The position numbers were made by a program, and so were the translations under genes. The notes under the pieces are model-generated. The model saw only the letters and a program-made list of their open reading frames with translations. It was not told the DNA's origin and made no database searches. From the NCBI RefSeq assembly GCF_018417475.1, contig NZ_CP054856.1, forward strand, positions 2,635,001 through 2,699,000: DNA of 64,000 nt. Direction: 5' to 3'. Of the stretch, positions 1 through 64,000 are shown piece by piece; within the stretch, counting starts at the first letter, position 1; every line of letters begins with the position of its first letter. Source of the DNA: Novosphingobium decolorationis (GTDB lineage: Bacteria > Pseudomonadota > Alphaproteobacteria > Sphingomonadales > Sphingomonadaceae).

Positions 1-652
1 CTCTCCCCGAGAGCTGAGGTCGCCCCTCCCGCCATGGCGTGTGCAAGGCTCGGCGCATAGCCAGAGGACGCTCCTGGTCGGCTTCAAGGTGCTCTGATCC
101 CCCCTCGGATGGGCGGGACCGCAATTTCGGGCCTCGTCTCTGACGCCCCCGCTCGCTCGGGAGGACCTGGCAACGAAGGGTTCGTACGACGCACCAGTTC
201 TTGGAGAAAAAGGCAACTTCATTACATTTTTATGGCAATTTTGTTCGCATCACTACGCCCACGAAAAACCTAGAGGACATCCTGCAGATCAGTTGACAGA
301 CGCAATCGAACTTGAAAGAGCAACGAGAGCCGCTCCCCCGCAAATATTGCGTCGCACAATGCAGCCTTCTTGCACCCGATCACATTGTTGCAGTTTGTTT
401 CTGCAATACCGATATCTTGTTGGAGTAATTCGGCCAAAGGATACATTTTTTATTTAAAACCAAAGCGTTGCATGATTGCAACGCCTCACAAATATATTGC
501 TTCAACGTTTCCAAAAGCATTGAACGTCCTTTCCCTGCCCGCCAACAGGCAGCGCTCATGGCTTTCGCGTCTGCCGATCGCGGAGCCCTGCAACCGAGCC
601 GGATCCCCCAGCGCCCCCACGCTGTCCGGTTCCAAGGGACAAGGACAACTAC
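1..652. other. Leader/intergenic region before the first TonB receptor
   Basis: I see no convincing gene here. The stretch from about 190 to 530 is clearly more AT-rich than the rest of the window, with T- and A-runs, as expected of a regulatory leader. It holds a perfect 20-base inverted repeat at 465-484, listed separately. The receptor start at 653 is preceded by an AAGGAC-like ribosome-binding site. Open frames in both directions across this region are continuations of antisense frames and lack sensible composition. Confidence 0.5.
465..484. promoter_or_regulatory. Perfect inverted repeat, candidate operator
   Basis: GCGTTGCA, a four-base TGAT spacer, then TGCAACGC form a perfect 8-bp-arm palindrome about 170 bp upstream of the TonB receptor, inside an AT-rich stretch. 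The size and symmetry suit a dimeric repressor such as the LacI or GntR families, which often control sphingomonad TonB receptors. No regulator gene is adjacent, so the assignment is inference. A small RNA hairpin is the alternative. Confidence 0.4.
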
Positions 653-3600
653 GTGACACCCACTTTCCGGAAGGCCGCGCTGCGCGGCGCCACCAGCCTG
701 ACCGCTTTCGCCCTGCTGTGCGGCACCGCCCAGGCCCAGGACGCCACCGCTCCGGCTCCGGCCGCCAGCGAAGGCGCCGACGATGTCATCATCGTCACCG
801 GCTCGATCACCCGCAACCCGGCGGCCGCCACGGCCTCGCCGGTCGTCTCGATCACCTCGGACGATCTTGAGAAGCGCGGCATCAAGACTGTCGCCGACAC
901 GCTGCAGACGCTGACCGCCAACAACGCGGGCACGATCCCCGCCAGCTGGTCGGGCAACGGCTTCACCACGGGCGCCACCGCCCCGTCGCTGCGCGGCTTC
1001 AACAACGCCTACACGCTGACGCTGTTCGACGGCATGCGCACCGCCTACTACCCGCTTGCGGACGACGGCCAGCGCAACATCGTCGACATCAACTCGATGC
1101 CCGGTTCGATTGTCGACCGCGTCGACACCCTGCTCGACGGCGCCTCGGCGACCTACGGCTCGGACGCGATCGCGGGCGTGGTCAACGTCATCTCCAAGCG
1201 CCAGATCCAGGGCCTGCACCTCGATGCCTCGATGGGCGTCTCGCAGCGCGGCGACGGTGACGAGCAGCGCATCAACGGCACGTATGGCTACGGCGATCTC
1301 GACGACCAGGGCTTCAACATCTACGCGAACTTCGAATACCAGAAGAACGCCGCGATGGATCTCTCGGCCCGCAAGGGTCCGTGGAGCACGGCCGACCAGT
1401 CCTCGATCTGCGGCGGCCCGACCGACGGCTGCCTGACCAACAACGTGCGCAACGGCATCCAGGCCGACGGCGGCTACGGCGGCATCCAGTCGACCATCGT
1501 GCCCTTCGTCCAGCCTTTCACGCAGGACGCCACGGGCGCCTACGTCGCGCAAGGCGATTACCAGATGCTCAACCCGAGCGCAGGCTGCGGCCGCCTGAAC
1601 GCGCTCACGCTGACGCCGGAGCAGCAGCAGAACGCCACCGTTGTCGGCACCCCCTCGGTGGTCTGCCAGCAGGACCTCACCAACGACTACGAAGCCTACA
1701 CCGCGCGCACCAAGCGTATCGGTGGCACGCTGCGCGGCACGGTGCGCCTGAACGACCTCACCGAGGCGTTCCTGATGTTCAACTACTACAACGTGACCAC
1801 CGCGAACCGCATGGCCCCCTCGGGCTGGACCGGCCGCACCGCGGCGGGTGGCGATCGCGTCACGATCAGCCAGATCTACCTGCCCGCCTATGTCTGCGCG
1901 AACGGCGTGGGCACGCTGTCGGGCGAGGCCAACAACATCCTGAGCGGCACGGGCTGCGATGCCAGCAACGGCACGCTCAACCCGAACAACCCGTTTGCCG
2001 CGCAGAGCCAGTCGGCCCGCCTGCTCGGCATGCCCGACATGCCGCGCTACACCTACACCAACGCCAAGACCTACCGCATCTCGGGCGGCGTCGACGGCTC
2101 GTTCGGTGACGGTTGGGACTACATGATCGGCGCGACCGCTTCGGAAGTCACGCTGGACGTCACCAACACCGGCTACATCAACGCCCAGGGCCTGATGGAC
2201 GCGGTGGCGCAGGGCACCTACAACTTCATGGATCCCTCGGCCAACTCGGCCGAAGCCATCCAGGGCGTGTTCCCCGACCAGCACAAGCGCGCGACCTCGA
2301 AGCTGGCGCAGGTCATGGCGACCCTCAGCAAGGACGTGTTCGAGCTGCCGGGCGGCATGGTCAACGTGGCCATCCAGGGCCAGTACCGCTACGAGTCGAT
2401 CAACAACCCGAGCTCGAACGCCCCCAACGACGTCAACCCGGCGGATCGCTACTATGGCATCAACGCCATCGGCGTGAAGGGTCACCGCGACGTGTGGTCG
2501 GCGGCTTACGAAATCTCGGTTCCGATCGTGGACGAATTCCGCGTGAAGGCCGACGGCTCGTATGACCACTACTCGACCGGCCAGGAAAACTTCGCGCCCA
2601 AGTTCGAGGCCGAATTCCAGCCGATCGACGAGATCAAGCTGCGCGGCACGTTCACCAAGGGCTTCCGCGCCCCGAACCTGAACGAATCGTTCCAGCTGCC
2701 TTCGACCGGCTACATCACCTCGACGATCAACTGCAGCAATGCCGCGTTCCAGTCGTTCTGTGACGCACACGCCAGCAACCCCGGCTACTACGAGGGCGGC
2801 TACAGCGTGGGCATCACTTCGGCCGGCAACCCGGACCTGAAGTCCGAGAAGTCGACCTCGTACACCTTCGGCGCGGTGATCCAGCCGACCCGCAACATCA
2901 CGCTGACGGTCGACTACTGGCGCACCAAGATCAAGAACCTGATCACCTCGGTGAACCCCACCGATGAGCTCTACGCCGCGTACTACGGCAACAACGGCCA
3001 GGTGAACATGCCCGGCATCACCGTGACGCAGGGTGCGCCCGATCCGGAGAACCTGGGTGCACTTCCGCTGATCGGCGAAGTCGGCAGCTCGTTCCAGAAC
3101 GCGAACTCGATGCTCGGCAAGGGTATCGACGTCTCGGGCTCGGCCTACTTCGGGCTCACCGACACGATCACCTGGCGCACCAACGCCACGGCCTCGTACC
3201 TGATCCGTCTGCAGCAGGACATCGACGGCACGATCAACCGCTTCGACGGTTCGCTGGGTGGCTGCAACTGGACCTCGTGCTCGGGCGCCCCGCGCTTCCG
3301 CGCTTCGTGGCAGAACACGCTGGACTTCGCCGACACCACCAGCGTGACGCTCACCGCGTACTACACCAGCGGCTATTCGAGCACCGCGTCGGATGCCGGC
3401 GGCACCTACAAGGACTGCGAAGCCAGCGCGGCGGCCGGTCAGCTCGTGACCTACCCGGACAGCGGCCGTGCCGTGCAGTGCCATGGCCCCAGCACCTTCA
3501 ACCTCGACGGCCACGCCGAGACGAAGATCGCCGACGGCAAGTTCACGCTCTACGCGGATGTCATGAACATCCTCGACGGCAAGCCCAAGTACGACCCGAA

Positions 3601-3694
3601 CGCTGCCTACGGCATCTACAACTTCAACGCCGCGTGGCAGGGCTCGCTCTTCATGGGCCGCTACTTCCGCATCGGCGCGAAGGTGGACTTCTAA
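653..3694 (+). CDS. TonB-dependent outer-membrane receptor
   Basis: This is a 1013-residue TonB-gated outer-membrane transporter for an unidentified ligand such as a siderophore, carbohydrate or peptide. The GTG start at 653 follows an AAGGAC Shine-Dalgarno sequence. Residues 1-29 form a signal peptide ending in AQA. A TonB-box-like DVIIVTGS lies near residue 44. The plug domain carries the typical LDGASATYGSDAIAGVVNVI segment near residue 160, and the rest is a beta-barrel ending in an aromatic C-terminus (VDF). Four or more Cys residues near 250-430 in loop regions are unusual and may form disulfides in surface loops. The gene is monocistronic, with its own leader and a strong terminator at 3835. 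Confidence 0.9.
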   Translation: MTPTFRKAALRGATSLTAFALLCGTAQAQDATAPAPAASEGADDVIIVTGSITRNPAAATASPVVSITSDDLEKRGIKTVADTLQTLTANNAGTIPASWSGNGFTTGATAPSLRGFNNAYTLTLFDGMRTAYYPLADDGQRNIVDINSMPGSIVDRVDTLLDGASATYGSDAIAGVVNVISKRQIQGLHLDASMGVSQRGDGDEQRINGTYGYGDLDDQGFNIYANFEYQKNAAMDLSARKGPWSTADQSSICGGPTDGCLTNNVRNGIQADGGYGGIQSTIVPFVQPFTQDATGAYVAQGDYQMLNPSAGCGRLNALTLTPEQQQNATVVGTPSVVCQQDLTNDYEAYTARTKRIGGTLRGTVRLNDLTEAFLMFNYYNVTTANRMAPSGWTGRTAAGGDRVTISQIYLPAYVCANGVGTLSGEANNILSGTGCDASNGTLNPNNPFAAQSQSARLLGMPDMPRYTYTNAKTYRISGGVDGSFGDGWDYMIGATASEVTLDVTNTGYINAQGLMDAVAQGTYNFMDPSANSAEAIQGVFPDQHKRATSKLAQVMATLSKDVFELPGGMVNVAIQGQYRYESINNPSSNAPNDVNPADRYYGINAIGVKGHRDVWSAAYEISVPIVDEFRVKADGSYDHYSTGQENFAPKFEAEFQPIDEIKLRGTFTKGFRAPNLNESFQLPSTGYITSTINCSNAAFQSFCDAHASNPGYYEGGYSVGITSAGNPDLKSEKSTSYTFGAVIQPTRNITLTVDYWRTKIKNLITSVNPTDELYAAYYGNNGQVNMPGITVTQGAPDPENLGALPLIGEVGSSFQNANSMLGKGIDVSGSAYFGLTDTITWRTNATASYLIRLQQDIDGTINRFDGSLGGCNWTSCSGAPRFRASWQNTLDFADTTSVTLTAYYTSGYSSTASDAGGTYKDCEASAAAGQLVTYPDSGRAVQCHGPSTFNLDGHAETKIADGKFTLYADVMNILDGKPKYDPNAAYGIYNFNAAWQGSLFMGRYFRIGAKVDF

Positions 3695-3834
3695 GGCAAC
3701 CCGCGTCTCGTCCGGCGGTCCGGTCCCTTGTGGACCGTCGGACAGGACGGCGCCCGTCGTCCGGTTCCCCGCCGCGGTTGCCCGAAACCCTGACCGCGGC
3801 GCATCCTCCCGCCGGACCGACCGGGCCCCGAGAA

Positions 3835-3866
3835 GGGGCGGCCTCCCCACGAGGCCGCCCCTTTTT
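3835..3866 (+). terminator. Intrinsic terminator of the TonB receptor gene
   Basis: GGGGCGGCCT pairs perfectly with AGGCCGCCCC (3852-3861) around a 7-base loop and is followed by TTTTT. It lies about 140 bp after the receptor stop codon. Confidence 0.85.
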
Positions 3867-3990
3867 CGTGTCCGCAAGCCACGCACATGTCCGTAGGCTG
3901 CCGCTTGCGATCCGCTAACCCTATCCGACCTAGATTGCCTCTCCAGGCCGCTTGATTGGCTGGCTAACCGAATGGCCGGAAGGAGATCGG

Positions 3991-4371
3991 ATGGTCCGTG
4001 CCCTGTTCCCCGCGGCATCGCGGGCTAGAAGCGAGAGCCTGGTCGAGGCGCCGCCTGGTGCCCCCAGCTCACCCTTCGGGCGGCGGGCGCCGCGCGAGCA
4101 CGTAGAGATGCTGGCGCGCTTTCGCCGCACCATTTCCAGCAGCACGGTCATGCTCAAGGATCTGACCCCCTATGGCGCCCGGATCGAGGGCGTGGAGGGG
4201 CTCGAACCCGACGAAGCGGTGCGCCTCGCCCTGCCCGGCCAGCGCCCGGCCCTCGCCTTCGTCGCCTGGTCCAACGCGCATTGCGCCGGGCTGGAGTTCG
4301 CAGAGCCGCTCGACCTCTATGTCTACGGAGATCTCGTGCGGCGCTACGCGCTGCCCGGAGAGCGGGACTGA
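3991..4371 (+). CDS. PilZ-domain protein, possible c-di-GMP effector
   Basis: This is a 126-residue, single-domain soluble protein. RRAPR (the RxxxR element) and DLTPYG (the D/NxS/TxxG element) are the two signatures by which PilZ domains bind cyclic di-GMP, and a beta-rich stretch follows. The ATG at 3991 is chosen because AAGGAG lies 5 bases upstream. An in-frame ATG at 3952 has no such site. The gene stands alone and converges on the LD-carboxypeptidase gene 23 bp downstream. The partner or output is not indicated by its neighbours. Confidence 0.75.
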   Translation: MVRALFPAASRARSESLVEAPPGAPSSPFGRRAPREHVEMLARFRRTISSSTVMLKDLTPYGARIEGVEGLEPDEAVRLALPGQRPALAFVAWSNAHCAGLEFAEPLDLYVYGDLVRRYALPGERD

Positions 4372-4394
4372 CCCGCCCACGATGGGCCGCGCGC

Positions 4395-5465
4395 TCAGGT
4401 CACGACCGGTTCGAGGACCTGGAGCGTGCCCGCATCGGCATCGAGGCGCACCTGGCACCCCACCGGCACGCTCGCCTGCGCGGCCATGTGACCGATCGAG
4501 AGCCCCTGGAAAGCCGGAATGCCAAGCCCGCCGAAATGCTGGTCGAGCACTTCGTAGATCGTGAAGTTGGAATAGCCGGGCCCCGGGTTGCGGCAATTGG
4601 TGCACTGGCCGAAGACGACGCCCGCCAGGCCTTTGAGAACACCGGCCAGGGCAAGCTGGGTCAACATGCGGTCGATCCGGTACTCGGACTCGTTGGTGTC
4701 CTCCAGGAACAGGACGGCGCCGCGCATGTCGGGAAAATAGGGCGTACCGACCAGCGCCGAAAGCACGCTGAGATTGCCGCCCAGAAGCCGACCTTCCGCC
4801 TGCCCGCCCGCAAAGACGCGCGGGCCCCGGCGACCTCCGCCCAGGCTGGGACCGGAGTAGCCTGCCACCGAGAGCGTGGGGGTCGCGCCCTCGAAGGCCA
4901 GCGCGCGCCAGCTTTCCCAGGCCACGGGCGGCCAGCTGGCCGAGGCATTGGGGCCATGCAGGCTGGGCGCGCAGCCATGGGCGGCCAGCGCGGCGTGGAG
5001 CGCGGTGTTGTCGCTGAAACCGGTGAAGAGCTTGGGGTGACGGCGCAGCGCGGCAAAGTCCAGCCGGGGCAGGATGCGCGCGGTGCCCCAGCCGCCGCGC
5101 ACGGCCATGACGCCCTTTACGCGGGGGTCCTGCCAGGTTTCCATGAAGGCGGCCGCGCGCGCCGCGTCCTCCCCCGCAAGATAGCCCGCCCGCGCGGTCA
5201 GATTGGGCGCGAGGATCGGCTCCAGCCCCATCGCGCGCACCGCCTCGGCGATTTCCTCGATCCCGAACCGGTCGCCGATGAAGCCCGCCGGCGCGACCAG
5301 CCCCAGCCCGTCGCCGGGCCGCAGGCGCGGGGCGCGGAGCCTTTCGCCCCTGCCCGCGTTGTCCTTCGCATGCGCGCGATCGGCGACGGCAGATGGGAGA
5401 CCCGAAAGGGCAAGCCCCCCGGCCAGGGTCGCGACGGTTTTCAGGCATTGACGTCTGGACTGCAT
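4395..5465 (-). CDS. ldcA: Muramoyltetrapeptide LD-carboxypeptidase (S66), predicted exported
   Basis: A 356-residue serine peptidase of family S66 that removes the terminal D-Ala from peptidoglycan tetrapeptides. The VRGGWG motif, the nucleophile-elbow-like GFSDNT, the GGNLSVL segment, the acidic FLEDTNE and the GLSIGHM histidine fit the family's Ser-Glu-His site. The chosen start (MQSRRQCLK) gives an N-terminus with a twin-arginine SRRxCLK pattern, a hydrophobic stretch and an AxA-like site near residue 33, so export by Tat or Sec is likely. The E. coli enzyme is cytoplasmic. It is divergent from the LOG-family gene. Confidence 0.85.
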   Translation of the reverse strand: MQSRRQCLKTVATLAGGLALSGLPSAVADRAHAKDNAGRGERLRAPRLRPGDGLGLVAPAGFIGDRFGIEEIAEAVRAMGLEPILAPNLTARAGYLAGEDAARAAAFMETWQDPRVKGVMAVRGGWGTARILPRLDFAALRRHPKLFTGFSDNTALHAALAAHGCAPSLHGPNASASWPPVAWESWRALAFEGATPTLSVAGYSGPSLGGGRRGPRVFAGGQAEGRLLGGNLSVLSALVGTPYFPDMRGAVLFLEDTNESEYRIDRMLTQLALAGVLKGLAGVVFGQCTNCRNPGPGYSNFTIYEVLDQHFGGLGIPAFQGLSIGHMAAQASVPVGCQVRLDADAGTLQVLEPVVT

Positions 5466-5548
5466 GGTGTGGCACCCTAGCCACGCCCCGCGGCGGCGTC
5501 TCGGCAAATCTCTCGACGGACCGGCCTTCCCGGTCCATGGATAGGCAA

Positions 5549-6421
5549 ATGACAGAAGAAGAAAAGAAACTCACCGACCGCCGCTTCTACAAGGCGGAAC
5601 AGGAAGCCACCTTCGCCGGCGAACAGACCGGCACCCTGCAGACGCAGCACCCGGCCTACCAGCTGGCCTTCCAGGACACCGATTTCCTGCTGCGCGACGA
5701 ACTGCGTCCGGTCCGCTTCCAGCTTGAACTGCTCAAGCCCGAGATGCTGCTGGAAGAAGCCAACATCGGCTCCACCCTCGTCATGTACGGCTCGGCCCGC
5801 ATTCCCTCGCCCGAAAAGTGCGACGACGTGCTCGCGAAGGCCTCCAGCGACGAGGACAGGAAGGTTGCCGAGCGACTCGTCGCCAAGGCCAAGTACTACG
5901 AGGAAGCGCGCAAGCTCGCCCGCATCGCCAGCCAGTGCGGCCTGGTGGAAAAGGGCATGCGCCAGTTCGTCGTGTGCTCGGGCGGCGGCCCCTCGATCAT
6001 GGAGGCGGCCAACCGCGGCGCGCACGAGGTCGGCGCGGAATCGCTGGGCCTCAACATCGTCCTCCCGCACGAGCAGGCGCCCAACCCCTACGTCACGCCG
6101 CGCCTCTCCTTCCAGTTCCACTACTTCGCACTGAGGAAGATGCACTTCCTGCTGCGCGCCCGCGCGGTCGCCGTGTTCCCGGGCGGCTTTGGTACGCTCG
6201 ATGAGATGCTGGAGATGATCACCCTCATCCAGACCGGCAAGATGAAGCCGATCCCGGTGCTCCTCTACGGACGCGAGTTCTGGGAAAAGGTCATCAATTT
6301 CGAGGCCTTGGCTGAGGAAGGCGTGATTGCGAGGAAGGACCTCGACCTGTTCACCTGGTGCGAGACCGCCGAGGACGGGTGGAAGGCGATCCGTGCCTTC
6401 TACGATCTCGACTGCGGGTAA
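5549..6421 (+). CDS. LOG/TIGR00730-family Rossmann-fold phosphoribohydrolase
   Basis: This 290-residue member of the lysine-decarboxylase-like (LOG) family is recognised by GGGPSIMEAANRGAHE, the RKMHFLLRA segment and the PGGFGTLDE signature. Characterised relatives cleave nucleoside 5'-monophosphates (cytokinin riboside monophosphate or AMP) to base and ribose 5-phosphate. The physiological substrate cannot be read from this sequence. It is longer than the ~190-residue short LOG proteins because of an N-terminal extension of about 90 residues and an inserted helical stretch. The ATG at 5549 follows GGATAGG; a second ATG at 5537 is possible. It is followed by repeat element A and converges on thiD. 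Confidence 0.8.
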   Translation: MTEEEKKLTDRRFYKAEQEATFAGEQTGTLQTQHPAYQLAFQDTDFLLRDELRPVRFQLELLKPEMLLEEANIGSTLVMYGSARIPSPEKCDDVLAKASSDEDRKVAERLVAKAKYYEEARKLARIASQCGLVEKGMRQFVVCSGGGPSIMEAANRGAHEVGAESLGLNIVLPHEQAPNPYVTPRLSFQFHYFALRKMHFLLRARAVAVFPGGFGTLDEMLEMITLIQTGKMKPIPVLLYGREFWEKVINFEALAEEGVIARKDLDLFTWCETAEDGWKAIRAFYDLDCG

Positions 6422-6444
6422 GGCAGGGCAAGAAAAGGACGTAT

Positions 6445-6559
6445 CCGAGGGCCATCGCCCTCGGGCTCCCCGAACTTGTCGACTTCACCTTGAGAGCATG
6501 ACCTTGGCCGGGAAACGAGAGGTCACCCATTCCGGGGTCAAGGGGCGATGGGCCCTTGA
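6445..6559 (+). repeat. Intergenic palindromic element, copy A
   Basis: A 115-bp copy in forward orientation. Hairpin P lies at 6445-6464 (CCGAGGGC paired with GCCCTCGG), then a central arm beginning CTCCCCGAA and returning as TTCCGGGG, then hairpin Q at 6538-6559 (TCAAGGG/CCCTTGA). It fills the gap between the LOG gene and thiD, which converge. Hairpin Q has one GGG/CC imbalance relative to the other copies. Confidence 0.85.
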
Positions 6560-6566
6560 AAGAATC

Positions 6567-7316
6567 CTATCGGACCGCCTGGTGCCCCATCGGGCCATGC
6601 CCGGCGCCCAGCCCCGGGGCCGCGCTGAGGGCGCGGCGCACGAATTCGCGCGCGCCTTCGACCGCCTCGGGCAGCGACAGGCCCTGCCCCAGGCCCGTCG
6701 CAATCGCGCTCGAAAGCGTGCAGCCGGTGCCGTGGGTGTGGCGGGTGACAATGCGCGGTGCGCGCCAGATGACCGGGGCCTCGCCCGGCACCATCAACCG
6801 GTCCTCGACCACGTCGCCTTCGGCATCGCCGCCCTTGGCAAGGTAGGCCACGCCTAGCGCTTCCAGGGCCGCATCGCCGCCCAGGGCTTCGAGTTCAGGC
6901 ACGTTGGGCGTCGTCAGCGCGGCGCAGGCCATGAGCCGGGAGAAGGCCGCGATCGTTGCCGCATCGGCCAGCACCGATCCCGATGTCGCGACCATGACCG
7001 GATCGAACACGACAGGCACGCCCAGTTCCTCCAGCCGCGCGGCCACCACGTGCGCGATCTCGGCCGAACCCAGCATGCCGATCTTCACCGCATCGACCCC
7101 AATGTCGCTGACGCAGGCATCGATCTGCGCGCCCACCATCTCGGGCGAGAGCGCGACGACGTCGGTCACTCCGCAGGTGTTCTGCGCCGTGATCGCGGTG
7201 ATCGCGGTCATGGCGTAGCCGCCCAGCATCGTGATCGTCTTGATGTCGGCCTGGATGCCCGCTCCCCCTGAGGAATCCGAGCCGGCGATGGAAAGAATAC
7301 GAGGAGGTGTGGTCAT
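6567..7316 (-). CDS. thiD: Hydroxymethylpyrimidine/phosphomethylpyrimidine kinase
   Basis: A 249-residue ribokinase-fold enzyme that phosphorylates HMP and then HMP phosphate for thiamine synthesis. The N-terminal SIAGSDSSGGAGIQADI stretch, VFDPVMVATSG in the middle and the C-terminal HGTGCTLSSAIA (anion hole and catalytic Cys/Asp region) are diagnostic. It is the last gene of a glmM-DUF1272-thiD operon, starting 13 bp after the DUF1272 stop behind a GGAGG-containing site. No other thiamine gene or TPP riboswitch is seen nearby. Confidence 0.92.
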   Translation of the reverse strand: MTTPPRILSIAGSDSSGGAGIQADIKTITMLGGYAMTAITAITAQNTCGVTDVVALSPEMVGAQIDACVSDIGVDAVKIGMLGSAEIAHVVAARLEELGVPVVFDPVMVATSGSVLADAATIAAFSRLMACAALTTPNVPELEALGGDAALEALGVAYLAKGGDAEGDVVEDRLMVPGEAPVIWRAPRIVTRHTHGTGCTLSSAIATGLGQGLSLPEAVEGAREFVRRALSAAPGLGAGHGPMGHQAVR

Positions 7317-7329
7317 GGCCTGAGGCTTG

Positions 7330-7560
7330 TCACTTGGCCTTGTAGCGGCGCACCTTGGACGGCGGCGCGGCGTCGTGGTGCTTCTTGGCGCGGGTCGGGC
7401 GGTCGGTCAGCTCGCCCCCGCATTCGGGGCACAGGTCATCGAGATCCTCCGCGCATTCCGCGCAGTAGGTGCACTCGAACGACCAGATGAAGGCGCCGGG
7501 CGCTTCGGCGGGAAGATTGGCGCCGCAGCGCGCGCAATCGGGACGCATTTCCAGGGCCAT
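7330..7560 (-). CDS. DUF1272 zinc-ribbon-like small protein
   Basis: A 76-residue protein matching the DUF1272 pattern: LEMRPDCARCGANLP, then FECTYCAECAEDL, then CPECGGEL. Four CxxC pairs suggest one or two structural zinc ions. The function is unknown in the family. Its ATG shares one base with the glmM stop (TGATG), so translation is probably coupled. The basic tail (RAKKH, KVRRYKAK) could bind nucleic acid, but this is a guess. Confidence 0.85.
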   Translation of the reverse strand: MALEMRPDCARCGANLPAEAPGAFIWSFECTYCAECAEDLDDLCPECGGELTDRPTRAKKHHDAAPPSKVRRYKAK

Positions 7561-8900
7561 CAGCCGGCTACCTCTTCAATCGCAGTGCAGATCGCGGCGA
7601 CCACCGCCTCGACCTTGGCGGCATCGTCGCCCTCGGCCATGACCCGGATCACCGGTTCGGTGCCCGAGGGACGGATGACAAGGCGGCCCTCGCCGCGCAG
7701 CGTGTTCTCGGCCTCGGCGATGACGGCCTGCACCCGCGCATCCTCCAGCGGCTTGCCGCCTGCAAAGCGCACGTTGCGCAAGAGCTGAGGGACCGGATCG
7801 AAGAGGTGGAGCACCTCGCTCGCCTTCTTGCCCGACTGGACCAGCGCAGCGAGCACCTGGAGGGCCGCCACGGTGCCATCGCCGGTCGTCGCATGGTCGA
7901 GCAGGATCATGTGGCCCGACTGCTCTCCGCCCACATTGAAGCCGCCCGACTTCATGCGTTCGAGCACGTGCCGGTCGCCCACCTTGGTGCGCTCCAGCGT
8001 CAGCTCAAGGCCCTGGAGGTAGCGCTCCAGGCCCAGGTTCGACATGACCGTGGCCACCACGCCCCCGCCGCGCAGCTTGCCGCGCGCGGCCATCTGTGTG
8101 CCGAGCAGCGCCATGATCTGATCCCCGTCCACGACCTTGCCGTTCTCGTCGACGACGATCAGCCGGTCGGCATCGCCATCGAGCGCAATGCCGATGTCGC
8201 AGCCGCCCGAGACGACCGTCTCCTGCAAGAGGTCGGGATGGGTCGAGCCGCAGGCCTTGTTGATGTTCTTGCCGTTGGGCGTCACGCCCACCGTCACCAC
8301 TTCGGCGCCCAGTTCCCAGAACGCGGATGGGGCGACCTGGTAGGCCGCGCCATTGGCGCAGTCGACCGCGATCTTGAGGCCATCCAGCCGCACCGTATTG
8401 GGCAGCGAGGCCTTCACGGCGTGGATGTAGCGCCCGCGCGCGTCATCGATACGCCGCGCCCGGCCGATCTCCTCGGCATCGGCAAGCTCCAGGTCCTCGC
8501 CCAGCATCTTCTCGATCGCCAGTTCGTCGGCGTCGGAGAGCTTGAAGCCATCGGGGCCGAAGAGCTTGATGCCGTTGTCCTCGTAGGGATTGTGGCTGGC
8601 CGAGATCATCACGCCGACATCGGCGCGCAATTCGCGGGTGAGCAGCGCGACCGCGGGCGTGGGCATCGGGCCCAGCAGGATCACGTCCATCCCCACGCTG
8701 GTGAAGCCGGCGGTCATCGCGTTCTCGAGCATGTAGCCCGACAGGCGCGTGTCCTTGCCGATCACCACGCGGTGGCGGTGGGTGCCGCGCTGGAACAGCT
8801 TGCCCGCTGCCTGGCCGACCTTGGCGGCCATCGCGGCGGTCATCGCGCCCTGGTTGGTGCGGCCGCGAATGCCGTCGGTTCCGAAGAATTGCTTGCTCAT
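7560..8900 (-). CDS. glmM: Phosphoglucosamine mutase
   Basis: A 446-residue alpha-D-phosphohexomutase that interconverts glucosamine 6-phosphate and 1-phosphate, supplying UDP-GlcNAc for peptidoglycan and LPS. It has the N-terminal FGTDGIRG, the phosphoserine loop [12 protein letters not shown] near residue 100, the metal-binding DGDADR near 242, the sugar-binding GGEQSGH near 325 and the C-terminal phosphate loop [12 protein letters not shown]. Length is normal for GlmM. It leads the glmM-DUF1272-thiD operon and is divergent from the SDF transporter gene. murA and galU at 52-54 kb use products of the same pathway. Confidence 0.97.
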
Positions 8901-9031
8901 GCCTGTCCGTCACCTGCCGTGCGTCTTGCAAATTGCCATGCCGCGCCGGGCTGGTAATGTCACCCCCCTCGCCCGTCCTTTCACCCGGATGCGCCTTTTC
9001 CTACCCCCTCCAGACACGACCAGGGACCTTG

Positions 9032-10312
9032 ATGACCGAGCCTTCCAGCGCCAGCCGCATGCCCGAGATCCGCGTTCCGGGTCTCCTCACGCTGGGCGGC
9101 CTTCTGGCCGGGCTGGCCGCGGGCGCCCTGTTCAAGGGGTCGGCACCGCTGCGCGATATCCTGATTCTGGCAGAGCCGCTGGGCGACCTGTGGCTGCGCG
9201 CGCTCAAGATGACGATCCTGCCGCTGGTCGCAGGGCTGCTGTTCACCGGCATCGTCGAGACCGCCGCGGCCGCGCAGGCGGGCACCATGGCTCGCCGCAC
9301 GCTCGGCCTCATCGTGGGCGTGCTGGCGGCCAGCGCCTGCCTCGGCGGCCTCCTGATGCCGCTTCTCCTGCGTCTGTTTCCCGCCCCCACGCTCGATCTT
9401 GCAGGCCACGGCGAGGCGCCCGAAGCCAACCTCCCCGGCCTTGGCGATTTCCTCGGCTCGCTCGTCCCCTCCAACGTGCTGGGCGCGGCGGCCGAGGACG
9501 CGATGCTGCCGGTGATCGTCTTCGTCGCGCTTTTCGCACTGGCCTCCACCCGCCTCGCCGAAGAACCGCGCCGTCAGCTCGCCCTCCTGTTCGAGGGGCT
9601 TGCCGGCGCGATGATCGTCGTCATCGGGTGGGTGCTCAGACTGGCGCCGCTCGGCGTCTTTGCGCTCGGCCTGTCGCTTGCCGCGCGCACCGGCGCGGCG
9701 GCGATCGGCACTCTAGGCCACTACATTCTGCTCGTCGGGGCGCTGGGCGCGGTGTTCCTGCTGACCGCCTATCCGCTCGCGGTGCTGGTCGGGCGGCGAC
9801 GGATCGGTGCCTTTGCCCGCGCGGTCCTGCCCGCGCAGGTCGTGGCGGTTTCCACCCAATCCTCGCTCGCCAGCCTGCCCGCAATGCTGGCCGCCGCACG
9901 CGCGCTGCGGGTTCCTGCCACGGCAGCCGAATTTGCGCTGCCCCTCGCAGTCACGCTGTTTCGCGCGACGGGCCCTGCGATGAACGTCGGCGTCGCCGTC
10001 TACGCCGCGCAGCTCGCCGGGTACGAACTTTCGGCCAGCGCCATCGCGGCGGGTGTCCTCGTCGCCTTCGTCACCACCTTCGGCACGGTCTCGCTTCCCG
10101 GCACGGTCAGCTTCATCGCCTCCACCGGGCCGATTGCCGCCGCGATGGGCGCGCCGCTCTGGCCGCTTGGCATCCTTGTCGCCGTCGAGATGCTGCCCGA
10201 CATCATGCGCACGCTGGGCAACGTGACGATGGATGTCGCGGTGACGACGGCGGTGGCAGGAGAAGAGAGAGGCGAAGGCGATGCCGCGCCCGACGCGCCC
10301 ACAGTCCACTAG
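9032..10312 (+). CDS. Dicarboxylate/amino-acid:cation symporter (SDF family), divergent
   Basis: A 426-residue inner-membrane protein with about eight hydrophobic segments. It shows the SDF hairpin serine motif as TQSSLASLP and the LKMTILPLVAGLLFTGI segment typical of the family. The usual NMDGT substrate/cation motif is replaced by an ATGPAMNV stretch, so substrate and coupling ion may differ from DctA or GltP. The ATG at 9032 is chosen over upstream in-frame starts because it follows AGGGAC and gives the family's usual N-terminus. It ends 10 bp before the convergent HNH gene, with no hairpin between. Confidence 0.82.
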   Translation: MTEPSSASRMPEIRVPGLLTLGGLLAGLAAGALFKGSAPLRDILILAEPLGDLWLRALKMTILPLVAGLLFTGIVETAAAAQAGTMARRTLGLIVGVLAASACLGGLLMPLLLRLFPAPTLDLAGHGEAPEANLPGLGDFLGSLVPSNVLGAAAEDAMLPVIVFVALFALASTRLAEEPRRQLALLFEGLAGAMIVVIGWVLRLAPLGVFALGLSLAARTGAAAIGTLGHYILLVGALGAVFLLTAYPLAVLVGRRRIGAFARAVLPAQVVAVSTQSSLASLPAMLAAARALRVPATAAEFALPLAVTLFRATGPAMNVGVAVYAAQLAGYELSASAIAAGVLVAFVTTFGTVSLPGTVSFIASTGPIAAAMGAPLWPLGILVAVEMLPDIMRTLGNVTMDVAVTTAVAGEERGEGDAAPDAPTVH

Positions 10313-10322
10313 GACCCAGTGC

Positions 10323-10931
10323 CTAAGGCTCCAGTTCGATGTCCCAATACAGCCAGTCGCGCCAGGTCTCGTGCAGGTAGTTGGGCGGAAAGGCCTTTCC
10401 GCGGTCCTGCAGCTGCCAGCTGGTCGGCTTGATGGGCGCAACCATGGGCGGCATGTTCGCCTGCTTGGGCGTGCGCCCCCCCTTTCTAAGGTTGCAGGGC
10501 GAACAGGCGGTGAGGATGTTCTCCCAGCTCGTCTTTCCGCCCAGACGCCGCGGGACCACGTGGTCGAAGGTCAGGTTGTGCGGCGATCCGCAGTACTGGC
10601 ACGTGAACTTGTCGCGCAGGAACAGGTTGAAGCGCGTGAAGGCGGGAAACTCGGAGGGTTTGACGTAGTCGTGGAGCGCGATCACCGAGGGGATCTGCAT
10701 CGTCCAGCTGGGGCTGCGCACCGCCCGGTCGTAGCACGAGACCACGTCCACCTTCTCCAGCACCACCGCCTTGATCGCGGTCTGCCAGGGCCAGACACTG
10801 AGCGGGTAATAGGAGAGCGGCGTGTAATCCGCATTGAGAACGAGCGCAGGGCAGTCCGAAAGACTTCGGGAGGGATCATCCTCCGCGCTGCGGAAACGGG
10901 CCGCGCGCTCTATCAGCTCCGATCTGAGCAT
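10323..10931 (-). CDS. HNH endonuclease-domain protein
   Basis: A 202-residue protein with a C-terminal HNH nuclease domain: CQYCG, then FDHVVPRRLGG, then SWENILTACSPCN, which gives the zinc-binding CxxC/CxxC and the DH catalytic pair. An N-terminal region of about 100 residues (LNADYTPLSYYPLS) is shared with chromosomal HNH proteins widespread in Alphaproteobacteria, whose function is not established. There is no neighbouring methylase, integrase or intron, so a mobile or restriction role is not supported. A GGAGG lies two bases before the ATG. Confidence 0.8.
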   Translation of the reverse strand: MLRSELIERAARFRSAEDDPSRSLSDCPALVLNADYTPLSYYPLSVWPWQTAIKAVVLEKVDVVSCYDRAVRSPSWTMQIPSVIALHDYVKPSEFPAFTRFNLFLRDKFTCQYCGSPHNLTFDHVVPRRLGGKTSWENILTACSPCNLRKGGRTPKQANMPPMVAPIKPTSWQLQDRGKAFPPNYLHETWRDWLYWDIELEP

Positions 10932-11095
10932 GGCCTCCTGTCGCAGGCCGTGATGACAAGTTCATGGCAGCACATGAAGTCTTTTGCAGCACTTGCGCGA
11001 CTCGGCGTCAAGTCCCCTATGGTACAGCCCTGCCGAAATGCGACGAACACCTGCGCGCTGATCAGAACAACATCTTCACTTCACGAGCCTTTTTC

Positions 11096-11932
11096 ATGAC
11101 CCGTACACGCTTTGCGCCCAGCCCCAACGGCTCGCTTCACCTGGGCCATGCCTATGCCGCCATCGTTGCGCACGATCTGGCCCACGAACGCGGCGGAGAA
11201 TTCCTCGTGCGCATCGAGGACATCGACGGTGCGCGCAGCCGCCAGGAACTCGCCGAGGAGGCGCTGAAAGACCTTGCCTGGCTGGGCCTCGCCTGGGACG
11301 GACCGGTGCGCATCCAGTCGCGCAACGTCACCGCGCACGTGGCCGCGGGCGAGCGCCTGAAGGCAATGGGCCTCCTCTATCCCTGCCGCTGCACCCGCGC
11401 CGAAATAGCCGCAAATGCCACCCGAATGGGACCCGATGGGCCGGTCTACCCCGGCACCTGCAACCACCGCGCCCTCGATCCCGAAGGCGCGGCCTGGCGC
11501 ATCGACATGGAGGCGGCGATCTCACGCGCCGGGCCCCTCACCTGGGAGGACGGACGGGCCGGTGTGCAGCTGGCCGATCCGGCGCCCTACGGCGATGTCG
11601 TGCTGCTGCGAAAGGACCTTCCGGGCAGCTACCACCTCGCCGCCACGCTCGATGATGCCGCAGACGGTATCACGCTCGTGACGCGAGGCATGGACCTGTT
11701 CGGCGCCAGCCACATCCACCGCCTGCTCCAGGCCCTGCTCGCCCTGCCCGTGCCCACCTGGCACCACCACCCCCTGCTGGTCGAGCCGGACGGGCGCAAG
11801 CTGGCCAAGCGGCGCGGCTCACCCTCGCTCGCCGACCGGCGCCGCGCGGGCGAAGATGGCCCCGCACTCGCGGCGGCCCTGCGCGCCCATGCCTTCCCCG
11901 CTGGCCTTTCGCTGGGCGAAGGCGTAGCCTGA
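11096..11932 (+). CDS. gluQ: Glutamyl-Q tRNA(Asp) synthetase
   Basis: A 278-residue, truncated GluRS-like enzyme that attaches glutamate to the queuosine of tRNA(Asp). It has FAPSPNGSLHLGHA (HIGH-type motif), RIEDIDGAR, a zinc site from CRC and YPGTC, and KLAKR in place of KMSKS. It lacks the anticodon-binding domain, as expected for GluQ. The ATG at 11096 gives the canonical MTRTRFAPSP start; earlier in-frame codons would add 44 residues unlike the family. It is followed 4 bp later by the HIG1 gene. Confidence 0.92.
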   Translation: MTRTRFAPSPNGSLHLGHAYAAIVAHDLAHERGGEFLVRIEDIDGARSRQELAEEALKDLAWLGLAWDGPVRIQSRNVTAHVAAGERLKAMGLLYPCRCTRAEIAANATRMGPDGPVYPGTCNHRALDPEGAAWRIDMEAAISRAGPLTWEDGRAGVQLADPAPYGDVVLLRKDLPGSYHLAATLDDAADGITLVTRGMDLFGASHIHRLLQALLALPVPTWHHHPLLVEPDGRKLAKRRGSPSLADRRRAGEDGPALAAALRAHAFPAGLSLGEGVA

Positions 11933-11936
11933 GGCC

Positions 11937-12170
11937 ATGAGCACTCTACTCGTCATCGTCATTGTCGCCCTGATGATCGCAGTCGTGATCAGCCTCGTGC
12001 GCGGAATCATCGCGTTCCTGAACAGCACGAAGGAGGACCTCAACCGCGATCCCAACGAAACCGGCCCCTCCAAGAACCAGCAGATGCAGAACCGCATGAT
12101 GTTCAACCGCATCAAGTACCAGGCCGCCGCGGTCCTGGTCTGCGCGCTGCTTCTGGCCTTCACGCGTTAA
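11937..12170 (+). CDS. HIG1-domain twin-transmembrane protein
   Basis: A 77-residue protein with two membrane segments (about 3-27 and 58-75) joined by a polar loop, and a second-helix entry NRMMFNRIKYQAAAVLV that resembles the hypoxia-induced gene 1 domain. In mitochondria and some alphaproteobacteria such proteins associate with cytochrome oxidase, but a role here is inferred from family only. The start lies 4 bp after gluQ, so the two are probably cotranscribed. Confidence 0.75.
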   Translation: MSTLLVIVIVALMIAVVISLVRGIIAFLNSTKEDLNRDPNETGPSKNQQMQNRMMFNRIKYQAAAVLVCALLLAFTR

Positions 12171-12281
12171 GCCCCGCCACCTTTTTTCCAGGAAGCGATC
12201 CGACAGGCAGTTGCCCTTCCTTTGGGTGGTGCACGCGCCTTGGCCGCGCACTAGGAACAGCGCCCCCGGCGAGAGAGAACC

Positions 12282-12854
12282 ATGGTCAAGCTCAACAAGA
12301 TCTACACCCGCACCGGCGATGACGGCACCACCGGCCTTGTCGACGGATCGCGCCTGCCCAAGCACGCGCGCCGCATGGAGGCCATCGGCAGCGTCGACGA
12401 GGCCAACAGTGCGATCGGCCTCGCTGTCTGCGCGCTGGCGGCCGAGGATGCGCACGCGGCCAGTCTCACCCGCATCCAGAACGACCTGTTCGACCTTGGC
12501 GCGGACCTTGCAACCCCCGGCGAGGACTTCACCCCGGGCGAGATGACCCTGCGCATGGTCGATGCCCAGGTCGACTGGCTGGAAGGCGCCATCGACGCCG
12601 TCAACGCCGATCTCCAGCCGCTCACCAGCTTCATCCTGCCTGGGGGCAGCGAAGCGGCGGCCCGCGTCCACATCGCGCGCGCGCGCTGCCGCAGCGCCGA
12701 GCGCTGCGCCACCGCGCTGGCGGGGGAGGAGCCGGTCAACCCGGCCGCGCTCGCCTATCTCAACCGCCTGTCCGACTACCTCTTCGTACTCGCCCGTGCG
12801 CTGAACGAGAACGGCGCGCGCGACGTATTGTGGGTCCCCGGACAGAATCGGTAA
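12282..12854 (+). CDS. Cob(I)alamin adenosyltransferase, PduO type
   Basis: This 190-residue enzyme transfers adenosine from ATP to cob(I)alamin to give coenzyme B12. [15 protein letters not shown] near residue 8 is the ATP-binding signature, [12 protein letters not shown] follows, and [14 protein letters not shown] near 125 carries the conserved arginines. The length is normal for a stand-alone PduO-type ATR. It starts behind GAGAGAG and is followed 77 bp later by the 3-hydroxyacyl-CoA dehydrogenase, an association also seen in other Alphaproteobacteria. No cobalamin riboswitch is visible in the 111 bp upstream. Confidence 0.93.
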
Positions 12855-12931
12855 GACGCACAGAGATAATTTCCACAAGGCCCCGGACCTGCGCGTCCCT
12901 GTGGCCAGACGTTCGAGAGGGAGCACACAGC

Positions 12932-13801
12932 GTGCAGACAGTCGGTATCATCGGTGCAGGGATCATGGGCACGGGCATTGCCCAGACCGTCGCGGGCAAG
13001 GGCATGGACGTGGTCCTGACCGACGTCAGCCTCGAGGCGGCCGAAAAGGGCAAGGCCAAGATCGGGAAGAGCCTGGCCCGCCTGATCGCCAAGGAAAAGA
13101 TCACCCAAGGCGATGCCGACGCGCTCCTCGCCCGCATCACGCCCACCGGCGATTACGCAGCGATGGCCGAATGCGACCTCATCATCGAGGCCGCGACCGA
13201 GCGCGAGGACATCAAGGCCAAGATCTTCGAGGCAGCGGGCAAGGTACTCAAGGACGGCGCGCTCATGGCCTCCAACACCAGCTCGATCCCGATCACCCGC
13301 ATGGGGGCAGGCACGATCGACCCGGCCCGCTTCTGCGGCCTGCACTTCTTCAATCCGGTGCCGGTCATGGGCCTGATCGAGGTGATCCCGGGCCTTGCCA
13401 CCAGCGCGGACACCGTCGCGAAGATGAAGGCCTTTGGCGAGAAGTTGGGCAAGACCGTGGTGCTCGCGGGCGACGAGGCCGGCTTCGTGGTCAACCGCGT
13501 GCTGTGCCCGATGCTCAACGAGGCGATCTGCGTGCTGGGCGCGGGCGTTGCCAATGTCGCGGACATCGACGCGGCCATGAAGCTGGGCGCCAACCACCCG
13601 ATGGGCCCGCTCACGCTCGCCGACTTCATCGGCCTCGACACCCTGCTCGAGATCATGAAGGTCCTCTTCGAGAGCACCGGCGATCCCAAGTACCGCCCGG
13701 CCACGCTGCTCCAGAAGTACGTCGAGGCGGGGTGGTATGGCCGCAAGAGCGGTAAGGGGTTTTACGACTATTCGGGCGAGGAGCCGGTTCCCACGCGTTG
13801 A
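12932..13801 (+). CDS. 3-hydroxybutyryl-CoA dehydrogenase
   Basis: A 289-residue, NAD(P)-dependent enzyme interconverting acetoacetyl-CoA and (S)-3-hydroxybutyryl-CoA. It has an N-terminal [14 protein letters not shown]ossmann loop, SNTSS near residue 117, the catalytic histidine in [10 protein letters not shown], and [11 protein letters not shown] at the dimer/active-site interface. The GTG start at 12932 follows GAGAGGGAG and gives the usual [10 protein letters not shown] beginning. It could act in butyrate or aromatic-acid beta-oxidation. phaB at 49.3 kb makes the opposite (R) stereoisomer. Confidence 0.9.
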
Positions 13802-13815
13802 AAGAACAAGAGGAA

Positions 13816-13929
13816 TCAAGGGGCCATCGCCCCTTGACCCCATACCGGGTGACCTCGCCTTTCTCGGCCACCCTGGCGCGCGGGCGGTGAGGCCTCAAGT
13901 TCGGGGAGCCCGAGGGCGATGGCCCTCGG
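13816..13929 (-). repeat. Intergenic palindromic element, copy B
   Basis: A 114-bp copy in reverse orientation relative to copy A. Hairpin Q is at 13816-13837 and hairpin P at 13910-13929, with GGGTGACCTCGCC...GGCGGTGAGGCC forming the central arms. It begins 14 bp after the dehydrogenase stop and lies between two genes of the same strand, the only tandem placement in the window. Confidence 0.85.
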
Positions 13930-14013
13930 AATCTTCCTTTTCCCTTCCTCCTTGCCCCGCACGGGGAACGCGACTCGCATCCGCTCCGTTACAGGTGGCA
14001 AAGGAGATATCCG

Positions 14014-14331
14014 ATGGCCCAACGTAACGACGATTTCGCCCCCGAGACGGTCAACTCCGAACAGGCCGATGCGCCCATGCAGGCCCAGGAAGTGGCCGAG
14101 CAGGCCCTGAACCACTCGACCTCGGTGCTGGGGCTCGAACAGAGCGAGAAGCTCTCCGCCAGCCTTGACGGCGCGAACGCGCAGGACCTGGTCGATCACA
14201 TGCGCCAGATGGACACGAGCGGCACCATCGACATGTCCGCCTACGCGGGCGAGGAAGCGATGGATGACCTGGAAGACCGCTACGGCCGCGAAAGCGCCCC
14301 CGAACCCGATCTGGCATCCGACGGCAGTTGA
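14014..14331 (+). CDS. Small acidic hypothetical protein
   Basis: A 105-residue, hydrophilic, strongly acidic protein without membrane segments. AAAGGAGAT lies 6 bases before the ATG, a strong ribosome-binding site. The middle (LDGANAQDLVDHMRQMDTSG) looks helical, followed by IDMSAYAGEEAMDDLEDRYG. I recognise it as a type of small conserved protein of sphingomonads but know no function. It is preceded by element B and faces a short reverse-strand gene next to mutS. Confidence 0.75.
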   Translation: MAQRNDDFAPETVNSEQADAPMQAQEVAEQALNHSTSVLGLEQSEKLSASLDGANAQDLVDHMRQMDTSGTIDMSAYAGEEAMDDLEDRYGRESAPEPDLASDGS

Positions 14332-14361
14332 GGCTAAAGCCTCACGCCAGAAACACGAAAA

Positions 14362-14565
14362 TCAATCGGGAGAGGTGGGCGTTTCCTTCGCCCAAGGGTT
14401 CTTATGCTTGCCATGCGTTTTGGCGACAGCTTCCGGCTTGTCGCGCCCCCCGTCTTCGGACGCCGGGACAGTGCAATAGGCGGTCAGCAGCACGCTGGCC
14501 GCCCAGAACAGAGCGTGCCAGCGGCTGCGGAAGACGCGAGTGAGGCGCGGACCGAGGAACATCAT
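14362..14565 (-). CDS. Small membrane protein downstream of mutS
   Basis: A 67-residue predicted protein with one membrane segment (about residues 17-34, ALFWAASVLLTAYCTVP) and a polar, Lys-rich tail. It begins 23 bp after the mutS stop behind AAGGGG, so it is probably cotranscribed with mutS. No function is recognised. The composition (clear hydrophobic block after a basic MMFLGPRLTRVFRSR start) favours a real gene, but it could be spurious. Confidence 0.55.
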   Translation of the reverse strand: MMFLGPRLTRVFRSRWHALFWAASVLLTAYCTVPASEDGGRDKPEAVAKTHGKHKNPWAKETPTSPD

Positions 14566-14588
14566 GGCCCCCTTGTGGGTCTTCCCGG

Positions 14589-17204
14589 TTAATCCTCGGT
14601 TCCCGCCTCGCGCTTGAGATCATAGAGAATTTCCAGCGCGTCGCGCGGGGCAAGCGCGTCGACATCCATGTCGCGCAGCTTTTCGCGCAAGCTGTCGCAG
14701 GCCTCTTCGCGAGCTTCTTCGGCGGCGGCGAACAGCGGAAGCTCGCCAAGGCCAGCGGCCAGACCACCCGTTTCCGCGCGGCCCTTTTCGAGCTTTTCGA
14801 GCACCGACTTGGCCCGGCTGATGACCTTGGGGGGAACACCCGCAAGGCGCGCGACGGCAAGGCCATAGCTGCGATCCGCCGCGCCTTCGGCCAGTTCGTG
14901 CAGGAGCACCAGTTCGCCCTTCCATTCGCGCGCGCGCACATGGTGGAGCGAAAGCGCCTCGCAGGTTTCGGCAAGGCGCGCCATCTCGTGATAGTGGGTC
15001 GCGAAAAGGCAGCGGCAGCGGTTGGTCTCGTGGACCGCCTCGGCGACCGCCCAGGCCAGCGCGAGGCCATCGTAAGTGGATGTACCGCGCCCGACCTCGT
15101 CCAGAATCACGAAGCTGCGCTCGGTCGCCTGCGAGAGGATCGCGGCGGTCTCGACCATCTCGACCATGAAAGTCGAGCGCCCGCGCGCCAGGTTGTCCGA
15201 GGCCCCCACGCGGCTGAACAGGCGGTCCACCAGACCGATCCGCGCGGCGTCCGCCGGCACGAATCCGCCCGCCTGCGCGAGCAGGACGATGAGCGCGTTC
15301 TGGCGCAGGAACGTCGACTTACCACCCATGTTGGGCCCGCCGATCAGCCAGAGCCGGTCGTGGCTGGCGAGACGGCAGTCGTTGGCGACGAAACGCTCGT
15401 TCTGCGCCTTGAGGGCCGCTTCCACCACCGGATGGCGGCCGCCCTCGATTTCCAGCGAGAGCCCCTCGACCACTTCGGGTCGCGCCCAGCCCCCTTCTGC
15501 GGCGCGCTCTGCCTGCCCAGCGGCAACGTCAATGCGCGCGAGCGCGGCCGCGGTGGCCGCGATCACTTGGCGTGCAGCGACGGCCTCCTCGACCAGCGCC
15601 TCGAAATGCGCCTCTTCGGCCGCGAGCGCATGGGCGCCCGCCTCGGTGATGCGGCTCGCCTCCTCGTGCAGCGCCAGCGCGTTGAAGCGCATGGCGCCGG
15701 CCATCGTCTGGCGGTGGGTAAAGCCGCTCTCGGCCTGCATCAGCGTGTCGGCGTGGCGCGAGGGGACCTCGATGAAGTAGCCCAGCACGTTGTTGTGCTT
15801 GATCTTGAGCGCGGTAACGCCCGTATCCTCGCGGTACTTCGCCTCGAGCGCAGCAATCGCCTTGCGCGCGTTGCCCGAGGTGACGCGCAGTTCATCAAGG
15901 CTGGCGTCGTAGCCTTCGGCGATGAAGCCGCCCTGCCCGCGTTCGGTCGGCGGCGCGGAGACGAGCGCGCGGGTGAAATGCTCCACCATTGCGCCCCAGC
16001 CCGCGACATGGCCGCCCAGTGCGGGGAGCAGGCTGTCGAGCAGCACCGGCAGGTCCGCGCGGCCAGCAAGGCGCCCGCCGATGGAATGCGCTCCGGCCAG
16101 ACCATCGCGCAGCTGGCCCAGATCGCGCGGCGATCCGCGCCCCGCGACCACGCGGCCCAGCGCACGGCCCACGTCCGGCAGCGCGCGCAGCGCCGCGCGC
16201 AGGTCCTCGCGCAGCATCGGGTCCTCATGCAGCCAGCCGACCAGTTCGAGACGTGCCGAAATCTCAGGCCGGTCGGTCAGCGGCGCGGAAAGGTCCTCAG
16301 CCAGCTGGCGTGCGCCCGCGCCGGTCACGCAGCGGTCGACCGCGTCGATCAGGCTGCCCTTGCGCGAACCTTGCGCGGATTCGAGGATTTCCAGGCTCGC
16401 GCGCGTGGCCTCGTCCATTGCCAGCGTCGCCTCGCCCGAACGCGCCTCGGGCGGAAGCAGCAGGGGCAGCGCACCGCGCCCGACATGGTCGAGATAGGCA
16501 ATGAGACCACCGGCGGCGGCCAGCATCGGGCGGGTAAAGGCCCCAAAGCCGTCGAGCGTGGAGACCCCGTGGATGCCCTTCAGGCGCTCCTCGCCGCCCT
16601 CGGAGGAGAATTCATGGCCCGAACGCCCGATTGCATCCTCGGGCGCCAGCTCCCAGCCGTCCTGCACGACCAGTTCGCGCGCGCCCAGACGTGCAAGGCT
16701 TGCAAGAAAGCGATCAGGTGCACATTCCTCAAGCACCATCTGCCCGGTCGAGATATCGCAGGCGGCAAGACCGATCGCGCCGCGCACCTCGCAGGCCGCG
16801 GCCAGGACGTTCGCCCGGCGCGGTTCGAGGAGTGCTTCCTCGGTCAGCGTCCCTGCCGTCACGAAGCGCACGATATCGCGCGCGACAAGGGCCTTGGAGC
16901 CTCCGCGCTTCTTCGCTTCGGCGGGCGTCTCGGTCTGCTCGGCGATGGCCACGCGGCAGCCCGCCTTGATCAGCCGGGCAAGGTAGCTTTCGGCCGAATG
17001 GACCGGCACGCCGCACATCGGGATCGGGGTTCCGTTGTGCTCACCGCGCGTGGTGAGTGCGATATCGAGAACTTGGCTTGCGATTTTTGCATCTTCGAAG
17101 AAAAGCTCGAAGAAGTCCCCCATACGGTAGAACAGCAAGCATTCGCCAGCCTCCTCGCGAAGCGCGAGATACTGGGCCATCATGGGTGTTGCGCCGGAAC
17201 TCAT
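14589..17204 (-). CDS. mutS: DNA mismatch repair ATPase MutS
   Basis: An 871-residue mismatch-recognition protein. The N-terminal MGDFFELFFEDA contains the mismatch-wedging Phe and Glu context, GPNMGGKSTFLRQ near residue 625 is the Walker A, and DEVGRGTSTYDGLALAW is the Walker B/signature region. Length and domain order are typical. The start MSSGATPMMAQYL has only a weak ribosome-binding site. No mutL is nearby. It is divergent from the malic enzyme gene. Confidence 0.97.
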   Translation of the reverse strand: MSSGATPMMAQYLALREEAGECLLFYRMGDFFELFFEDAKIASQVLDIALTTRGEHNGTPIPMCGVPVHSAESYLARLIKAGCRVAIAEQTETPAEAKKRGGSKALVARDIVRFVTAGTLTEEALLEPRRANVLAAACEVRGAIGLAACDISTGQMVLEECAPDRFLASLARLGARELVVQDGWELAPEDAIGRSGHEFSSEGGEERLKGIHGVSTLDGFGAFTRPMLAAAGGLIAYLDHVGRGALPLLLPPEARSGEATLAMDEATRASLEILESAQGSRKGSLIDAVDRCVTGAGARQLAEDLSAPLTDRPEISARLELVGWLHEDPMLREDLRAALRALPDVGRALGRVVAGRGSPRDLGQLRDGLAGAHSIGGRLAGRADLPVLLDSLLPALGGHVAGWGAMVEHFTRALVSAPPTERGQGGFIAEGYDASLDELRVTSGNARKAIAALEAKYREDTGVTALKIKHNNVLGYFIEVPSRHADTLMQAESGFTHRQTMAGAMRFNALALHEEASRITEAGAHALAAEEAHFEALVEEAVAARQVIAATAAALARIDVAAGQAERAAEGGWARPEVVEGLSLEIEGGRHPVVEAALKAQNERFVANDCRLASHDRLWLIGGPNMGGKSTFLRQNALIVLLAQAGGFVPADAARIGLVDRLFSRVGASDNLARGRSTFMVEMVETAAILSQATERSFVILDEVGRGTSTYDGLALAWAVAEAVHETNRCRCLFATHYHEMARLAETCEALSLHHVRAREWKGELVLLHELAEGAADRSYGLAVARLAGVPPKVISRAKSVLEKLEKGRAETGGLAAGLGELPLFAAAEEAREEACDSLREKLRDMDVDALAPRDALEILYDLKREAGTED

Positions 17205-17317
17205 GGCGCTGCGTTAGCCCCGCTCCCCGGGGCTTGTGAAGCGCAAGCCCCTTGCCTTTCCCCTATCGCGTCCCGGATTCTTTCGTTATCGGCCCTCGCT
17301 CATCCGGGAGAAATTCA

Positions 17318-19588
17318 TTGTCCGAGAAAAGCAAGGTCCAGTTTACCGAGCGCGAGGCTCTGTTCTACCACCAGACAATCCGTCCGGGTAAGATCGAGAT
17401 CATCGCCTCCAAGCCGATGGCAACGCAGCGCGACCTGTCGCTCGCCTACTCGCCCGGCGTCGCCGTGCCTGTCCAGGCCATCGCCGACGATCCGCAGAAG
17501 GCTTACGACTACACCGCCAAGGGCAACCTGGTCGCGGTCATCTCCAACGGCTCGGCCATCCTGGGCATGGGCAACCTGGGCGCGCTTGCGTCCAAGCCGG
17601 TGATGGAAGGCAAGGCGGTCCTGTTCAAGCGCTTCGCCGACGTCGACTCGATCGACATCGAGCTGAACAGCGAGGACCCCGAGGCCCTCATCGAAGCCAT
17701 CGCGATGATGGAGCCGAGCTTTGGCGGCATCAACCTTGAAGACATCAAGGCGCCCGAGTGCTTCATGATCGAGCAGACCCTGCGCGACCGCATGAACATC
17801 CCGGTCATGCACGACGACCAGCACGGCACCGCGATCATCACCGCGGCCGGTCTCATCAACGCCTGCCTCATCACCGGCCGCAAGATCGACGAGATCAAGG
17901 TCGTGGTGAACGGCGCGGGCGCGGCGGCGCTCGCCTGCACCTCGCTCATCAAGTCGATGGGCGTGCGCCACGACAACGTCATCATCTGCGACCGTTCGGG
18001 CACGATCTACCAGGGTCGCACCGAGCAGATGGACCAGTGGAAGAGCGCGCACGCGGCCAACACCGAAGCGCGCACGCTGGAAGAGGCGCTGGTCGGCGCC
18101 GACGTGTTCCTCGGCCTCTCGGCCGCTGGCGCGCTGCCGCCCGAATACGTCAAGAAGATGGCCGACGAGCCGATCATCTTCGCGATGGCCAACCCCGTTC
18201 CCGAGATCAATCCCGACGAGGCCAAGGCCGTGCGTCCGGACGCGATCATCGCCACGGGCCGTTCGGACTTCCCGAACCAGGTCAACAACGTGCTGGGCTT
18301 CCCCTTCATCTTCCGCGGCGCGCTCGACGTGTCGGCAACCGCGATCAACGAAGAGATGAAGATCGCGGCGGCAACCGCCATCGCCGAACTGGCGCGCGAA
18401 CAGGTCCACGAGGACGTCGCGGCGGCCTACGGCGGTGCGGTGCAGCAGTTCGGCCGTGACTACATCATCCCCGCGCCCTTCGATCCGCGCCTGATGGAAG
18501 TGGTGCCTGCCGCCGTCGCCAAGGCGGCGATGGATTCGGGCGTCGCGCAGCGCCCGATCGAGGACTTCGACGCCTACCGCCTGCAGCTCAAGGGCCGCCT
18601 CAACCCGACCACCTCGGTGCTGAGCTCGGTCTACGCGCAGGTCCGCGCGAACCCCAAGCGCGTGATCTTCGCCGAAGCGGACAACGAAGTGGTGCTGCGC
18701 GCCGCGATCCAGTACCGCGATTTCGGCTACGGCGAACCGATCCTGGTCGGCCGCACCCAGAACATCCTCGACCTCATGGGCGAGCTGGGCGTGCCCAACC
18801 CGGAAAGCTTCCACATCGAGAACTCGATGGTGTCGGACCACGTCGCCCCGATGGTCGAGATGATCTACGCGCGCCTCAAGCGCCGTGGCTATCTGGAACG
18901 CGACGTGCAGCGCATGGTCAACACCGACCGCAACACCTTCGCCTCGGGCCTGCTCAAGATGGGCGTGGGCGATGCGATGATCACCGGCATGACGCGTCCC
19001 TTCGCGCAGTCGATGAAGAACGTGCGCCGCGTACTCGATCCGGCCCCGGACAAGCTGCCCTTCGGCATGCACATGCTGGTCGGCAAGAACCGCACCGTGT
19101 TCCTGGCTGACACCACCATCAACGAGCGTCCGAGCGCCGAGGAACTGGCGATCATCGCCACCGAAGCCGCTTCGGTCGCCAAGCGCATGGGCCATGAGCC
19201 GCGCGTTGCGTTCCTCTCCTACTCGACCTTCGGCAACCCGGAAGGCCAGTGGGTCGAGCGCACCCGCGATGCCGTGCACATCCTCGACGAGCGTGACGAC
19301 GTGCCCTTCGAGTACGAAGGCGAGATGGCCCCCGATGCCGCTCTCAACCCCAAGATCATGGCGCTCTACCCGTTCTGCCGCCTCTCGGCTCCGGCGAACG
19401 TCCTGATCATGCCGGGCCTGCAGTCGGCCAACATCTCGGCCAAGCTGCTGCGCGAGATCGGCGGCACGACCTCGATCGGTCCGATCCTGCTGGGCATGGA
19501 AAAGCCGGTCCAGATCGTACCGATGACCGCGATCGCGCCCGACGTGCTGACGAGCGCCGTGCTCGCGGCCGCCGGCATCGCTGGCTGA
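17318..19588 (+). CDS. maeB: NADP-dependent malic enzyme with phosphotransacetylase-like domain
   Basis: A 756-residue fusion. Residues 1-430 are malic enzyme, which oxidatively decarboxylates malate to pyruvate (LAYSPGVAVPV, MHDDQHGTAIITAAG, VVNGAGAAALAC nucleotide loop). Residues 440-756 are a phosphate-acetyltransferase-like domain, usually regulatory and catalytically inactive in MaeB, sensing acetyl-CoA. The TTG at 17318 is preceded by GGGAG and gives the expected LSEKSKVQFTE start; an upstream ATG at 17252 adds residues unlike the family. It is monocistronic, with a strong terminator at 19655. Confidence 0.93.
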   Translation: MSEKSKVQFTEREALFYHQTIRPGKIEIIASKPMATQRDLSLAYSPGVAVPVQAIADDPQKAYDYTAKGNLVAVISNGSAILGMGNLGALASKPVMEGKAVLFKRFADVDSIDIELNSEDPEALIEAIAMMEPSFGGINLEDIKAPECFMIEQTLRDRMNIPVMHDDQHGTAIITAAGLINACLITGRKIDEIKVVVNGAGAAALACTSLIKSMGVRHDNVIICDRSGTIYQGRTEQMDQWKSAHAANTEARTLEEALVGADVFLGLSAAGALPPEYVKKMADEPIIFAMANPVPEINPDEAKAVRPDAIIATGRSDFPNQVNNVLGFPFIFRGALDVSATAINEEMKIAAATAIAELAREQVHEDVAAAYGGAVQQFGRDYIIPAPFDPRLMEVVPAAVAKAAMDSGVAQRPIEDFDAYRLQLKGRLNPTTSVLSSVYAQVRANPKRVIFAEADNEVVLRAAIQYRDFGYGEPILVGRTQNILDLMGELGVPNPESFHIENSMVSDHVAPMVEMIYARLKRRGYLERDVQRMVNTDRNTFASGLLKMGVGDAMITGMTRPFAQSMKNVRRVLDPAPDKLPFGMHMLVGKNRTVFLADTTINERPSAEELAIIATEAASVAKRMGHEPRVAFLSYSTFGNPEGQWVERTRDAVHILDERDDVPFEYEGEMAPDAALNPKIMALYPFCRLSAPANVLIMPGLQSANISAKLLREIGGTTSIGPILLGMEKPVQIVPMTAIAPDVLTSAVLAAAGIAG

Positions 19589-19654
19589 GGTCACAGCAAC
19601 ACCGCCGCACAGGGCCGCCTTCCCGGACGGCCCTGTTCCCGGCGACACCTGACC

Positions 19655-19692
19655 AAAAGGCCCCGGCAGGACCCTCCTGCCGGGGCCTTTTT
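19655..19692 (+). terminator. Intrinsic terminator after maeB
   Basis: A perfect 16-bp stem (AAAAGGCCCCGGCAGG with CCTGCCGGGGCCTTTT), a 5-base loop and a T-run ending at 19692. Confidence 0.9.
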
Positions 19693-19850
19693 GCAACGCC
19701 TGGCCTGCGAAGTGCCGTCCGGCGCCCGAACGCGGCCTGATCGGCGCGAATTTCAATTGACCCGCCCCGGGTCCATCCTAAAGGCTGGCTCACGCCGCGC
19801 CATGGGGACGCGGACGTGTATTGGAGCTGCGGATCGAAGGAGGTGCCCCC

Positions 19851-20468
19851 GTGTGGCAGTGGTTTACAGGGAACACGCAGGTCGTCAGCGTCGCTCTCAG
19901 CTTTGCCATGCTGATCGTCTGGGTGATCTACCTGCAGCTGCTCCTGGTCCAGTTCCGGGGCACCAAGCGCTCGACGATCCTCATCACCCGCGCGGCGGGC
20001 CGGGGCATGCGCAGCCGCTGCCTCGTCACCAACATGAGCAGCCAGCCGCTCTACGTCTCCAGTCTCATCGCGACAGTCCATGTGCGCGGGCGCCAGATCG
20101 AACTGGCGCTGACCGACCTGCGCGAACTGCCAGGCGATCTGGGCGAAGACCCGCGCTCGATCATGGGCCAGGGCAGCCTTGCGACCGGCCAGTTCATGAA
20201 CATCGGCCACTTCGATGACATCGTGCGCACCCTGCTCGACGCCAACGAGGAAACCGACGTGCAGGAAGAGGAGGTCGACCAGTTCGACCTCACCGTGGTC
20301 GCGCTCTACGCGCTGGAGGACCTGCCCGTGGGCGCGACGCGCAGCTTCCACTTCGAACGCAACGTGCCCAAGGGCCCGCGCGTCCAGCCGCTCAGCATCG
20401 CCACCGACCAGATCCGCCAGCGCCGCCGCCGCCGCGATCTGCTGAACAAGGTGCAGCAGTACCTCTGA
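19851..20468 (+). CDS. Membrane-anchored hypothetical protein
   Basis: A 205-residue protein with one N-terminal membrane segment (about residues 11-33, VVSVALSFAMLIVWVIYLQL) and a mainly beta cytoplasmic domain: SRCLVTNMSSQPLYVSSLIA, an acidic stretch EETDVQEEEVDQFD, and a very basic end (RQRRRRRDLL). The GTG at 19851 sits behind a strong AAGGAGGT; the upstream TTG at 19821 has no such site. I recognise no named domain. The basic tail could contact nucleic acid or lipid. It is isolated between the maeB terminator and element C. Confidence 0.75.
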   Translation: MWQWFTGNTQVVSVALSFAMLIVWVIYLQLLLVQFRGTKRSTILITRAAGRGMRSRCLVTNMSSQPLYVSSLIATVHVRGRQIELALTDLRELPGDLGEDPRSIMGQGSLATGQFMNIGHFDDIVRTLLDANEETDVQEEEVDQFDLTVVALYALEDLPVGATRSFHFERNVPKGPRVQPLSIATDQIRQRRRRRDLLNKVQQYL

Positions 20469-20500
20469 GGTACGAAGAGGCAGAAGCAGGAAGACATTTT

Positions 20501-20614
20501 TCAAGGGGTCATCACCCCTTGACCCCCAAACGGGCGACCTCACCATTTCCAGGCCACGTGGCGCGAGATCCGTGAGGTCGACAGTTTGGGGAGCCCGAGG
20601 GCGATGGCCCTCGG
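20501..20614 (-). repeat. Intergenic palindromic element, copy C
   Basis: A 114-bp copy in reverse orientation. Hairpin Q is at 20501-20522 with a compensated change (GGGGTCATCACCCC, pairing kept), and hairpin P at 20595-20614 is followed by AACCATTTTTTT, so on the plus strand P could work as a weak terminator. It lies between the 205-residue protein gene and trmB, which converge. Confidence 0.85.
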
Positions 20615-20636
20615 AACCATTTTTTTGCTTTTCCGC

Positions 20637-21356
20637 TCAGCCCTTGCGACGGTAGCGGAAGTACCAGACCTCGTGCTTGTAGACCGCGCGGGCCTTGGCC
20701 TCGTAGCGGGTCTCGGGCCAGCCGCCCGGGCGCTTCTGGAAGTCGAGGGGCTTGTCGCAGAGCCATTCGAACTGGTCGGTGTGGCGCTGCATCACCATCA
20801 GCGCATGGCGCAGGTAGATGGCGTGGTCGGTGCCGAAGCGGAACTCGCCGCCGGGCTTCAGCTTGGCCGCGAACATGTCCACCGGACCATCGTTCATCAT
20901 GCGCCGCTTGGCGTGGCGCGCCTTGGGCCAGGGATCGGGGTGCAGCAGGTAGAGGAACGAGAGCGAAGCGTCGGGAATGCGTGCGAGGACTTCCAGCGCA
21001 TCGCCGTGGTGGATGCGCACGTTGCCCAGGGGCGGATGCGCGCCGTTGTCGCCCGCAACGTGCATCAGCGCCTGCGCGACGCCGTTGATGAAGGGCTCGG
21101 CGCCGATGAAACCGTGGCCGGGCAGCATGTCGGCCCGCGCGGCCATGTGCTCGCCGCCGCCAAAGCCGATCTCGAAGTGGAGCGGGCGATCATCGCCAAA
21201 CAGCCCCTCGGCCGTGATCGGCCCGTCCTCGGGCATCGAAATCTTGGGCAGGAGGTTGTCGACAAGGCCCTGCTGGCCCGCACGCAGGGGCTTGCCCTTG
21301 GAGCGGCCGTAGAGGCGGTTGAGAGTCGTGGGATCGCCGGGTTTGTGCGCAGTCAT
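20637..21356 (-). CDS. trmB: tRNA (guanine-N7-)-methyltransferase
   Basis: A 239-residue SAM-dependent enzyme making m7G46 in tRNA. The family signatures are present: LHFEIGFGGGEHM (SAM loop), GAEPFINGVA, LHPDPWPKARHAKRRM with the catalytic Asp/Arg context, and FRFGTDHAIYL near the C-terminus. The ATG at 21356 is preferred over a GTG at 21368; neither has a strong ribosome-binding site. It is divergent from lrgA, with element D inside the shared upstream region. Confidence 0.93.
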   Translation of the reverse strand: MTAHKPGDPTTLNRLYGRSKGKPLRAGQQGLVDNLLPKISMPEDGPITAEGLFGDDRPLHFEIGFGGGEHMAARADMLPGHGFIGAEPFINGVAQALMHVAGDNGAHPPLGNVRIHHGDALEVLARIPDASLSFLYLLHPDPWPKARHAKRRMMNDGPVDMFAAKLKPGGEFRFGTDHAIYLRHALMVMQRHTDQFEWLCDKPLDFQKRPGGWPETRYEAKARAVYKHEVWYFRYRRKG

Positions 21357-21478
21357 GGGCCGCGGCACTGGCAGGCAAGCGCGTGCGGGTCAATATTGCA
21401 CGTGGTGGGCGGGGCAGCTTGGCCTCGCTTTCCCGGTGCAGGGCGGATGATAGAAGAGAAGAAGAAGGAAGTCCTGAT

Positions 21479-21592
21479 TCAAGGGGTTATTACCCCTTGA
21501 CCCCCAAATGGGCGACCTCACCTTTCTCAGGCCATGTGGCGCGATAACCCTGAGGTCGCCAGTTTGGGGAGCCCGAGGGCGATGGCCCTCGG
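21479..21592 (-). repeat. Intergenic palindromic element, copy D
   Basis: A 114-bp copy in reverse orientation. Hairpin Q at 21479-21500 has GGGGTTATTACCCC in its loop-proximal part, again keeping the pairing, and hairpin P is at 21573-21592. Unlike all other copies it lies between two divergent genes (trmB and lrgA), upstream of both starts. Confidence 0.85.
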
Positions 21593-21732
21593 AATCACCT
21601 TTCTATCCTTGTCCGCACATGGCTTCGTGCCTTGAATCCACGCAAAGGACGAATTGCACGCACGCCCCGGCCCGGCCATACCTCCCGGATCAGCCCGCGC
21701 CGACCGCCTCTCCCAGAACCGGACCTTTCCCC

Positions 21733-22122
21733 ATGCTCTCCGCCATCTTCCTCCTTCTTGCCTGCCAGCTCGTTGGCGAGGCGCTGCACCGGATCACCGG
21801 GCTTGCGCTTCCCGGTTCGGTCATCGGCATGGTGCTGCTGCTGGGATGGCTGGCGCTGGTGCGGCGCGAGCGGCCGACGCTGGGCGCGGTCAGTGGCTGG
21901 CTGACCGCGCATCTCTCGATCATGTTCGTGCCCGCCGCGGTCGGCCTCATGCAGGAAGGTCCTGCGCTTGCCCGCTATGGGCTGGGGCTCGCGCTCGCGA
22001 CCGGGGTCTCGACCGTGCTGACCATCGTCGTCACCGCGCTGGTGTTCCGTTGGGCGCTTCGCCGCTTCACCCCGGACGAAGTCGGCAAGCGCCCCGTGCA
22101 GCTTGCGGAGCCCGGCGCATGA
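21733..22122 (+). CDS. lrgA: CidA/LrgA family membrane protein
   Basis: A 129-residue holin-like protein with about four membrane segments. LPGSVIGMVLL and FVPAAVGLMQ are characteristic of the CidA/LrgA family. With LrgB it forms a membrane complex implicated in murein hydrolase control in Firmicutes and in small-acid export in other bacteria; which applies here is unknown. The ATG at 21733 begins directly with the first membrane helix. Its TGA overlaps the lrgB ATG. Confidence 0.88.
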   Translation: MLSAIFLLLACQLVGEALHRITGLALPGSVIGMVLLLGWLALVRRERPTLGAVSGWLTAHLSIMFVPAAVGLMQEGPALARYGLGLALATGVSTVLTIVVTALVFRWALRRFTPDEVGKRPVQLAEPGA

Positions 22123-22820
22123 GCGCTCTCGCCGGTCTTCTCGCTACCCCGCTCCTGTGGTTGGCGGCGACACTGGGCGTCTTCGAGATCTTTGAGCGCC
22201 TTTCCCAGCGCTCGGGGCGTCATCCGCTGTGCCACCCGGTGCTCTGGACCACGCCGGTGCTGATCGCGCTGCTCTGGGCCACGGGGACACCCTATGCCGA
22301 CTACCAGGCCGACACCTTCCTCCTCAGCTTCCTGCTCGGCCCGGCCGTGGTCGGTCTCGCCGTCCCGATCTGGGCGCAGCGCGAGCGCATCAAGCGGCTT
22401 GCCGTGCCGATTGTTCTGTCGCTCGCGGCAGGTGCGGTCACCTCGATCGTCAGCGCGGTCGGGATTCTCTCCCTCTTCGGGGCGCCTGCCGACATTCTCG
22501 CCTCGATTGCTCCACGCGCGACGACGACGCCGGTGGCGATGGCCATCGCCCAGCAGCTGGGCGGCGTGCCCGCGCTGGCCGCCTGCATCGTCCTGTTCGC
22601 CGGGATCGTGGGGGCGATGGTGGCCACCCCGCTCCTCAACGCAATGAAGTTCGACGACTATCGCCCGCGCGGCTTTGCCCTTGGCGTTTCCGCGCACGGG
22701 TTCGGAGCCGCACGCGCATTCCAGGTCAGCGAGACAGCAGGCGCCTTTGCGAGCCTGGGCATGGCGCTCAACGCGGTGATGACGGCGGCCCTGCTCTCGC
22801 TCCTCGCCGCGCTGCTCTGA
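22119..22820 (+). CDS. lrgB: LrgB family membrane protein
   Basis: A 233-residue integral membrane protein with about six hydrophobic segments. The ATTTPVAMAIAQQLGG stretch and the SAHGFGAARAFQ segment near the C-terminus are typical of LrgB/YohK proteins. The ATG overlaps the lrgA stop (ATGA), so the two are translated as a coupled pair. A long perfect hairpin separates it from the convergent ctrA. Confidence 0.9.
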   Translation: MSALAGLLATPLLWLAATLGVFEIFERLSQRSGRHPLCHPVLWTTPVLIALLWATGTPYADYQADTFLLSFLLGPAVVGLAVPIWAQRERIKRLAVPIVLSLAAGAVTSIVSAVGILSLFGAPADILASIAPRATTTPVAMAIAQQLGGVPALAACIVLFAGIVGAMVATPLLNAMKFDDYRPRGFALGVSAHGFGAARAFQVSETAGAFASLGMALNAVMTAALLSLLAALL

Positions 22821-22843
22821 TCCTCCCCGAATCGCGAAAAGCG

Positions 22844-22895
22844 CGAATCGAAACGGCCGGCAATTCCCTCAAGGAACGCCGGCCGTTTCGATTCG
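22844..22895. terminator. Long perfect hairpin between lrgB and ctrA, probable bidirectional terminator
   Basis: CGAATCGAAACGGCCGGC is followed by a 16-base loop and its exact complement, giving an 18-bp stem. There is no clean U-run on either strand, so termination is likely but unproven. The flanking sequence also repeats the motif (CGAATCGCGAAAAGCGCG) just upstream. Confidence 0.5.
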
Positions 22896-22918
22896 GTCAG
22901 ATCAGGATGCGGGTGCGC

Positions 22919-23614
22919 TCAGGCGACTTCCTGCATCTCGTCCGGATCGCGCAGGACATAGCCACGGCCCCAGACGGTCTCGATGTAGTTGGCCCCACCG
23001 CAGGCATGGCTGAGCTTCTTGCGCAGCTTGCAGATGAAGACGTCGATGATCTTCAGCTCGGGCTCGTCCATGCCACCATAGAGGTGGTTCAGGAACATTT
23101 CCTTGGTCAGCGTGGTGCCCTTGCGCAGGCTGAGCAGCTCCAGCATCGCGTATTCCTTGCCGGTCAGATGCACCCGCGCGCCATCGACCTCGACGGTCTT
23201 GGCATCGAGGTTGACGACCAGCTTGCCGGTGCGGATGACCGACTGCGAGTGCCCCTTGGAACGGCGCACAACCGCATGAATACGCGCGATAAGTTCTTCG
23301 CGGTGGAACGGCTTGGTGACGTAGTCGTCAGCGCCGAAGCCGAACGAGCGGACCTTGGAATCCATTTCCGAGATGCCCGACAGGATGAGGACCGGGGTCT
23401 GCACCTTGGCCACGCGCAGCTTCTTGAGCACGTCGTACCCGTGCATGTCGGGCAGATTGAGGTCGAGCAGTATGATGTCGTAGTCGTACAGCTTGCCCAG
23501 ATCGAGGCCTTCCTCGCCCAGGTCGGTCGAGTAGATATTGAACCCCTCGGCCGTGAGCATCAGCTCGATCGCACGCGCAGTGGTGGGTTCGTCCTCGATC
23601 AACAGAACTCGCAT
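22919..23614 (-). CDS. ctrA: Cell-cycle response regulator CtrA
   Basis: A 231-residue OmpR-type response regulator. The receiver has [13 protein letters not shown], the phosphorylated Asp in [15 protein letters not shown] near residue 51, and [12 protein letters not shown]. The winged-helix DNA-binding domain includes [15 protein letters not shown] and [11 protein letters not shown], almost invariant in alphaproteobacterial CtrA. In Caulobacter it silences the origin and controls division and motility genes. In sphingomonads it is thought to regulate motility and envelope genes. It is transcribed from the 218-bp gap holding TTAA clusters and a GANTC site. Confidence 0.97.
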
Positions 23615-23704
23615 TGGGTGATCCCCTTGTTGCCCTTATGTGCCGACCCTATCGGCTCCCGGTGTAGACTGCGGTAACCGCTTCGCAACGGACCTTGCCG
23701 AGAA

Positions 23705-23781
23705 TTAACCATAGGTGGGATGAAGGTTAAAGGTTAATTTGCCGTAAATGCGGACGCGAAGTGCAGACTATGGAAAGATTC
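23705..23781 (-). promoter_or_regulatory. Candidate CtrA/GANTC control region of ctrA
   Basis: Three TTAA half-sites lie close together at 23705-23708, 23727-23730 and 23734-23737. The CtrA recognition core is TTAA, usually paired as TTAA-N7-TTAA, though here the closest pair is spaced by only 3 bases. A GATTC at 23777-23781 fits the CcrM methylation site GANTC. Both features are known at the Caulobacter ctrA promoters; autoregulation here is inferred. Confidence 0.4.
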
Positions 23782-23832
23782 TTAGTCGTGCCACCGCACA
23801 TCCCCACGGTAACCAAAACGGCGAAGTGCCCT

Positions 23833-25212
23833 TCAGGTTAAGGGGCGCACCTTCATTTTCCTTTCCACGCGAGCACGGGGCTTCGCGCGGTCGGCCTTCA
23901 CCTGTGACGTACCGACCCGCCCAAGATAGCTCCACAGGCCGCACTGCAGGCCGATCACCATCAGGATGAAGGGCTGGAAAGCGATGCCCACGAACAGGGA
24001 GCCGACGAGGTAGGACACCTGCGAGAGCTGGAGCGCATTGGCAAGCGGGGCCACCCAGGCCTCCTCCGGCGCGCTCCGCTTGCGGTAGCGGCGGCGCAGC
24101 GCCTCCATCTGCCACAGCCCCGAAGCCTGGAGCAGCAGCCACAGGAACAGGCCGGGATAGCCCTGTTCGCCCAGCATCTCGAAGTAGCTGGAGTGGTAGG
24201 CGCGGCCTGTCTCGACGACATGCTCGCGGCGCACGGTCGTCACGTCTCCACTCGTGTCATGCACGACCGTGTCGTATTCGACCCGGCTCGCGAGGTAGGC
24301 CTCGAAACCACCGCCCAGCGGGTTCTCCCGTACGTAGTCCCAGGTCCACTTCCAGACCCCCAGCCGCGTGCCTGCCGACTGGTCGGCCTCGTGGTTCTCG
24401 ATCGTGTTCATGCGCGCGACGAAGGACTGGGGCAGGAAGGGAATCGCGGCAAAGGCGACCAGCGTCATGCCCGCCAGGATCAGGACCCGGTGGCGCGCGG
24501 TGCGCAGGTAGAGGATGCATAGGGCCGCAAGGCAGACGAGGCCGGTGCGCGCCTGCGTGCCCACAGGGATCAGGCAGCACGCGAAGATGAGCGCCACCGC
24601 GAAAGTCCAGGCCCGCCAGTCGGAGGGAAAGATCGTCGAATGTCGCGCCAGCCACAGGATGATCGGGATGATCGCGATGGCCACGCACGAGAGGATCGAG
24701 CCTTCATAGAGGCCCGTGTTGTTCTCCACGAAGATGCGCAAGGTGCCATAGCCGCCACCGCCCAGCGCGGTCTTGATCCCCCCATCGATGATGAGCGCGC
24801 TGGCCGCCAGCACCATCACCAGTGCGGCGGCCTCGATGCGCAGGCGCGTGCGCAGGGTGAGCGGGAGGAAGATCGCAAAGACCAGCGCCTTCCACACCCA
24901 GCTCCATTTCTCGAGCGCGGGCAGCGGATAGTCCGCGCGCAGCGTGGTCATCGCGCAGTAGGTGAGCAGCGCCAGCATCACCCCCTGACGCCAGGTGAAG
25001 CGCGTCCCCTCCTTCCCGTCGAGCGCCAGCCAGCCGCCAAAGGCCGCAACGAAGGCAATCAGCGAAGTGGGGATGACCGAGAGGAACCCCCAGGAAATGA
25101 TCTGGGGCGCAACGATGTCGATGTAGAGATAGCACAGCACCCACAGGAACGGGCGGCGCAGCCCGGCCAGCAGAAGCGCGACAAAGAAGCCGGTGAAGGC
25201 GAGGTTAAGCAC
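23833..25212 (-). CDS. Exosortase-A-associated putative O-glycosylation ligase
   Basis: A 459-residue polytopic inner-membrane protein with about ten or more hydrophobic helices, related to Wzy/O-antigen ligase proteins. The N-terminus (LRRPFLWVLCYLYIDIVAPQ) and the central GTQARTGLVCL and GFEAYLASR segments resemble the TIGR03097 group found with exosortase A systems. It may ligate or polymerise a surface polysaccharide or glycosylate sorted proteins. The GTG at 25212 follows GGGAG and begins at the first helix. The gene overlaps the stop of the 70-residue ORF upstream and is divergent from a glycosyltransferase of the same system. Confidence 0.8.
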   Translation of the reverse strand: MLNLAFTGFFVALLLAGLRRPFLWVLCYLYIDIVAPQIISWGFLSVIPTSLIAFVAAFGGWLALDGKEGTRFTWRQGVMLALLTYCAMTTLRADYPLPALEKWSWVWKALVFAIFLPLTLRTRLRIEAAALVMVLAASALIIDGGIKTALGGGGYGTLRIFVENNTGLYEGSILSCVAIAIIPIILWLARHSTIFPSDWRAWTFAVALIFACCLIPVGTQARTGLVCLAALCILYLRTARHRVLILAGMTLVAFAAIPFLPQSFVARMNTIENHEADQSAGTRLGVWKWTWDYVRENPLGGGFEAYLASRVEYDTVVHDTSGDVTTVRREHVVETGRAYHSSYFEMLGEQGYPGLFLWLLLQASGLWQMEALRRRYRKRSAPEEAWVAPLANALQLSQVSYLVGSLFVGIAFQPFILMVIGLQCGLWSYLGRVGTSQVKADRAKPRARVERKMKVRPLT

Positions 25213-25417
25213 CGGGCGCTCCCGGGCGCGGCGCGCGCGCATCCTCTTCGGACTGCGGCTCGGTAGCGGCGCCGGGAACGCGCATCCCCTGCCCACCCGG
25301 GGCACGACGCGGCGCTGGGGGTTCGCCCTCGCGGTCGAGATCGGGCCGCTGCAACAGGCGCCACACGGCCAGCGCGATCAGGCCGTGGGAGAGGGCAAGG
25401 GCAAAGATGTCGACCAT
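25205..25417 (-). CDS. Small membrane protein overlapping the O-ligase gene
   Basis: A predicted 70-residue protein. Residues 3-22 are hydrophobic (IFALALSHGLIALAVWRLL), followed by an acidic RPDLDREGEPP and a Pro/Gly/Ala-rich tail. Its stop overlaps the O-ligase GTG by 8 bases, the arrangement of a translationally coupled pair. I recognise no family. The real-looking N-terminus and its position favour a gene, but it could be an accidental frame. Confidence 0.5.
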   Translation of the reverse strand: MVDIFALALSHGLIALAVWRLLQRPDLDREGEPPAPRRAPGGQGMRVPGAATEPQSEEDARAPRPGAPGA

Positions 25418-25483
25418 CGCAAAACCTGCTAAGGCGCCCGGGTTGACGCCGCGTTAAGCGTTGTCCTGTAGCAAACGAGCGCC

Positions 25484-26740
25484 ATGAGCACACGCCCGCC
25501 CCGCATCCTGCACGTGCTGGACCATTCGCTGCCCCTGCAAAGCGGCTACACCTTCCGCACCCGTGCGATCCTGAAGGCACAGCAGGCGATGGGCTACGAG
25601 GTGCGCGGCGTCACGGGGCTGCGCCACAAGGCCGGAGACACCCCAGGTGACACGGCGCCTGAAGAGGCCGATGGCCTGCTCTTCCACCGCACCCCCGGGA
25701 CCGCCAAGGGCCCGCCGGTCTGGCGCGAGGCGCGCGAAATCGCCCGCTTCCACACCGGGATCGAGGCCGCGATCGCGGCCTGGCGCCCGGACATCCTCCA
25801 CGCCCATTCGCCCGCGCTGTGCGGCGCCGCGGCGCTGCGGGCCGCCCGGCGCCACGCGCTCCCCCTCGTCTACGAGATCCGGGCCTTCTGGGAAGACGCC
25901 GCGGTAGGCAACGGCACGGGTCGCGAAGGCTCGATCAAGTACCGGCTGACCCGCGGCCTTGAAAACCATGTTGTTGCCCGCGCCGATGCAGTGGTGACGA
26001 TCTGCGAGGGCCTGCGCGCTGATCTTGCCGGGCGCGGCGTGCCCGCCGACAAGATCACGGTCATGCCCAACGGCGTGGATCTCGACCTCTTCGGGACGCC
26101 TGCGCCGCGCGACGAGGCACTGGCCCGGACGCTTGGCTTCCAGCGCGCGGACGGGCGGCCATGCCCCGTCATCGGTTTCATCGGCAGCTTCTACGATTAC
26201 GAGGGGCTCGACGACCTCATCGCGGCCATGCCCGCCCTGCTCGCCCGAGAGCCCGACGCACGCCTCCTGCTGGTCGGCGGGGGCCCGCGTGCCGAGGCGC
26301 TTGGCGCGCAGGCCAAAGAGTCTCCGGCCGCGCACGCAATCCGCTTCGTGGGGCGCGTTCCCCACGCCGAGGTCGAACGCTACTACGCGCTGTGCGATGT
26401 CATGGCCTACCCCCGCAAGCGCAGCCGGCTCACCGACCTCGTCACCCCGCTCAAGCCGCTGGAAGCGATGGCCCAAGGCAAGATCGTCGCGGCCAGTGAC
26501 GTGGGCGGACATCGCGAACTGGTCACCCATGGCGAGACCGGCGTGCTCTTCGCGCCCGATGATCCACAGGATCTGGCGCGCGCGCTTGCCGAACTGCTCG
26601 GCGCGCGCGATAGTTGGGAACGCCTTCGCACCGCGGGCATTGCCCATGTGCGCCGCGCGCACGACTGGTCCGCCAATGCCAGGCGTTATCAAGACGTTTA
26701 CCAAATGCTGTCACCAGTGGTGGCGCAACATGGGCACTAG
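25484..26740 (+). CDS. Exosortase-A-associated glycosyltransferase (GT4)
   Basis: A 418-residue GT-B glycosyltransferase. ILHVLDHSLPLQSGYTFRTR at the N-terminus is the hallmark of the TIGR04063 PEP-CTERM/exosortase-A-associated group. The C-terminal half has the GT4 elements VMPNGVDLDLF, LLVGGGP and LKPLEAMAQGK with the family Glu. It probably adds sugars to the polysaccharide handled by the neighbouring O-ligase, with which it shares a 66-bp divergent promoter region. Neither the exosortase nor a PEP-CTERM protein is in the window. Confidence 0.87.
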   Translation: MSTRPPRILHVLDHSLPLQSGYTFRTRAILKAQQAMGYEVRGVTGLRHKAGDTPGDTAPEEADGLLFHRTPGTAKGPPVWREAREIARFHTGIEAAIAAWRPDILHAHSPALCGAAALRAARRHALPLVYEIRAFWEDAAVGNGTGREGSIKYRLTRGLENHVVARADAVVTICEGLRADLAGRGVPADKITVMPNGVDLDLFGTPAPRDEALARTLGFQRADGRPCPVIGFIGSFYDYEGLDDLIAAMPALLAREPDARLLLVGGGPRAEALGAQAKESPAAHAIRFVGRVPHAEVERYYALCDVMAYPRKRSRLTDLVTPLKPLEAMAQGKIVAASDVGGHRELVTHGETGVLFAPDDPQDLARALAELLGARDSWERLRTAGIAHVRRAHDWSANARRYQDVYQMLSPVVAQHGH

Positions 26741-26795
26741 AACGCGATCGGTTCCGCGATTCCCGGCCCGATAATCACTCCTGGGGGTGTGCGAC

Positions 26796-28808
26796 GTGGC
26801 CGATAAGATGCGCAAGACCAAAGGCGGAAAGCCGCCGATCAGCCAGCATCCGATCTTCCCCGCCATCATCGCGCTGTGGTGCGGCGCGCTGGCGGGGCTG
26901 TGCAGCATCGCGCTGCGCCCCGCCGTGGTCGAGCAGGCGATTCTCGCCACCGGCCTCGACACGCTCGTACCCATGGCCGCGCCGCCGCTGGGGGCCACCT
27001 TCCGCATCGCGCTTGCCCTTGCCATGACCGGGCTCGGCGCCCTTCTTGGCGGATTCCTGGCCCTGCGCATCGTGCGCCCGCGCCCGTCTGCCCGCGCCCA
27101 TGCCCGCGCCCACGTGGATCGCACCGAAATGGCTCGGGACGAAGCCCCCGCCAGCACACGCGCGCCTGCGGGCCGTCGTCGGGCACTGGCCAACATGGAA
27201 CTGGAAACCGCGAGCGCCCAGGAAGCGAGTGCAGAGACCGCCGAGGCCTTGGAAAATAGCGCGCCCGAGGCTCCCAAGGCCCCCGCGCAGTTCGAGACGA
27301 TCGTTGCGCCTGCATCTGCCGCAGCGCCCCTTGAAGAAACCGGACGTGGCGAAATCGCCGAAGGCATCCTCGACATGCGCGAGTTTGATCTCGAGGCCTA
27401 TCTCGACAATGCACAGGCCCCCGCTGCCGAGCCGGACGTGATGCCCGCCCCCCGCGAAGCCGAAGCTGAAGCCCCAGCCGCGACCGCTGTCGCCCCGGAT
27501 GCGCCTGTTGCCCTGGAGTCCAGCGTGTCCCCGTCGCGCCCCATCCCGCCCGAGGCGCAGGTCTTCCGGACAGGCACCCCGTCCGCCTCTGCGCCCGAGG
27601 CCGACGTACCGGCAGCCCCCGGCCAGCGCCTGTTCGACGCCTATTCGCAAGCTATCGCCGCAAGGACCGCGGCCCCTGGCTTCTCGCTGCTCCCGCACAA
27701 GGATGAGGAAATCGACGAAGGCACAGAGACTTTGGACGAGATTCCGACCGTGTCCGAGGCCGTCGCAACGGACGAACTGCGCAGCGCCCAGACCGCTCCG
27801 GCCCAAGCGCCCGATGTGCTGCCCTTCGCCGCAGCCGCCATGGCCGAATTCACCGCAGGCGCAGGCCCGCGCAGCGGCGCCGAGCGCATCGCCGCGCGCG
27901 AACTCGATGAACTCTCGCCGATCGAGCTGCTCGAGCGCCTCGCCCTGGCGATGACGCGCCGCCGCGAGACCGAGGCGCTGGACCCGGCCCCGGAGACATC
28001 GGACGAACCGACCCCGGCGCCGTCCACGAGCGGCCCCGCCATCCCGGAGCCCTATTCGCCGGAAGCCGCCACCGAGGCACCGCCACTACCGACGCCATCG
28101 GCCGCAGAGGAGGCAACACGCCCGCAGGTCGAAGCGCCCGAACCGGCCCCGGTCGCACTGGCCCGCGGCCCCTTCGCCGCGCCGAACTCCGAGGCCACCC
28201 GCGAGCCTGCCACGCACGAGGCGGCACAGACGACTCCCGAAGAGGCGTCCGCCGCAAAGCCGGGCCTGCCCGCCGCCATGCGCGGGATCGACTTCGATGC
28301 CTTCGAGGACGAGGACGACGAGGCGCTGCCTGACTACATCCCGGCCCGCCACATCCGCGCACCTGCGCCCCCGTCTGCACCGGCCCCGTTCGCGGCGCCC
28401 GCCGGTCTTGCCCCCGCAGAGCCCGAGGAAAACGACGCCGAAGAAGAAAGCGTGCTTGAACAGGGCTACTCCTCGCTGCTGGGCCTGTCGCGCCCGAGCG
28501 AAGCTGCGCCGTCCTTCGTGCGCGTCGAGGAACCCGACGACCACGACGAGATCGAACCGGTCGTGATCTTCCCGGGCGAAGAGGCGCGCAGCCAGACCGC
28601 CCGCGCATCGAGCGAGGCTCCGCGTCCCTTCGATGCGGCCCCAGCCGGAGGGTCCGAACCCCTGGCCTTCCCGCGTCAAATGCAGGCCGATGCCTCCCTC
28701 GCGCAGTCCCGCCCCTTCGATGCCCCCGCGCGCGAAGACGCAGAAGAGACCGAGAAGGCCCTGCGCGCGGCCCTCGCCACGCTCCAGCGGATGAGCGGCG
28801 CCGCCTGA
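26796..28808 (+). CDS. Large acidic Pro/Ala-rich membrane-anchored protein, unknown function
   Basis: A 670-residue protein. Two N-terminal membrane helices (about 20-41 and 68-92) are followed by roughly 570 residues rich in Ala, Pro and Glu, probably disordered. Islands of ordered-looking sequence interrupt it: FDLEAYLDNAQ, LSPIELLERLALAMTRRRE, GIDFDAFEDEDDEALPDYIP, EQGYSSLLGLSRP, EPVVIFPGEEARS and a C-terminal helix EKALRAALATLQRM. The GTG at 26796 lies behind GGGGG; a GTG at 26787 and an ATG at 26808 are alternatives. It follows the glycosyltransferase by 55 bp. I recognise no family and infer only a cytoplasmic scaffold-like tail tethered to the inner membrane. Confidence 0.75.
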   Translation: MADKMRKTKGGKPPISQHPIFPAIIALWCGALAGLCSIALRPAVVEQAILATGLDTLVPMAAPPLGATFRIALALAMTGLGALLGGFLALRIVRPRPSARAHARAHVDRTEMARDEAPASTRAPAGRRRALANMELETASAQEASAETAEALENSAPEAPKAPAQFETIVAPASAAAPLEETGRGEIAEGILDMREFDLEAYLDNAQAPAAEPDVMPAPREAEAEAPAATAVAPDAPVALESSVSPSRPIPPEAQVFRTGTPSASAPEADVPAAPGQRLFDAYSQAIAARTAAPGFSLLPHKDEEIDEGTETLDEIPTVSEAVATDELRSAQTAPAQAPDVLPFAAAAMAEFTAGAGPRSGAERIAARELDELSPIELLERLALAMTRRRETEALDPAPETSDEPTPAPSTSGPAIPEPYSPEAATEAPPLPTPSAAEEATRPQVEAPEPAPVALARGPFAAPNSEATREPATHEAAQTTPEEASAAKPGLPAAMRGIDFDAFEDEDDEALPDYIPARHIRAPAPPSAPAPFAAPAGLAPAEPEENDAEEESVLEQGYSSLLGLSRPSEAAPSFVRVEEPDDHDEIEPVVIFPGEEARSQTARASSEAPRPFDAAPAGGSEPLAFPRQMQADASLAQSRPFDAPAREDAEETEKALRAALATLQRMSGAA

Positions 28809-29121
28809 TCGCTGGAGGGGCAGCGGAGGCAATCGCCTGCCTTCTGTTCCCCGAAGCGGGTTCCGCTCCGCGGACACTTGTATCACCAAACCATTGCGAC
28901 AGTTCTCAAACGCTGATTCTTGATAACAAAATGGCCTAAAATCGGCGTCAATTGGAATTTTTCATCCGTCGAGGCCCGAAGTCGGTTGCAAAACCGCCCC
29001 TCAATCTGCATGGGGACCGTGGGGTCACTATGTCGCTCAAGAGCGGCGCTCGATTCGTGCGCGCTGCGCGGGCGAAGCGGGTTTTGCGACCCCTGACAAA
29101 ATGACAGGATGGGTATTATCG
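28809..29121. other. Upstream region of gltB
   Basis: A 313-bp gap without a gene. The part from about 28900 to 28970 is AT-rich (TTGATAACAAAATGG, CTAAAAT, GGAATTTTTC) and probably holds the gltBD promoter. The rest is GC-rich and could be a transcribed leader. I found no known riboswitch motif and no copy of the repeat family. Confidence 0.4.
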
Positions 29122-33762
<4,641 letters not shown>

Positions 33763-33783
33763 GTTCGAAGGAATATAGAAGAC

Positions 33784-35217
<1,434 letters not shown>

Positions 35218-35245
35218 GACAGGGCCACACGGCAACCGAGATACG

Positions 35246-35275
35246 AAGGGGCGTCCGCAAGGGCGCCCCTTTTTT
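35246..35275 (+). terminator. Intrinsic terminator of gltBD
   Basis: AAGGGGCG pairs with CGCCCCTT (35264-35271) and a T-run continues to 35275. It sits 28 bp after the gltD stop. Confidence 0.85.
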
Positions 35276-35476
35276 CATGGCTCCCGAAAGCGTTGCGCGC
35301 GCCCTGTGCGACCTCCTGGCATCTTGCCGGTTCCTGCCCGGCTCCCCCGCAAAGTCGCCTAGGTGCGCCTTGGCGCCCATTTCACCGTGCGCCGTTACCT
35401 CCTCTTCGCGGCAGCCCGGCCACGGGCCGCCTGCAAGGACGCGCGCCGGGATGCGCAGAAGGGATGGAGCGAGACG

Positions 35477-37240
35477 GTGATCAAGGACCAGACCCGGAAG
35501 GCCGGACGCGGGCTCACCACGCTCGTTGCGCTCGCCGTGCTGCTGACCGGCCTTGCCGTCTACATGATCCGCTTTGGCGGTCCGATCGAGCGCAAGCACG
35601 CCCTCCAGAACGAGATGCTGGCCGACATCCTGCCCCCGCCGGCCTTTGTCGTCGAACCCTACCTCCAGGTCACACAGGCCACCGCCAACCCGGGGAAAGC
35701 CCCGCTCGTCCTTGACGAGCTGGAGCGCCTCGAAGGCGAATTCCGCGAACGCCAGGCCTATTGGCAGGAGAACGAGGTGCCTCCCGAAGTGCGCGACCAG
35801 CTGGCCCGCGTGATCCGGGTCGCGGACCATTTCTGGCGCATCGTCGATGGCAAGTTCGCCAAGGCCGCCAAGGGCCGCGACCGGGATGCCATGTACTGGA
35901 TCCAGGAGCGCGAACTCTCCCCCATCTACGACCGCCAACGCCACGAAGTGCTCAAGCTCGTCGCCCTCTCGCGCGCCTTCACCACGGCCGAGATGCGCAC
36001 CGACACCTGGATCACCGCCGCCTGCCTGCTGGCCAGCGCTCTCATAGCGCTGCTGCTGGCGGCCGCCATCCCCTATGCCGCCCGGCTGATCGACCGTAGG
36101 ATCGTCACCCCTCTGGAGAACGCCAGCCGCAGCTTCGGACACCTCGCCTCAGGCGACTTCGACATCGTCATCGAAGGCACCGAGCGGCGCGACGAGTTCG
36201 GTACGATGGCCCGCTCGATGGACGTCTTCCGCCGCGCCGGGATCGAGAAGGCCAGCGCGGACGAGGAACAGCGGCGCGTGGTCGAGAATGTCTCGGTCGG
36301 CCTCCACAAGCTTGCGGGCAAGGACCTCGAATACCGCATCACCGAACCCTTCCCGGAAAGCTACGAGGCGCTGCGCACGAACTTCAACGAGGCCGTCTCC
36401 GCACTGTGCAAGGCCATGGGCACCGTGCGCGTCGGGGCCTCCAGCGTGATGAACGCGATCTCGGAGATTCGCGCGGGCTCGGACGACCTTGCCCAGCGCA
36501 ACCAGCAGCAGGCCGCGAGCCTGGAGGAAACCGCCGCGGCCATGGCGCAAGTGACCGACCGCATCCGCGAATCGGCAGGCACCGCCGCCCAGGCGCAGGA
36601 GGCCATCACCACGGCCCACGACGAGGCCAGCGAAGGCGGCGAAGTGGTCCGCGCCGCCGTCTCCGCGATGTCCGCCATCGAGACCTCGGCCCGCGAGATT
36701 TCGACCATCATCGACCTCATTGATGGTATTGCCTTCCAGACCAATCTCCTGGCCCTCAACGCCGGGGTCGAAGCCGCGCGCGCAGGCGATGCGGGCAAGG
36801 GCTTCGCGGTCGTCGCCAACGAGGTGCGCGATCTCGCCCAGCGTTCGGCCGACGCGGCGCACCAGATCAAGGAGCTCATCACCAAGAGCAGCGCGCAAGT
36901 GGAAGGCGGCGTCGAGCTGGTCGGCGAGACCGGCACCCGGCTCGAGGCCATCCTGGCGCAAGTGAGCGAACTGCGCAGCTTCATCGCGCAGATGGCCACC
37001 TCGGCGCGCCAGCAGGCGAGCGACCTCGATCAGGTCAACACCTCGGTCGGCGAAATGGACCGCATGACCCAGCAGAACGCGGCCATGGTCGAGGAAACGA
37101 CCGCCGCGACCCGAAGCCTGGAAAGCGAAGCGCGCGGCCTCAGCGAACTCATGGCGGGCTTCCGCACCCGCATGCGCGAGGACCGCCCCGAGATCGCGGG
37201 ACAGGGCGAGCCCTTGCGGCGGACCAGCGCGGCGGCCTGA
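35477..37240 (+). CDS. Methyl-accepting chemotaxis protein
   Basis: A 587-residue transmembrane chemoreceptor. TM1 lies near residues 14-32 ([18 protein letters not shown]), a helical periplasmic sensor of about 140 residues follows, TM2 ([20 protein letters not shown]) is near 175-200, then HAMP segments, and the cytoplasmic hairpin tip [19 protein letters not shown]. The GTG at 35477 has GGAG seven bases upstream; the ATG at 35363 lacks one. No CheW-binding pentapeptide for CheR is seen at the C-terminus. The ligand is unknown, and no other chemotaxis gene is in the window. Confidence 0.92.
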
Positions 37241-37262
37241 GCGGCCAGAAAGAAAGAGATAT

Positions 37263-37376
37263 CCGAGGGCCATCGCCCTCGGGCTCCCCGAACGGTCGAC
37301 CTCACCTTGCGCACGCCAGATTGGCTGAGAAAGGTGAGGTTGCCGATTCCGGGGTCAAGGGGCGATGGCCCCTTAA
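37263..37376 (+). repeat. Intergenic palindromic element, copy E
   Basis: A 114-bp forward copy with the clearest internal symmetry. Hairpin P is at 37263-37282, central arms GACCTCACCTT and AAGGTGAGGT pair around GCC...GGC, and hairpin Q is at 37355-37376 (one end mismatch, TTAA for TTGA). It lies between the convergent chemoreceptor and catalase genes. Confidence 0.88.
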
Positions 37377-37398
37377 GATAAGAATTCTACTTCGTCGC

Positions 37399-38943
37399 TT
37401 ACTCCGCGTGCGCCTTCACGGTGTCGGGCGCCGTATTCACCTCTTCGGCGTCGGTCGCGGTCTCGCTCGTGATCGGCACTGCGTTCACGTCGCTGTCGAG
37501 TTCCTCGCAGGCCTTGCGCACGCCGGCCGCATAGTCGGGGTGGACCTTCTCCAGGACCGCGAACCAGCGTTCCTTCACGCCCTTCGAGCACGGCCCCATG
37601 GCCTGCGCGTAGTTGGTGTAGAGGCGCTGCTTCTGCTCGTCGGTGAACATCTCATAGAGCGCGCGGGGCTGCGTGAAGTCGTCCATCTCCTGCGGGTTGC
37701 CATAGCGATCCATGTCCCCGTCGATCCGCAGCGGCGGCTCCTGCGCGCCCGCATCGGCGACCGGCCCATCGTACTGGTTGGGCTCGTAGTAGGCGTCCGG
37801 GTTGCCGAAGTCGTTGGTGAAGAAGCGCATCGCGCCGTCCTTGTGATAATGATTCACCTTGGCGGCCTTGGCGGCGTTGGCGGGCAGCGCCTCGTAGTGC
37901 GTGCCAAGGCGGTAGCGGTGCGCATCGGCATAGGAGAACACGCGTGCCTGCAGCATCTTGTCGGGCGAGAACGAGATCCCCGGCACGATGTTCGAGGGGC
38001 TGAACGCCGCGTTCTCGACCATCTGGAAGTAGTTGTCCGGGTTCTGGTTCATCTCCAGGACGCCCACCTCGATCAGCGGGTAGTCGCCGTGGGGCCAGAC
38101 CTTGGTGAGGTCGAAGGGGTTGTAGGGCGTCTTGAGCGCGTCTTCCTCGGGCATGACCTGGATGTAGAGCGTCCACTTGGGGTACTCGCCCTTCTCGACC
38201 GCGTTGTAGAGGTCCTCCTGATAGGATTCGCGCGTCTTTCCGATCAGCTTCTCGGCCTCGGCGTTGGTGTAGAACTTGTGTCCCTGCTGGGTCTTGAAGT
38301 GGAACTTCACCCAGAAGCGTTCGCCAGCCGCGTTCCACATCGAGAAGGTGTGGCTGCCATAGCCGTTCATGTGCATCGGGTTCTTGGGGATGCCGCGGTC
38401 CGACATCAGGATCGTCACCTGGTGCACGCTCTCGGGCTGGGCGGCCCAGAAGTCGAACATGGCCTCGGGGCTGCGCAGGTTGGTGCGCGGATGGCGCTTC
38501 TGCGTGTGGATGAAGTCCGGGAACTTGTAGGCATCGCGCACGAAGAAGACCGGCGTGTTGTTGCCCACCATGTCCCAGTTGCCGTCCTCGGTGTAGAACT
38601 TGAGGGAGAAGCCGCGCACGTCGCGTTCGGCATCGGCCGCGCCCGCCTCACCCGCGACGGTCGACCAGCGTGAAAGCACCTCGGTCTGCTTTCCCACCTC
38701 GGAAAACATCTTCGCGCAGGTGTACTTCGTGATGTCCTTGGTCACCGTGAAAGTGCCCTGCAGGCCCCAGCCCTTGGCGTGGACAGTGCGCTCGGGGATG
38801 CGCTCGCGGTTCTGGTGGGCGAGCTTCTCCAGGAGCTGGTAGTCCTGCATCAGCACCGGCCCGCGCGTGCCCGCGGTCAGCGAGTTCTCGTTGGAAGGAA
38901 CAGGGGCACCGGCGCTGGTGGTCAGGGTGGGCTTGTCGGCCAT
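37399..38943 (-). CDS. katA: Heme catalase
   Basis: A 514-residue monofunctional catalase that dismutates hydrogen peroxide. The distal His is in [10 protein letters not shown], the Asn in [11 protein letters not shown], and the proximal heme-ligand Tyr in [14 protein letters not shown]. The size fits the small-subunit clade. The GWGLQGTF after the distal histidine differs from the more usual GAGAFG. A 24-residue extension after the catalase-related C-terminal helices is acidic and Thr-rich. It lies 100 bp downstream of ung on the same strand. No OxyR gene or obvious OxyR box is adjacent. Confidence 0.96.
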
Positions 38944-39043
38944 GGATGGGTCCTCTCGGCGATTGGGGGTTCGCCAAGAAGAATGCGTCAGGCCCGCAAG
39001 TGGTTGCCGCAGGGCTTGCGATCAGCCTGATCGGCTGTGTCTA

Positions 39044-39760
39044 TCAGACGCAGCCCCAATCGATCGGCTGACGCCCGTTCTCTTCCAGAAAGGCGTTGGT
39101 ACGGCTGAAATGCCCGCATCCCAGGAACCCGCGGTGCGCCGAGAGCGGACTGGGATGCGGCGCCTGCAGGATGAGGTGCTGACTTTGCATGAGCCCCGGC
39201 ACCCGCTGCGCCTTCTTCTGCGCATGCGAACCCCACAGCAGGAACACGCACGGCTCGCGCCGCCCCGCAACCGCGGCCACGGCGGCATCGGTGATCGCCT
39301 CCCAACCCCGCTTCTGGTGCGAACCGGCCTGCCCCGCCTCGACCGTCAGGGCGTTGTTGAGGAGCAGCACACCCTGGCGAGCCCAGCCTTCAAGGTTGCC
39401 GTGCCCGGGCGCCGTCACACCGCAGTCGCTAGCCAGTTCCTTGTAGATGTTGACCAGCGAGGGGGGCACGCGCACGCCCCTCTGCACCGAAAAGGCCAGC
39501 CCGTGCGCCTGTCCCGGACCGTGATAAGGGTCCTGCCCCAGGATCACGACCTTGACCGCATCGAGCGGGGTCAGTTCCAATGCGCGCAGGCGGCTGCCGC
39601 GCGGGGGATAGATGGTCTTGCCACCCGCCTCCTCGGCATGCAGCCAGGCGCCCAGACGGCGCGCCTCGGGAGCTTCCAGAACCGGGGCAAGCGCGGCGCG
39701 CCAGCTTTCCGGCACCGCCTCGGCGCCTTCGGCACCGGCGTGGCTGTCCGATCCGCTCAT
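39044..39760 (-). CDS. ung: Uracil-DNA glycosylase
   Basis: A 238-residue family-1 UDG that removes uracil from DNA. It has the water-activating GQDPYHGPGQAHGLAFSV, LLLNNALTVEAG, and the C-terminal HPSPLSAHRGF with the catalytic His and Leu loop. The ATG at 39760 has GGAGGAA upstream and removes 21 residues of a longer open frame. It is divergent from the RNase D-like gene, and a separate katA gene follows. Confidence 0.96.
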   Translation of the reverse strand: MSGSDSHAGAEGAEAVPESWRAALAPVLEAPEARRLGAWLHAEEAGGKTIYPPRGSRLRALELTPLDAVKVVILGQDPYHGPGQAHGLAFSVQRGVRVPPSLVNIYKELASDCGVTAPGHGNLEGWARQGVLLLNNALTVEAGQAGSHQKRGWEAITDAAVAAVAGRREPCVFLLWGSHAQKKAQRVPGLMQSQHLILQAPHPSPLSAHRGFLGCGHFSRTNAFLEENGRQPIDWGCV

Positions 39761-39843
39761 CGCAAATTTCCTCCGCGCCCGGCAACAAGGTGGGCTTGCG
39801 CCCATTGCGCAACCGACCGGCAATCCCTAAGCACTTTCGCATC

Positions 39844-40467
39844 ATGGCTGTCTATCTCCACGAAGAAGATCTCCCCGAGGGCGTCCTGGCGCCGGGGCCC
39901 GTTGCCGTCGACACCGAGACGATGGGACTCATCACCCGCCGCGACCGCCTGTGCGTGGTCCAGATTTCCGATGGCGGAGGCGATGAGCATCTCGTCCGCT
40001 TCGCGCCGGGCAGCGACTATGCCGCGCCCAACCTGAAGGCGGTGCTGGCCGATCCGGCGCGCCTCAAGCTCTACCATTTCGCGCGCTTCGACCTCGCCGC
40101 GATGGAGCACTACATGGGCGTGATGGCTGCGCCTGTGTTCTGCACCAAGATCGCGAGCAAGCTGGTGCGCACCTACACCGACCGCCACGGCCTCAAGGAC
40201 CTGGTGCGCGAACTTCTCGGCAAGGAAGTGTCCAAGCAGCAGCAGTCGAGCGACTGGGGTGCGCCGGACCTGTCCGACCCGCAGAAGGAATATGCAGCCT
40301 CCGACGTTCGTCACCTCCACGCGATGCACACCATCCTGGTCGAGCGCCTCGCCCGCGAGGGCCGCACCGAGATGGCCCAGGCCTGCTTCGATTTCCTTCC
40401 CGCCCGCGCGCGTCTCGACCTCGCCGGGTGGCCTGACCACGACATTTTCAGCCACCAAGCGGCCTGA
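39844..40467 (+). CDS. Ribonuclease D-like 3'-5' exonuclease
   Basis: A 207-residue, single DEDDy exonuclease domain. VDTETMGL supplies the Asp/Glu pair, HFARFDLAAM the second Asp, and YAASDVRHL the Tyr and last Asp. The HRDC domains of true RNase D are absent, as in the short RNase D homologues upstream of lptC in many Alphaproteobacteria. It likely trims RNA 3' ends. The start follows the ung gene divergently and lptC begins 21 bp after its stop. Confidence 0.9.
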   Translation: MAVYLHEEDLPEGVLAPGPVAVDTETMGLITRRDRLCVVQISDGGGDEHLVRFAPGSDYAAPNLKAVLADPARLKLYHFARFDLAAMEHYMGVMAAPVFCTKIASKLVRTYTDRHGLKDLVRELLGKEVSKQQQSSDWGAPDLSDPQKEYAASDVRHLHAMHTILVERLAREGRTEMAQACFDFLPARARLDLAGWPDHDIFSHQAA

Positions 40468-40488
40468 CGCTGCAGGAACCACGCGCCC

Positions 40489-41139
40489 ATGTCTGAGGAA
40501 GCCAGACAGATCCGCAACCGCCGCCGGCACCTTGCCGCGCCCGGCGGCTCGCACGACCGCCTGGTGGGTTTCCTGATAAAGGCCCTGCCGGCCGCGATCG
40601 GCGTGGTCGCTGCGGTGATGATCCTCGTGCCCCTCAGCCCGCGCGGCGAAGTCAGCTTCCTGCTTGATCGCAACAAGGTCGAGGTCACCGAAAACCGCCT
40701 CTCGGTCGACGACGCCGCCTACAGCGGCAAAGACGACCGGGGGCGCGCCTTCACCGTCACGGCAGGCACGGCCGTTCAGGAAAGCGCGGCCAGTCCCATC
40801 GTCGAGATGTTCGACCTCGCCGCCCAGCTTGCACTCAGCGACGGGCCCGGCAAGATCGTCGCCCCGCGCGGGCGCTACAACTACGACGAGGACCTGCTCG
40901 ACGTCGATGGACCTGTCGATTTCGCCGCGAGCGATGGCTACCACATGACCGCGAACAACGTCTCGGTCGATATCGCATCCAAGCTCGCCCATGGCTCCGG
41001 CGGCGTCGAAGGTCGGGTGCCCAGCGGCACCTTCAAGGCCGAGACCATGCAGGCCGACCTCGAAGCGCGCACCGTAACCCTTGAAGGCAATGCCAAGCTG
41101 CGGATGACCCCCGGCAGCAAGCTGGAGATACCCCAATGA
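40489..41139 (+). CDS. lptC: LPS export protein LptC
   Basis: A 216-residue bitopic inner-membrane protein. A basic cytoplasmic start, one helix near residues 27-47 (LIKALPAAIGVVAAVMIL) and a periplasmic beta-jellyroll (RGEVSFLLDRNKVEV, RGRYNYDEDLLDVDGPVDF). It passes LPS from LptBFG to LptA. The final ATG of lptA overlaps its stop, so the two are coupled. This pairing confirms the assignment, since LptC is poorly conserved in sequence. Confidence 0.9.
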   Translation: MSEEARQIRNRRRHLAAPGGSHDRLVGFLIKALPAAIGVVAAVMILVPLSPRGEVSFLLDRNKVEVTENRLSVDDAAYSGKDDRGRAFTVTAGTAVQESAASPIVEMFDLAAQLALSDGPGKIVAPRGRYNYDEDLLDVDGPVDFAASDGYHMTANNVSVDIASKLAHGSGGVEGRVPSGTFKAETMQADLEARTVTLEGNAKLRMTPGSKLEIPQ

Positions 41140-41657
41140 CGTCCGTTCGCCTGCCCTCCCTTGCGCTGCGTTCGGCCCTTGCCCTCGCGCTCCTGGCAAC
41201 TGGCGGCCTTGTCGCCTCCCAGCGGATCGGGGCGCAGGCCCTCGAAGGCCACAACACCGACGCCCCTGTCGACTTCTCGGCCGACAAGATCGAGCTGCAG
41301 GACCGGGAGGACCGCGTCGTGCTCACCGGCAATGTCGACATCCGCCAGGCCGGCCTGACGCTGAAGGCCGCGCGCACCGTGGTCAATTTCACCAACGCCG
41401 ACCGCCTCGAGGTCCAGCGCATCACCGCAACCGGCGGTGTACGTGTGACCCGGCGCGACGAAGTCGCCACCGGCGACGTGGCCGTCTACGACTTCAACAA
41501 ACGCATCATCACCATGGTCGGCAACGCCTCGCTCAAACGCGGCAGCACCGATACGCTGCGCGGCGGTCGTTTCGTGGTCGATCTCAAGACCGGCGTCTCC
41601 TCGGCCTCGGGCGGGCGCGTCAAGGGCACCTTCAACGTACCCAAATCCTCCAACTGA
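41136..41657 (+). CDS. lptA: LPS transport periplasmic protein LptA
   Basis: A 173-residue periplasmic bridge protein. It has a Sec signal peptide (about residues 1-33, ending before QALEGH) and an OstA-like jellyroll: DKIELQDREDRVVLTGNVDI, VRVTRRDEVATGDVAVYDF and RGGRFVVDLKTG. It carries LPS to LptD. The ATG overlaps the lptC stop (ATGA). Most Alphaproteobacteria follow with lptB; here a strong terminator follows instead, so lptB must be elsewhere or missing from this locus. Confidence 0.92.
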   Translation: MTSVRLPSLALRSALALALLATGGLVASQRIGAQALEGHNTDAPVDFSADKIELQDREDRVVLTGNVDIRQAGLTLKAARTVVNFTNADRLEVQRITATGGVRVTRRDEVATGDVAVYDFNKRIITMVGNASLKRGSTDTLRGGRFVVDLKTGVSSASGGRVKGTFNVPKSSN

Positions 41658-41693
41658 TCCTGGCCGGCACCTTCGCCGGCACCCTCGCCGACA

Positions 41694-41747
41694 CAGGCAC
41701 GAAAAAGCCCGCCGGGTCATTGGACCGGGCGGGCTTTTTCGTGCCTG
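41694..41747. terminator. Bidirectional terminator between lptA and the sugar transferase gene
   Basis: CAGGCACGAAAAAGCCCGCC and its exact complement form a 20-bp stem around a 14-base spacer. Both strands then carry an A-rich/T-rich flank (GAAAAAG on the left arm, CTTTTTC on the right), so it can terminate both convergent genes. Confidence 0.88.
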
Positions 41748-41760
41748 GCTTGGCTGGCGC

Positions 41761-43161
41761 TCAGAACGCGCGGTCGTGGACCAGGACGCGCAAGGTCAGG
41801 AAGATGATCTGCACATCGCGCATGATCGTCCAACCTTCGAGGTATTCCAGATCCGACTGCAGGCGGTTGACCAGATCCGATTCCTTGTCGGTCGCGCCGC
41901 GATAGCCGCGCACCTGCGCAAGGCCCGACAGGCCCGGCTTGAGGCTGTGCCGCTGCCAGTAGCGCAGGTCCACCTCCCAGAACAGCTTGTCGCCCGCCAG
42001 CGATCCCGTGGCGTGCGGACGCGGGCCGACGAGGCTCATGTCGCCCAGGAGCACGTTGAAGAGCTGGGGCAACTCGTCGATGCTGGTCTTGCGGATGAAC
42101 TTGCCGACCGGCGTGATGCGCTGGTCATTCTTCGAGGCCGACTGGTTGCCATCGGCATCGCACAAGGCCTCGGTCATCGAACGGAACTTGTACATGTTGA
42201 AGAAGCGGTTGCCGCGCCCCATGCGCCGCTGGACGAAGAGCACCGAGCCCCCGTCGTAGAACTTCACGGCCAGCGCGATCACGATCAGAAGCGGCGAGAG
42301 CGCAAGGATGGCGCTGCCCGCGAAGGCAAGGTCGAACATGCGCTTGATCGCCCGCTCGCGAAGCCCCAGCGGCCCTGCCGAAACCAGGAGGAGGCCATGC
42401 TGGCCCGAGACTCGGGCCCCCTGCGCGCCGAGCCGCACAACAACATCGTCCAGCACTTCACCATCGACGTTGGCGCCCTTGAGCATCATCGCCCATTCCG
42501 CGCGGCGGCCGACCGGGCAGCTTACAATCACGCGGTCGATATTGCGCAGCACCAGACCGAAGCGGTCAAGCGCATCGGGGTCCTTGAGATCGGGACGCAG
42601 CCCCATTGCAGCGGCCGAAACGCGAATGGCCCCGGGGAAATCGACCTTGGGGCCGCCATCGTCGATGACCAGTTCGTTGAGCACCTGGGCCCCGCAGCGC
42701 CAGCGGACAAGCGCCCGCATCTGACGGCGCGAAATGGCCATCAGGATCATCGCCGTGACCGACCCCAGGACAAAGGCAAGACGGGGCAGTTCACCGGAGG
42801 GACGGATAAGGAACTGCACGAAAACCGCGACCGCGACCGACAGCGTCATCGCCATCATCGTGCGGGCTACCCCGGACCAGGCGTTACGCAGCGTGGTGAG
42901 GGAATAGCTGCCGTTGTAGAGGGCCAGCGTCAGGAAGATGGGAAGGACCAGCTGTCCGTAGACGAGCGCCCGCGAGAACCCGAGCTGGCCGTGAATCGCC
43001 CAGCCGATCACCGCGAAACCGATCGCGATCGCCAGCATATCGCCGAGCATGATGCCCAGGTAACACTGCAAACGCCGACGCACGAGAGCCGGTGCAACGG
43101 GGCTAACCCCTTGCTCCGGCGAAGTATTGAGCACGGCACGTGGCGCGAACGGCGCATTCAT
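41761..43161 (-). CDS. Polyprenyl glycosylphosphotransferase (exopolysaccharide priming enzyme)
   Basis: A 466-residue membrane enzyme that transfers a sugar phosphate from a UDP-sugar to undecaprenyl phosphate, starting exopolysaccharide synthesis. N-terminal transmembrane helices (about residues 35-150) precede a cytoplasmic middle region and the C-terminal bacterial sugar transferase domain: RAIKRMFDLAFAGSAILALS, FRSMTE, IRKTSIDELPQLFNVLLGDM and SLVGPRPHA. The ATG at 43161 follows GGGAG; in-frame starts up to 43266 are possible. It could feed the exosortase-associated polysaccharide system at 24-27 kb, but this is inference. Confidence 0.9.
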   Translation of the reverse strand: MNAPFAPRAVLNTSPEQGVSPVAPALVRRRLQCYLGIMLGDMLAIAIGFAVIGWAIHGQLGFSRALVYGQLVLPIFLTLALYNGSYSLTTLRNAWSGVARTMMAMTLSVAVAVFVQFLIRPSGELPRLAFVLGSVTAMILMAISRRQMRALVRWRCGAQVLNELVIDDGGPKVDFPGAIRVSAAAMGLRPDLKDPDALDRFGLVLRNIDRVIVSCPVGRRAEWAMMLKGANVDGEVLDDVVVRLGAQGARVSGQHGLLLVSAGPLGLRERAIKRMFDLAFAGSAILALSPLLIVIALAVKFYDGGSVLFVQRRMGRGNRFFNMYKFRSMTEALCDADGNQSASKNDQRITPVGKFIRKTSIDELPQLFNVLLGDMSLVGPRPHATGSLAGDKLFWEVDLRYWQRHSLKPGLSGLAQVRGYRGATDKESDLVNRLQSDLEYLEGWTIMRDVQIIFLTLRVLVHDRAF

Positions 43162-43283
43162 GGATTCGGCACTCCCGACAGCCAGCTTCACCTTGCCCTG
43201 CCCCCCTGCGTTAGTTCGAAGACGGTAATGCTGCAGTGCAATACGTATAGTCCCCATGGCCACCAAGTAGCAATCGAAAAACC

Positions 43284-44339
43284 TTAGACGGTTCTGCTTG
43301 CGCGTTGTTTTGTAGATCCTATCGCCATTCGAGCAATTCGCACGAGACCATCGGCCAACAAGAGCTCCGAATCCTGACTATTGGACAGGAGACTCTGGTG
43401 CAGTGCAACAAGACGCGACACGAGACGGTCGAGACGCGGGCCGCGCCAGACCCGCAATTGCTGCGCCAGGGCCGGTTTGTCTTTCCAGAATACCCGACGC
43501 GCCTTGGCTTCGGCTTCGAGTAAAGCGCCGACGTCGCCGTTCGTTCCCAATTGGGCATTGAGAGCGGCCAGTTGAGCCACACGCCGCTCCAAGGCCAGCA
43601 ACAGTCCCACCGGATTGATCTGCAGGTCGTGCATGCGCTTGAGTTCGGAGGCGAGAAGCTCGCGCTTCCCCCCCAGGATCGTATCGACGAGCGGACCGAA
43701 GGCATCGTCCTCGGTCGAGGCGCCGATCGCATCGAGGGCCTCCATCGTCACCGCCTGCGGAGCCTCGGGCACGGCATCCAGATAGAGCGCCAGCTTCTCG
43801 ACCTCGGAACGCGCAAGCCGCGTGTCGAGCCCTGCCGCACGGGCAATGCGCTGGGCAACCTCGCTCCCCATCTTGAGCCCCGCCCCGTTGGCCAGCGTGC
43901 GCACCGTGGCGGTCACCGAGGCGAGATCGGGCGGATAGAACATGCCCACCAGCGCATCGCCGCGCCCGGAAAGCAGCTTGGCCGTGCGCGACTTGTCGGT
44001 CGCGCCGGTCGCCACGATCAGGACCGGGCAGCCCTCGACCTCGTTCTCGATCAGGGTCTTGACCGCATCGTGTGCTTCGTCGCCCTGCGCGCGCACGTAG
44101 ATGTGGCGGGTGCCGCCGAACAGCGAGGTCGAGCGGGCCTCGTCACCCAGGCGCACCGGATCGCGGCGCAGTTCCGCTCCGCTCATCTCGATACGTTCGC
44201 CCGGGTCGTCCAGAAGCGAGACGATCTTCGCGGCCGCATCGCTCGCGCCCGATTCGTCGGGCCCACACAGGAAGAACAGCCGGGCCTCACGCGCGACCCG
44301 GGCCGCGACCGAGGCGAAGTCCTTCTGGGTGGCCTTCAC
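43284..44339 (-). CDS. holA: DNA polymerase III delta subunit
   Basis: A 351-residue clamp-loader subunit that opens the beta clamp. FFLCGPDESGASDAAAKI near residue 22 is the degenerate nucleotide-site region, DLASVTATVRTLANG and GLDTRLARSEVEKLALYL match HolA of Alphaproteobacteria, and the C-terminal clamp-loader collar is helical. It lies 6 bp after lptE at the end of the DUF3576-leuS-lptE-holA run, a gene order known in the class. Confidence 0.92.
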   Translation of the reverse strand: MKATQKDFASVAARVAREARLFFLCGPDESGASDAAAKIVSLLDDPGERIEMSGAELRRDPVRLGDEARSTSLFGGTRHIYVRAQGDEAHDAVKTLIENEVEGCPVLIVATGATDKSRTAKLLSGRGDALVGMFYPPDLASVTATVRTLANGAGLKMGSEVAQRIARAAGLDTRLARSEVEKLALYLDAVPEAPQAVTMEALDAIGASTEDDAFGPLVDTILGGKRELLASELKRMHDLQINPVGLLLALERRVAQLAALNAQLGTNGDVGALLEAEAKARRVFWKDKPALAQQLRVWRGPRLDRLVSRLVALHQSLLSNSQDSELLLADGLVRIARMAIGSTKQRASRTV

Positions 44340-44345
44340 GGGACC

Positions 44346-44855
44346 TTAGGGACGTGCATCGTCGCGCAGGCGCAGCGCGAGATTGGTCACGATACGGTCG
44401 GCGACGTCCTTGGCCAGGTTCTCCAGCGCGCGCTGTTCCGCGGCGATGGTGGCGTAGTCGGACGAGACCACGTCGATACCCGCATCCGAGCCCGCCGTCG
44501 CGTCGACGACGATCTCATCGCTGGCCGTATCAACAAGCTGGAAGCGCGCACGCAGCGTGCGCCGTTCGCGCCCGATGGTGTCATCCGAAAGGAGGCCGAA
44601 GCCTTCGAGCTGGTCGTCAAGGCGCACGTCAAGCCGGTAGCGCGGCGTGGTGCCGGCCGGCGGCTCGCCCATCTTGTCGATCAGCGCGTTGCGCACGAGC
44701 CAGCCCGCGCGCCCCTCGATCGCGGCGACCTGGATGTCGGAGAGGCCGCGCGCGACTTCGCCGCTGCCACCGCCCGCGTACATCGGCGAGAGGCCGCATC
44801 CAGCCAGCGGAACGGCCAGCGCAAGCGCGGCCGCAAAGGCGCGAAGGGACCTCAC
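44346..44855 (-). CDS. lptE: LPS-assembly lipoprotein LptE
   Basis: A 169-residue outer-membrane lipoprotein that plugs LptD. It has a signal with a lipobox LAGC near residue 20, then GLSPMYAGG and a compact alpha/beta domain ([16 protein letters not shown]). Weak sequence conservation is normal for LptE; the placement between leuS and holA is the strongest support. Its ATG overlaps the leuS stop (ATGA). Confidence 0.88.
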
Positions 44856-47377
44856 GCGACGATATTGACCAGACGATCGGGCACGACGATTACCTTGCGA
44901 ATTTCAGCGCCATCGATCGCACGCTGGACCTTCTCGCTGGCCAGCGCAAGCGCCTCGAGGTCTTCCTTCGACGCGCCCTTGGCAACCGTCAGCGTGTCGC
45001 GCAGCTTGCCCTTGACCTGGACCGCGATGGTGACCTCGTCCTCGACCAGCAGCGCCGGATCGACTTCGGGCCACAGCGCCTCGGCGACGAGACCCTTGCC
45101 GAACGTGGCGTAGGCTTCCTCGGCCAGGTGCGGCATCATCGGCGCGATCAGCAGCAGGAGTTCGCGGATCGCGGTGGAGCGGCTTGCCGAAGGCTTGGCC
45201 TTCTCGACCGCGCCGGTCAGCTCGTAGATGCGCGCGACGGCCTTGTTGAAGCCGAGCGATTCGATGTCCTCGGCCACCGCCGCAATCGTCTGGTGCAGCT
45301 TGCGGTCGAGCGCCTTGTCCTCGCCTTCCGCCGAAGCGTCGAACTGGGCAAAGAGCCTCCACAGACGCTGCACGAAGCGTGCGCAGCCTTCGATCCCGGC
45401 TTCCGACCAGGGCAGGTCGCGCTCGGGCGGGCTGTCGGACAGCATGAACCAGCGGATCGCGTCGGCGCCGTAGGTCGCGACGATCTCGTCGGGATCGACC
45501 ACGTTCTTCTTCGACTTCGACATCTTGATGACCTTGCCGACCTCGATGGCCGAACCGTCGGCCTTGAGCGTCGCGACGCGCTTGTCACCCTCTTGCCCCA
45601 CATTGATCTCGGAGGGCGCGAAGTAGACGTCGCGTCCGCCTTCCTTGCGCGAGTAGACCTCGTGCGTGACCATGCCTTGCGTGAACAGGCTCGCAAACGG
45701 CTCCTTCACGTCGACAAGGCCGATGCGGGCCAGCGCGCGGGTCCAGAAGCGGGCGTAGAGCAAGTGCAGGATCGCGTGCTCGATGCCGCCGATGTACTGC
45801 TCGACCGGGAGCCACTTGGCGATGGCCTCCTTGTCGAAAGGCTTGTCGCCGGGCTGGCTGGCAAAGCGCAGGAAGTACCACGAGCTGTCGGCAAAGGTGT
45901 CGAGCGTGTCGGTCTCGCGGCGCGCCGCATGGCCGCACTGCGGGCAGTCGACATGCTTCCAGGTCGGATGCCGTTCGAGCGGGTTGCCCGGCGTCTGGAA
46001 ATCGACGTCTTCGGGCAGCGTTACGGGCAGGTGCTTCTTGGGCACCGGCACCACACCGCACACCTCGCAGTGGATGAACGGGATCGGCGTGCCCCAGTAG
46101 CGCTGGCGCGAGATGCCCCAGTCGCGCAGGCGCCACACCGTCTTGCCTTCGCCCCAGCCGCCGTCCTGGGCACGGCGGATGACTTCGGCCTTGGCCTCGG
46201 CCACGCTCATGCCGTTCAGGAAATCGGAGTGGACGAGCACGCCGTCCCCGGCTTCCGCCTCGCCCGCGAAGGGCGCATCGGCATCCTCAGCCTTGGCCGC
46301 GACAACGCGCAGGATGGGCAGTTCGTACTTGGTCGCGAACTCGAAGTCGCGCTGGTCGTGGCCCGGAACGGCCATGACCGCGCCGGTGCCGTAGTCCATC
46401 AGCACGAAGTTGGCGATGAAGACCGGAAGCTCGGCGCCGGTAAAGGGGTGCTTCGCGGTAATGCCGGTGTCGAAGCCCAGCTTCTCGGCGGTTTCGAGCT
46501 CGGCCGCGGTGGTGCCCCCGCGCTTGCACTCGGCGATGAAGTCCTGCGCCTCGGCACTGTCCTTCGCCACGCCCTGCGCAATCGGGTGATCGGCGGCAAC
46601 AGCCACGAAGCTCGCGCCGAAGATCGTGTCGGGACGGGTCGAATAGACTTCGACGCTGCCGCCGTCCGAAAGGTCGAAGCTGAACTGCAGGCCTTGCGAC
46701 TTGCCGATCCAGTTCTCCTGCATCGTGCGGACCTTTTCGGGCCACTTGTCGAGGCTGCCCAGCCCCTCGAGCAGTTCATCGGCGAAGTCGGTGATCTTGA
46801 GGAACCACTGGTTCAGCTTGCGCTTCTCGACCAGCGCGCCCGAACGCCAGCCGCGCCCGTCGATGACCTGCTCGTTGGCGAGCACGGTCATGTCGACCGG
46901 GTCCCAGTTCACCGCCGATTCCTTGCGATAGACAAGGCCGTGCGCGTACATGTCGAGGAACAGCGCCTGCTCATGGCCGTAGTAGTCCGGCTCGCAGGTG
47001 GCGAGTTCGCGCGACCAGTCGAGCGCGAAACCCAGGCGCTTCAGCTGCGCCTTCATGTTGGCGATGTTGTCGCGCGTCCAGCCGCCCGGATGGACGCCCT
47101 TTTCCATGGCCGCGTTCTCAGCCGGCATACCGAAGGCGTCCCAGCCCATCGGGTGGAGCACCTCGTGGCCGCGCATGCGCTTGTAGCGCGCCAGGACGTC
47201 GCCCATGGTGTAGTTGCGCACGTGACCGATATGGATGCGGCCCGAGGGATAGGGGAACATCTCCAGGACGTAGCTACGCGGCTTCGTCGAGGTGTCGTCC
47301 GCCTTGAAGCACTGGGCTTCGTCCCACGCTGCCTGCCAGCGGACATCCGCCTGCGCCGGGTCGAACCGCTCGGTCAT
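44852..47377 (-). CDS. leuS: Leucyl-tRNA synthetase
   Basis: An 841-residue class I synthetase. It has the HIGH motif as [16 protein letters not shown], an editing domain with [12 protein letters not shown], a zinc-type [10 protein letters not shown], the WYFLRF stretch and [12 protein letters not shown] near residue 615, plus the C-terminal leucyl-specific domain. An AGGAG lies 12 bases before the ATG. It is preceded by the DUF3576 lipoprotein gene, 109 bp away. Confidence 0.98.
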
Positions 47378-47486
47378 TTCAGTCTGGTCTCCTGCAAGGA
47401 CCCTTGCGGCCCTTGCGTTCTTTCATGGGGGAGGCCCCCACGCAGGGGACCTTTCGAAATTCGGGTTGGGTCGGCGAAGGGCCGGA

Positions 47487-47954
47487 TCAGCCGCCGACCG
47501 AATCGCGGCGCAGGTCACGCGCACGGGTCAGGATCACGTTTTCCAGCTTCTGGACGGTCGCGGCCTGGACCGGAGCCCCCACCCAGGCGTCGCCTTCGCG
47601 GATCTGGCGGGCGGCCGAGACGCGCAGCGCATCGGCGCGCAGGTCCTGGTCGAGGATGGTGACCGAGACCTTCACGCGCTCGCTCGGCTTGTCCGGGTTC
47701 ACGTACCAGTCGGTGATGATCACGCCGCCATTGCTGTCGGACTGGACCAGCGGCATGAACGAGAGCGCATCGAGGCTCGCGCGCCACAGGTAGCTGTTCA
47801 CGCCGATGGTGGTGACATGCGAGGGCGCCAGCGCGCCCGACACGTCATTCTTCTTGCCGCCACAGCCGGCCAGCGCGAGGGCCGCGACCACGCATACCGC
47901 GGCGGTCATCGTCTTGCGCGGGGCGAAAAGGCCGAATTCAGTGCTGCCTGTCAT
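47487..47954 (-). CDS. DUF3576 lipoprotein
   Basis: A 155-residue predicted lipoprotein. The signal ends in a lipobox LAGC near residue 30 (ALALAGCGG), and the mature part contains VNSYLWRASLDALSFMPL and GGVIITDWY, typical of DUF3576. It sits upstream of leuS, as in other Alphaproteobacteria. The family is unassigned, likely periplasmic or outer-membrane envelope-related. The ATG at 47954 follows GGGAAG; a longer frame starts at 48023 but has no signal-like N-terminus. Confidence 0.85.
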   Translation of the reverse strand: MTGSTEFGLFAPRKTMTAAVCVVAALALAGCGGKKNDVSGALAPSHVTTIGVNSYLWRASLDALSFMPLVQSDSNGGVIITDWYVNPDKPSERVKVSVTILDQDLRADALRVSAARQIREGDAWVGAPVQAATVQKLENVILTRARDLRRDSVGG

Positions 47955-48257
47955 TTTACTTCCCGGTTCCTGGTCTGTGTCGGCAGGGATCGGCCCAGAG
48001 GTTGGCCCTGCGGTCCCCGACATGTTGCATTGCCTCTATAACCGCCATTGCCTCGGAGCAAGAGCGCCCTTGCCTTTGATGCTGCCGCAAACGGGACAGC
48101 CCAGGCCGTGGGCGAGCCTGGATCTGGCGCCCTGTAGAGCCGCTGGCAGGTAAACCCGCGATGAATGGTGGCCTGTCCTCGGCCTTGGCCTCCCTCTTGA
48201 GCCACGCCGGTGCGATCACCATTTCCCCTTCCGGCTCAGACTGTGTTAAGAAGAATC
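47955..48257. other. Divergent intergenic region between DUF3576 and the OMP-tail gene
   Basis: About 300 bp with no gene I can support. It must hold the promoters of both flanking genes. Open frames here have no good start or composition. No copy of the repeat family and no strong hairpin with a T-run are present. Confidence 0.35.
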
Positions 48258-49106
48258 GTGCAAGACCAAGACGCCATGATCATGGCCAGTGCGCTGGCCA
48301 CCACACGGGAGTGCCTCGACGTGACCGCGCAGACCCCTGCTCCACCCCCGACAGAAGCCCCGGCCGCTTCGCGCGGCGGTGTGCGAGCCGGTGCCCTGCT
48401 GGCAGGATCGGTCGGTCTGCTCGCGCTGCCCAGCGCAGTCATGGCCTTTTCCGCGTCGTTCCATGGCGAGGATCCGCAAGGCGAAAGCCTGGGCTCGCTG
48501 GAATCGCAGGCCTCGGGCGAAACGCTCTCGCGCGCGGTTGCCATGCGCTCGCTCGCCAAGGGCGGCGAATTCGCCTTCACCCCGGCCGGTACCCCGCATC
48601 GCCCCGAACGCTCGGTGCTGGTGGTCGTGCGCGACGATCCGGTCGCGGCCAAGGCGATCATCGTGCGCGGACGCTATCAAGCGCCCAAGGCGGAAAGCCC
48701 GCGCGCAGCCGCCAATCCGCAGATCGCCGCCAGTTCGTTCAGCCTGGGTACGTCGCGCGGGTACCAGAACTTTGCACAGGACCTCGTCAAGCCTTCGGAG
48801 AAGCGCTCCGTGGCCGCCCTGCCCGACCTCCAGTCCTACAGCCTGACGCCGGGCACCAGGGAGGAAAAGGAATCGCGCTTCACCCCCCGCATCTCGATCG
48901 ACGAGAAGCGCGCGGCGGGGCGTGCCCCCCGCACCTTCGCGGGGATCGAAGGCGAGGTGGACCTGGGCGGCGCCTACCGCGTGGCCAAGAACCTCAACGT
49001 CACGGCGGGCGTGCGTTACTCGCAGGACCGGGAACGCCTGCAGCCGCTCACCGATGGCCGCCAGGACAGCCAGGCGGTCTATGTCGGAACCCAGTTCAGC
49101 TTCTGA
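48258..49106 (+). CDS. Membrane/secreted hypothetical protein with an OMP-like C-terminus
   Basis: A 282-residue protein. A hydrophobic segment near residues 44-64 (GALLAGSVGLLALPSAVMAF) is preceded by about 40 polar residues, so it may be a signal anchor or a long signal. The middle is polar. The last 50 residues (GEVDLGGAYRVAKNLNVTAG, then AVYVGTQFSF) look like two or three outer-membrane beta-strands ending in Phe. Starts at GTG 48258 and ATG 48276 are both plausible; GTG has AAGAAG upstream. No family is recognised. Confidence 0.65.
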   Translation: MQDQDAMIMASALATTRECLDVTAQTPAPPPTEAPAASRGGVRAGALLAGSVGLLALPSAVMAFSASFHGEDPQGESLGSLESQASGETLSRAVAMRSLAKGGEFAFTPAGTPHRPERSVLVVVRDDPVAAKAIIVRGRYQAPKAESPRAAANPQIAASSFSLGTSRGYQNFAQDLVKPSEKRSVAALPDLQSYSLTPGTREEKESRFTPRISIDEKRAAGRAPRTFAGIEGEVDLGGAYRVAKNLNVTAGVRYSQDRERLQPLTDGRQDSQAVYVGTQFSF

Positions 49107-49191
49107 CACTATTGCTAAATTGTTGAAATGTGACCGCTAGCTGCCTGTAATTCGCAGGCACGCAAGCGCAGTTGCACTTGTCGCACCCTTA

Positions 49192-49207
49192 ATTCGCCAG
49201 GGCGAAT
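49192..49207. promoter_or_regulatory. Interrupted palindrome upstream of phaB
   Basis: ATTCGCC-AG-GGCGAAT, a perfect 7-bp inverted repeat with a 2-base spacer about 90 bp upstream of the phaB start, within an AT-rich upstream region. It could be a dimer-binding operator. No regulator is known for it, so confidence is low. A second short stem-loop (TGCCTG/CAGGCA) lies at 49142-49160. Confidence 0.3.
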
Positions 49208-49295
49208 GCAAATATCGCCACACTGAGCTTGCCGCATTCCTATTCCTTTCTTAGCAATGTGCTTGGTGGATGCACACGAAAGCGAAAGGCTGAAT

Positions 49296-50018
49296 ATGGC
49301 ACGCGTTGCGATTGTTACTGGCGGCACCCGCGGTATCGGAGAGGCTATTTCCCTGGCTCTGCAGGACAGGGGCCACAAGGTTGTTGCGAGCTACGCAGGC
49401 AACGATGAAAAGGCCAAGGCCTTTACCGACAAGACGGGAATCCCTGCCTACAAGTGGGACGTGGGCGACCACGAAGCGACGCTCGAAGGCGTGGCCCGGG
49501 TCGCCGAGGAAGTCGGTCCGGTCGACATCGTCGTCAACAACGCGGGTATCACCCGCGACGGCGTGCTCCACAAGATGAGCTTCGAGGACTGGAACGAGGT
49601 GATGCGCATCAACCTCGGCGGGTGTTTCAACATGGCCAAGGCCACCTTCCCCGGCATGCGCGAGCGCAAGTGGGGCCGCATCGTCAACATCGGCTCGATC
49701 AACGGCCAGGCCGGCCAGTACGGCCAGGTCAACTACGCCGCGGCCAAGTCGGGCATCCATGGCTTCACCAAGGCGCTCGCCCAGGAAGGCGCCAAGTACG
49801 GTGTCACCGTCAACGCGATTGCGCCGGGCTACATCGACACCGACATGGTCGCCGCCGTGCCCGCACCGGTGCTGGAAAAGATCGTCGCCAAGATCCCGGT
49901 CGGCCGCCTCGGCCACGCCTACGAGATTGCCCGCGGCGTTGCATTCCTGTGCTCGGAAAACGCCGAGTTCGTGACCGGCTCGACGCTGTCGATCAACGGC
50001 GGCCAGCACATGTACTAA
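49296..50018 (+). CDS. phaB: Acetoacetyl-CoA reductase
   Basis: A 240-residue short-chain dehydrogenase making (R)-3-hydroxybutyryl-CoA with NADPH for polyhydroxybutyrate. It has VTGGTRGIGEAI, NNAGITRDGVLHKM, the catalytic Ser of INGQAGQYGQVNY with YAAAKSG, and the PGYIDTDMV segment. The family member is PhaB rather than FabG because of the GQYGQVNYAAAKSGIHGF pattern. No phaA or phaC lies next to it. It is followed 6 bp later by the truncated element F. Confidence 0.9.
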   Translation: MARVAIVTGGTRGIGEAISLALQDRGHKVVASYAGNDEKAKAFTDKTGIPAYKWDVGDHEATLEGVARVAEEVGPVDIVVNNAGITRDGVLHKMSFEDWNEVMRINLGGCFNMAKATFPGMRERKWGRIVNIGSINGQAGQYGQVNYAAAKSGIHGFTKALAQEGAKYGVTVNAIAPGYIDTDMVAAVPAPVLEKIVAKIPVGRLGHAYEIARGVAFLCSENAEFVTGSTLSINGGQHMY

Positions 50019-50024
50019 AACACC

Positions 50025-50112
50025 AGGACGGGCGACCTCACCTTTCTCAGCCAAGGCGGCGCGCGGAAGGTGAGGTTGCCGGGATGGGGAGCCCGTGGGC
50101 GATGGCCCTCGG
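50025..50112 (-). repeat. Intergenic palindromic element, copy F (truncated)
   Basis: An 88-bp reverse copy that lacks hairpin Q. It opens directly with the central arm CGGGCGACCTCACCTTTCTC and ends with hairpin P at 50093-50112, where one stem base is changed (CCGTGGGC). It begins only 6 bp after the phaB stop and lies between the convergent phaB and HTH-regulator genes. Confidence 0.75.
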
Positions 50113-50136
50113 CAATCCTCTTTCCCCGACCTGGAC

Positions 50137-50910
50137 TCAGGACATCCAGTATCCAACCACCTTCCAGCGCCCCTCTTCCGGGCTGAGCGAGACGGTCTCG
50201 ATCACGTTCGCCTTATGGGCGAACGCGCTCTGGAACTTGACCACCTTGAGCCCGCTCGGCGGGCCGGGCACGGCCTCTTCGCCCAGCAGGCGGCGGGTGA
50301 CGACCTCGCCGAGCGGCGGGCGCACCTGGCCCGCAAGGCTTGCCCAGCGCGCGGCCGTATTCTGAGCCTGGAAGGCCTCTCCGGTTTCGGCCCAGCTCTT
50401 TTCCCATTCGCCTTCGTCGACAAGGTGCAGCCAGGCGCGCGCCGAGGCGACCGGCGCGCTCTCCACGCCGTGCGCCTCGGGTGCGGATTGAAGGGAGGCG
50501 GACGGGGACAGCATCAGAAGAGCGGCAACAAGGGCAAACGACATGGCAAGGACTCCACCGAGCGCCCAGACAAGAAGGGACCGGGTCTTCGAAGCGCGTT
50601 TCGGCTCCTCCCGGTCTGCTGTGCGATCCGGGCCGGGCGCAGCCCCCATTTCCGTGTCCCCTTGCAATTTGGGGGTCGAGTCCGCTCCCAGCCCCTCTTC
50701 GCGATCCAGGAGCAGACGGGCGGCCTCCCGGCTGCTCGAGACCGCCATCTTGCGACGCGCGTTGCGCAGGCGCTCGTGAATCGTGTGGACCGACAATTCG
50801 AAGTGGCGCGCCAGCGACTTGGCGTCATGCCCGCGCGCCATCAGCCGCAGCGTTTCCTTCTCCCGCTCAGTGAGGGCCGCGTACCCGTCCTGAAGGTCCC
50901 CTTCTGCCAT
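50137..50910 (-). CDS. LuxR-type HTH protein with transmembrane segment and DUF4019 domain
   Basis: A 257-residue one-component regulator. Residues 10-70 are a LuxR/GerE helix-turn-helix (LTEREKETLRLMARG, SVHTIHERLRNARRKM). A linker leads to a single helix at 111-134 (SLLVWALGGVLAMSFALVAA), and the C-terminal part (WLHLVDEGEWEKSWAETGE, GRWKVVGYW) fits DUF4019, probably periplasmic. DNA binding from the membrane is inferred. The ATG at 50910 is chosen; earlier in-frame codons are TTG. It has no obvious partner gene. Confidence 0.82.
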   Translation of the reverse strand: MAEGDLQDGYAALTEREKETLRLMARGHDAKSLARHFELSVHTIHERLRNARRKMAVSSSREAARLLLDREEGLGADSTPKLQGDTEMGAAPGPDRTADREEPKRASKTRSLLVWALGGVLAMSFALVAALLMLSPSASLQSAPEAHGVESAPVASARAWLHLVDEGEWEKSWAETGEAFQAQNTAARWASLAGQVRPPLGEVVTRRLLGEEAVPGPPSGLKVVKFQSAFAHKANVIETVSLSPEEGRWKVVGYWMS

Positions 50911-51033
50911 GATCCCATCTGTCTCCACGCGTAATCGCAATCACTTGCCCCGCAAAGCCTAGGGAGCGAACCGCATACAGGGCACCCCAAAAAAATCGTA
51001 GGCGGCCCGGGGGCGTGCCCCTATTGCAGGGGG

Positions 51034-51288
51034 ATGGTCTCCCCCTTTCACCCGCCCGTCAAACGCTCGGTGGAAATCGCCGGACACAAGACCTCGATCA
51101 GCCTGGAACCGGTGTTCTGGGACGCGCTGGTCTCGGCCGCCGAGGAAGAGCGCGTGCCGATCAACGCGCTTGTCGCGCGCATCGACCTCGAACGCGCGCA
51201 GGCCGAAGTGCCTCCCGGCCTTGCCAGCGCGATCCGCGTCTGGCTGATGCTGCGCTTTGCAAGTTCGGTGACCCCGCTTGAAGAGTGA
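51034..51288 (+). CDS. Ribbon-helix-helix DNA-binding protein
   Basis: An 84-residue protein with the RHH_4 pattern: RSVEIAGHKTSISLEPVFWD forms the strand and first helix, then VPINALVARIDLERAQ and IRVWLMLRFA. RHH proteins bind DNA as dimers and repress their own promoter; the target is unknown. The ATG lies directly after AGGGGG, very close for a ribosome-binding site, so a GTG at 51070 is a possible alternative. It stands alone between the HTH gene and element G. Confidence 0.78.
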   Translation: MVSPFHPPVKRSVEIAGHKTSISLEPVFWDALVSAAEEERVPINALVARIDLERAQAEVPPGLASAIRVWLMLRFASSVTPLEE

Positions 51289-51315
51289 GGAGACACGGGA
51301 ATCAGAAGAATAGTT

Positions 51316-51429
51316 CCGAGGGCCATCGCCCTCGGGCTCCCGGAACTGTCCAGTTCACCTTCCGCGCGCACCCTTGGCTGGGAGCGGTGAAGTAGATAGT
51401 TCCGGGGTCAACGGGCAATGGCCCCTTGA
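51316..51429 (+). repeat. Intergenic palindromic element, copy G
   Basis: A 114-bp forward copy. Hairpin P is at 51316-51335 and hairpin Q at 51408-51429 (TCAACGGGCAATGGCCCCTTGA, with two non-compensated changes). The central arms read GTTCACCTTCCG and GCGGTGAAGT. It lies downstream of the RHH gene, facing a convergent small gene. Confidence 0.82.
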
Positions 51430-51474
51430 ATCCGGCTTTCCTTCTCTCTTCGCCTTCCAACGCCCCAACGGGAA

Positions 51475-51504
51475 AGGGGCGGACAGCCTTTCGGCCCCGC
51501 CCCT
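51475..51504 (-). terminator. Terminator of the small DETFPASDA protein gene
   Basis: On the minus strand AGGGGCGG, a GC-rich 14-base loop and CCGCCCCT form a perfect 8-bp stem, followed by TTTCCC. The weak U-run makes this a likely but not certain terminator, about 35 bp downstream of the gene it would close. Confidence 0.45.
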
Positions 51505-51537
51505 CGGGTACGCTGCATCAGGGACATGCACGTGTAA

Positions 51538-51735
51538 TCAGTAGTTGGCGACCGCGTCGCTGGCCGGGAAGGTCTCGTCGAGCGCTTCGTCGGTCTTGGA
51601 CCACGTCCTGGGCGTGGTTTCCATGTTCGCGGCACCGGCATCGCGGACCTTGGGCGTCTCGCCCTTGTCCTTCTGCGTGTACTTGTAGAACGCGTAGCCT
51701 GCCGCACCGAGCGCGGCCATTCGCATAAGGCCCAT
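51538..51735 (-). CDS. Small membrane-anchored protein with DETFPASDA motif
   Basis: A 65-residue protein starting MGLMRMAALGAAGYAFYKYT, one short hydrophobic segment and then a soluble tail ending in DEALDETFPASDAVANY. The tail motif (DE-x-FPASD) occurs in many small stress-related proteins of Alphaproteobacteria; its function is unknown. The ATG at 51735 has AGGAG upstream. It follows murA by 70 bp on the same strand, so they may be cotranscribed. Confidence 0.75.
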   Translation of the reverse strand: MGLMRMAALGAAGYAFYKYTQKDKGETPKVRDAGAANMETTPRTWSKTDEALDETFPASDAVANY

Positions 51736-51805
51736 TGTCCAATCTCCTCTCAGGCGCCCTTGCGGGCGTTTGATGGGAAAATGCACAAGGGGCCCGTGCG
51801 GTTCC

Positions 51806-53089
51806 TCAATCGGCGCCGATACGTTCAATCTGTGCGCCGAGCAGCGCCAGTTTCTCTTCCAGACGCTCGTATCCGCGGTCGAGGTGGTAGAGGCGGTGCA
51901 CCTGGGTCTCGCCCTCGGCGGCCAGCCCCGCGATCACAAGACTCATCGAGGCGCGCAGGTCCGTCGCCATGACCTCGGCGCCGGTCAGCGTGTCGACGCC
52001 ATGGACGATGGCCGTGCGGCCCTTGGTCTCGATATGCGCGCCCATGCGGTTGAGCTCGGGCACGTGCATGTAGCGGTTCTCGAAGATCGTCTCGGTCAGA
52101 ACGCTGGAGCCTTCCGCCTTGCACAGAAGCGCCATGAGCTGGGCCTGCATGTCGGTGGCAAAGCCCGGGAACGGGGCGGTCGAGAGCGTAACCGGACGCA
52201 AGGGGCCATTGGCCGCGACGTAGAGGCCGTCCTCACGCGGCTCGACAAGCACGCCCGCATCGCGCAGCGCCTGCACGGTTGCTTCCATATCCTCGATCCG
52301 CGCGCCCTTGAGGAGGACCTCGCCGCCCGTGATCGCCGCCGCGCAGGCATAGGACCCCGCCTCGATGCGGTCGGGCATGACCATGTAGGTCGCCCCATGC
52401 AGGCGCGGCACGCCATGGATGGTAAGGTCCGACGTGCCGATGCCCTCGATCCGGGCGCCCATCGCGGTGAGCAGATTGCACAGGTCGACGATTTCCGGTT
52501 CGCGCGCGGCGTTGTGGAGCGTCGACTTGCCCTTGCACAGGACCGCAGCCATCAGCGCGTTCTCGGTCGCGCCGACCGAGACCACCGGGAACGAGAAGCG
52601 TCCGCCCGGAAGGCCGCCCTCGGGTGCAATCGCCTTCACGTAGCCCGCCGCCATCTCGATCTGCGCGCCGAGCGCTTCGAGCGCCTTCAAATGCAGGTCG
52701 ATCGGGCGGTTGCCGATGGCGCAGCCACCGGGCAGCGAGACAGTCGCCTCGCCCATGCGCGCCAGCATCGGGCCGAGCACCAGGATCGAGGCGCGCATCT
52801 TGCGGACCAGATCGTAGGGGGCAACCGTGCTGGTGATACGGGTGGCCTGCAGGGTCATCACCCGGCCGAAATCCTCCGGCCGCGAGCCCGCGATGGCCGT
52901 CGAGATGCCGAACTGGTTCATCAGGTGCTGGAAGCCGTCGATGTCCGCGAGACGCGGCAGATTGCGCAGCGTCAGCGGCTCCTCGGTCAGGAGGGCGCAG
53001 GGCAGCAGCGTGAGCGCTGCGTTCTTGGCGCCGGAAACGGGAATAGTGCCGGAAAGGCGTTTGCCGCCTTGAATAACGATCTTGTCCAT
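51806..53089 (-). CDS. murA: UDP-N-acetylglucosamine 1-carboxyvinyltransferase
   Basis: A 427-residue enzyme of the first committed peptidoglycan step, adding enolpyruvate to UDP-GlcNAc. The N-terminus [20 protein letters not shown], the catalytic Cys loop [14 protein letters not shown] (Cys also bound by fosfomycin), GATENALM and the C-terminal [15 protein letters not shown] are diagnostic. The ATG at 53089 follows GGGTGGGG. It is divergent from galU; both consume products downstream of glmM. Confidence 0.97.
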
Positions 53090-53231
53090 CCCCACCCATT
53101 TAGCGTGATTTGGCGCGCCAGCAAGCGCGCAACCATTGGCCGCTTCATGTGTTTGTGGAAGGGCTTGGTTGCACTGCAGCGCCGAAAACGCTTTAATTGC
53201 TTTGCAACATCTGAAGGGTACTGCGAGGTCC

Positions 53232-54113
53232 ATGACTGCCAACAACTTCCGAAAGCCAGTCCGCAAAGCCGTATTCCCGGTGGCCGGACTTGGAACCCGC
53301 TTCCTCCCCGCAACTAAAGCCATTCCAAAAGAGCTTCTCCCCGTCGTAGATCGCCCGCTTATTCAGTATGCGGTCGACGAAGCGCGCGAAGCGGGTATCG
53401 AGGAATTCGTATTCGTGACTGGTCGCGGCAAGACCGCGATTGTCGAGCACTTCGATACGGCCTATGAACTCGAAGCCACGATGAGCGGTCGTGGTAAATC
53501 ACTCGAACCGCTCGAGCCCACGCGCATGAAGCCCGGCAACCTCGTCACCGTGCGCCAGCAGGTGCCGCTGGGCCTGGGCCACGCGGTCTGGTGCGCCCGC
53601 GCGGTCACCGGCGATGAACCCTTCGCGATCTTCCTGCCCGACGAACTCATGTACGGCTCGCCGGGCTGCATGGCCCAGATGATCGAGGCCTACAACGAAG
53701 TCGGCGGCAACCTGGTTTCGGTGCTGGAAGTGCCCGAGAACGAGGTTTCCAGCTACGGCGTCATCAAGCCCGGTGCGGTGAATGGAAAGCTGACCGAAGT
53801 GAAGGGCCTCGTCGAGAAGCCCAAGGTGGAAGACGCGCCCTCCAACAAGATCGTCTCGGGCCGCTACATCCTCCAGCCCGAAGTCATGGGCCTGCTCGCC
53901 AGCCAGGACAAGGGCGCGGGCGGCGAAATCCAGCTGACCGACTCGATGGCCAAGCTGATCGACACCCAGCCCTTCCACGCCGTCACCTTCGAGGGCCAGC
54001 GCTTCGACTGCGGCTCGAAGCTGGGCTTCGTCGAAGCGACGCTCTCGATTGCTCTCGACCGCGAGGACATGGGCGAGGACGTTCGCGCGATGGCCAAGCG
54101 CATCCTGGGCTGA
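53232..54113 (+). CDS. galU: UTP-glucose-1-phosphate uridylyltransferase
   Basis: A 293-residue enzyme making UDP-glucose for glycan synthesis. It has [20 protein letters not shown] with the nucleotide loop, [26 protein letters not shown] and [12 protein letters not shown]. The ATG at 53232 follows GAGGT and gives the normal start; upstream in-frame codons lack a site. A strong terminator closes it at 54170. UDP-glucose could serve the sugar transferase at 41.8 kb. Confidence 0.96.
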
Positions 54114-54132
54114 TTGGCCCGGACCTTGCTGC

Positions 54133-54170
54133 AAAAAAGGGCGCTGTTCACACGAACAGCGCCCTTTTTT
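54133..54170 (+). terminator. Intrinsic terminator of galU
   Basis: A perfect 17-bp stem (AAAAAAGGGCGCTGTTC with GAACAGCGCCCTTTTTT), a 4-base ACAC loop and T-run. It lies 19 bp after the galU stop. Confidence 0.92.
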
Positions 54171-54190
54171 GATGTGCCAGACAGAGATAT

Positions 54191-54303
54191 CCGAGGGCCA
54201 TCGCCCTCGGGCCCCCGAACTGGCTGCCGCATCTTTCTCCCGCCCAGCTGGCTGGGGAAGGTGAGGTCGCCCGTTCTGGGGTCAAGGGGCAATGGCCCCT
54301 TGA
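54191..54303 (+). repeat. Intergenic palindromic element, copy H
   Basis: A 113-bp forward copy just after the galU terminator. Hairpin P is at 54191-54210 and hairpin Q at 54282-54303 (one loop change, CAAT for CGAT). The central arm AAGGTGAGGTCGCC is well kept on the right, while its left partner is more divergent. The neighbouring DUF2322 gene converges on it. Confidence 0.85.
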
Positions 54304-54312
54304 AATGGAACC

Positions 54313-54648
54313 TTACTCAGAAGCCGGAATGACCTTGATCCCAAGCGGCGCGGCGCCGTTGACGATGGCCACGAGGCGGTCGATGTTAGGGTGCGCACCC
54401 GGATTGGCCTGGGCGTCCTCGACCATCTCGGCGAAGATGGCGAGGCCATGGTCCGCGGCCTTGGCATCAAGCGTCCCAAATTCCTGCTGGAGATACTGGT
54501 AAAGCGCCAGCGAGCCCTTCTTGCCGGGCGCATTGGGGATCGTGTCGAGCACGGTCCCGGTCCCATCGACGAAGTCGATGCGCTCCACGCCCTCGATCGA
54601 GGGAAGCTGGGCGAGGTTGTCCTTGAAGGTGTCGGTGGGGGTAATCAT
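54313..54648 (-). CDS. DUF2322 family protein
   Basis: A 111-residue soluble protein whose sequence (FKDNLAQLPSIEGVERIDFV, APGKKGSLALYQYL and NPGAHPNIDRLVAIV) resembles the DUF2322 pattern. No catalytic motif stands out. The start has AAAGG upstream. It has no clear operon partner; element H lies 9 bp downstream of its stop and the lytic transglycosylase gene ends 100 bp upstream. Confidence 0.7.
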   Translation of the reverse strand: MITPTDTFKDNLAQLPSIEGVERIDFVDGTGTVLDTIPNAPGKKGSLALYQYLQQEFGTLDAKAADHGLAIFAEMVEDAQANPGAHPNIDRLVAIVNGAAPLGIKVIPASE

Positions 54649-54748
54649 CGGCGGCCTTTCCGCAAGAATTCGTCAGGGTTCAAGGCCGCGCCCGTAGCAG
54701 CGCCCTGCCCCGCCGACCATCCTTGGCGGCCAGCTTCGCGCCAGACGG

Positions 54749-55372
54749 TTACTTGCGAACCGGATCGGCGAGGCGCCCCATGATCGCGGCGACATAGGCC
54801 TGGGTCTCGCGGATGCGGGGAATGCCACCCGCCTGCGCCACCCGCCGGGGGCCTGCGTTGTAGGCCGCAAGCGCCTTCTCGATATCCCCGCCGAAGGTGT
54901 CGAGCTGCTCGCGCAGATAGCGCGCGCCGCCCTCCAGGTTCGCGTGCGGGTTGTCGGCATCGACGCCCATCTGCTGCGCGGTCCCCGGCATGAGCTGGGC
55001 AAGGCCGCGTGCACCCGCGTGCGAGCGGGCCCCCTCGTTCCAGCGGCTTTCCTGCCAGACCACGGCTTCGAGAAGCGCAGGGCTGATGTCGTACTTGGCC
55101 GCAAGCTGCGCGACATGCGCGCGCCAGCGTTCAGGCCCGGCCGCATCGAGCGCCTGTGTGAGCGAAGCCTGGTCGATGGCGAGCGCGCCCTCGTCCAGGG
55201 CCAGATCCGGCTCGGCGTTCGGCTGCGGGCCACCTGCCACCCACTGTGCGCCCGACTGCCCGACCTCGAGCACGTCGGCCTGCGCGGGAAGCGCACTGAA
55301 CACAGCAAGACCGGTGGCGCCTGCCACCAGTGCGAATCGCTTGCCGCGATGCCGTGCCCACCCGTGTTTCAT
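54749..55372 (-). CDS. Lytic transglycosylase (SLT domain)
   Basis: A 207-residue exported murein enzyme. A signal peptide (basic start, hydrophobic residues 12-28, AQA cleavage near 32) precedes a C-terminal SLT domain with the catalytic Glu in VVWQESRWNEGARSHAGARG, LMPGTAQQMGV and AYNAGPRRVAQAGG. It cleaves glycan strands to anhydro-muropeptides. It lies 66 bp downstream of the phytase on the same strand; a shared transcript is possible but not required. Confidence 0.9.
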   Translation of the reverse strand: MKHGWARHRGKRFALVAGATGLAVFSALPAQADVLEVGQSGAQWVAGGPQPNAEPDLALDEGALAIDQASLTQALDAAGPERWRAHVAQLAAKYDISPALLEAVVWQESRWNEGARSHAGARGLAQLMPGTAQQMGVDADNPHANLEGGARYLREQLDTFGGDIEKALAAYNAGPRRVAQAGGIPRIRETQAYVAAIMGRLADPVRK

Positions 55373-55438
55373 GCCCTGTTCCTTACTCCAGGAACGCGGC
55401 GGCGGACAGGCTCTTTGCAGCCCACCCGCCGCGCGCCG

Positions 55439-56545
55439 TCAGTCGAGCTTCAGCGCCGCGCGAATGGCGTCCCAGGCGACCAGCTTGAAGTTCTGGGCAT
55501 GGGGCGCGTTGTCGCCGTCCTGCGCCATGAACAGGCCGCCCGGATACTTCGGGCCGAAGTCACCCAGCGCAACTTCGATCCCGTCGGTCTCACTGGTGCC
55601 GCCAAGTTCACCGCCGTTGATGCGGAAGCGCCCGGCGTAGACGCCATCGGGCAGCGTGAAGACCGCATAGGCGCTGTCGCCCTGGCTGGAGGCGATGAGC
55701 CAGGCCTTACCGTCCTCGCCGCGCGCCAGGGCCAGGCCCTCGACATCGTCGACAAGACCGTCCCTGGCCCCGACTTTCGCCAGCGCCTCGGGCACGAGCG
55801 TGGCCGCGCCAAGCGCGACCTGCCAGATCCCCACGTCCTCCTCGGCGAGGTAGAGCGTATGGGTGGCATCGTCGATCACGCAGCCCTCGGCCTGCGTCGC
55901 GACCTTGACCTCGCGCGTGAAGGCGGCGCGGATACGACCATCCGCCTCGGTGAGCGCGCTCTCGGCCACGGTCCCGTCCTTCATCACGACGTAGGCGCGG
56001 GCCAGTTCCCCCTCGCCCAGCGGCGCGCCCATGCAGAAGCCATAGGCCTCCATCGCGCGGTGCCCCGATGCAAGGAAGCTCTGCGTTCCCAGGTCGCGCA
56101 GTTTGCCGGTCGCCGTATCGAGCCAGAACAGCGCGATGCGCGGCTCGGCCTCATCGCCCCGGTCGCTGGCGGCCACCAGCACCGCCGTCTGCCCCGAAGC
56201 CAGAGTGACCTCGCGCAGGTCGACGTTGTTGAGGCGGCCCGCAGCGGCAAAATCGCGCACCTCGCCGTCCAGCCCATAGACGTAGAGACCCGCCTTCTTG
56301 TCGGTGCCCAGCACCAGACTTGCGGCCGGATCGCCCCGGTTGCGCCAGATGGCCGGGTCATCGGCCGCATCGTCGTTGACCGTGCCCACCGGCTTCGTCT
56401 CGCCGCTAGCGGGCACCTCGACGGCGGGGAGCCGCACGGCCGGTTCCTCGGGGGTGGTCGCACAGGCGCCAAGCAGAAGGGCCGGGAGCAATGCGCCCGA
56501 CCCCTGCTTCACGATCATGCTGAGAGTCGTGAAAGATGTTCTCAT
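55439..56545 (-). CDS. Beta-propeller phytase, lipoprotein
   Basis: A 368-residue 3-phytase-type beta-propeller enzyme that releases phosphate from phytate. A lipobox LLGAC lies near residue 28. The propeller motifs (DDPAIW, SDRGD, a DGIEVAL near the C-terminus and QDGDN) carry the calcium- and phosphate-site residues of this family. It is one base overlapped with the TonB receptor stop (TGATG), so it is translationally coupled, and so may act at the cell surface next to that receptor. A Pho-box array upstream of the pair suggests PhoB control. Confidence 0.9.
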   Translation of the reverse strand: MRTSFTTLSMIVKQGSGALLPALLLGACATTPEEPAVRLPAVEVPASGETKPVGTVNDDAADDPAIWRNRGDPAASLVLGTDKKAGLYVYGLDGEVRDFAAAGRLNNVDLREVTLASGQTAVLVAASDRGDEAEPRIALFWLDTATGKLRDLGTQSFLASGHRAMEAYGFCMGAPLGEGELARAYVVMKDGTVAESALTEADGRIRAAFTREVKVATQAEGCVIDDATHTLYLAEEDVGIWQVALGAATLVPEALAKVGARDGLVDDVEGLALARGEDGKAWLIASSQGDSAYAVFTLPDGVYAGRFRINGGELGGTSETDGIEVALGDFGPKYPGGLFMAQDGDNAPHAQNFKLVAWDAIRAALKLD

Positions 56546-59313
56546 CAGAAGTTCACCCGTGCACCGAACTTCACCGTGGGACCATACTTCTCGAACTGCA
56601 GCAGGCGCTGCGCGCCGGCAAGGTTCTGGTAGGCGAAGTACTTGGCGTTGTTGATGTTGATGACGTCGAGCGTGAGGCGCACGTTCTCGGTGACACGCAC
56701 CTTGCCCGAGAAGTCGAGCTGGAAGTGGTTGTCGACGTAGCGGTCCTCGGTCACGTCGTCGCCCACCTCGTCGAGGTAGCGATCGCGGTAGGTGCCCGAG
56801 AAGCGCAGGTTGAGCGGGCCCTTCTGGTAGCCCAGCACCGCGTTGAAGGTGTTCTTCGAGGTGCTCGGCAGCGAGATCGAACGCCCATCGGCCAGCTCAC
56901 CCTTCGAGTGGGTGTAGGTGTAGTTGACCTGGGTCAGCAGGCCGTCGAAAGGCGCGGGCAGCATCGAGAAAGCCTGGCTGTAGCTGGCCTCGAAGCCCAC
57001 GATCTCGGCGGTCTCGCCGTTGAGCGCGGTGCGGAACTCGTCGTAGGTGCGGCCCTCGTAGGTGTAGTCGTCGAAGGTCTGCGTGTAGGTGTAGTTGTCG
57101 ATCGACTTGTAGAAGCCGTTGAAGGTCAGCGCGCCGTTCGAGGAGAAGTAGTACTCCACGCCCGCATCGAAGTTCCACGACATGAAGGGCTGAAGGTCGG
57201 GGTTGCCGAACTCGGCCTCGTTGTCCTCGTTGACGATGTTGCGCGGAGCCAGCTCGGAGAACTTGGGGCGCACGAGGCTCTTCGAGCCGGCAATACGCGC
57301 CACGATGTTGTCCTGCGGCGAGTAGCGCAAGGTCAGGCTGGGCAGCCAGTCGGTATAGCTGCGCTTGTAGCGCAGGGCTTCGACCGGAGGCAGCTCGAAG
57401 TTGTCCTCGTCGTCCGTGACGGTGCTGCCTTCAAGCGTGTTCTTCGTGTGCTCCATGCGCACGCCGCCCACCACGCGCAGGTCGCTCGAGTCCCAGCGGG
57501 CAAGTGCATAACCGGCGTAGATGTCTTCCTTCACGCGGTAATCGCTGACCGCCGAGTCGTAGGCCGAGCCGTAGGTGTCGATTTCCAGCGTGTCGCCGTA
57601 CTGCGCGAGGAAGTCCTTGCCCGCACCCTTGTAGCTGACGGGGCCCAGGTCGATGTCGGCGAGGCGATAGGTCTGCTCGCCCGTCCAGCCGTCCATCGTG
57701 TAGGGAATGTCGCCGTCCTTGTAGGTGGTGACATTGAAGTCATAGGACTTCGTGCGCCAGCGCGCCTTGCCGCCTGCCTGCAGGGTCAGGTCGCCGGTGC
57801 CCATCGCGAAGGTGCGCGCAAGGTCGGCCTTGATCGCCCATTCCTCGTCCTGGCTGTCCGAGAGGGTGGTGTGGTCGATCTTGTCGAATTCATAGGAGTC
57901 CGGATCGTTGAGCAGCGCCGCACCGCTCGAGGCGGTGTAAGTCGGCACGCGCGGATCCGAGTAGTCCCAATCGATGGTCAGGCCATCGCCTTCGAAATCG
58001 CGCTTGAAGCGGATCGGGTCGACCGAGTTGTTCTCCAGTTCGGTGGACTTCGACCAGCTGGCAACCCAGTTGAACTTCCAGGTGCCGGTGTCGGTGTCGC
58101 TGCCCAGGGCAACGGTGCGGATACGCTGGCGCTCGAAGCGGTCCTTGAGATCGCGCTCGACGGTGATCTCGCCGTCCTCGTCGCTGAAGCTTGGGCCGTT
58201 CGCACCGAAGGCGCTCGGATCCTCGCCGAAGTCGAAGGTGGTGCGGTTGCGGTACTCGTGGTCGTCGAACTGGCTCCACACGCCCTTGATGTAGGCGGTG
58301 GTGGTGTCCGAGGCGCGCCAGTCGAAGTTGAGGTTGGCGTTGAGGCGCTTACGCTTCACGTCGTAGTCGCGGTACTCGACCGTCGGGCTGAACGCCTCGC
58401 CGTCGGCCTCGTCCCAGAAGTCGGACTCGACGTTGTCGGTCTCGAACTTGCGCTCGTAGTAGCTCACGCCGCCCGAGATACCGAAGCTGTCGCCGACAGG
58501 CGCCGAGAAGCTGAACGCACCCTTGGGGGTGACCGTGTCGGCATAGTCGTTGTAGCTGCCCTCGGCGGTGACCGTGAAGGTCGGCTTCTTGAGGTCGAAG
58601 GCGCTGGTGGTCTTGATCTCGATCGAGGCGCCGATGGTGTCGGCGTCCATGTCGGGGGTCAGCGACTTCTTGATGGTGACCGATTCGATGAGGTCGGAGG
58701 AGACCACGTCGAGCGCGACGCCGCGCGAATCGGATTCAGGCGCAGGCACGCGCACGCCGTTGAGCGAGGTCGCGTTGAGATCGGGAGCCAGGCCGCGCAC
58801 CGAGACGTAGCGCCCTTCGCCCTGGTCGTTGAGGATGTTGACGCCGGGCAGGCGGCGCAGCGATTCCGCGACGTTCTGGTCGGGGAACTGGCCGATGGCA
58901 TCGCGCGTCAGCACCGAGGAGACACCGTCCGCCGCCTTCTGGCGCGAGAGCGAGCTGGCAAGGTTCGCGGTCTGGCCGACGACCAGGATCGCCTCGCCGC
59001 CGATGCCGGCAAGCGCAAAGTTGCCCTCGACCCGGCCGGTAGCGGGGACCGAGACGGTCTTGGTCTCGACGATCGCGCCCACATAGGTCACCTCGAGCGT
59101 GTAGTCGCCGGCGGGCACATCACCGAAGATGTAGCTGCCATCGCGGCTCGTCTCGACGATGCGGTTGAGCTCGACGATGCGCACGCTCGCGGACTGCAGC
59201 GCCCGGGTGCCGGTGGCGTCCGAGACGTGACCGGCGACCTCGCCGGCGTGGGCCATGGCCGGAAATGCGGCGGTGGCGAGCAGCCCTGCAAGAATGCGGA
59301 CGGAATTTTTCAT
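56545..59313 (-). CDS. TonB-dependent receptor, carboxypeptidase-regulatory-like N-domain
   Basis: A 922-residue TonB receptor of the TIGR01782-like group common in Caulobacter and sphingomonads. Residues 1-23 are a signal peptide ending AHA. Residues 24-100 form a carboxypeptidase regulatory-like domain (GHVSDATGTRAL, SYIFGDVPAGDYTLEVTY). A TonB-box-like AILVVGQ is followed by the plug (SLRRLPGVNILNDQGEGRYV) and the barrel, with a C-terminal Phe (GARVNF). Its coupling to the phytase makes a phytate- or inositol-phosphate-related ligand likely, but this is inferred from context. Confidence 0.93.
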   Translation of the reverse strand: MKNSVRILAGLLATAAFPAMAHAGEVAGHVSDATGTRALQSASVRIVELNRIVETSRDGSYIFGDVPAGDYTLEVTYVGAIVETKTVSVPATGRVEGNFALAGIGGEAILVVGQTANLASSLSRQKAADGVSSVLTRDAIGQFPDQNVAESLRRLPGVNILNDQGEGRYVSVRGLAPDLNATSLNGVRVPAPESDSRGVALDVVSSDLIESVTIKKSLTPDMDADTIGASIEIKTTSAFDLKKPTFTVTAEGSYNDYADTVTPKGAFSFSAPVGDSFGISGGVSYYERKFETDNVESDFWDEADGEAFSPTVEYRDYDVKRKRLNANLNFDWRASDTTTAYIKGVWSQFDDHEYRNRTTFDFGEDPSAFGANGPSFSDEDGEITVERDLKDRFERQRIRTVALGSDTDTGTWKFNWVASWSKSTELENNSVDPIRFKRDFEGDGLTIDWDYSDPRVPTYTASSGAALLNDPDSYEFDKIDHTTLSDSQDEEWAIKADLARTFAMGTGDLTLQAGGKARWRTKSYDFNVTTYKDGDIPYTMDGWTGEQTYRLADIDLGPVSYKGAGKDFLAQYGDTLEIDTYGSAYDSAVSDYRVKEDIYAGYALARWDSSDLRVVGGVRMEHTKNTLEGSTVTDDEDNFELPPVEALRYKRSYTDWLPSLTLRYSPQDNIVARIAGSKSLVRPKFSELAPRNIVNEDNEAEFGNPDLQPFMSWNFDAGVEYYFSSNGALTFNGFYKSIDNYTYTQTFDDYTYEGRTYDEFRTALNGETAEIVGFEASYSQAFSMLPAPFDGLLTQVNYTYTHSKGELADGRSISLPSTSKNTFNAVLGYQKGPLNLRFSGTYRDRYLDEVGDDVTEDRYVDNHFQLDFSGKVRVTENVRLTLDVININNAKYFAYQNLAGAQRLLQFEKYGPTVKFGARVNF

Positions 59314-59375
59314 AAGGAAGAGAGCCCCTGTGTACCCTGATCAAACGTGTTTGAAGGGCCCCCTAAGCGCGCAAT

Positions 59376-59437
59376 ATGACAGGCGAATGCTGTTATTCTG
59401 TCAGTTCCATGACAGGTGCGACACACTTGCATGACAG
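59376..59437 (-). promoter_or_regulatory. Pho-box-like array upstream of the receptor-phytase operon
   Basis: On the operon strand CTGTCAT occurs at 59437-59431, 59415-59409 and 59382-59376, and CTGACAG at 59404-59398. The spacings are 22, 11 and 22 bp, all multiples of the 11-bp PhoB repeat, and the middle pair (CTGTCAT-GGAA-CTGACAG) matches the pho-box consensus of two heptamers 4 bases apart. It lies 63-124 bp before the receptor start, between the tRNA gene and the receptor. PhoB binding itself is inferred. Confidence 0.7.
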
Positions 59438-59519
59438 CAACCTGCGGGAAACAGGCAGGAAAAAGACGCACTGCAGATGCTGCAATGCGTCATACAGATA
59501 TATCTGGAAAAAGGAGGAA

Positions 59520-59594
59520 TGGTGCTGCTGGGGAGGATTGAACTCCCGACCTCACCCTTACCAAGGGTGCGCTCTACCACTGAGCTACAGCAGC
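59520..59594 (-). tRNA. tRNA-Thr (GGT anticodon)
   Basis: A 75-base gene on the minus strand with an encoded CCA. The acceptor arms GCTGCTG and CAGCAGC pair perfectly, the anticodon stem CACCC/GGGTG encloses TTGGTAA with anticodon GGT, reading threonine ACC/ACU codons, and the T-arm reads GGGAG-TTCAATC-CTCCC. It lies upstream of the Pho-box array and reads in the same direction. Confidence 0.97.
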
Positions 59595-59756
59595 GCCGAA
59601 CCGGGCGCTGAAAATTTCAAAGCGCCGTCCTGGAAATGGGCCTCTCTTCGCGGAGAAGTGAAGCGTCCCGAGGACAGGGGGGCGCTATTGGTCGCGCCGG
59701 AATGAATTGTCAAGCGCTGCTTGCACTTTCTCGTGCGCAGGGCCATTGCACAGGCC

Positions 59757-60002
59757 ATGAGCGGTCCCGACAAATCCTCTCCCAAGCCCGACAAGTCTGC
59801 GGTTTCCGGGGGGAAGAACCTGACTCGCGAGGAACGCCTCGCGGCCAAGCTGCGCGAGAACCTGCGCCGCCGCAAGGCGCAGGCCCGCGCCACTGCCATA
59901 CCCGAATCGGCCGGATCCGACAGCGAATCGGCAAGCGACTCGCCCTCTCCGCGCGCCGGACACGAATCAGGCAGGCTTCCCAAACCGCCCCCGGAAAGCT
60001 AG
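59757..60002 (+). CDS. Small basic hypothetical protein
   Basis: An 81-residue hydrophilic protein. The core KNLTREERLAAKLRENLRRR continues into KAQARA, a helical, Arg/Lys-rich stretch seen in small sphingomonad proteins, flanked by Ser/Pro-rich ends. Neither a membrane segment nor a known domain is present. The ATG at 59757 has only a weak site (CACAGG). A nucleic-acid-binding or ribosome-associated role would fit the charge but is a guess. Confidence 0.6.
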   Translation: MSGPDKSSPKPDKSAVSGGKNLTREERLAAKLRENLRRRKAQARATAIPESAGSDSESASDSPSPRAGHESGRLPKPPPES

Positions 60003-60089
60003 GGGCTTGCGCCAAGACCCGTAGCCTTGCCCGCGCGGGGCATCAGCCGGATGCCACCGGGGCGACGATACCAGCAAAGGATACCTGCC

Positions 60090-60782
60090 TTGCCCCGTCT
60101 GATCCTTGTCCGCCACGGCCAGAGCCAGTGGAACCTCGAAAACCGCTTCACCGGCTGGTGGGACGTCGATCTTACCGAGAAGGGCGAAGGCGAAGCCCGC
60201 GCGGCGGGGCGCCTGCTCAAGGACAAGGGTATCCTGCCTACCGTCGCGTTCACCTCGCTGCAGACCCGCGCGATCAAGACGCTGCACTTCGCGCTGGAAG
60301 AGGCGGGCATCCTGTGGATCCCGGAGACCAAGGACTGGCGCCTGAACGAGCGTCACTACGGCGGCCTCACCGGCCTCAACAAGGCCGAGACCGCCGAGAA
60401 GCACGGCGAGGACCAGGTCAAGATCTGGCGCCGCAGCTTCGACACGCCCCCGCCGGTGCTCGAACGCGGCAGCGAGTTCGACCTCGCCTCCGACCCGCGC
60501 TACGCCGGGATCGACGTGCCCCAGACCGAGAGCCTCAAGGACACCATCGCGCGCGTCCTGCCCTATTACGAGAGCTCAATCGTGCCGCACCTCAAGACGA
60601 GCGCGGACGCCTGCGTGATCGTCTCCGCGCACGGCAACTCGCTGCGCGCGCTGGTGAAGCATCTGTCGGGCATCTCCGATGAAGAGATCACCGGCCTCGA
60701 GATCCCGACCGGCCAGCCGATCGTCTACGACCTCGACACCGACCTTGCGGTTCTCGACCGCTACTACCTCTCGGAGCGTTGA
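60090..60782 (+). CDS. gpmA: 2,3-bisphosphoglycerate-dependent phosphoglycerate mutase
   Basis: A 230-residue glycolytic enzyme interconverting 3- and 2-phosphoglycerate. The N-terminal [20 protein letters not shown] holds the phosphorylated His, [19 protein letters not shown] follows, and [19 protein letters not shown] carries the second His. The start is a TTG at 60090 with AAAGGA eight bases upstream; the ATG at 60027 would add 21 residues unlike the family. purE begins two bases after its stop. Confidence 0.94.
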
Positions 60783-60783
60783 G

Positions 60784-61275
60784 ATGAGCGAGAAGCCCCG
60801 CGTCGCCATCATCATGGGCAGCCAGTCGGACTGGCCGACGATGCAGCGCGCCGCCGACATGCTCGACACGCTCGAGGTCACCTACGATGCCCGCATCGTC
60901 TCGGCCCACCGCACGCCCGACCGCCTCGTCGACTTCGCCAAGAGCGCGGAAGAGGAAGGGTTCAAGGTCGTGATCGCAGGTGCCGGCGGTGCCGCCCACC
61001 TGCCGGGCATGGTCGCCTCGATGACCCATCTTCCGGTGTTGGGCGTTCCGGTCCAGAGCCGCGCGCTCTCGGGCCAGGACAGCCTTCTCTCGATCGTGCA
61101 GATGCCCGCCGGCATCCCGGTCGGCACGCTCGCCATCGGCGAGGCGGGTGCGGCCAATGCCGGCCTGCTCGCCGCCTCGATCCTCTCGACCTCGGACGAG
61201 GGCCTCGCCGACCGGCTCAAGGCCTTCCGCGCAAAGCAGACGCAGAGCGTCGCCGAGCGCCCGACGTCCGACTGA
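60784..61275 (+). CDS. purE: N5-carboxyaminoimidazole ribonucleotide mutase
   Basis: A 163-residue class I PurE acting with PurK in purine synthesis. The signature [19 protein letters not shown], the [13 protein letters not shown] loop with the catalytic His, and [17 protein letters not shown] are all present. It begins one base after the gpmA stop and is followed 46 bp later by purK. Confidence 0.96.
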
Positions 61276-61321
61276 TCCACCCCTCTCCCCCCCACGACCG
61301 CAAAGGCAGATACGACAGCGC

Positions 61322-62380
61322 ATGATTGCTCCCGGCGAAACCATCGGAATCCTTGGTGGCGGCCAGCTTGGCCGGATGCTCGCGATGGCCGCCGCGCGGC
61401 TTGGCTACCGCTGCCATATCTACGCGCCCGAGGACCACTCGGTCGCCGCCGAAGTGAGTGCGGCGCACACCCAGGCCGCGTTCGACTACGCGGCGGGCCT
61501 TTCCGCCTTCGCGGCCGACTGCGCGGTGGTGACCTACGAGTTCGAGAACGTGCCAGTAGCCCCGCTCGCCGCGCTGGGCGAGGTGCCGGTCTTCCCGCAC
61601 CCGCGCGCGCTGGAAACCGCGCAGGATCGCCTCGCCGAGAAGACCTTCGTCACCAAGCTGGGCGGCACCCCTGCCCCCTTCGCGCCTGTGGATTCGCCCG
61701 AGGACCTGCGCGCCGCGATCGCCAGGATCGGCACGCCCGGCATCCTCAAGACCCGGCGCGACGGCTATGATGGCAAGGGCCAGTGGCGGATCATGTCGCC
61801 CGAAGACGCCGAGGGCCTCGACCTGCCCGACCAGCCGCTCATCTACGAGGGCTTCGTCCACTTCTCGGCCGAGTTCTCGGTGATCCTGTGCCGCGGCCAG
61901 GACGGCGAAATCCGCTATTTCGATTCCGCGCACAACCGCCACGAAGACGGCATTCTCGCGCTCAGCACCGTGCCCGCACCCGATGCGATCACCGCGCAGG
62001 TGCCTGCCGCGCGCGACCTGGCCGCCAAGGTCGCCGACGCGCTCGACTACGTCGGCGTCCTGACCCTGGAGTTCTTTGCGACCGAGGCGGGCCCTGTCTT
62101 CAACGAGATGGCCCCGCGCGTCCACAACTCCGGCCACTGGACCATCGAGGGCGCGGTCACCTGCCAGTTCGAGAACCACATCCGCGCGATCTGTGGGCTG
62201 CCGCTAGGCAGCACCGAACTTGCCGCGGACGCTGTGGAAATGCGCAATCTCATCGGCGAGGCTGCGAACGACTGGGCCGAAATTCTCAAGGACCCGGCCA
62301 ACCACCTGCATCTCTACGGCAAGGGCGATGTACGCCCCGGCCGCAAGATGGGCCACGTCACCCGCCTGACTTTCGACTGA
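61322..62380 (+). CDS. purK: N5-carboxyaminoimidazole ribonucleotide synthase
   Basis: A 352-residue ATP-grasp enzyme that carboxylates AIR using bicarbonate. It has TIGILGGGQLGRMLAMAAA, TYEFENVPVAPL, KTRRDGYDGKGQ and FNEMAPRVHNSGHWTIEGA with the ATP-grasp metal ligands. The ATG at 61322 fits the family start. It ends 8 bases before the folA GTG. Confidence 0.96.
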   Translation: MIAPGETIGILGGGQLGRMLAMAAARLGYRCHIYAPEDHSVAAEVSAAHTQAAFDYAAGLSAFAADCAVVTYEFENVPVAPLAALGEVPVFPHPRALETAQDRLAEKTFVTKLGGTPAPFAPVDSPEDLRAAIARIGTPGILKTRRDGYDGKGQWRIMSPEDAEGLDLPDQPLIYEGFVHFSAEFSVILCRGQDGEIRYFDSAHNRHEDGILALSTVPAPDAITAQVPAARDLAAKVADALDYVGVLTLEFFATEAGPVFNEMAPRVHNSGHWTIEGAVTCQFENHIRAICGLPLGSTELAADAVEMRNLIGEAANDWAEILKDPANHLHLYGKGDVRPGRKMGHVTRLTFD

Positions 62381-62388
62381 GCGGGCAG

Positions 62389-62871
62389 GTGCAGGACATC
62401 TTCCTCATCACCGCCCGCGCGGCGAACGGCGTGATCGGCCTCGGCGGGCAGTTGCCCTGGCGCCTTCCAGCCGATCTCAAGCGTTTCAAGGCGCTGACCA
62501 TGGGCAAGCCCATGGTCATGGGCCGCAAGACCTTCGAGAGCTTCCCTTCGCCCCTTCCCGGCCGCCGCCACATCGTGCTCACCCGCGATACCAAGTGGCA
62601 GGCCGAGGGCGCCGAAGTGGTCCACACCGTGCACGCTGCGCTGGAGCTGGCCGGTGAGTGCGAAATCGCGATCATCGGTGGGGGCGAGATCTACGCGCTG
62701 TTCCTGGAACACGCCCACCGCATCGAGCTGACCGAAATCCACGAGGACTACGTCGGCGACACGCATTTCCCGATTCTGGACGACACCTGGCGCGAGACCG
62801 CGCGCGAGGAACATCCGGCAAACGGCAATTTTCCGCCTCACGCTTTCGTGACCCTCCAGCGCAACCTATAG
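62389..62871 (+). CDS. folA: Dihydrofolate reductase
   Basis: A 160-residue enzyme reducing dihydrofolate with NADPH. ARAANGVIGLGGQLPWRLPADL (substrate loop), GKPMVMGRKTFES and AIIGGGEIYALFL (NADPH sites) and TEIHEDYVGDTHFP are characteristic. The GTG at 62389 begins VQDIFLITA; no ATG precedes the first strand in frame. It overlaps the end of purK by spacing of 8 bp and leads into ribF 9 bp later. Confidence 0.95.
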   Translation: MQDIFLITARAANGVIGLGGQLPWRLPADLKRFKALTMGKPMVMGRKTFESFPSPLPGRRHIVLTRDTKWQAEGAEVVHTVHAALELAGECEIAIIGGGEIYALFLEHAHRIELTEIHEDYVGDTHFPILDDTWRETAREEHPANGNFPPHAFVTLQRNL

Positions 62872-62880
62872 CCGCCAGAC

Positions 62881-63813
62881 ATGATTCGCCTCGACAACCG
62901 CGTACCCGTCCCCGATTCGCTCCATGGCGCCATTGTCGCGCTGGGCAACTTCGATGGTTTCCACCAGGGCCACCAGGCCGTCGTCGGCGAAGCGATCCGC
63001 TGGGCGCGCGCCGAGGGCCGCCCGGTCATCGTGGCGACCTTCGATCCGCACCCGGTGCGCCTGTTCCAGCCCGACGCGGCGCCCTTCCGGCTGACCACCC
63101 TCGACCAGCGCGAGGACCTGTTCGGCGCGGCCGGGGCCGACGCCATGCTGGTGCTCCACTTCGACCGCCTGATGGCGAGCATGACCGCGGCGGAATGGAT
63201 CGAGGAAGTCCTCCACCGCCAGCTTGGCGTGGCCGGCGTCGTCACCGGCGAGGATTTCACCTTCGGCAAGGGCCGCGGGGGCAATCCGGACGTGCTGCGC
63301 GAGATCGGAGCCCGATTCGGCGTCACCAACCGCACCGTCCCCGCCGTTCACGACCAGTATGGACCTATCTCGTCGAGCCGCGTGCGCGAAGCGCTCATCG
63401 CGGGCGACTGCGAGGCCGCCGCACGCCTCCTCACCCGCCCCTTCGCGGTGCGCGGGCCCGTCCAGCACGGCAACAAGTTCGGACGCCAGATGGGCTTCCC
63501 CACCGCCAACATCGACATGGCAAGCTACCTGCGTCCGCACTACGGGATCTACGCGGTGATCGGCCATTTCCCGGACGGACGCCGGATTCCGGGCGCGGCG
63601 AACCTGGGCATCCGCCCCACGATCCAGCCGCCTGTCGAACTCCTGGAGCCGCATTTCTTCGACGTGTCGGAGGACATGTACGACCTCGTCATCGAGGTGG
63701 AATTCCACCACTTCATCCGCCCCGAGGCCAAGTTCGCCTCGATCGAGGAAATGATGACTCAGATCGGGCGCGACTGCGTCAAGGCACGCGAACTTCTCGC
63801 TCCCCTGACCTGA
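62881..63813 (+). CDS. ribF: Bifunctional riboflavin kinase/FAD synthetase
   Basis: A 310-residue enzyme. The N-terminal FAD synthetase part has VALGNFDGFHQGHQAVV (nucleotidyl-transferase HxGH motif) and TFDPHPVRLFQ; the C-terminal riboflavin kinase part has RGPVQHGNKFGRQMGFPTAN and the PHFFD segment. It makes FMN and FAD from riboflavin and ATP. It ends the purE-purK-folA-ribF run, all on one strand with gaps of at most 46 bp. Confidence 0.96.
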   Translation: MIRLDNRVPVPDSLHGAIVALGNFDGFHQGHQAVVGEAIRWARAEGRPVIVATFDPHPVRLFQPDAAPFRLTTLDQREDLFGAAGADAMLVLHFDRLMASMTAAEWIEEVLHRQLGVAGVVTGEDFTFGKGRGGNPDVLREIGARFGVTNRTVPAVHDQYGPISSSRVREALIAGDCEAAARLLTRPFAVRGPVQHGNKFGRQMGFPTANIDMASYLRPHYGIYAVIGHFPDGRRIPGAANLGIRPTIQPPVELLEPHFFDVSEDMYDLVIEVEFHHFIRPEAKFASIEEMMTQIGRDCVKARELLAPLT

Positions 63814-63821
63814 TCGGCAAA

Positions 63822-63844
63822 AGAGAGTCCATTCATGGACTCTT
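63822..63844 (+). terminator. Hairpin after ribF, possible terminator
   Basis: AGAGTCCAT and ATGGACTCT form a perfect stem around a 2-base loop (effectively longer once the closing bases open), then TTCCTCCC. With no clean U-run it is a weak candidate, lying 9 bp past the ribF stop and before ileS. Confidence 0.35.
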
Positions 63845-63888
63845 CCTCCCTTCCAAGAACCGCGCAATTGCTCTAGTGGCGGCCGGTC

Positions 63889-64000
63889 ATGACTGAACAA
63901 CGCGACTACAAAGACACCGTCTTCCTGCCGAAGACCGATTTCCCCATGAAGGCCGGCCTCGCCCAGAAGGAGCCCGGTATTCTTTCGCGTTGGGAAAGCG
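63889..64000 (+). CDS. ileS: Isoleucyl-tRNA synthetase, N-terminal fragment
   Basis: The first 37 codons only; the gene continues past the window end. [20 protein letters not shown] and [15 protein letters not shown] match the N-terminal extension of class I isoleucyl-tRNA synthetases before the first Rossmann strand. The assignment rests on this short segment. It reads on from the ribF end. Confidence 0.9.

What the first reader, a model, noticed from the sequence alone, without database searches (positions are those of the whole stretch)
6445..54303. An eight-copy family of ~114-bp triple-hairpin intergenic elements
The sequence shows eight copies (A 6445, B 13816, C 20501, D 21479, E 37263, F 50025, G 51316, H 54191), seven of 113-115 bp and one of 88 bp. 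Each has hairpin P (CCGAGGGC/GCCCTCGG) at one end, hairpin Q (TCAAGGGGC/GCCCCTTGA) at the other and an inverted repeat between. P and Q are near reverse complements at their cores, so the whole element is a large imperfect palindrome. Four copies lie in each orientation, all intergenic, six between convergent genes. Changed bases in the Q stems of C and D are compensated, which supports selection for the RNA or DNA fold. This is the shape of a BIME or MITE, and I know no name for it.
Basis: partly seen in the sequence, partly recalled or inferred. Interest (0 to 1): 0.78.

Follow-up and report, generated by a model that had tools for sequence, protein, structure and literature searches.

The report
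Dispersed paired-hairpin repeats at gene ends
In one group of Novosphingobium bacteria a 114-base element with a hairpin at each end is repeated, whole or in part, about two hundred times; in the stretch examined it mostly sits just after genes, looks built to stop transcription from both sides, and keeps its places while its inner sequence seems to be exchanged between copies.

Summary
In detail: all eight copies are there and belong to a large family. The P-hairpin core with its inner GCTCCC tag has 199 matches in this genome against 0 for a control pattern; a covariance-model search printed 66 distinct full-length places before its list was cut. The host is a Novosphingobium close to N. profundi EaN21-2. 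In 459 kb around the window I found 61 loci: 33 between convergent genes, 21 tandem (20 of 21 nearer the upstream gene's 3' end), 6 divergent, 1 over a weak ORF. So 33 of 71 convergent gaps hold one, against 27 of 368 others. Most end hairpins are followed on the outer side by a U/C tract, so the element reads as a terminator from both directions. The MITE reading fails on target duplications, the RAYT-driven REP/BIME reading on transposase and GTAG tag, although the architecture is REPIN-like. In EaN21-2 44 of 44 placeable sites are occupied (one by a remnant), but 13 of 31 middles are at most 75% alike, and in 11 of these another copy is closer. This suggests fixed sites with exchanged contents. 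More distant congeners have empty sites. Termination is inferred, not measured.

The parts
6445..6559 (+). Copy A (P 6445-6464, Q 6538-6559), between convergent LOG-family and phosphomethylpyrimidine-kinase genes
13816..13929 (-). Copy B (Q 13816-13837, P 13910-13929), 14 bp after a 3-hydroxyacyl-CoA dehydrogenase gene
20501..20614 (-). Copy C (Q 20501-20522, P 20595-20614), convergent genes
21479..21592 (-). Copy D (Q 21479-21500, P 21573-21592), between divergent trmB-like and lrgB-like genes; absent from F72
37263..37376 (+). Copy E (P 37263-37282, Q 37355-37376), between convergent chemoreceptor and catalase genes
50025..50112 (-). Copy F, truncated: P 50093-50112 with a broken pair, middle present, Q missing
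51316..51429 (+). Copy G (P 51316-51335, Q 51408-51429)
54191..54303 (+). Copy H (P 54191-54210, Q 54282-54303), convergent genes
37243..37262 (+). Purine-rich tract outside P of copy E (read from the - strand, the pyrimidine tract after P); typical of the copies
37377..37396 (+). Stretch outside Q of copy E; pyrimidine-rich in most copies (35 of 43 pass the tract rule), weaker in this one

Best explanation
A dispersed element, found so far only in Novosphingobium, with the architecture of a REPIN/BIME: two inverted modules, each [outer pyrimidine tract + GC hairpin + inner GGGGAGC or GGGGTC tag], around a variable palindromic middle. Each outer module works as an intrinsic-type terminator or 3'-end hairpin for transcripts arriving from the other side, so one copy closes two convergent genes, or the upstream gene of a tandem pair. 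The family expanded before the split from EaN21-2; since then sites have been kept while bodies are exchanged or flipped by recombination between copies. Shown: structure, copy number, position after stop codons, tracts, conservation, occupied sites, mismatched middles. Inferred: termination in vivo, recombination as the cause of the exchange, and the original spreading mechanism.
For: Position: 33 of 71 convergent gaps against 27 of 368 other gaps (Fisher p 2e-14); 20 of 21 tandem copies nearer the upstream gene's 3' end (median 27 against 157 bp). No orientation bias (30 +, 31 -). Tracts: a terminator-like tract (at least 10 of 12 pyrimidines and at least 4 T in 8) after Q in 35 of 43, after P in 34 of 43, at both ends in 28 of 43, against 4.5% of intergenic control windows. 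Conservation in the 25 orthologous pairs of equal length: P 97.6%, Q 95.1%, centre 73.6%, with fourfold sites at 85.2%. A second expansion, in G030, has the same layout and places: 10 convergent, 4 tandem, 0 divergent of 14 scored out of 20 loci. On plasmid MBES04p1 a copy lies between convergent annotated genes with 5 and 9 bases to spare. In-place change: 13 of 31 middles are at most 0.75 alike, in 11 of these another copy is closer, and 12 of the 13 have flanks of 0.82-0.99; one flip; one site reduced to a single P hairpin between the two tracts.
Against: No expression data. U content is modest (longest T run mostly 2-3). The independent terminator scan calls only 5 of the 15 element end hairpins in the two window stretches and finds no more terminators than shuffles (10 against 9.3; 4 against 11.5). 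By a stricter rule 22 of 34 element-bearing convergent gaps have a terminator in either direction and 5 of 34 in both, against 7 and 3 of 37 element-free gaps. Six of 61 copies, D among them, lie between divergent genes. P identity is the same between paralogues (97.1%) as between orthologues, so homogenisation rather than selection could keep it. A gene end is also a harmless place to insert, and stem-loops prefer convergent gaps in all bacteria studied in PMC1590033 (passages). The central stem is not maintained by compensation.
Confidence: 0.62

Rival explanations
1. RAYT-mobilised REPINs whose transposase gene has since been lost: selfish elements that accumulate after genes because insertion there is harmless.
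For: Inverted doublet with a long-hairpin and a clover fold, tandem array of 3.7 units of 169 bp, high copy number and intergenic placement match the REPIN description (PMC3116915, passages). Three genomes with a few core matches do hold PF01797 genes (G010, G020, G029).
Against: No PF01797 gene over the cut-off in G000, G166, G002, G030, G131 or G110, the six genomes with most core matches; no P-like hairpin at 30 PF01797 loci of relatives; tag is GGGGAGC/GGGGTC, not GTAG; outer pyrimidine tracts are not a REP feature that I know of (recalled).
Confidence: 0.3
2. mRNA 3'-end protection rather than termination: the hairpin blocks exonucleases after Rho-dependent release.
For: Position just after stop codons, strong hairpins; short T runs; such a role is known for E. 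coli REPs (recalled).
Against: The outer U/C tract at most ends is expected of terminators and not needed for protection.
Confidence: 0.2
3. A MITE of a DDE transposon.
For: Size, terminal inverted repeats; P and Q modules are homologous in inverted orientation.
Against: No target-site duplication within 30 bases: perfect 7-mers 0 of 43 observed, 0.46 expected by shuffled pairing; 5-mers 4 observed, 4.8 expected. Other transposase families were not searched.
Confidence: 0.06
4. A structured regulatory RNA class.
For: Strong folds.
Against: No Rfam match at the gathering score in the window except a tRNA, and only a weak hit (E 0.55, beside the element) in 251 bases around copy E; no orientation bias; the middle diverges freely.
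Confidence: 0.04

Closest known systems
REPINs / BIMEs of REP sequences (PMC3116915, PMC2817692; passages read)
   Same: Two inverted hairpin repeats around a linker, alternative long-hairpin and clover folds, high copy, intergenic, singlets and tandem arrays.
   Different: No RAYT in the six main carrier genomes, no GTAG tag, outer purine/pyrimidine tracts, strong tie to gene 3' ends, sites occupied alike over 15% fourfold divergence.
CGTC-tagged REPs without a dedicated transposase (PMC3733652; passages read)
   Same: Short palindromes in high copy with no linked transposase.
   Different: Tag is not CGTC; composite 114-bp unit; a word search of the paper's main text found no Novosphingobium or 'sphing'.
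RIME and ABC intergenic elements of Rhizobium (PMC2573895, passages; details recalled)
   Same: Alphaproteobacterial intergenic palindromic mosaics of about 100 bp, function unknown.
   Different: Different order of bacteria; sequences were not compared here.
ERIC / NEMIS (named in PMC1590033, passages; details recalled)
   Same: Roughly 100-130 bp imperfect palindromes between genes, transcribed with neighbours.
   Different: Different hosts; no modular end hairpins with tracts (recalled).
Bidirectional intrinsic terminators of convergent genes
   Same: Hairpin with A-rich side upstream and U-rich side downstream between convergent genes.
   Different: Here two hairpins and a middle, dispersed as a repeat family; U tract diluted with C.

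Membership tests
REP / BIME / REPIN (RAYT-associated) | High-copy short intergenic palindromes | tested here: met
   199 core matches, control 0; 60 of 61 loci intergenic by midpoint
REP / BIME / REPIN (RAYT-associated) | Two inverted copies forming one unit | tested here: met
   43 of 61 loci are standard-length doublets with P and Q
REP / BIME / REPIN (RAYT-associated) | GTAG tetranucleotide 5' of the palindrome | tested here: not met
   Conserved GGGGAGC before P and GGGGTC before Q; tag definition from PMC8266576 passages, where it is 'most often' GTAG
REP / BIME / REPIN (RAYT-associated) | RAYT (Y1/PF01797) gene in the genome, flanked by the repeats | tested here: not met
   None over cut-off in the 6 main carrier genomes; no P-like hairpin at 30 PF01797 loci of relatives; 3 minor carriers have PF01797
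CGTC REPs | CGTC tag at one end | tested here: not met
   Consensus of 37 copies has no CGTC at either end
MITE | Terminal inverted repeats | tested here: met
   P and Q modules align in inverted orientation
MITE | Target-site duplications | tested here: not met
   No excess of direct repeats around 43 copies
MITE | Autonomous transposon with the same ends | not tested
   Only Y1 transposases were searched
Intrinsic bidirectional terminator | GC-rich hairpin then U-rich tract in both directions | tested here: inconclusive
   Both ends qualify in 28 of 43 by a loose rule; stricter rules pass 5 of 34 gaps in both directions and 5 of 15 end hairpins in the window
Intrinsic bidirectional terminator | Lies just after stop codons | tested here: met
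Intrinsic bidirectional terminator | Stops transcription | not testable with these tools
   No expression data held
RIME | Sequence homology to RIME1/2 | not tested
   Sequences not fetched

The most novel reading that the evidence does not exclude
A portable terminator family without its own transposase: a repeat that has taken over the closing of nearly half of the convergent gene pairs in the region studied, whose sites are kept by selection while the bodies are rewritten in place by recombination between copies, so that site and content evolve separately. The same layout expanded at least twice in the genus (the G000 clade and G030).
Probability: 0.25. Interest if true: 0.75.

Novelty: new variant of a known kind. 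Interest (0 to 1): 0.55.

Why it matters
If these repeats terminate transcription, a selfish-looking family has become a standard way to end transcripts in part of a genus (33 of 71 convergent gaps in the region studied). That links repeat spread to host function in a testable way. The family is also a set of replicates for measuring exchange between short dispersed repeats, and it shows REPIN-like organisation in genomes where no RAYT was found.

Tried and rejected
RAYT-driven REP: rejected as membership, kept as an origin rival. MITE with target duplications: rejected. RNA family: no Rfam match beyond a tRNA at gathering level; a hit at E 0.55 near copy E is taken as chance. Compensatory evolution of the central stem: looked for and not found (131 one-sided breaks against 53 keeps, 26 two-sided breaks against 9 keeps). 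An apparent strand bias in the listing was dropped: known minus-strand copies are missing from the list, so it is a listing limit. A first reading as 'at least 150 copies' was dropped: one search shows that the model counts many places on both strands (110 matches for about 60 places), so only the 66 distinct G000 places printed are used. The figure of 34 of 43 convergent gaps of at least 100 bp is partly circular, because an element by itself makes a gap that long; the count over all 71 gaps is used instead. Complementary use of canonical terminators in element-free convergent gaps: such terminators are rare there (7 of 37 gaps). Phage records: no match; plasmids: one Novosphingobium plasmid. 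Paper searches listed no paper that I recognised as describing this element; most subscription journals are not in that library, the lists were capped, and I read passages of eight of the papers only.
Full report
WHAT IS THERE. The eight copies are at the stated coordinates. Oriented with P first, the unit is P hairpin (8 bp, loop CATC), GCTCCCC, a variable palindromic middle with the core CTCACC...GGTGAGGTCGCC, GGGGTC and Q hairpin (9 bp). Of 43 standard-length copies in a 459-kb region, 37 are exactly 114 bp. Copy E matches its own reverse complement at 73% over 105 bp, so P with its tag and Q with its tag are two inverted modules. Five of the seven complete window copies (C, D, E, G, H) have z-scores of -6.3 or lower; A, B and the truncated F are at -2.8 to -3.2. 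The best fold is a three-hairpin clover in some and one long hairpin in others.

HOW MANY. BLAST with copy E found 43 distinct places in the genome with only 40 candidates scored. The P core with tag, at most 3 mismatches, gave 93 forward and 106 reverse matches, control 0 and 0. These counts include second-strand matches of one place (110 matches for about 60 places in 444 kb); the printed part holds 66 distinct full-length G000 places. The region around the window is rich: 62 core matches in 459 kb against 199 in 4.75 Mb. In the region 61 loci pass E<1e-3. Of these 43 are standard length; the other 18 are truncated or longer forms, several of 205-231 bp in which P and Q, or P and P, enclose a third hairpin (GAGGGGCTTTGCCCCTC and variants). 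Reversed and shuffled sequence gave no hit at that level.

WHO HAS IT. trmB neighbours place the genome in Novosphingobium, next to EaN21-2 and BW1. The P core with tag (at most 2 mismatches) occurs in 55 of 149 genomes of the genus, own genome included: G166 209, G000 194, G030 148, G131 52, G002 24, G110 14, the other 49 having 1-6. In a sample of 246 genomes of the order 3 match, own genome included, all of one genus of 71. A 256-kb plasmid of Novosphingobium sp. MBES04 has three reported places (second-strand matches not excluded); the best lies between convergent annotated genes with 5 and 9 bases to spare.

WHERE IT SITS. With a codon-usage gene caller of my own (440 genes), 33 of 61 loci are between convergent genes, 21 tandem, 6 divergent and 1 overlaps a weak 46-aa ORF, judged by midpoint. 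Convergent gaps are 71 of 439, and 33 of 71 against 27 of 368 others hold a locus. Restricted to gaps of at least 100 bp the counts are 34 of 43 convergent, 21 of 115 tandem and 6 of 61 divergent, but an element by itself makes a gap that long, so this restriction is partly circular. In tandem gaps 20 of 21 lie nearer the upstream gene's 3' end. Orientation is even.

THE TRACTS. Outside P the DNA is 91-95% purine at positions -12 to -6, with T at -1 in 43 of 43. Outside Q it is 86-95% pyrimidine at +8 to +14, with A at +1 in 91%. Read from either side, the last hairpin is followed by a U/C tract: 35 of 43 after Q, 34 of 43 after P, both in 28, against 4.5% of intergenic control windows. T runs are short. 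The consensus scan of the 15 element end hairpins in two window stretches (both ends of B and P of C, E, G); these are three of the four best-paired calls in one stretch and the two best in the other, while its total counts do not exceed shuffles. By my stricter rule 22 of 34 element-bearing convergent gaps have a terminator in either direction and 5 in both, against 7 and 3 of 37 without an element.

A SECOND LINEAGE. In the 7-Mb genome G030 the same P module opens a longer element with its own middle (GCGCCGCAGGC hairpin), inverted GGGAGC tags and the same kind of outer tracts. Its right hairpin varies: GCGAGGGGG/CCCCCTCGC, GCAGGGGGC/GCCCCCTGC, GTGAGGGTG/CACCCTCGC (one G-U), GCGAGGGC/GCCCTCGC. 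I took 20 of its loci. The script looked for paired stems followed by a tract, so it could not count unpaired ones; it found one in 14 loci (for L238 probably not the homologous one). Of the 6 left over, by reading, four have a paired stem (L236, L244, L248, L250), one has a mismatch (L233) and I saw none in L245. Context of the 14: 10 convergent, 4 tandem, 0 divergent (one locus appears there twice). In F72 the copy-C site holds a diverged element in the other orientation, and site D has none (by reading).

HISTORY. At the copy-A site I compared the best 30 of 145 matching genomes. Three are filled (G000, G166, and G002 with a diverged one in opposite orientation), 9 have at most 30 bp between the gene ends, 17 have other sequence, and 1 lacked the second gene in the stretch held. 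Filled or not was judged by reading; one of the 17 was not printed. G166 is EaN21-2 (identical 8729-base stretch). There 44 of 61 sites could be placed and all 44 are occupied, 43 in the same orientation and 1 flipped; one of the 44 is a 36-bp remnant; the 17 unplaced include sites outside the fetched part. Of 52 G166 loci 42 match in the same orientation, 1 is flipped, 3 were called empty and 6 could not be placed. Two of the three empties are one event in which G000 keeps a single P hairpin between the tracts; at the third G000 has 884 bp of other sequence.

FIXED SITE, EXCHANGED BODY. Aligned sequence is 94.2% identical and fourfold sites 85.2%. In the 25 pairs of equal length P is 97.6% identical between orthologues and 97.1% between paralogues, Q 95.1 and 91.9, the centre 73.6 and 61.7; the orthologue is the best match in 12 of 25. 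Over all 31 pairs, middle identity is 0.75 or below in 13 and 0.79-0.93 in 18. In 11 of the 13 at least one of 30 other copies is closer than the orthologue; the same is true of 3 of the 18, with 2 ties. Flanks of 12 of the 13 are 0.82-0.99 alike, of one 0.72-0.77. Replacement by another copy is the simplest reading; a uniformly fast middle is the alternative and was not modelled.

MECHANISM. Best reading: paired 3'-end modules acting as a two-sided terminator. Termination, the exchange process and the original spreading mechanism are inferences. Selection on the hairpins is likely but not separated from homogenisation.

KNOWN KINDS. Architecture is that of a REPIN (passages of PMC3116915), but the GTAG tag (PMC8266576 passages) and the RAYT gene are both missing in the main carriers, so I do not file it as one. 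CGTC REPs lack a dedicated transposase as here (PMC3733652 passages), but the tag differs. Preference of stem-loops for convergent gaps is general (PMC1590033 passages), so position alone is not special.

Noticed in passing
window 22817-22922: A 45-nt inverted repeat between the convergent lrgB-like gene and its neighbour, unrelated to the element: another large hairpin at a convergent gap.
   Followed up: no
L253 1089-1715 (G000:C1 about 1417088-1417714): Tandem array of 3.7 units of 169 bp, each an element plus a spacer, like BIME-2 arrays.
   Followed up: partly
L252 1557-4541 (G000:C1 about 1616056-1619040): A 969-bp tandem repeat of 3.1 copies, 99% alike, with three partial and one full element match.
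   Followed up: no
L158, L168, L174, L177, L178 (copy-A site in other Novosphingobium): Other palindromic repeats (TCATTGCGAGCG... and CATCCTGAACTTGTTTCAGGAT...) occupy the same convergent gap, so the gap takes several repeat families.
   Followed up: no
window 20482-20624 and 21460-21602: Copies C and D are 87% alike over 143 bp including flanks, which suggests local duplication or conversion.
   Followed up: no
G000:C1 2400001-2859000: About a third of the genome's core matches (62 of 199) lie in a tenth of the genome; cause unknown.
   Followed up: no
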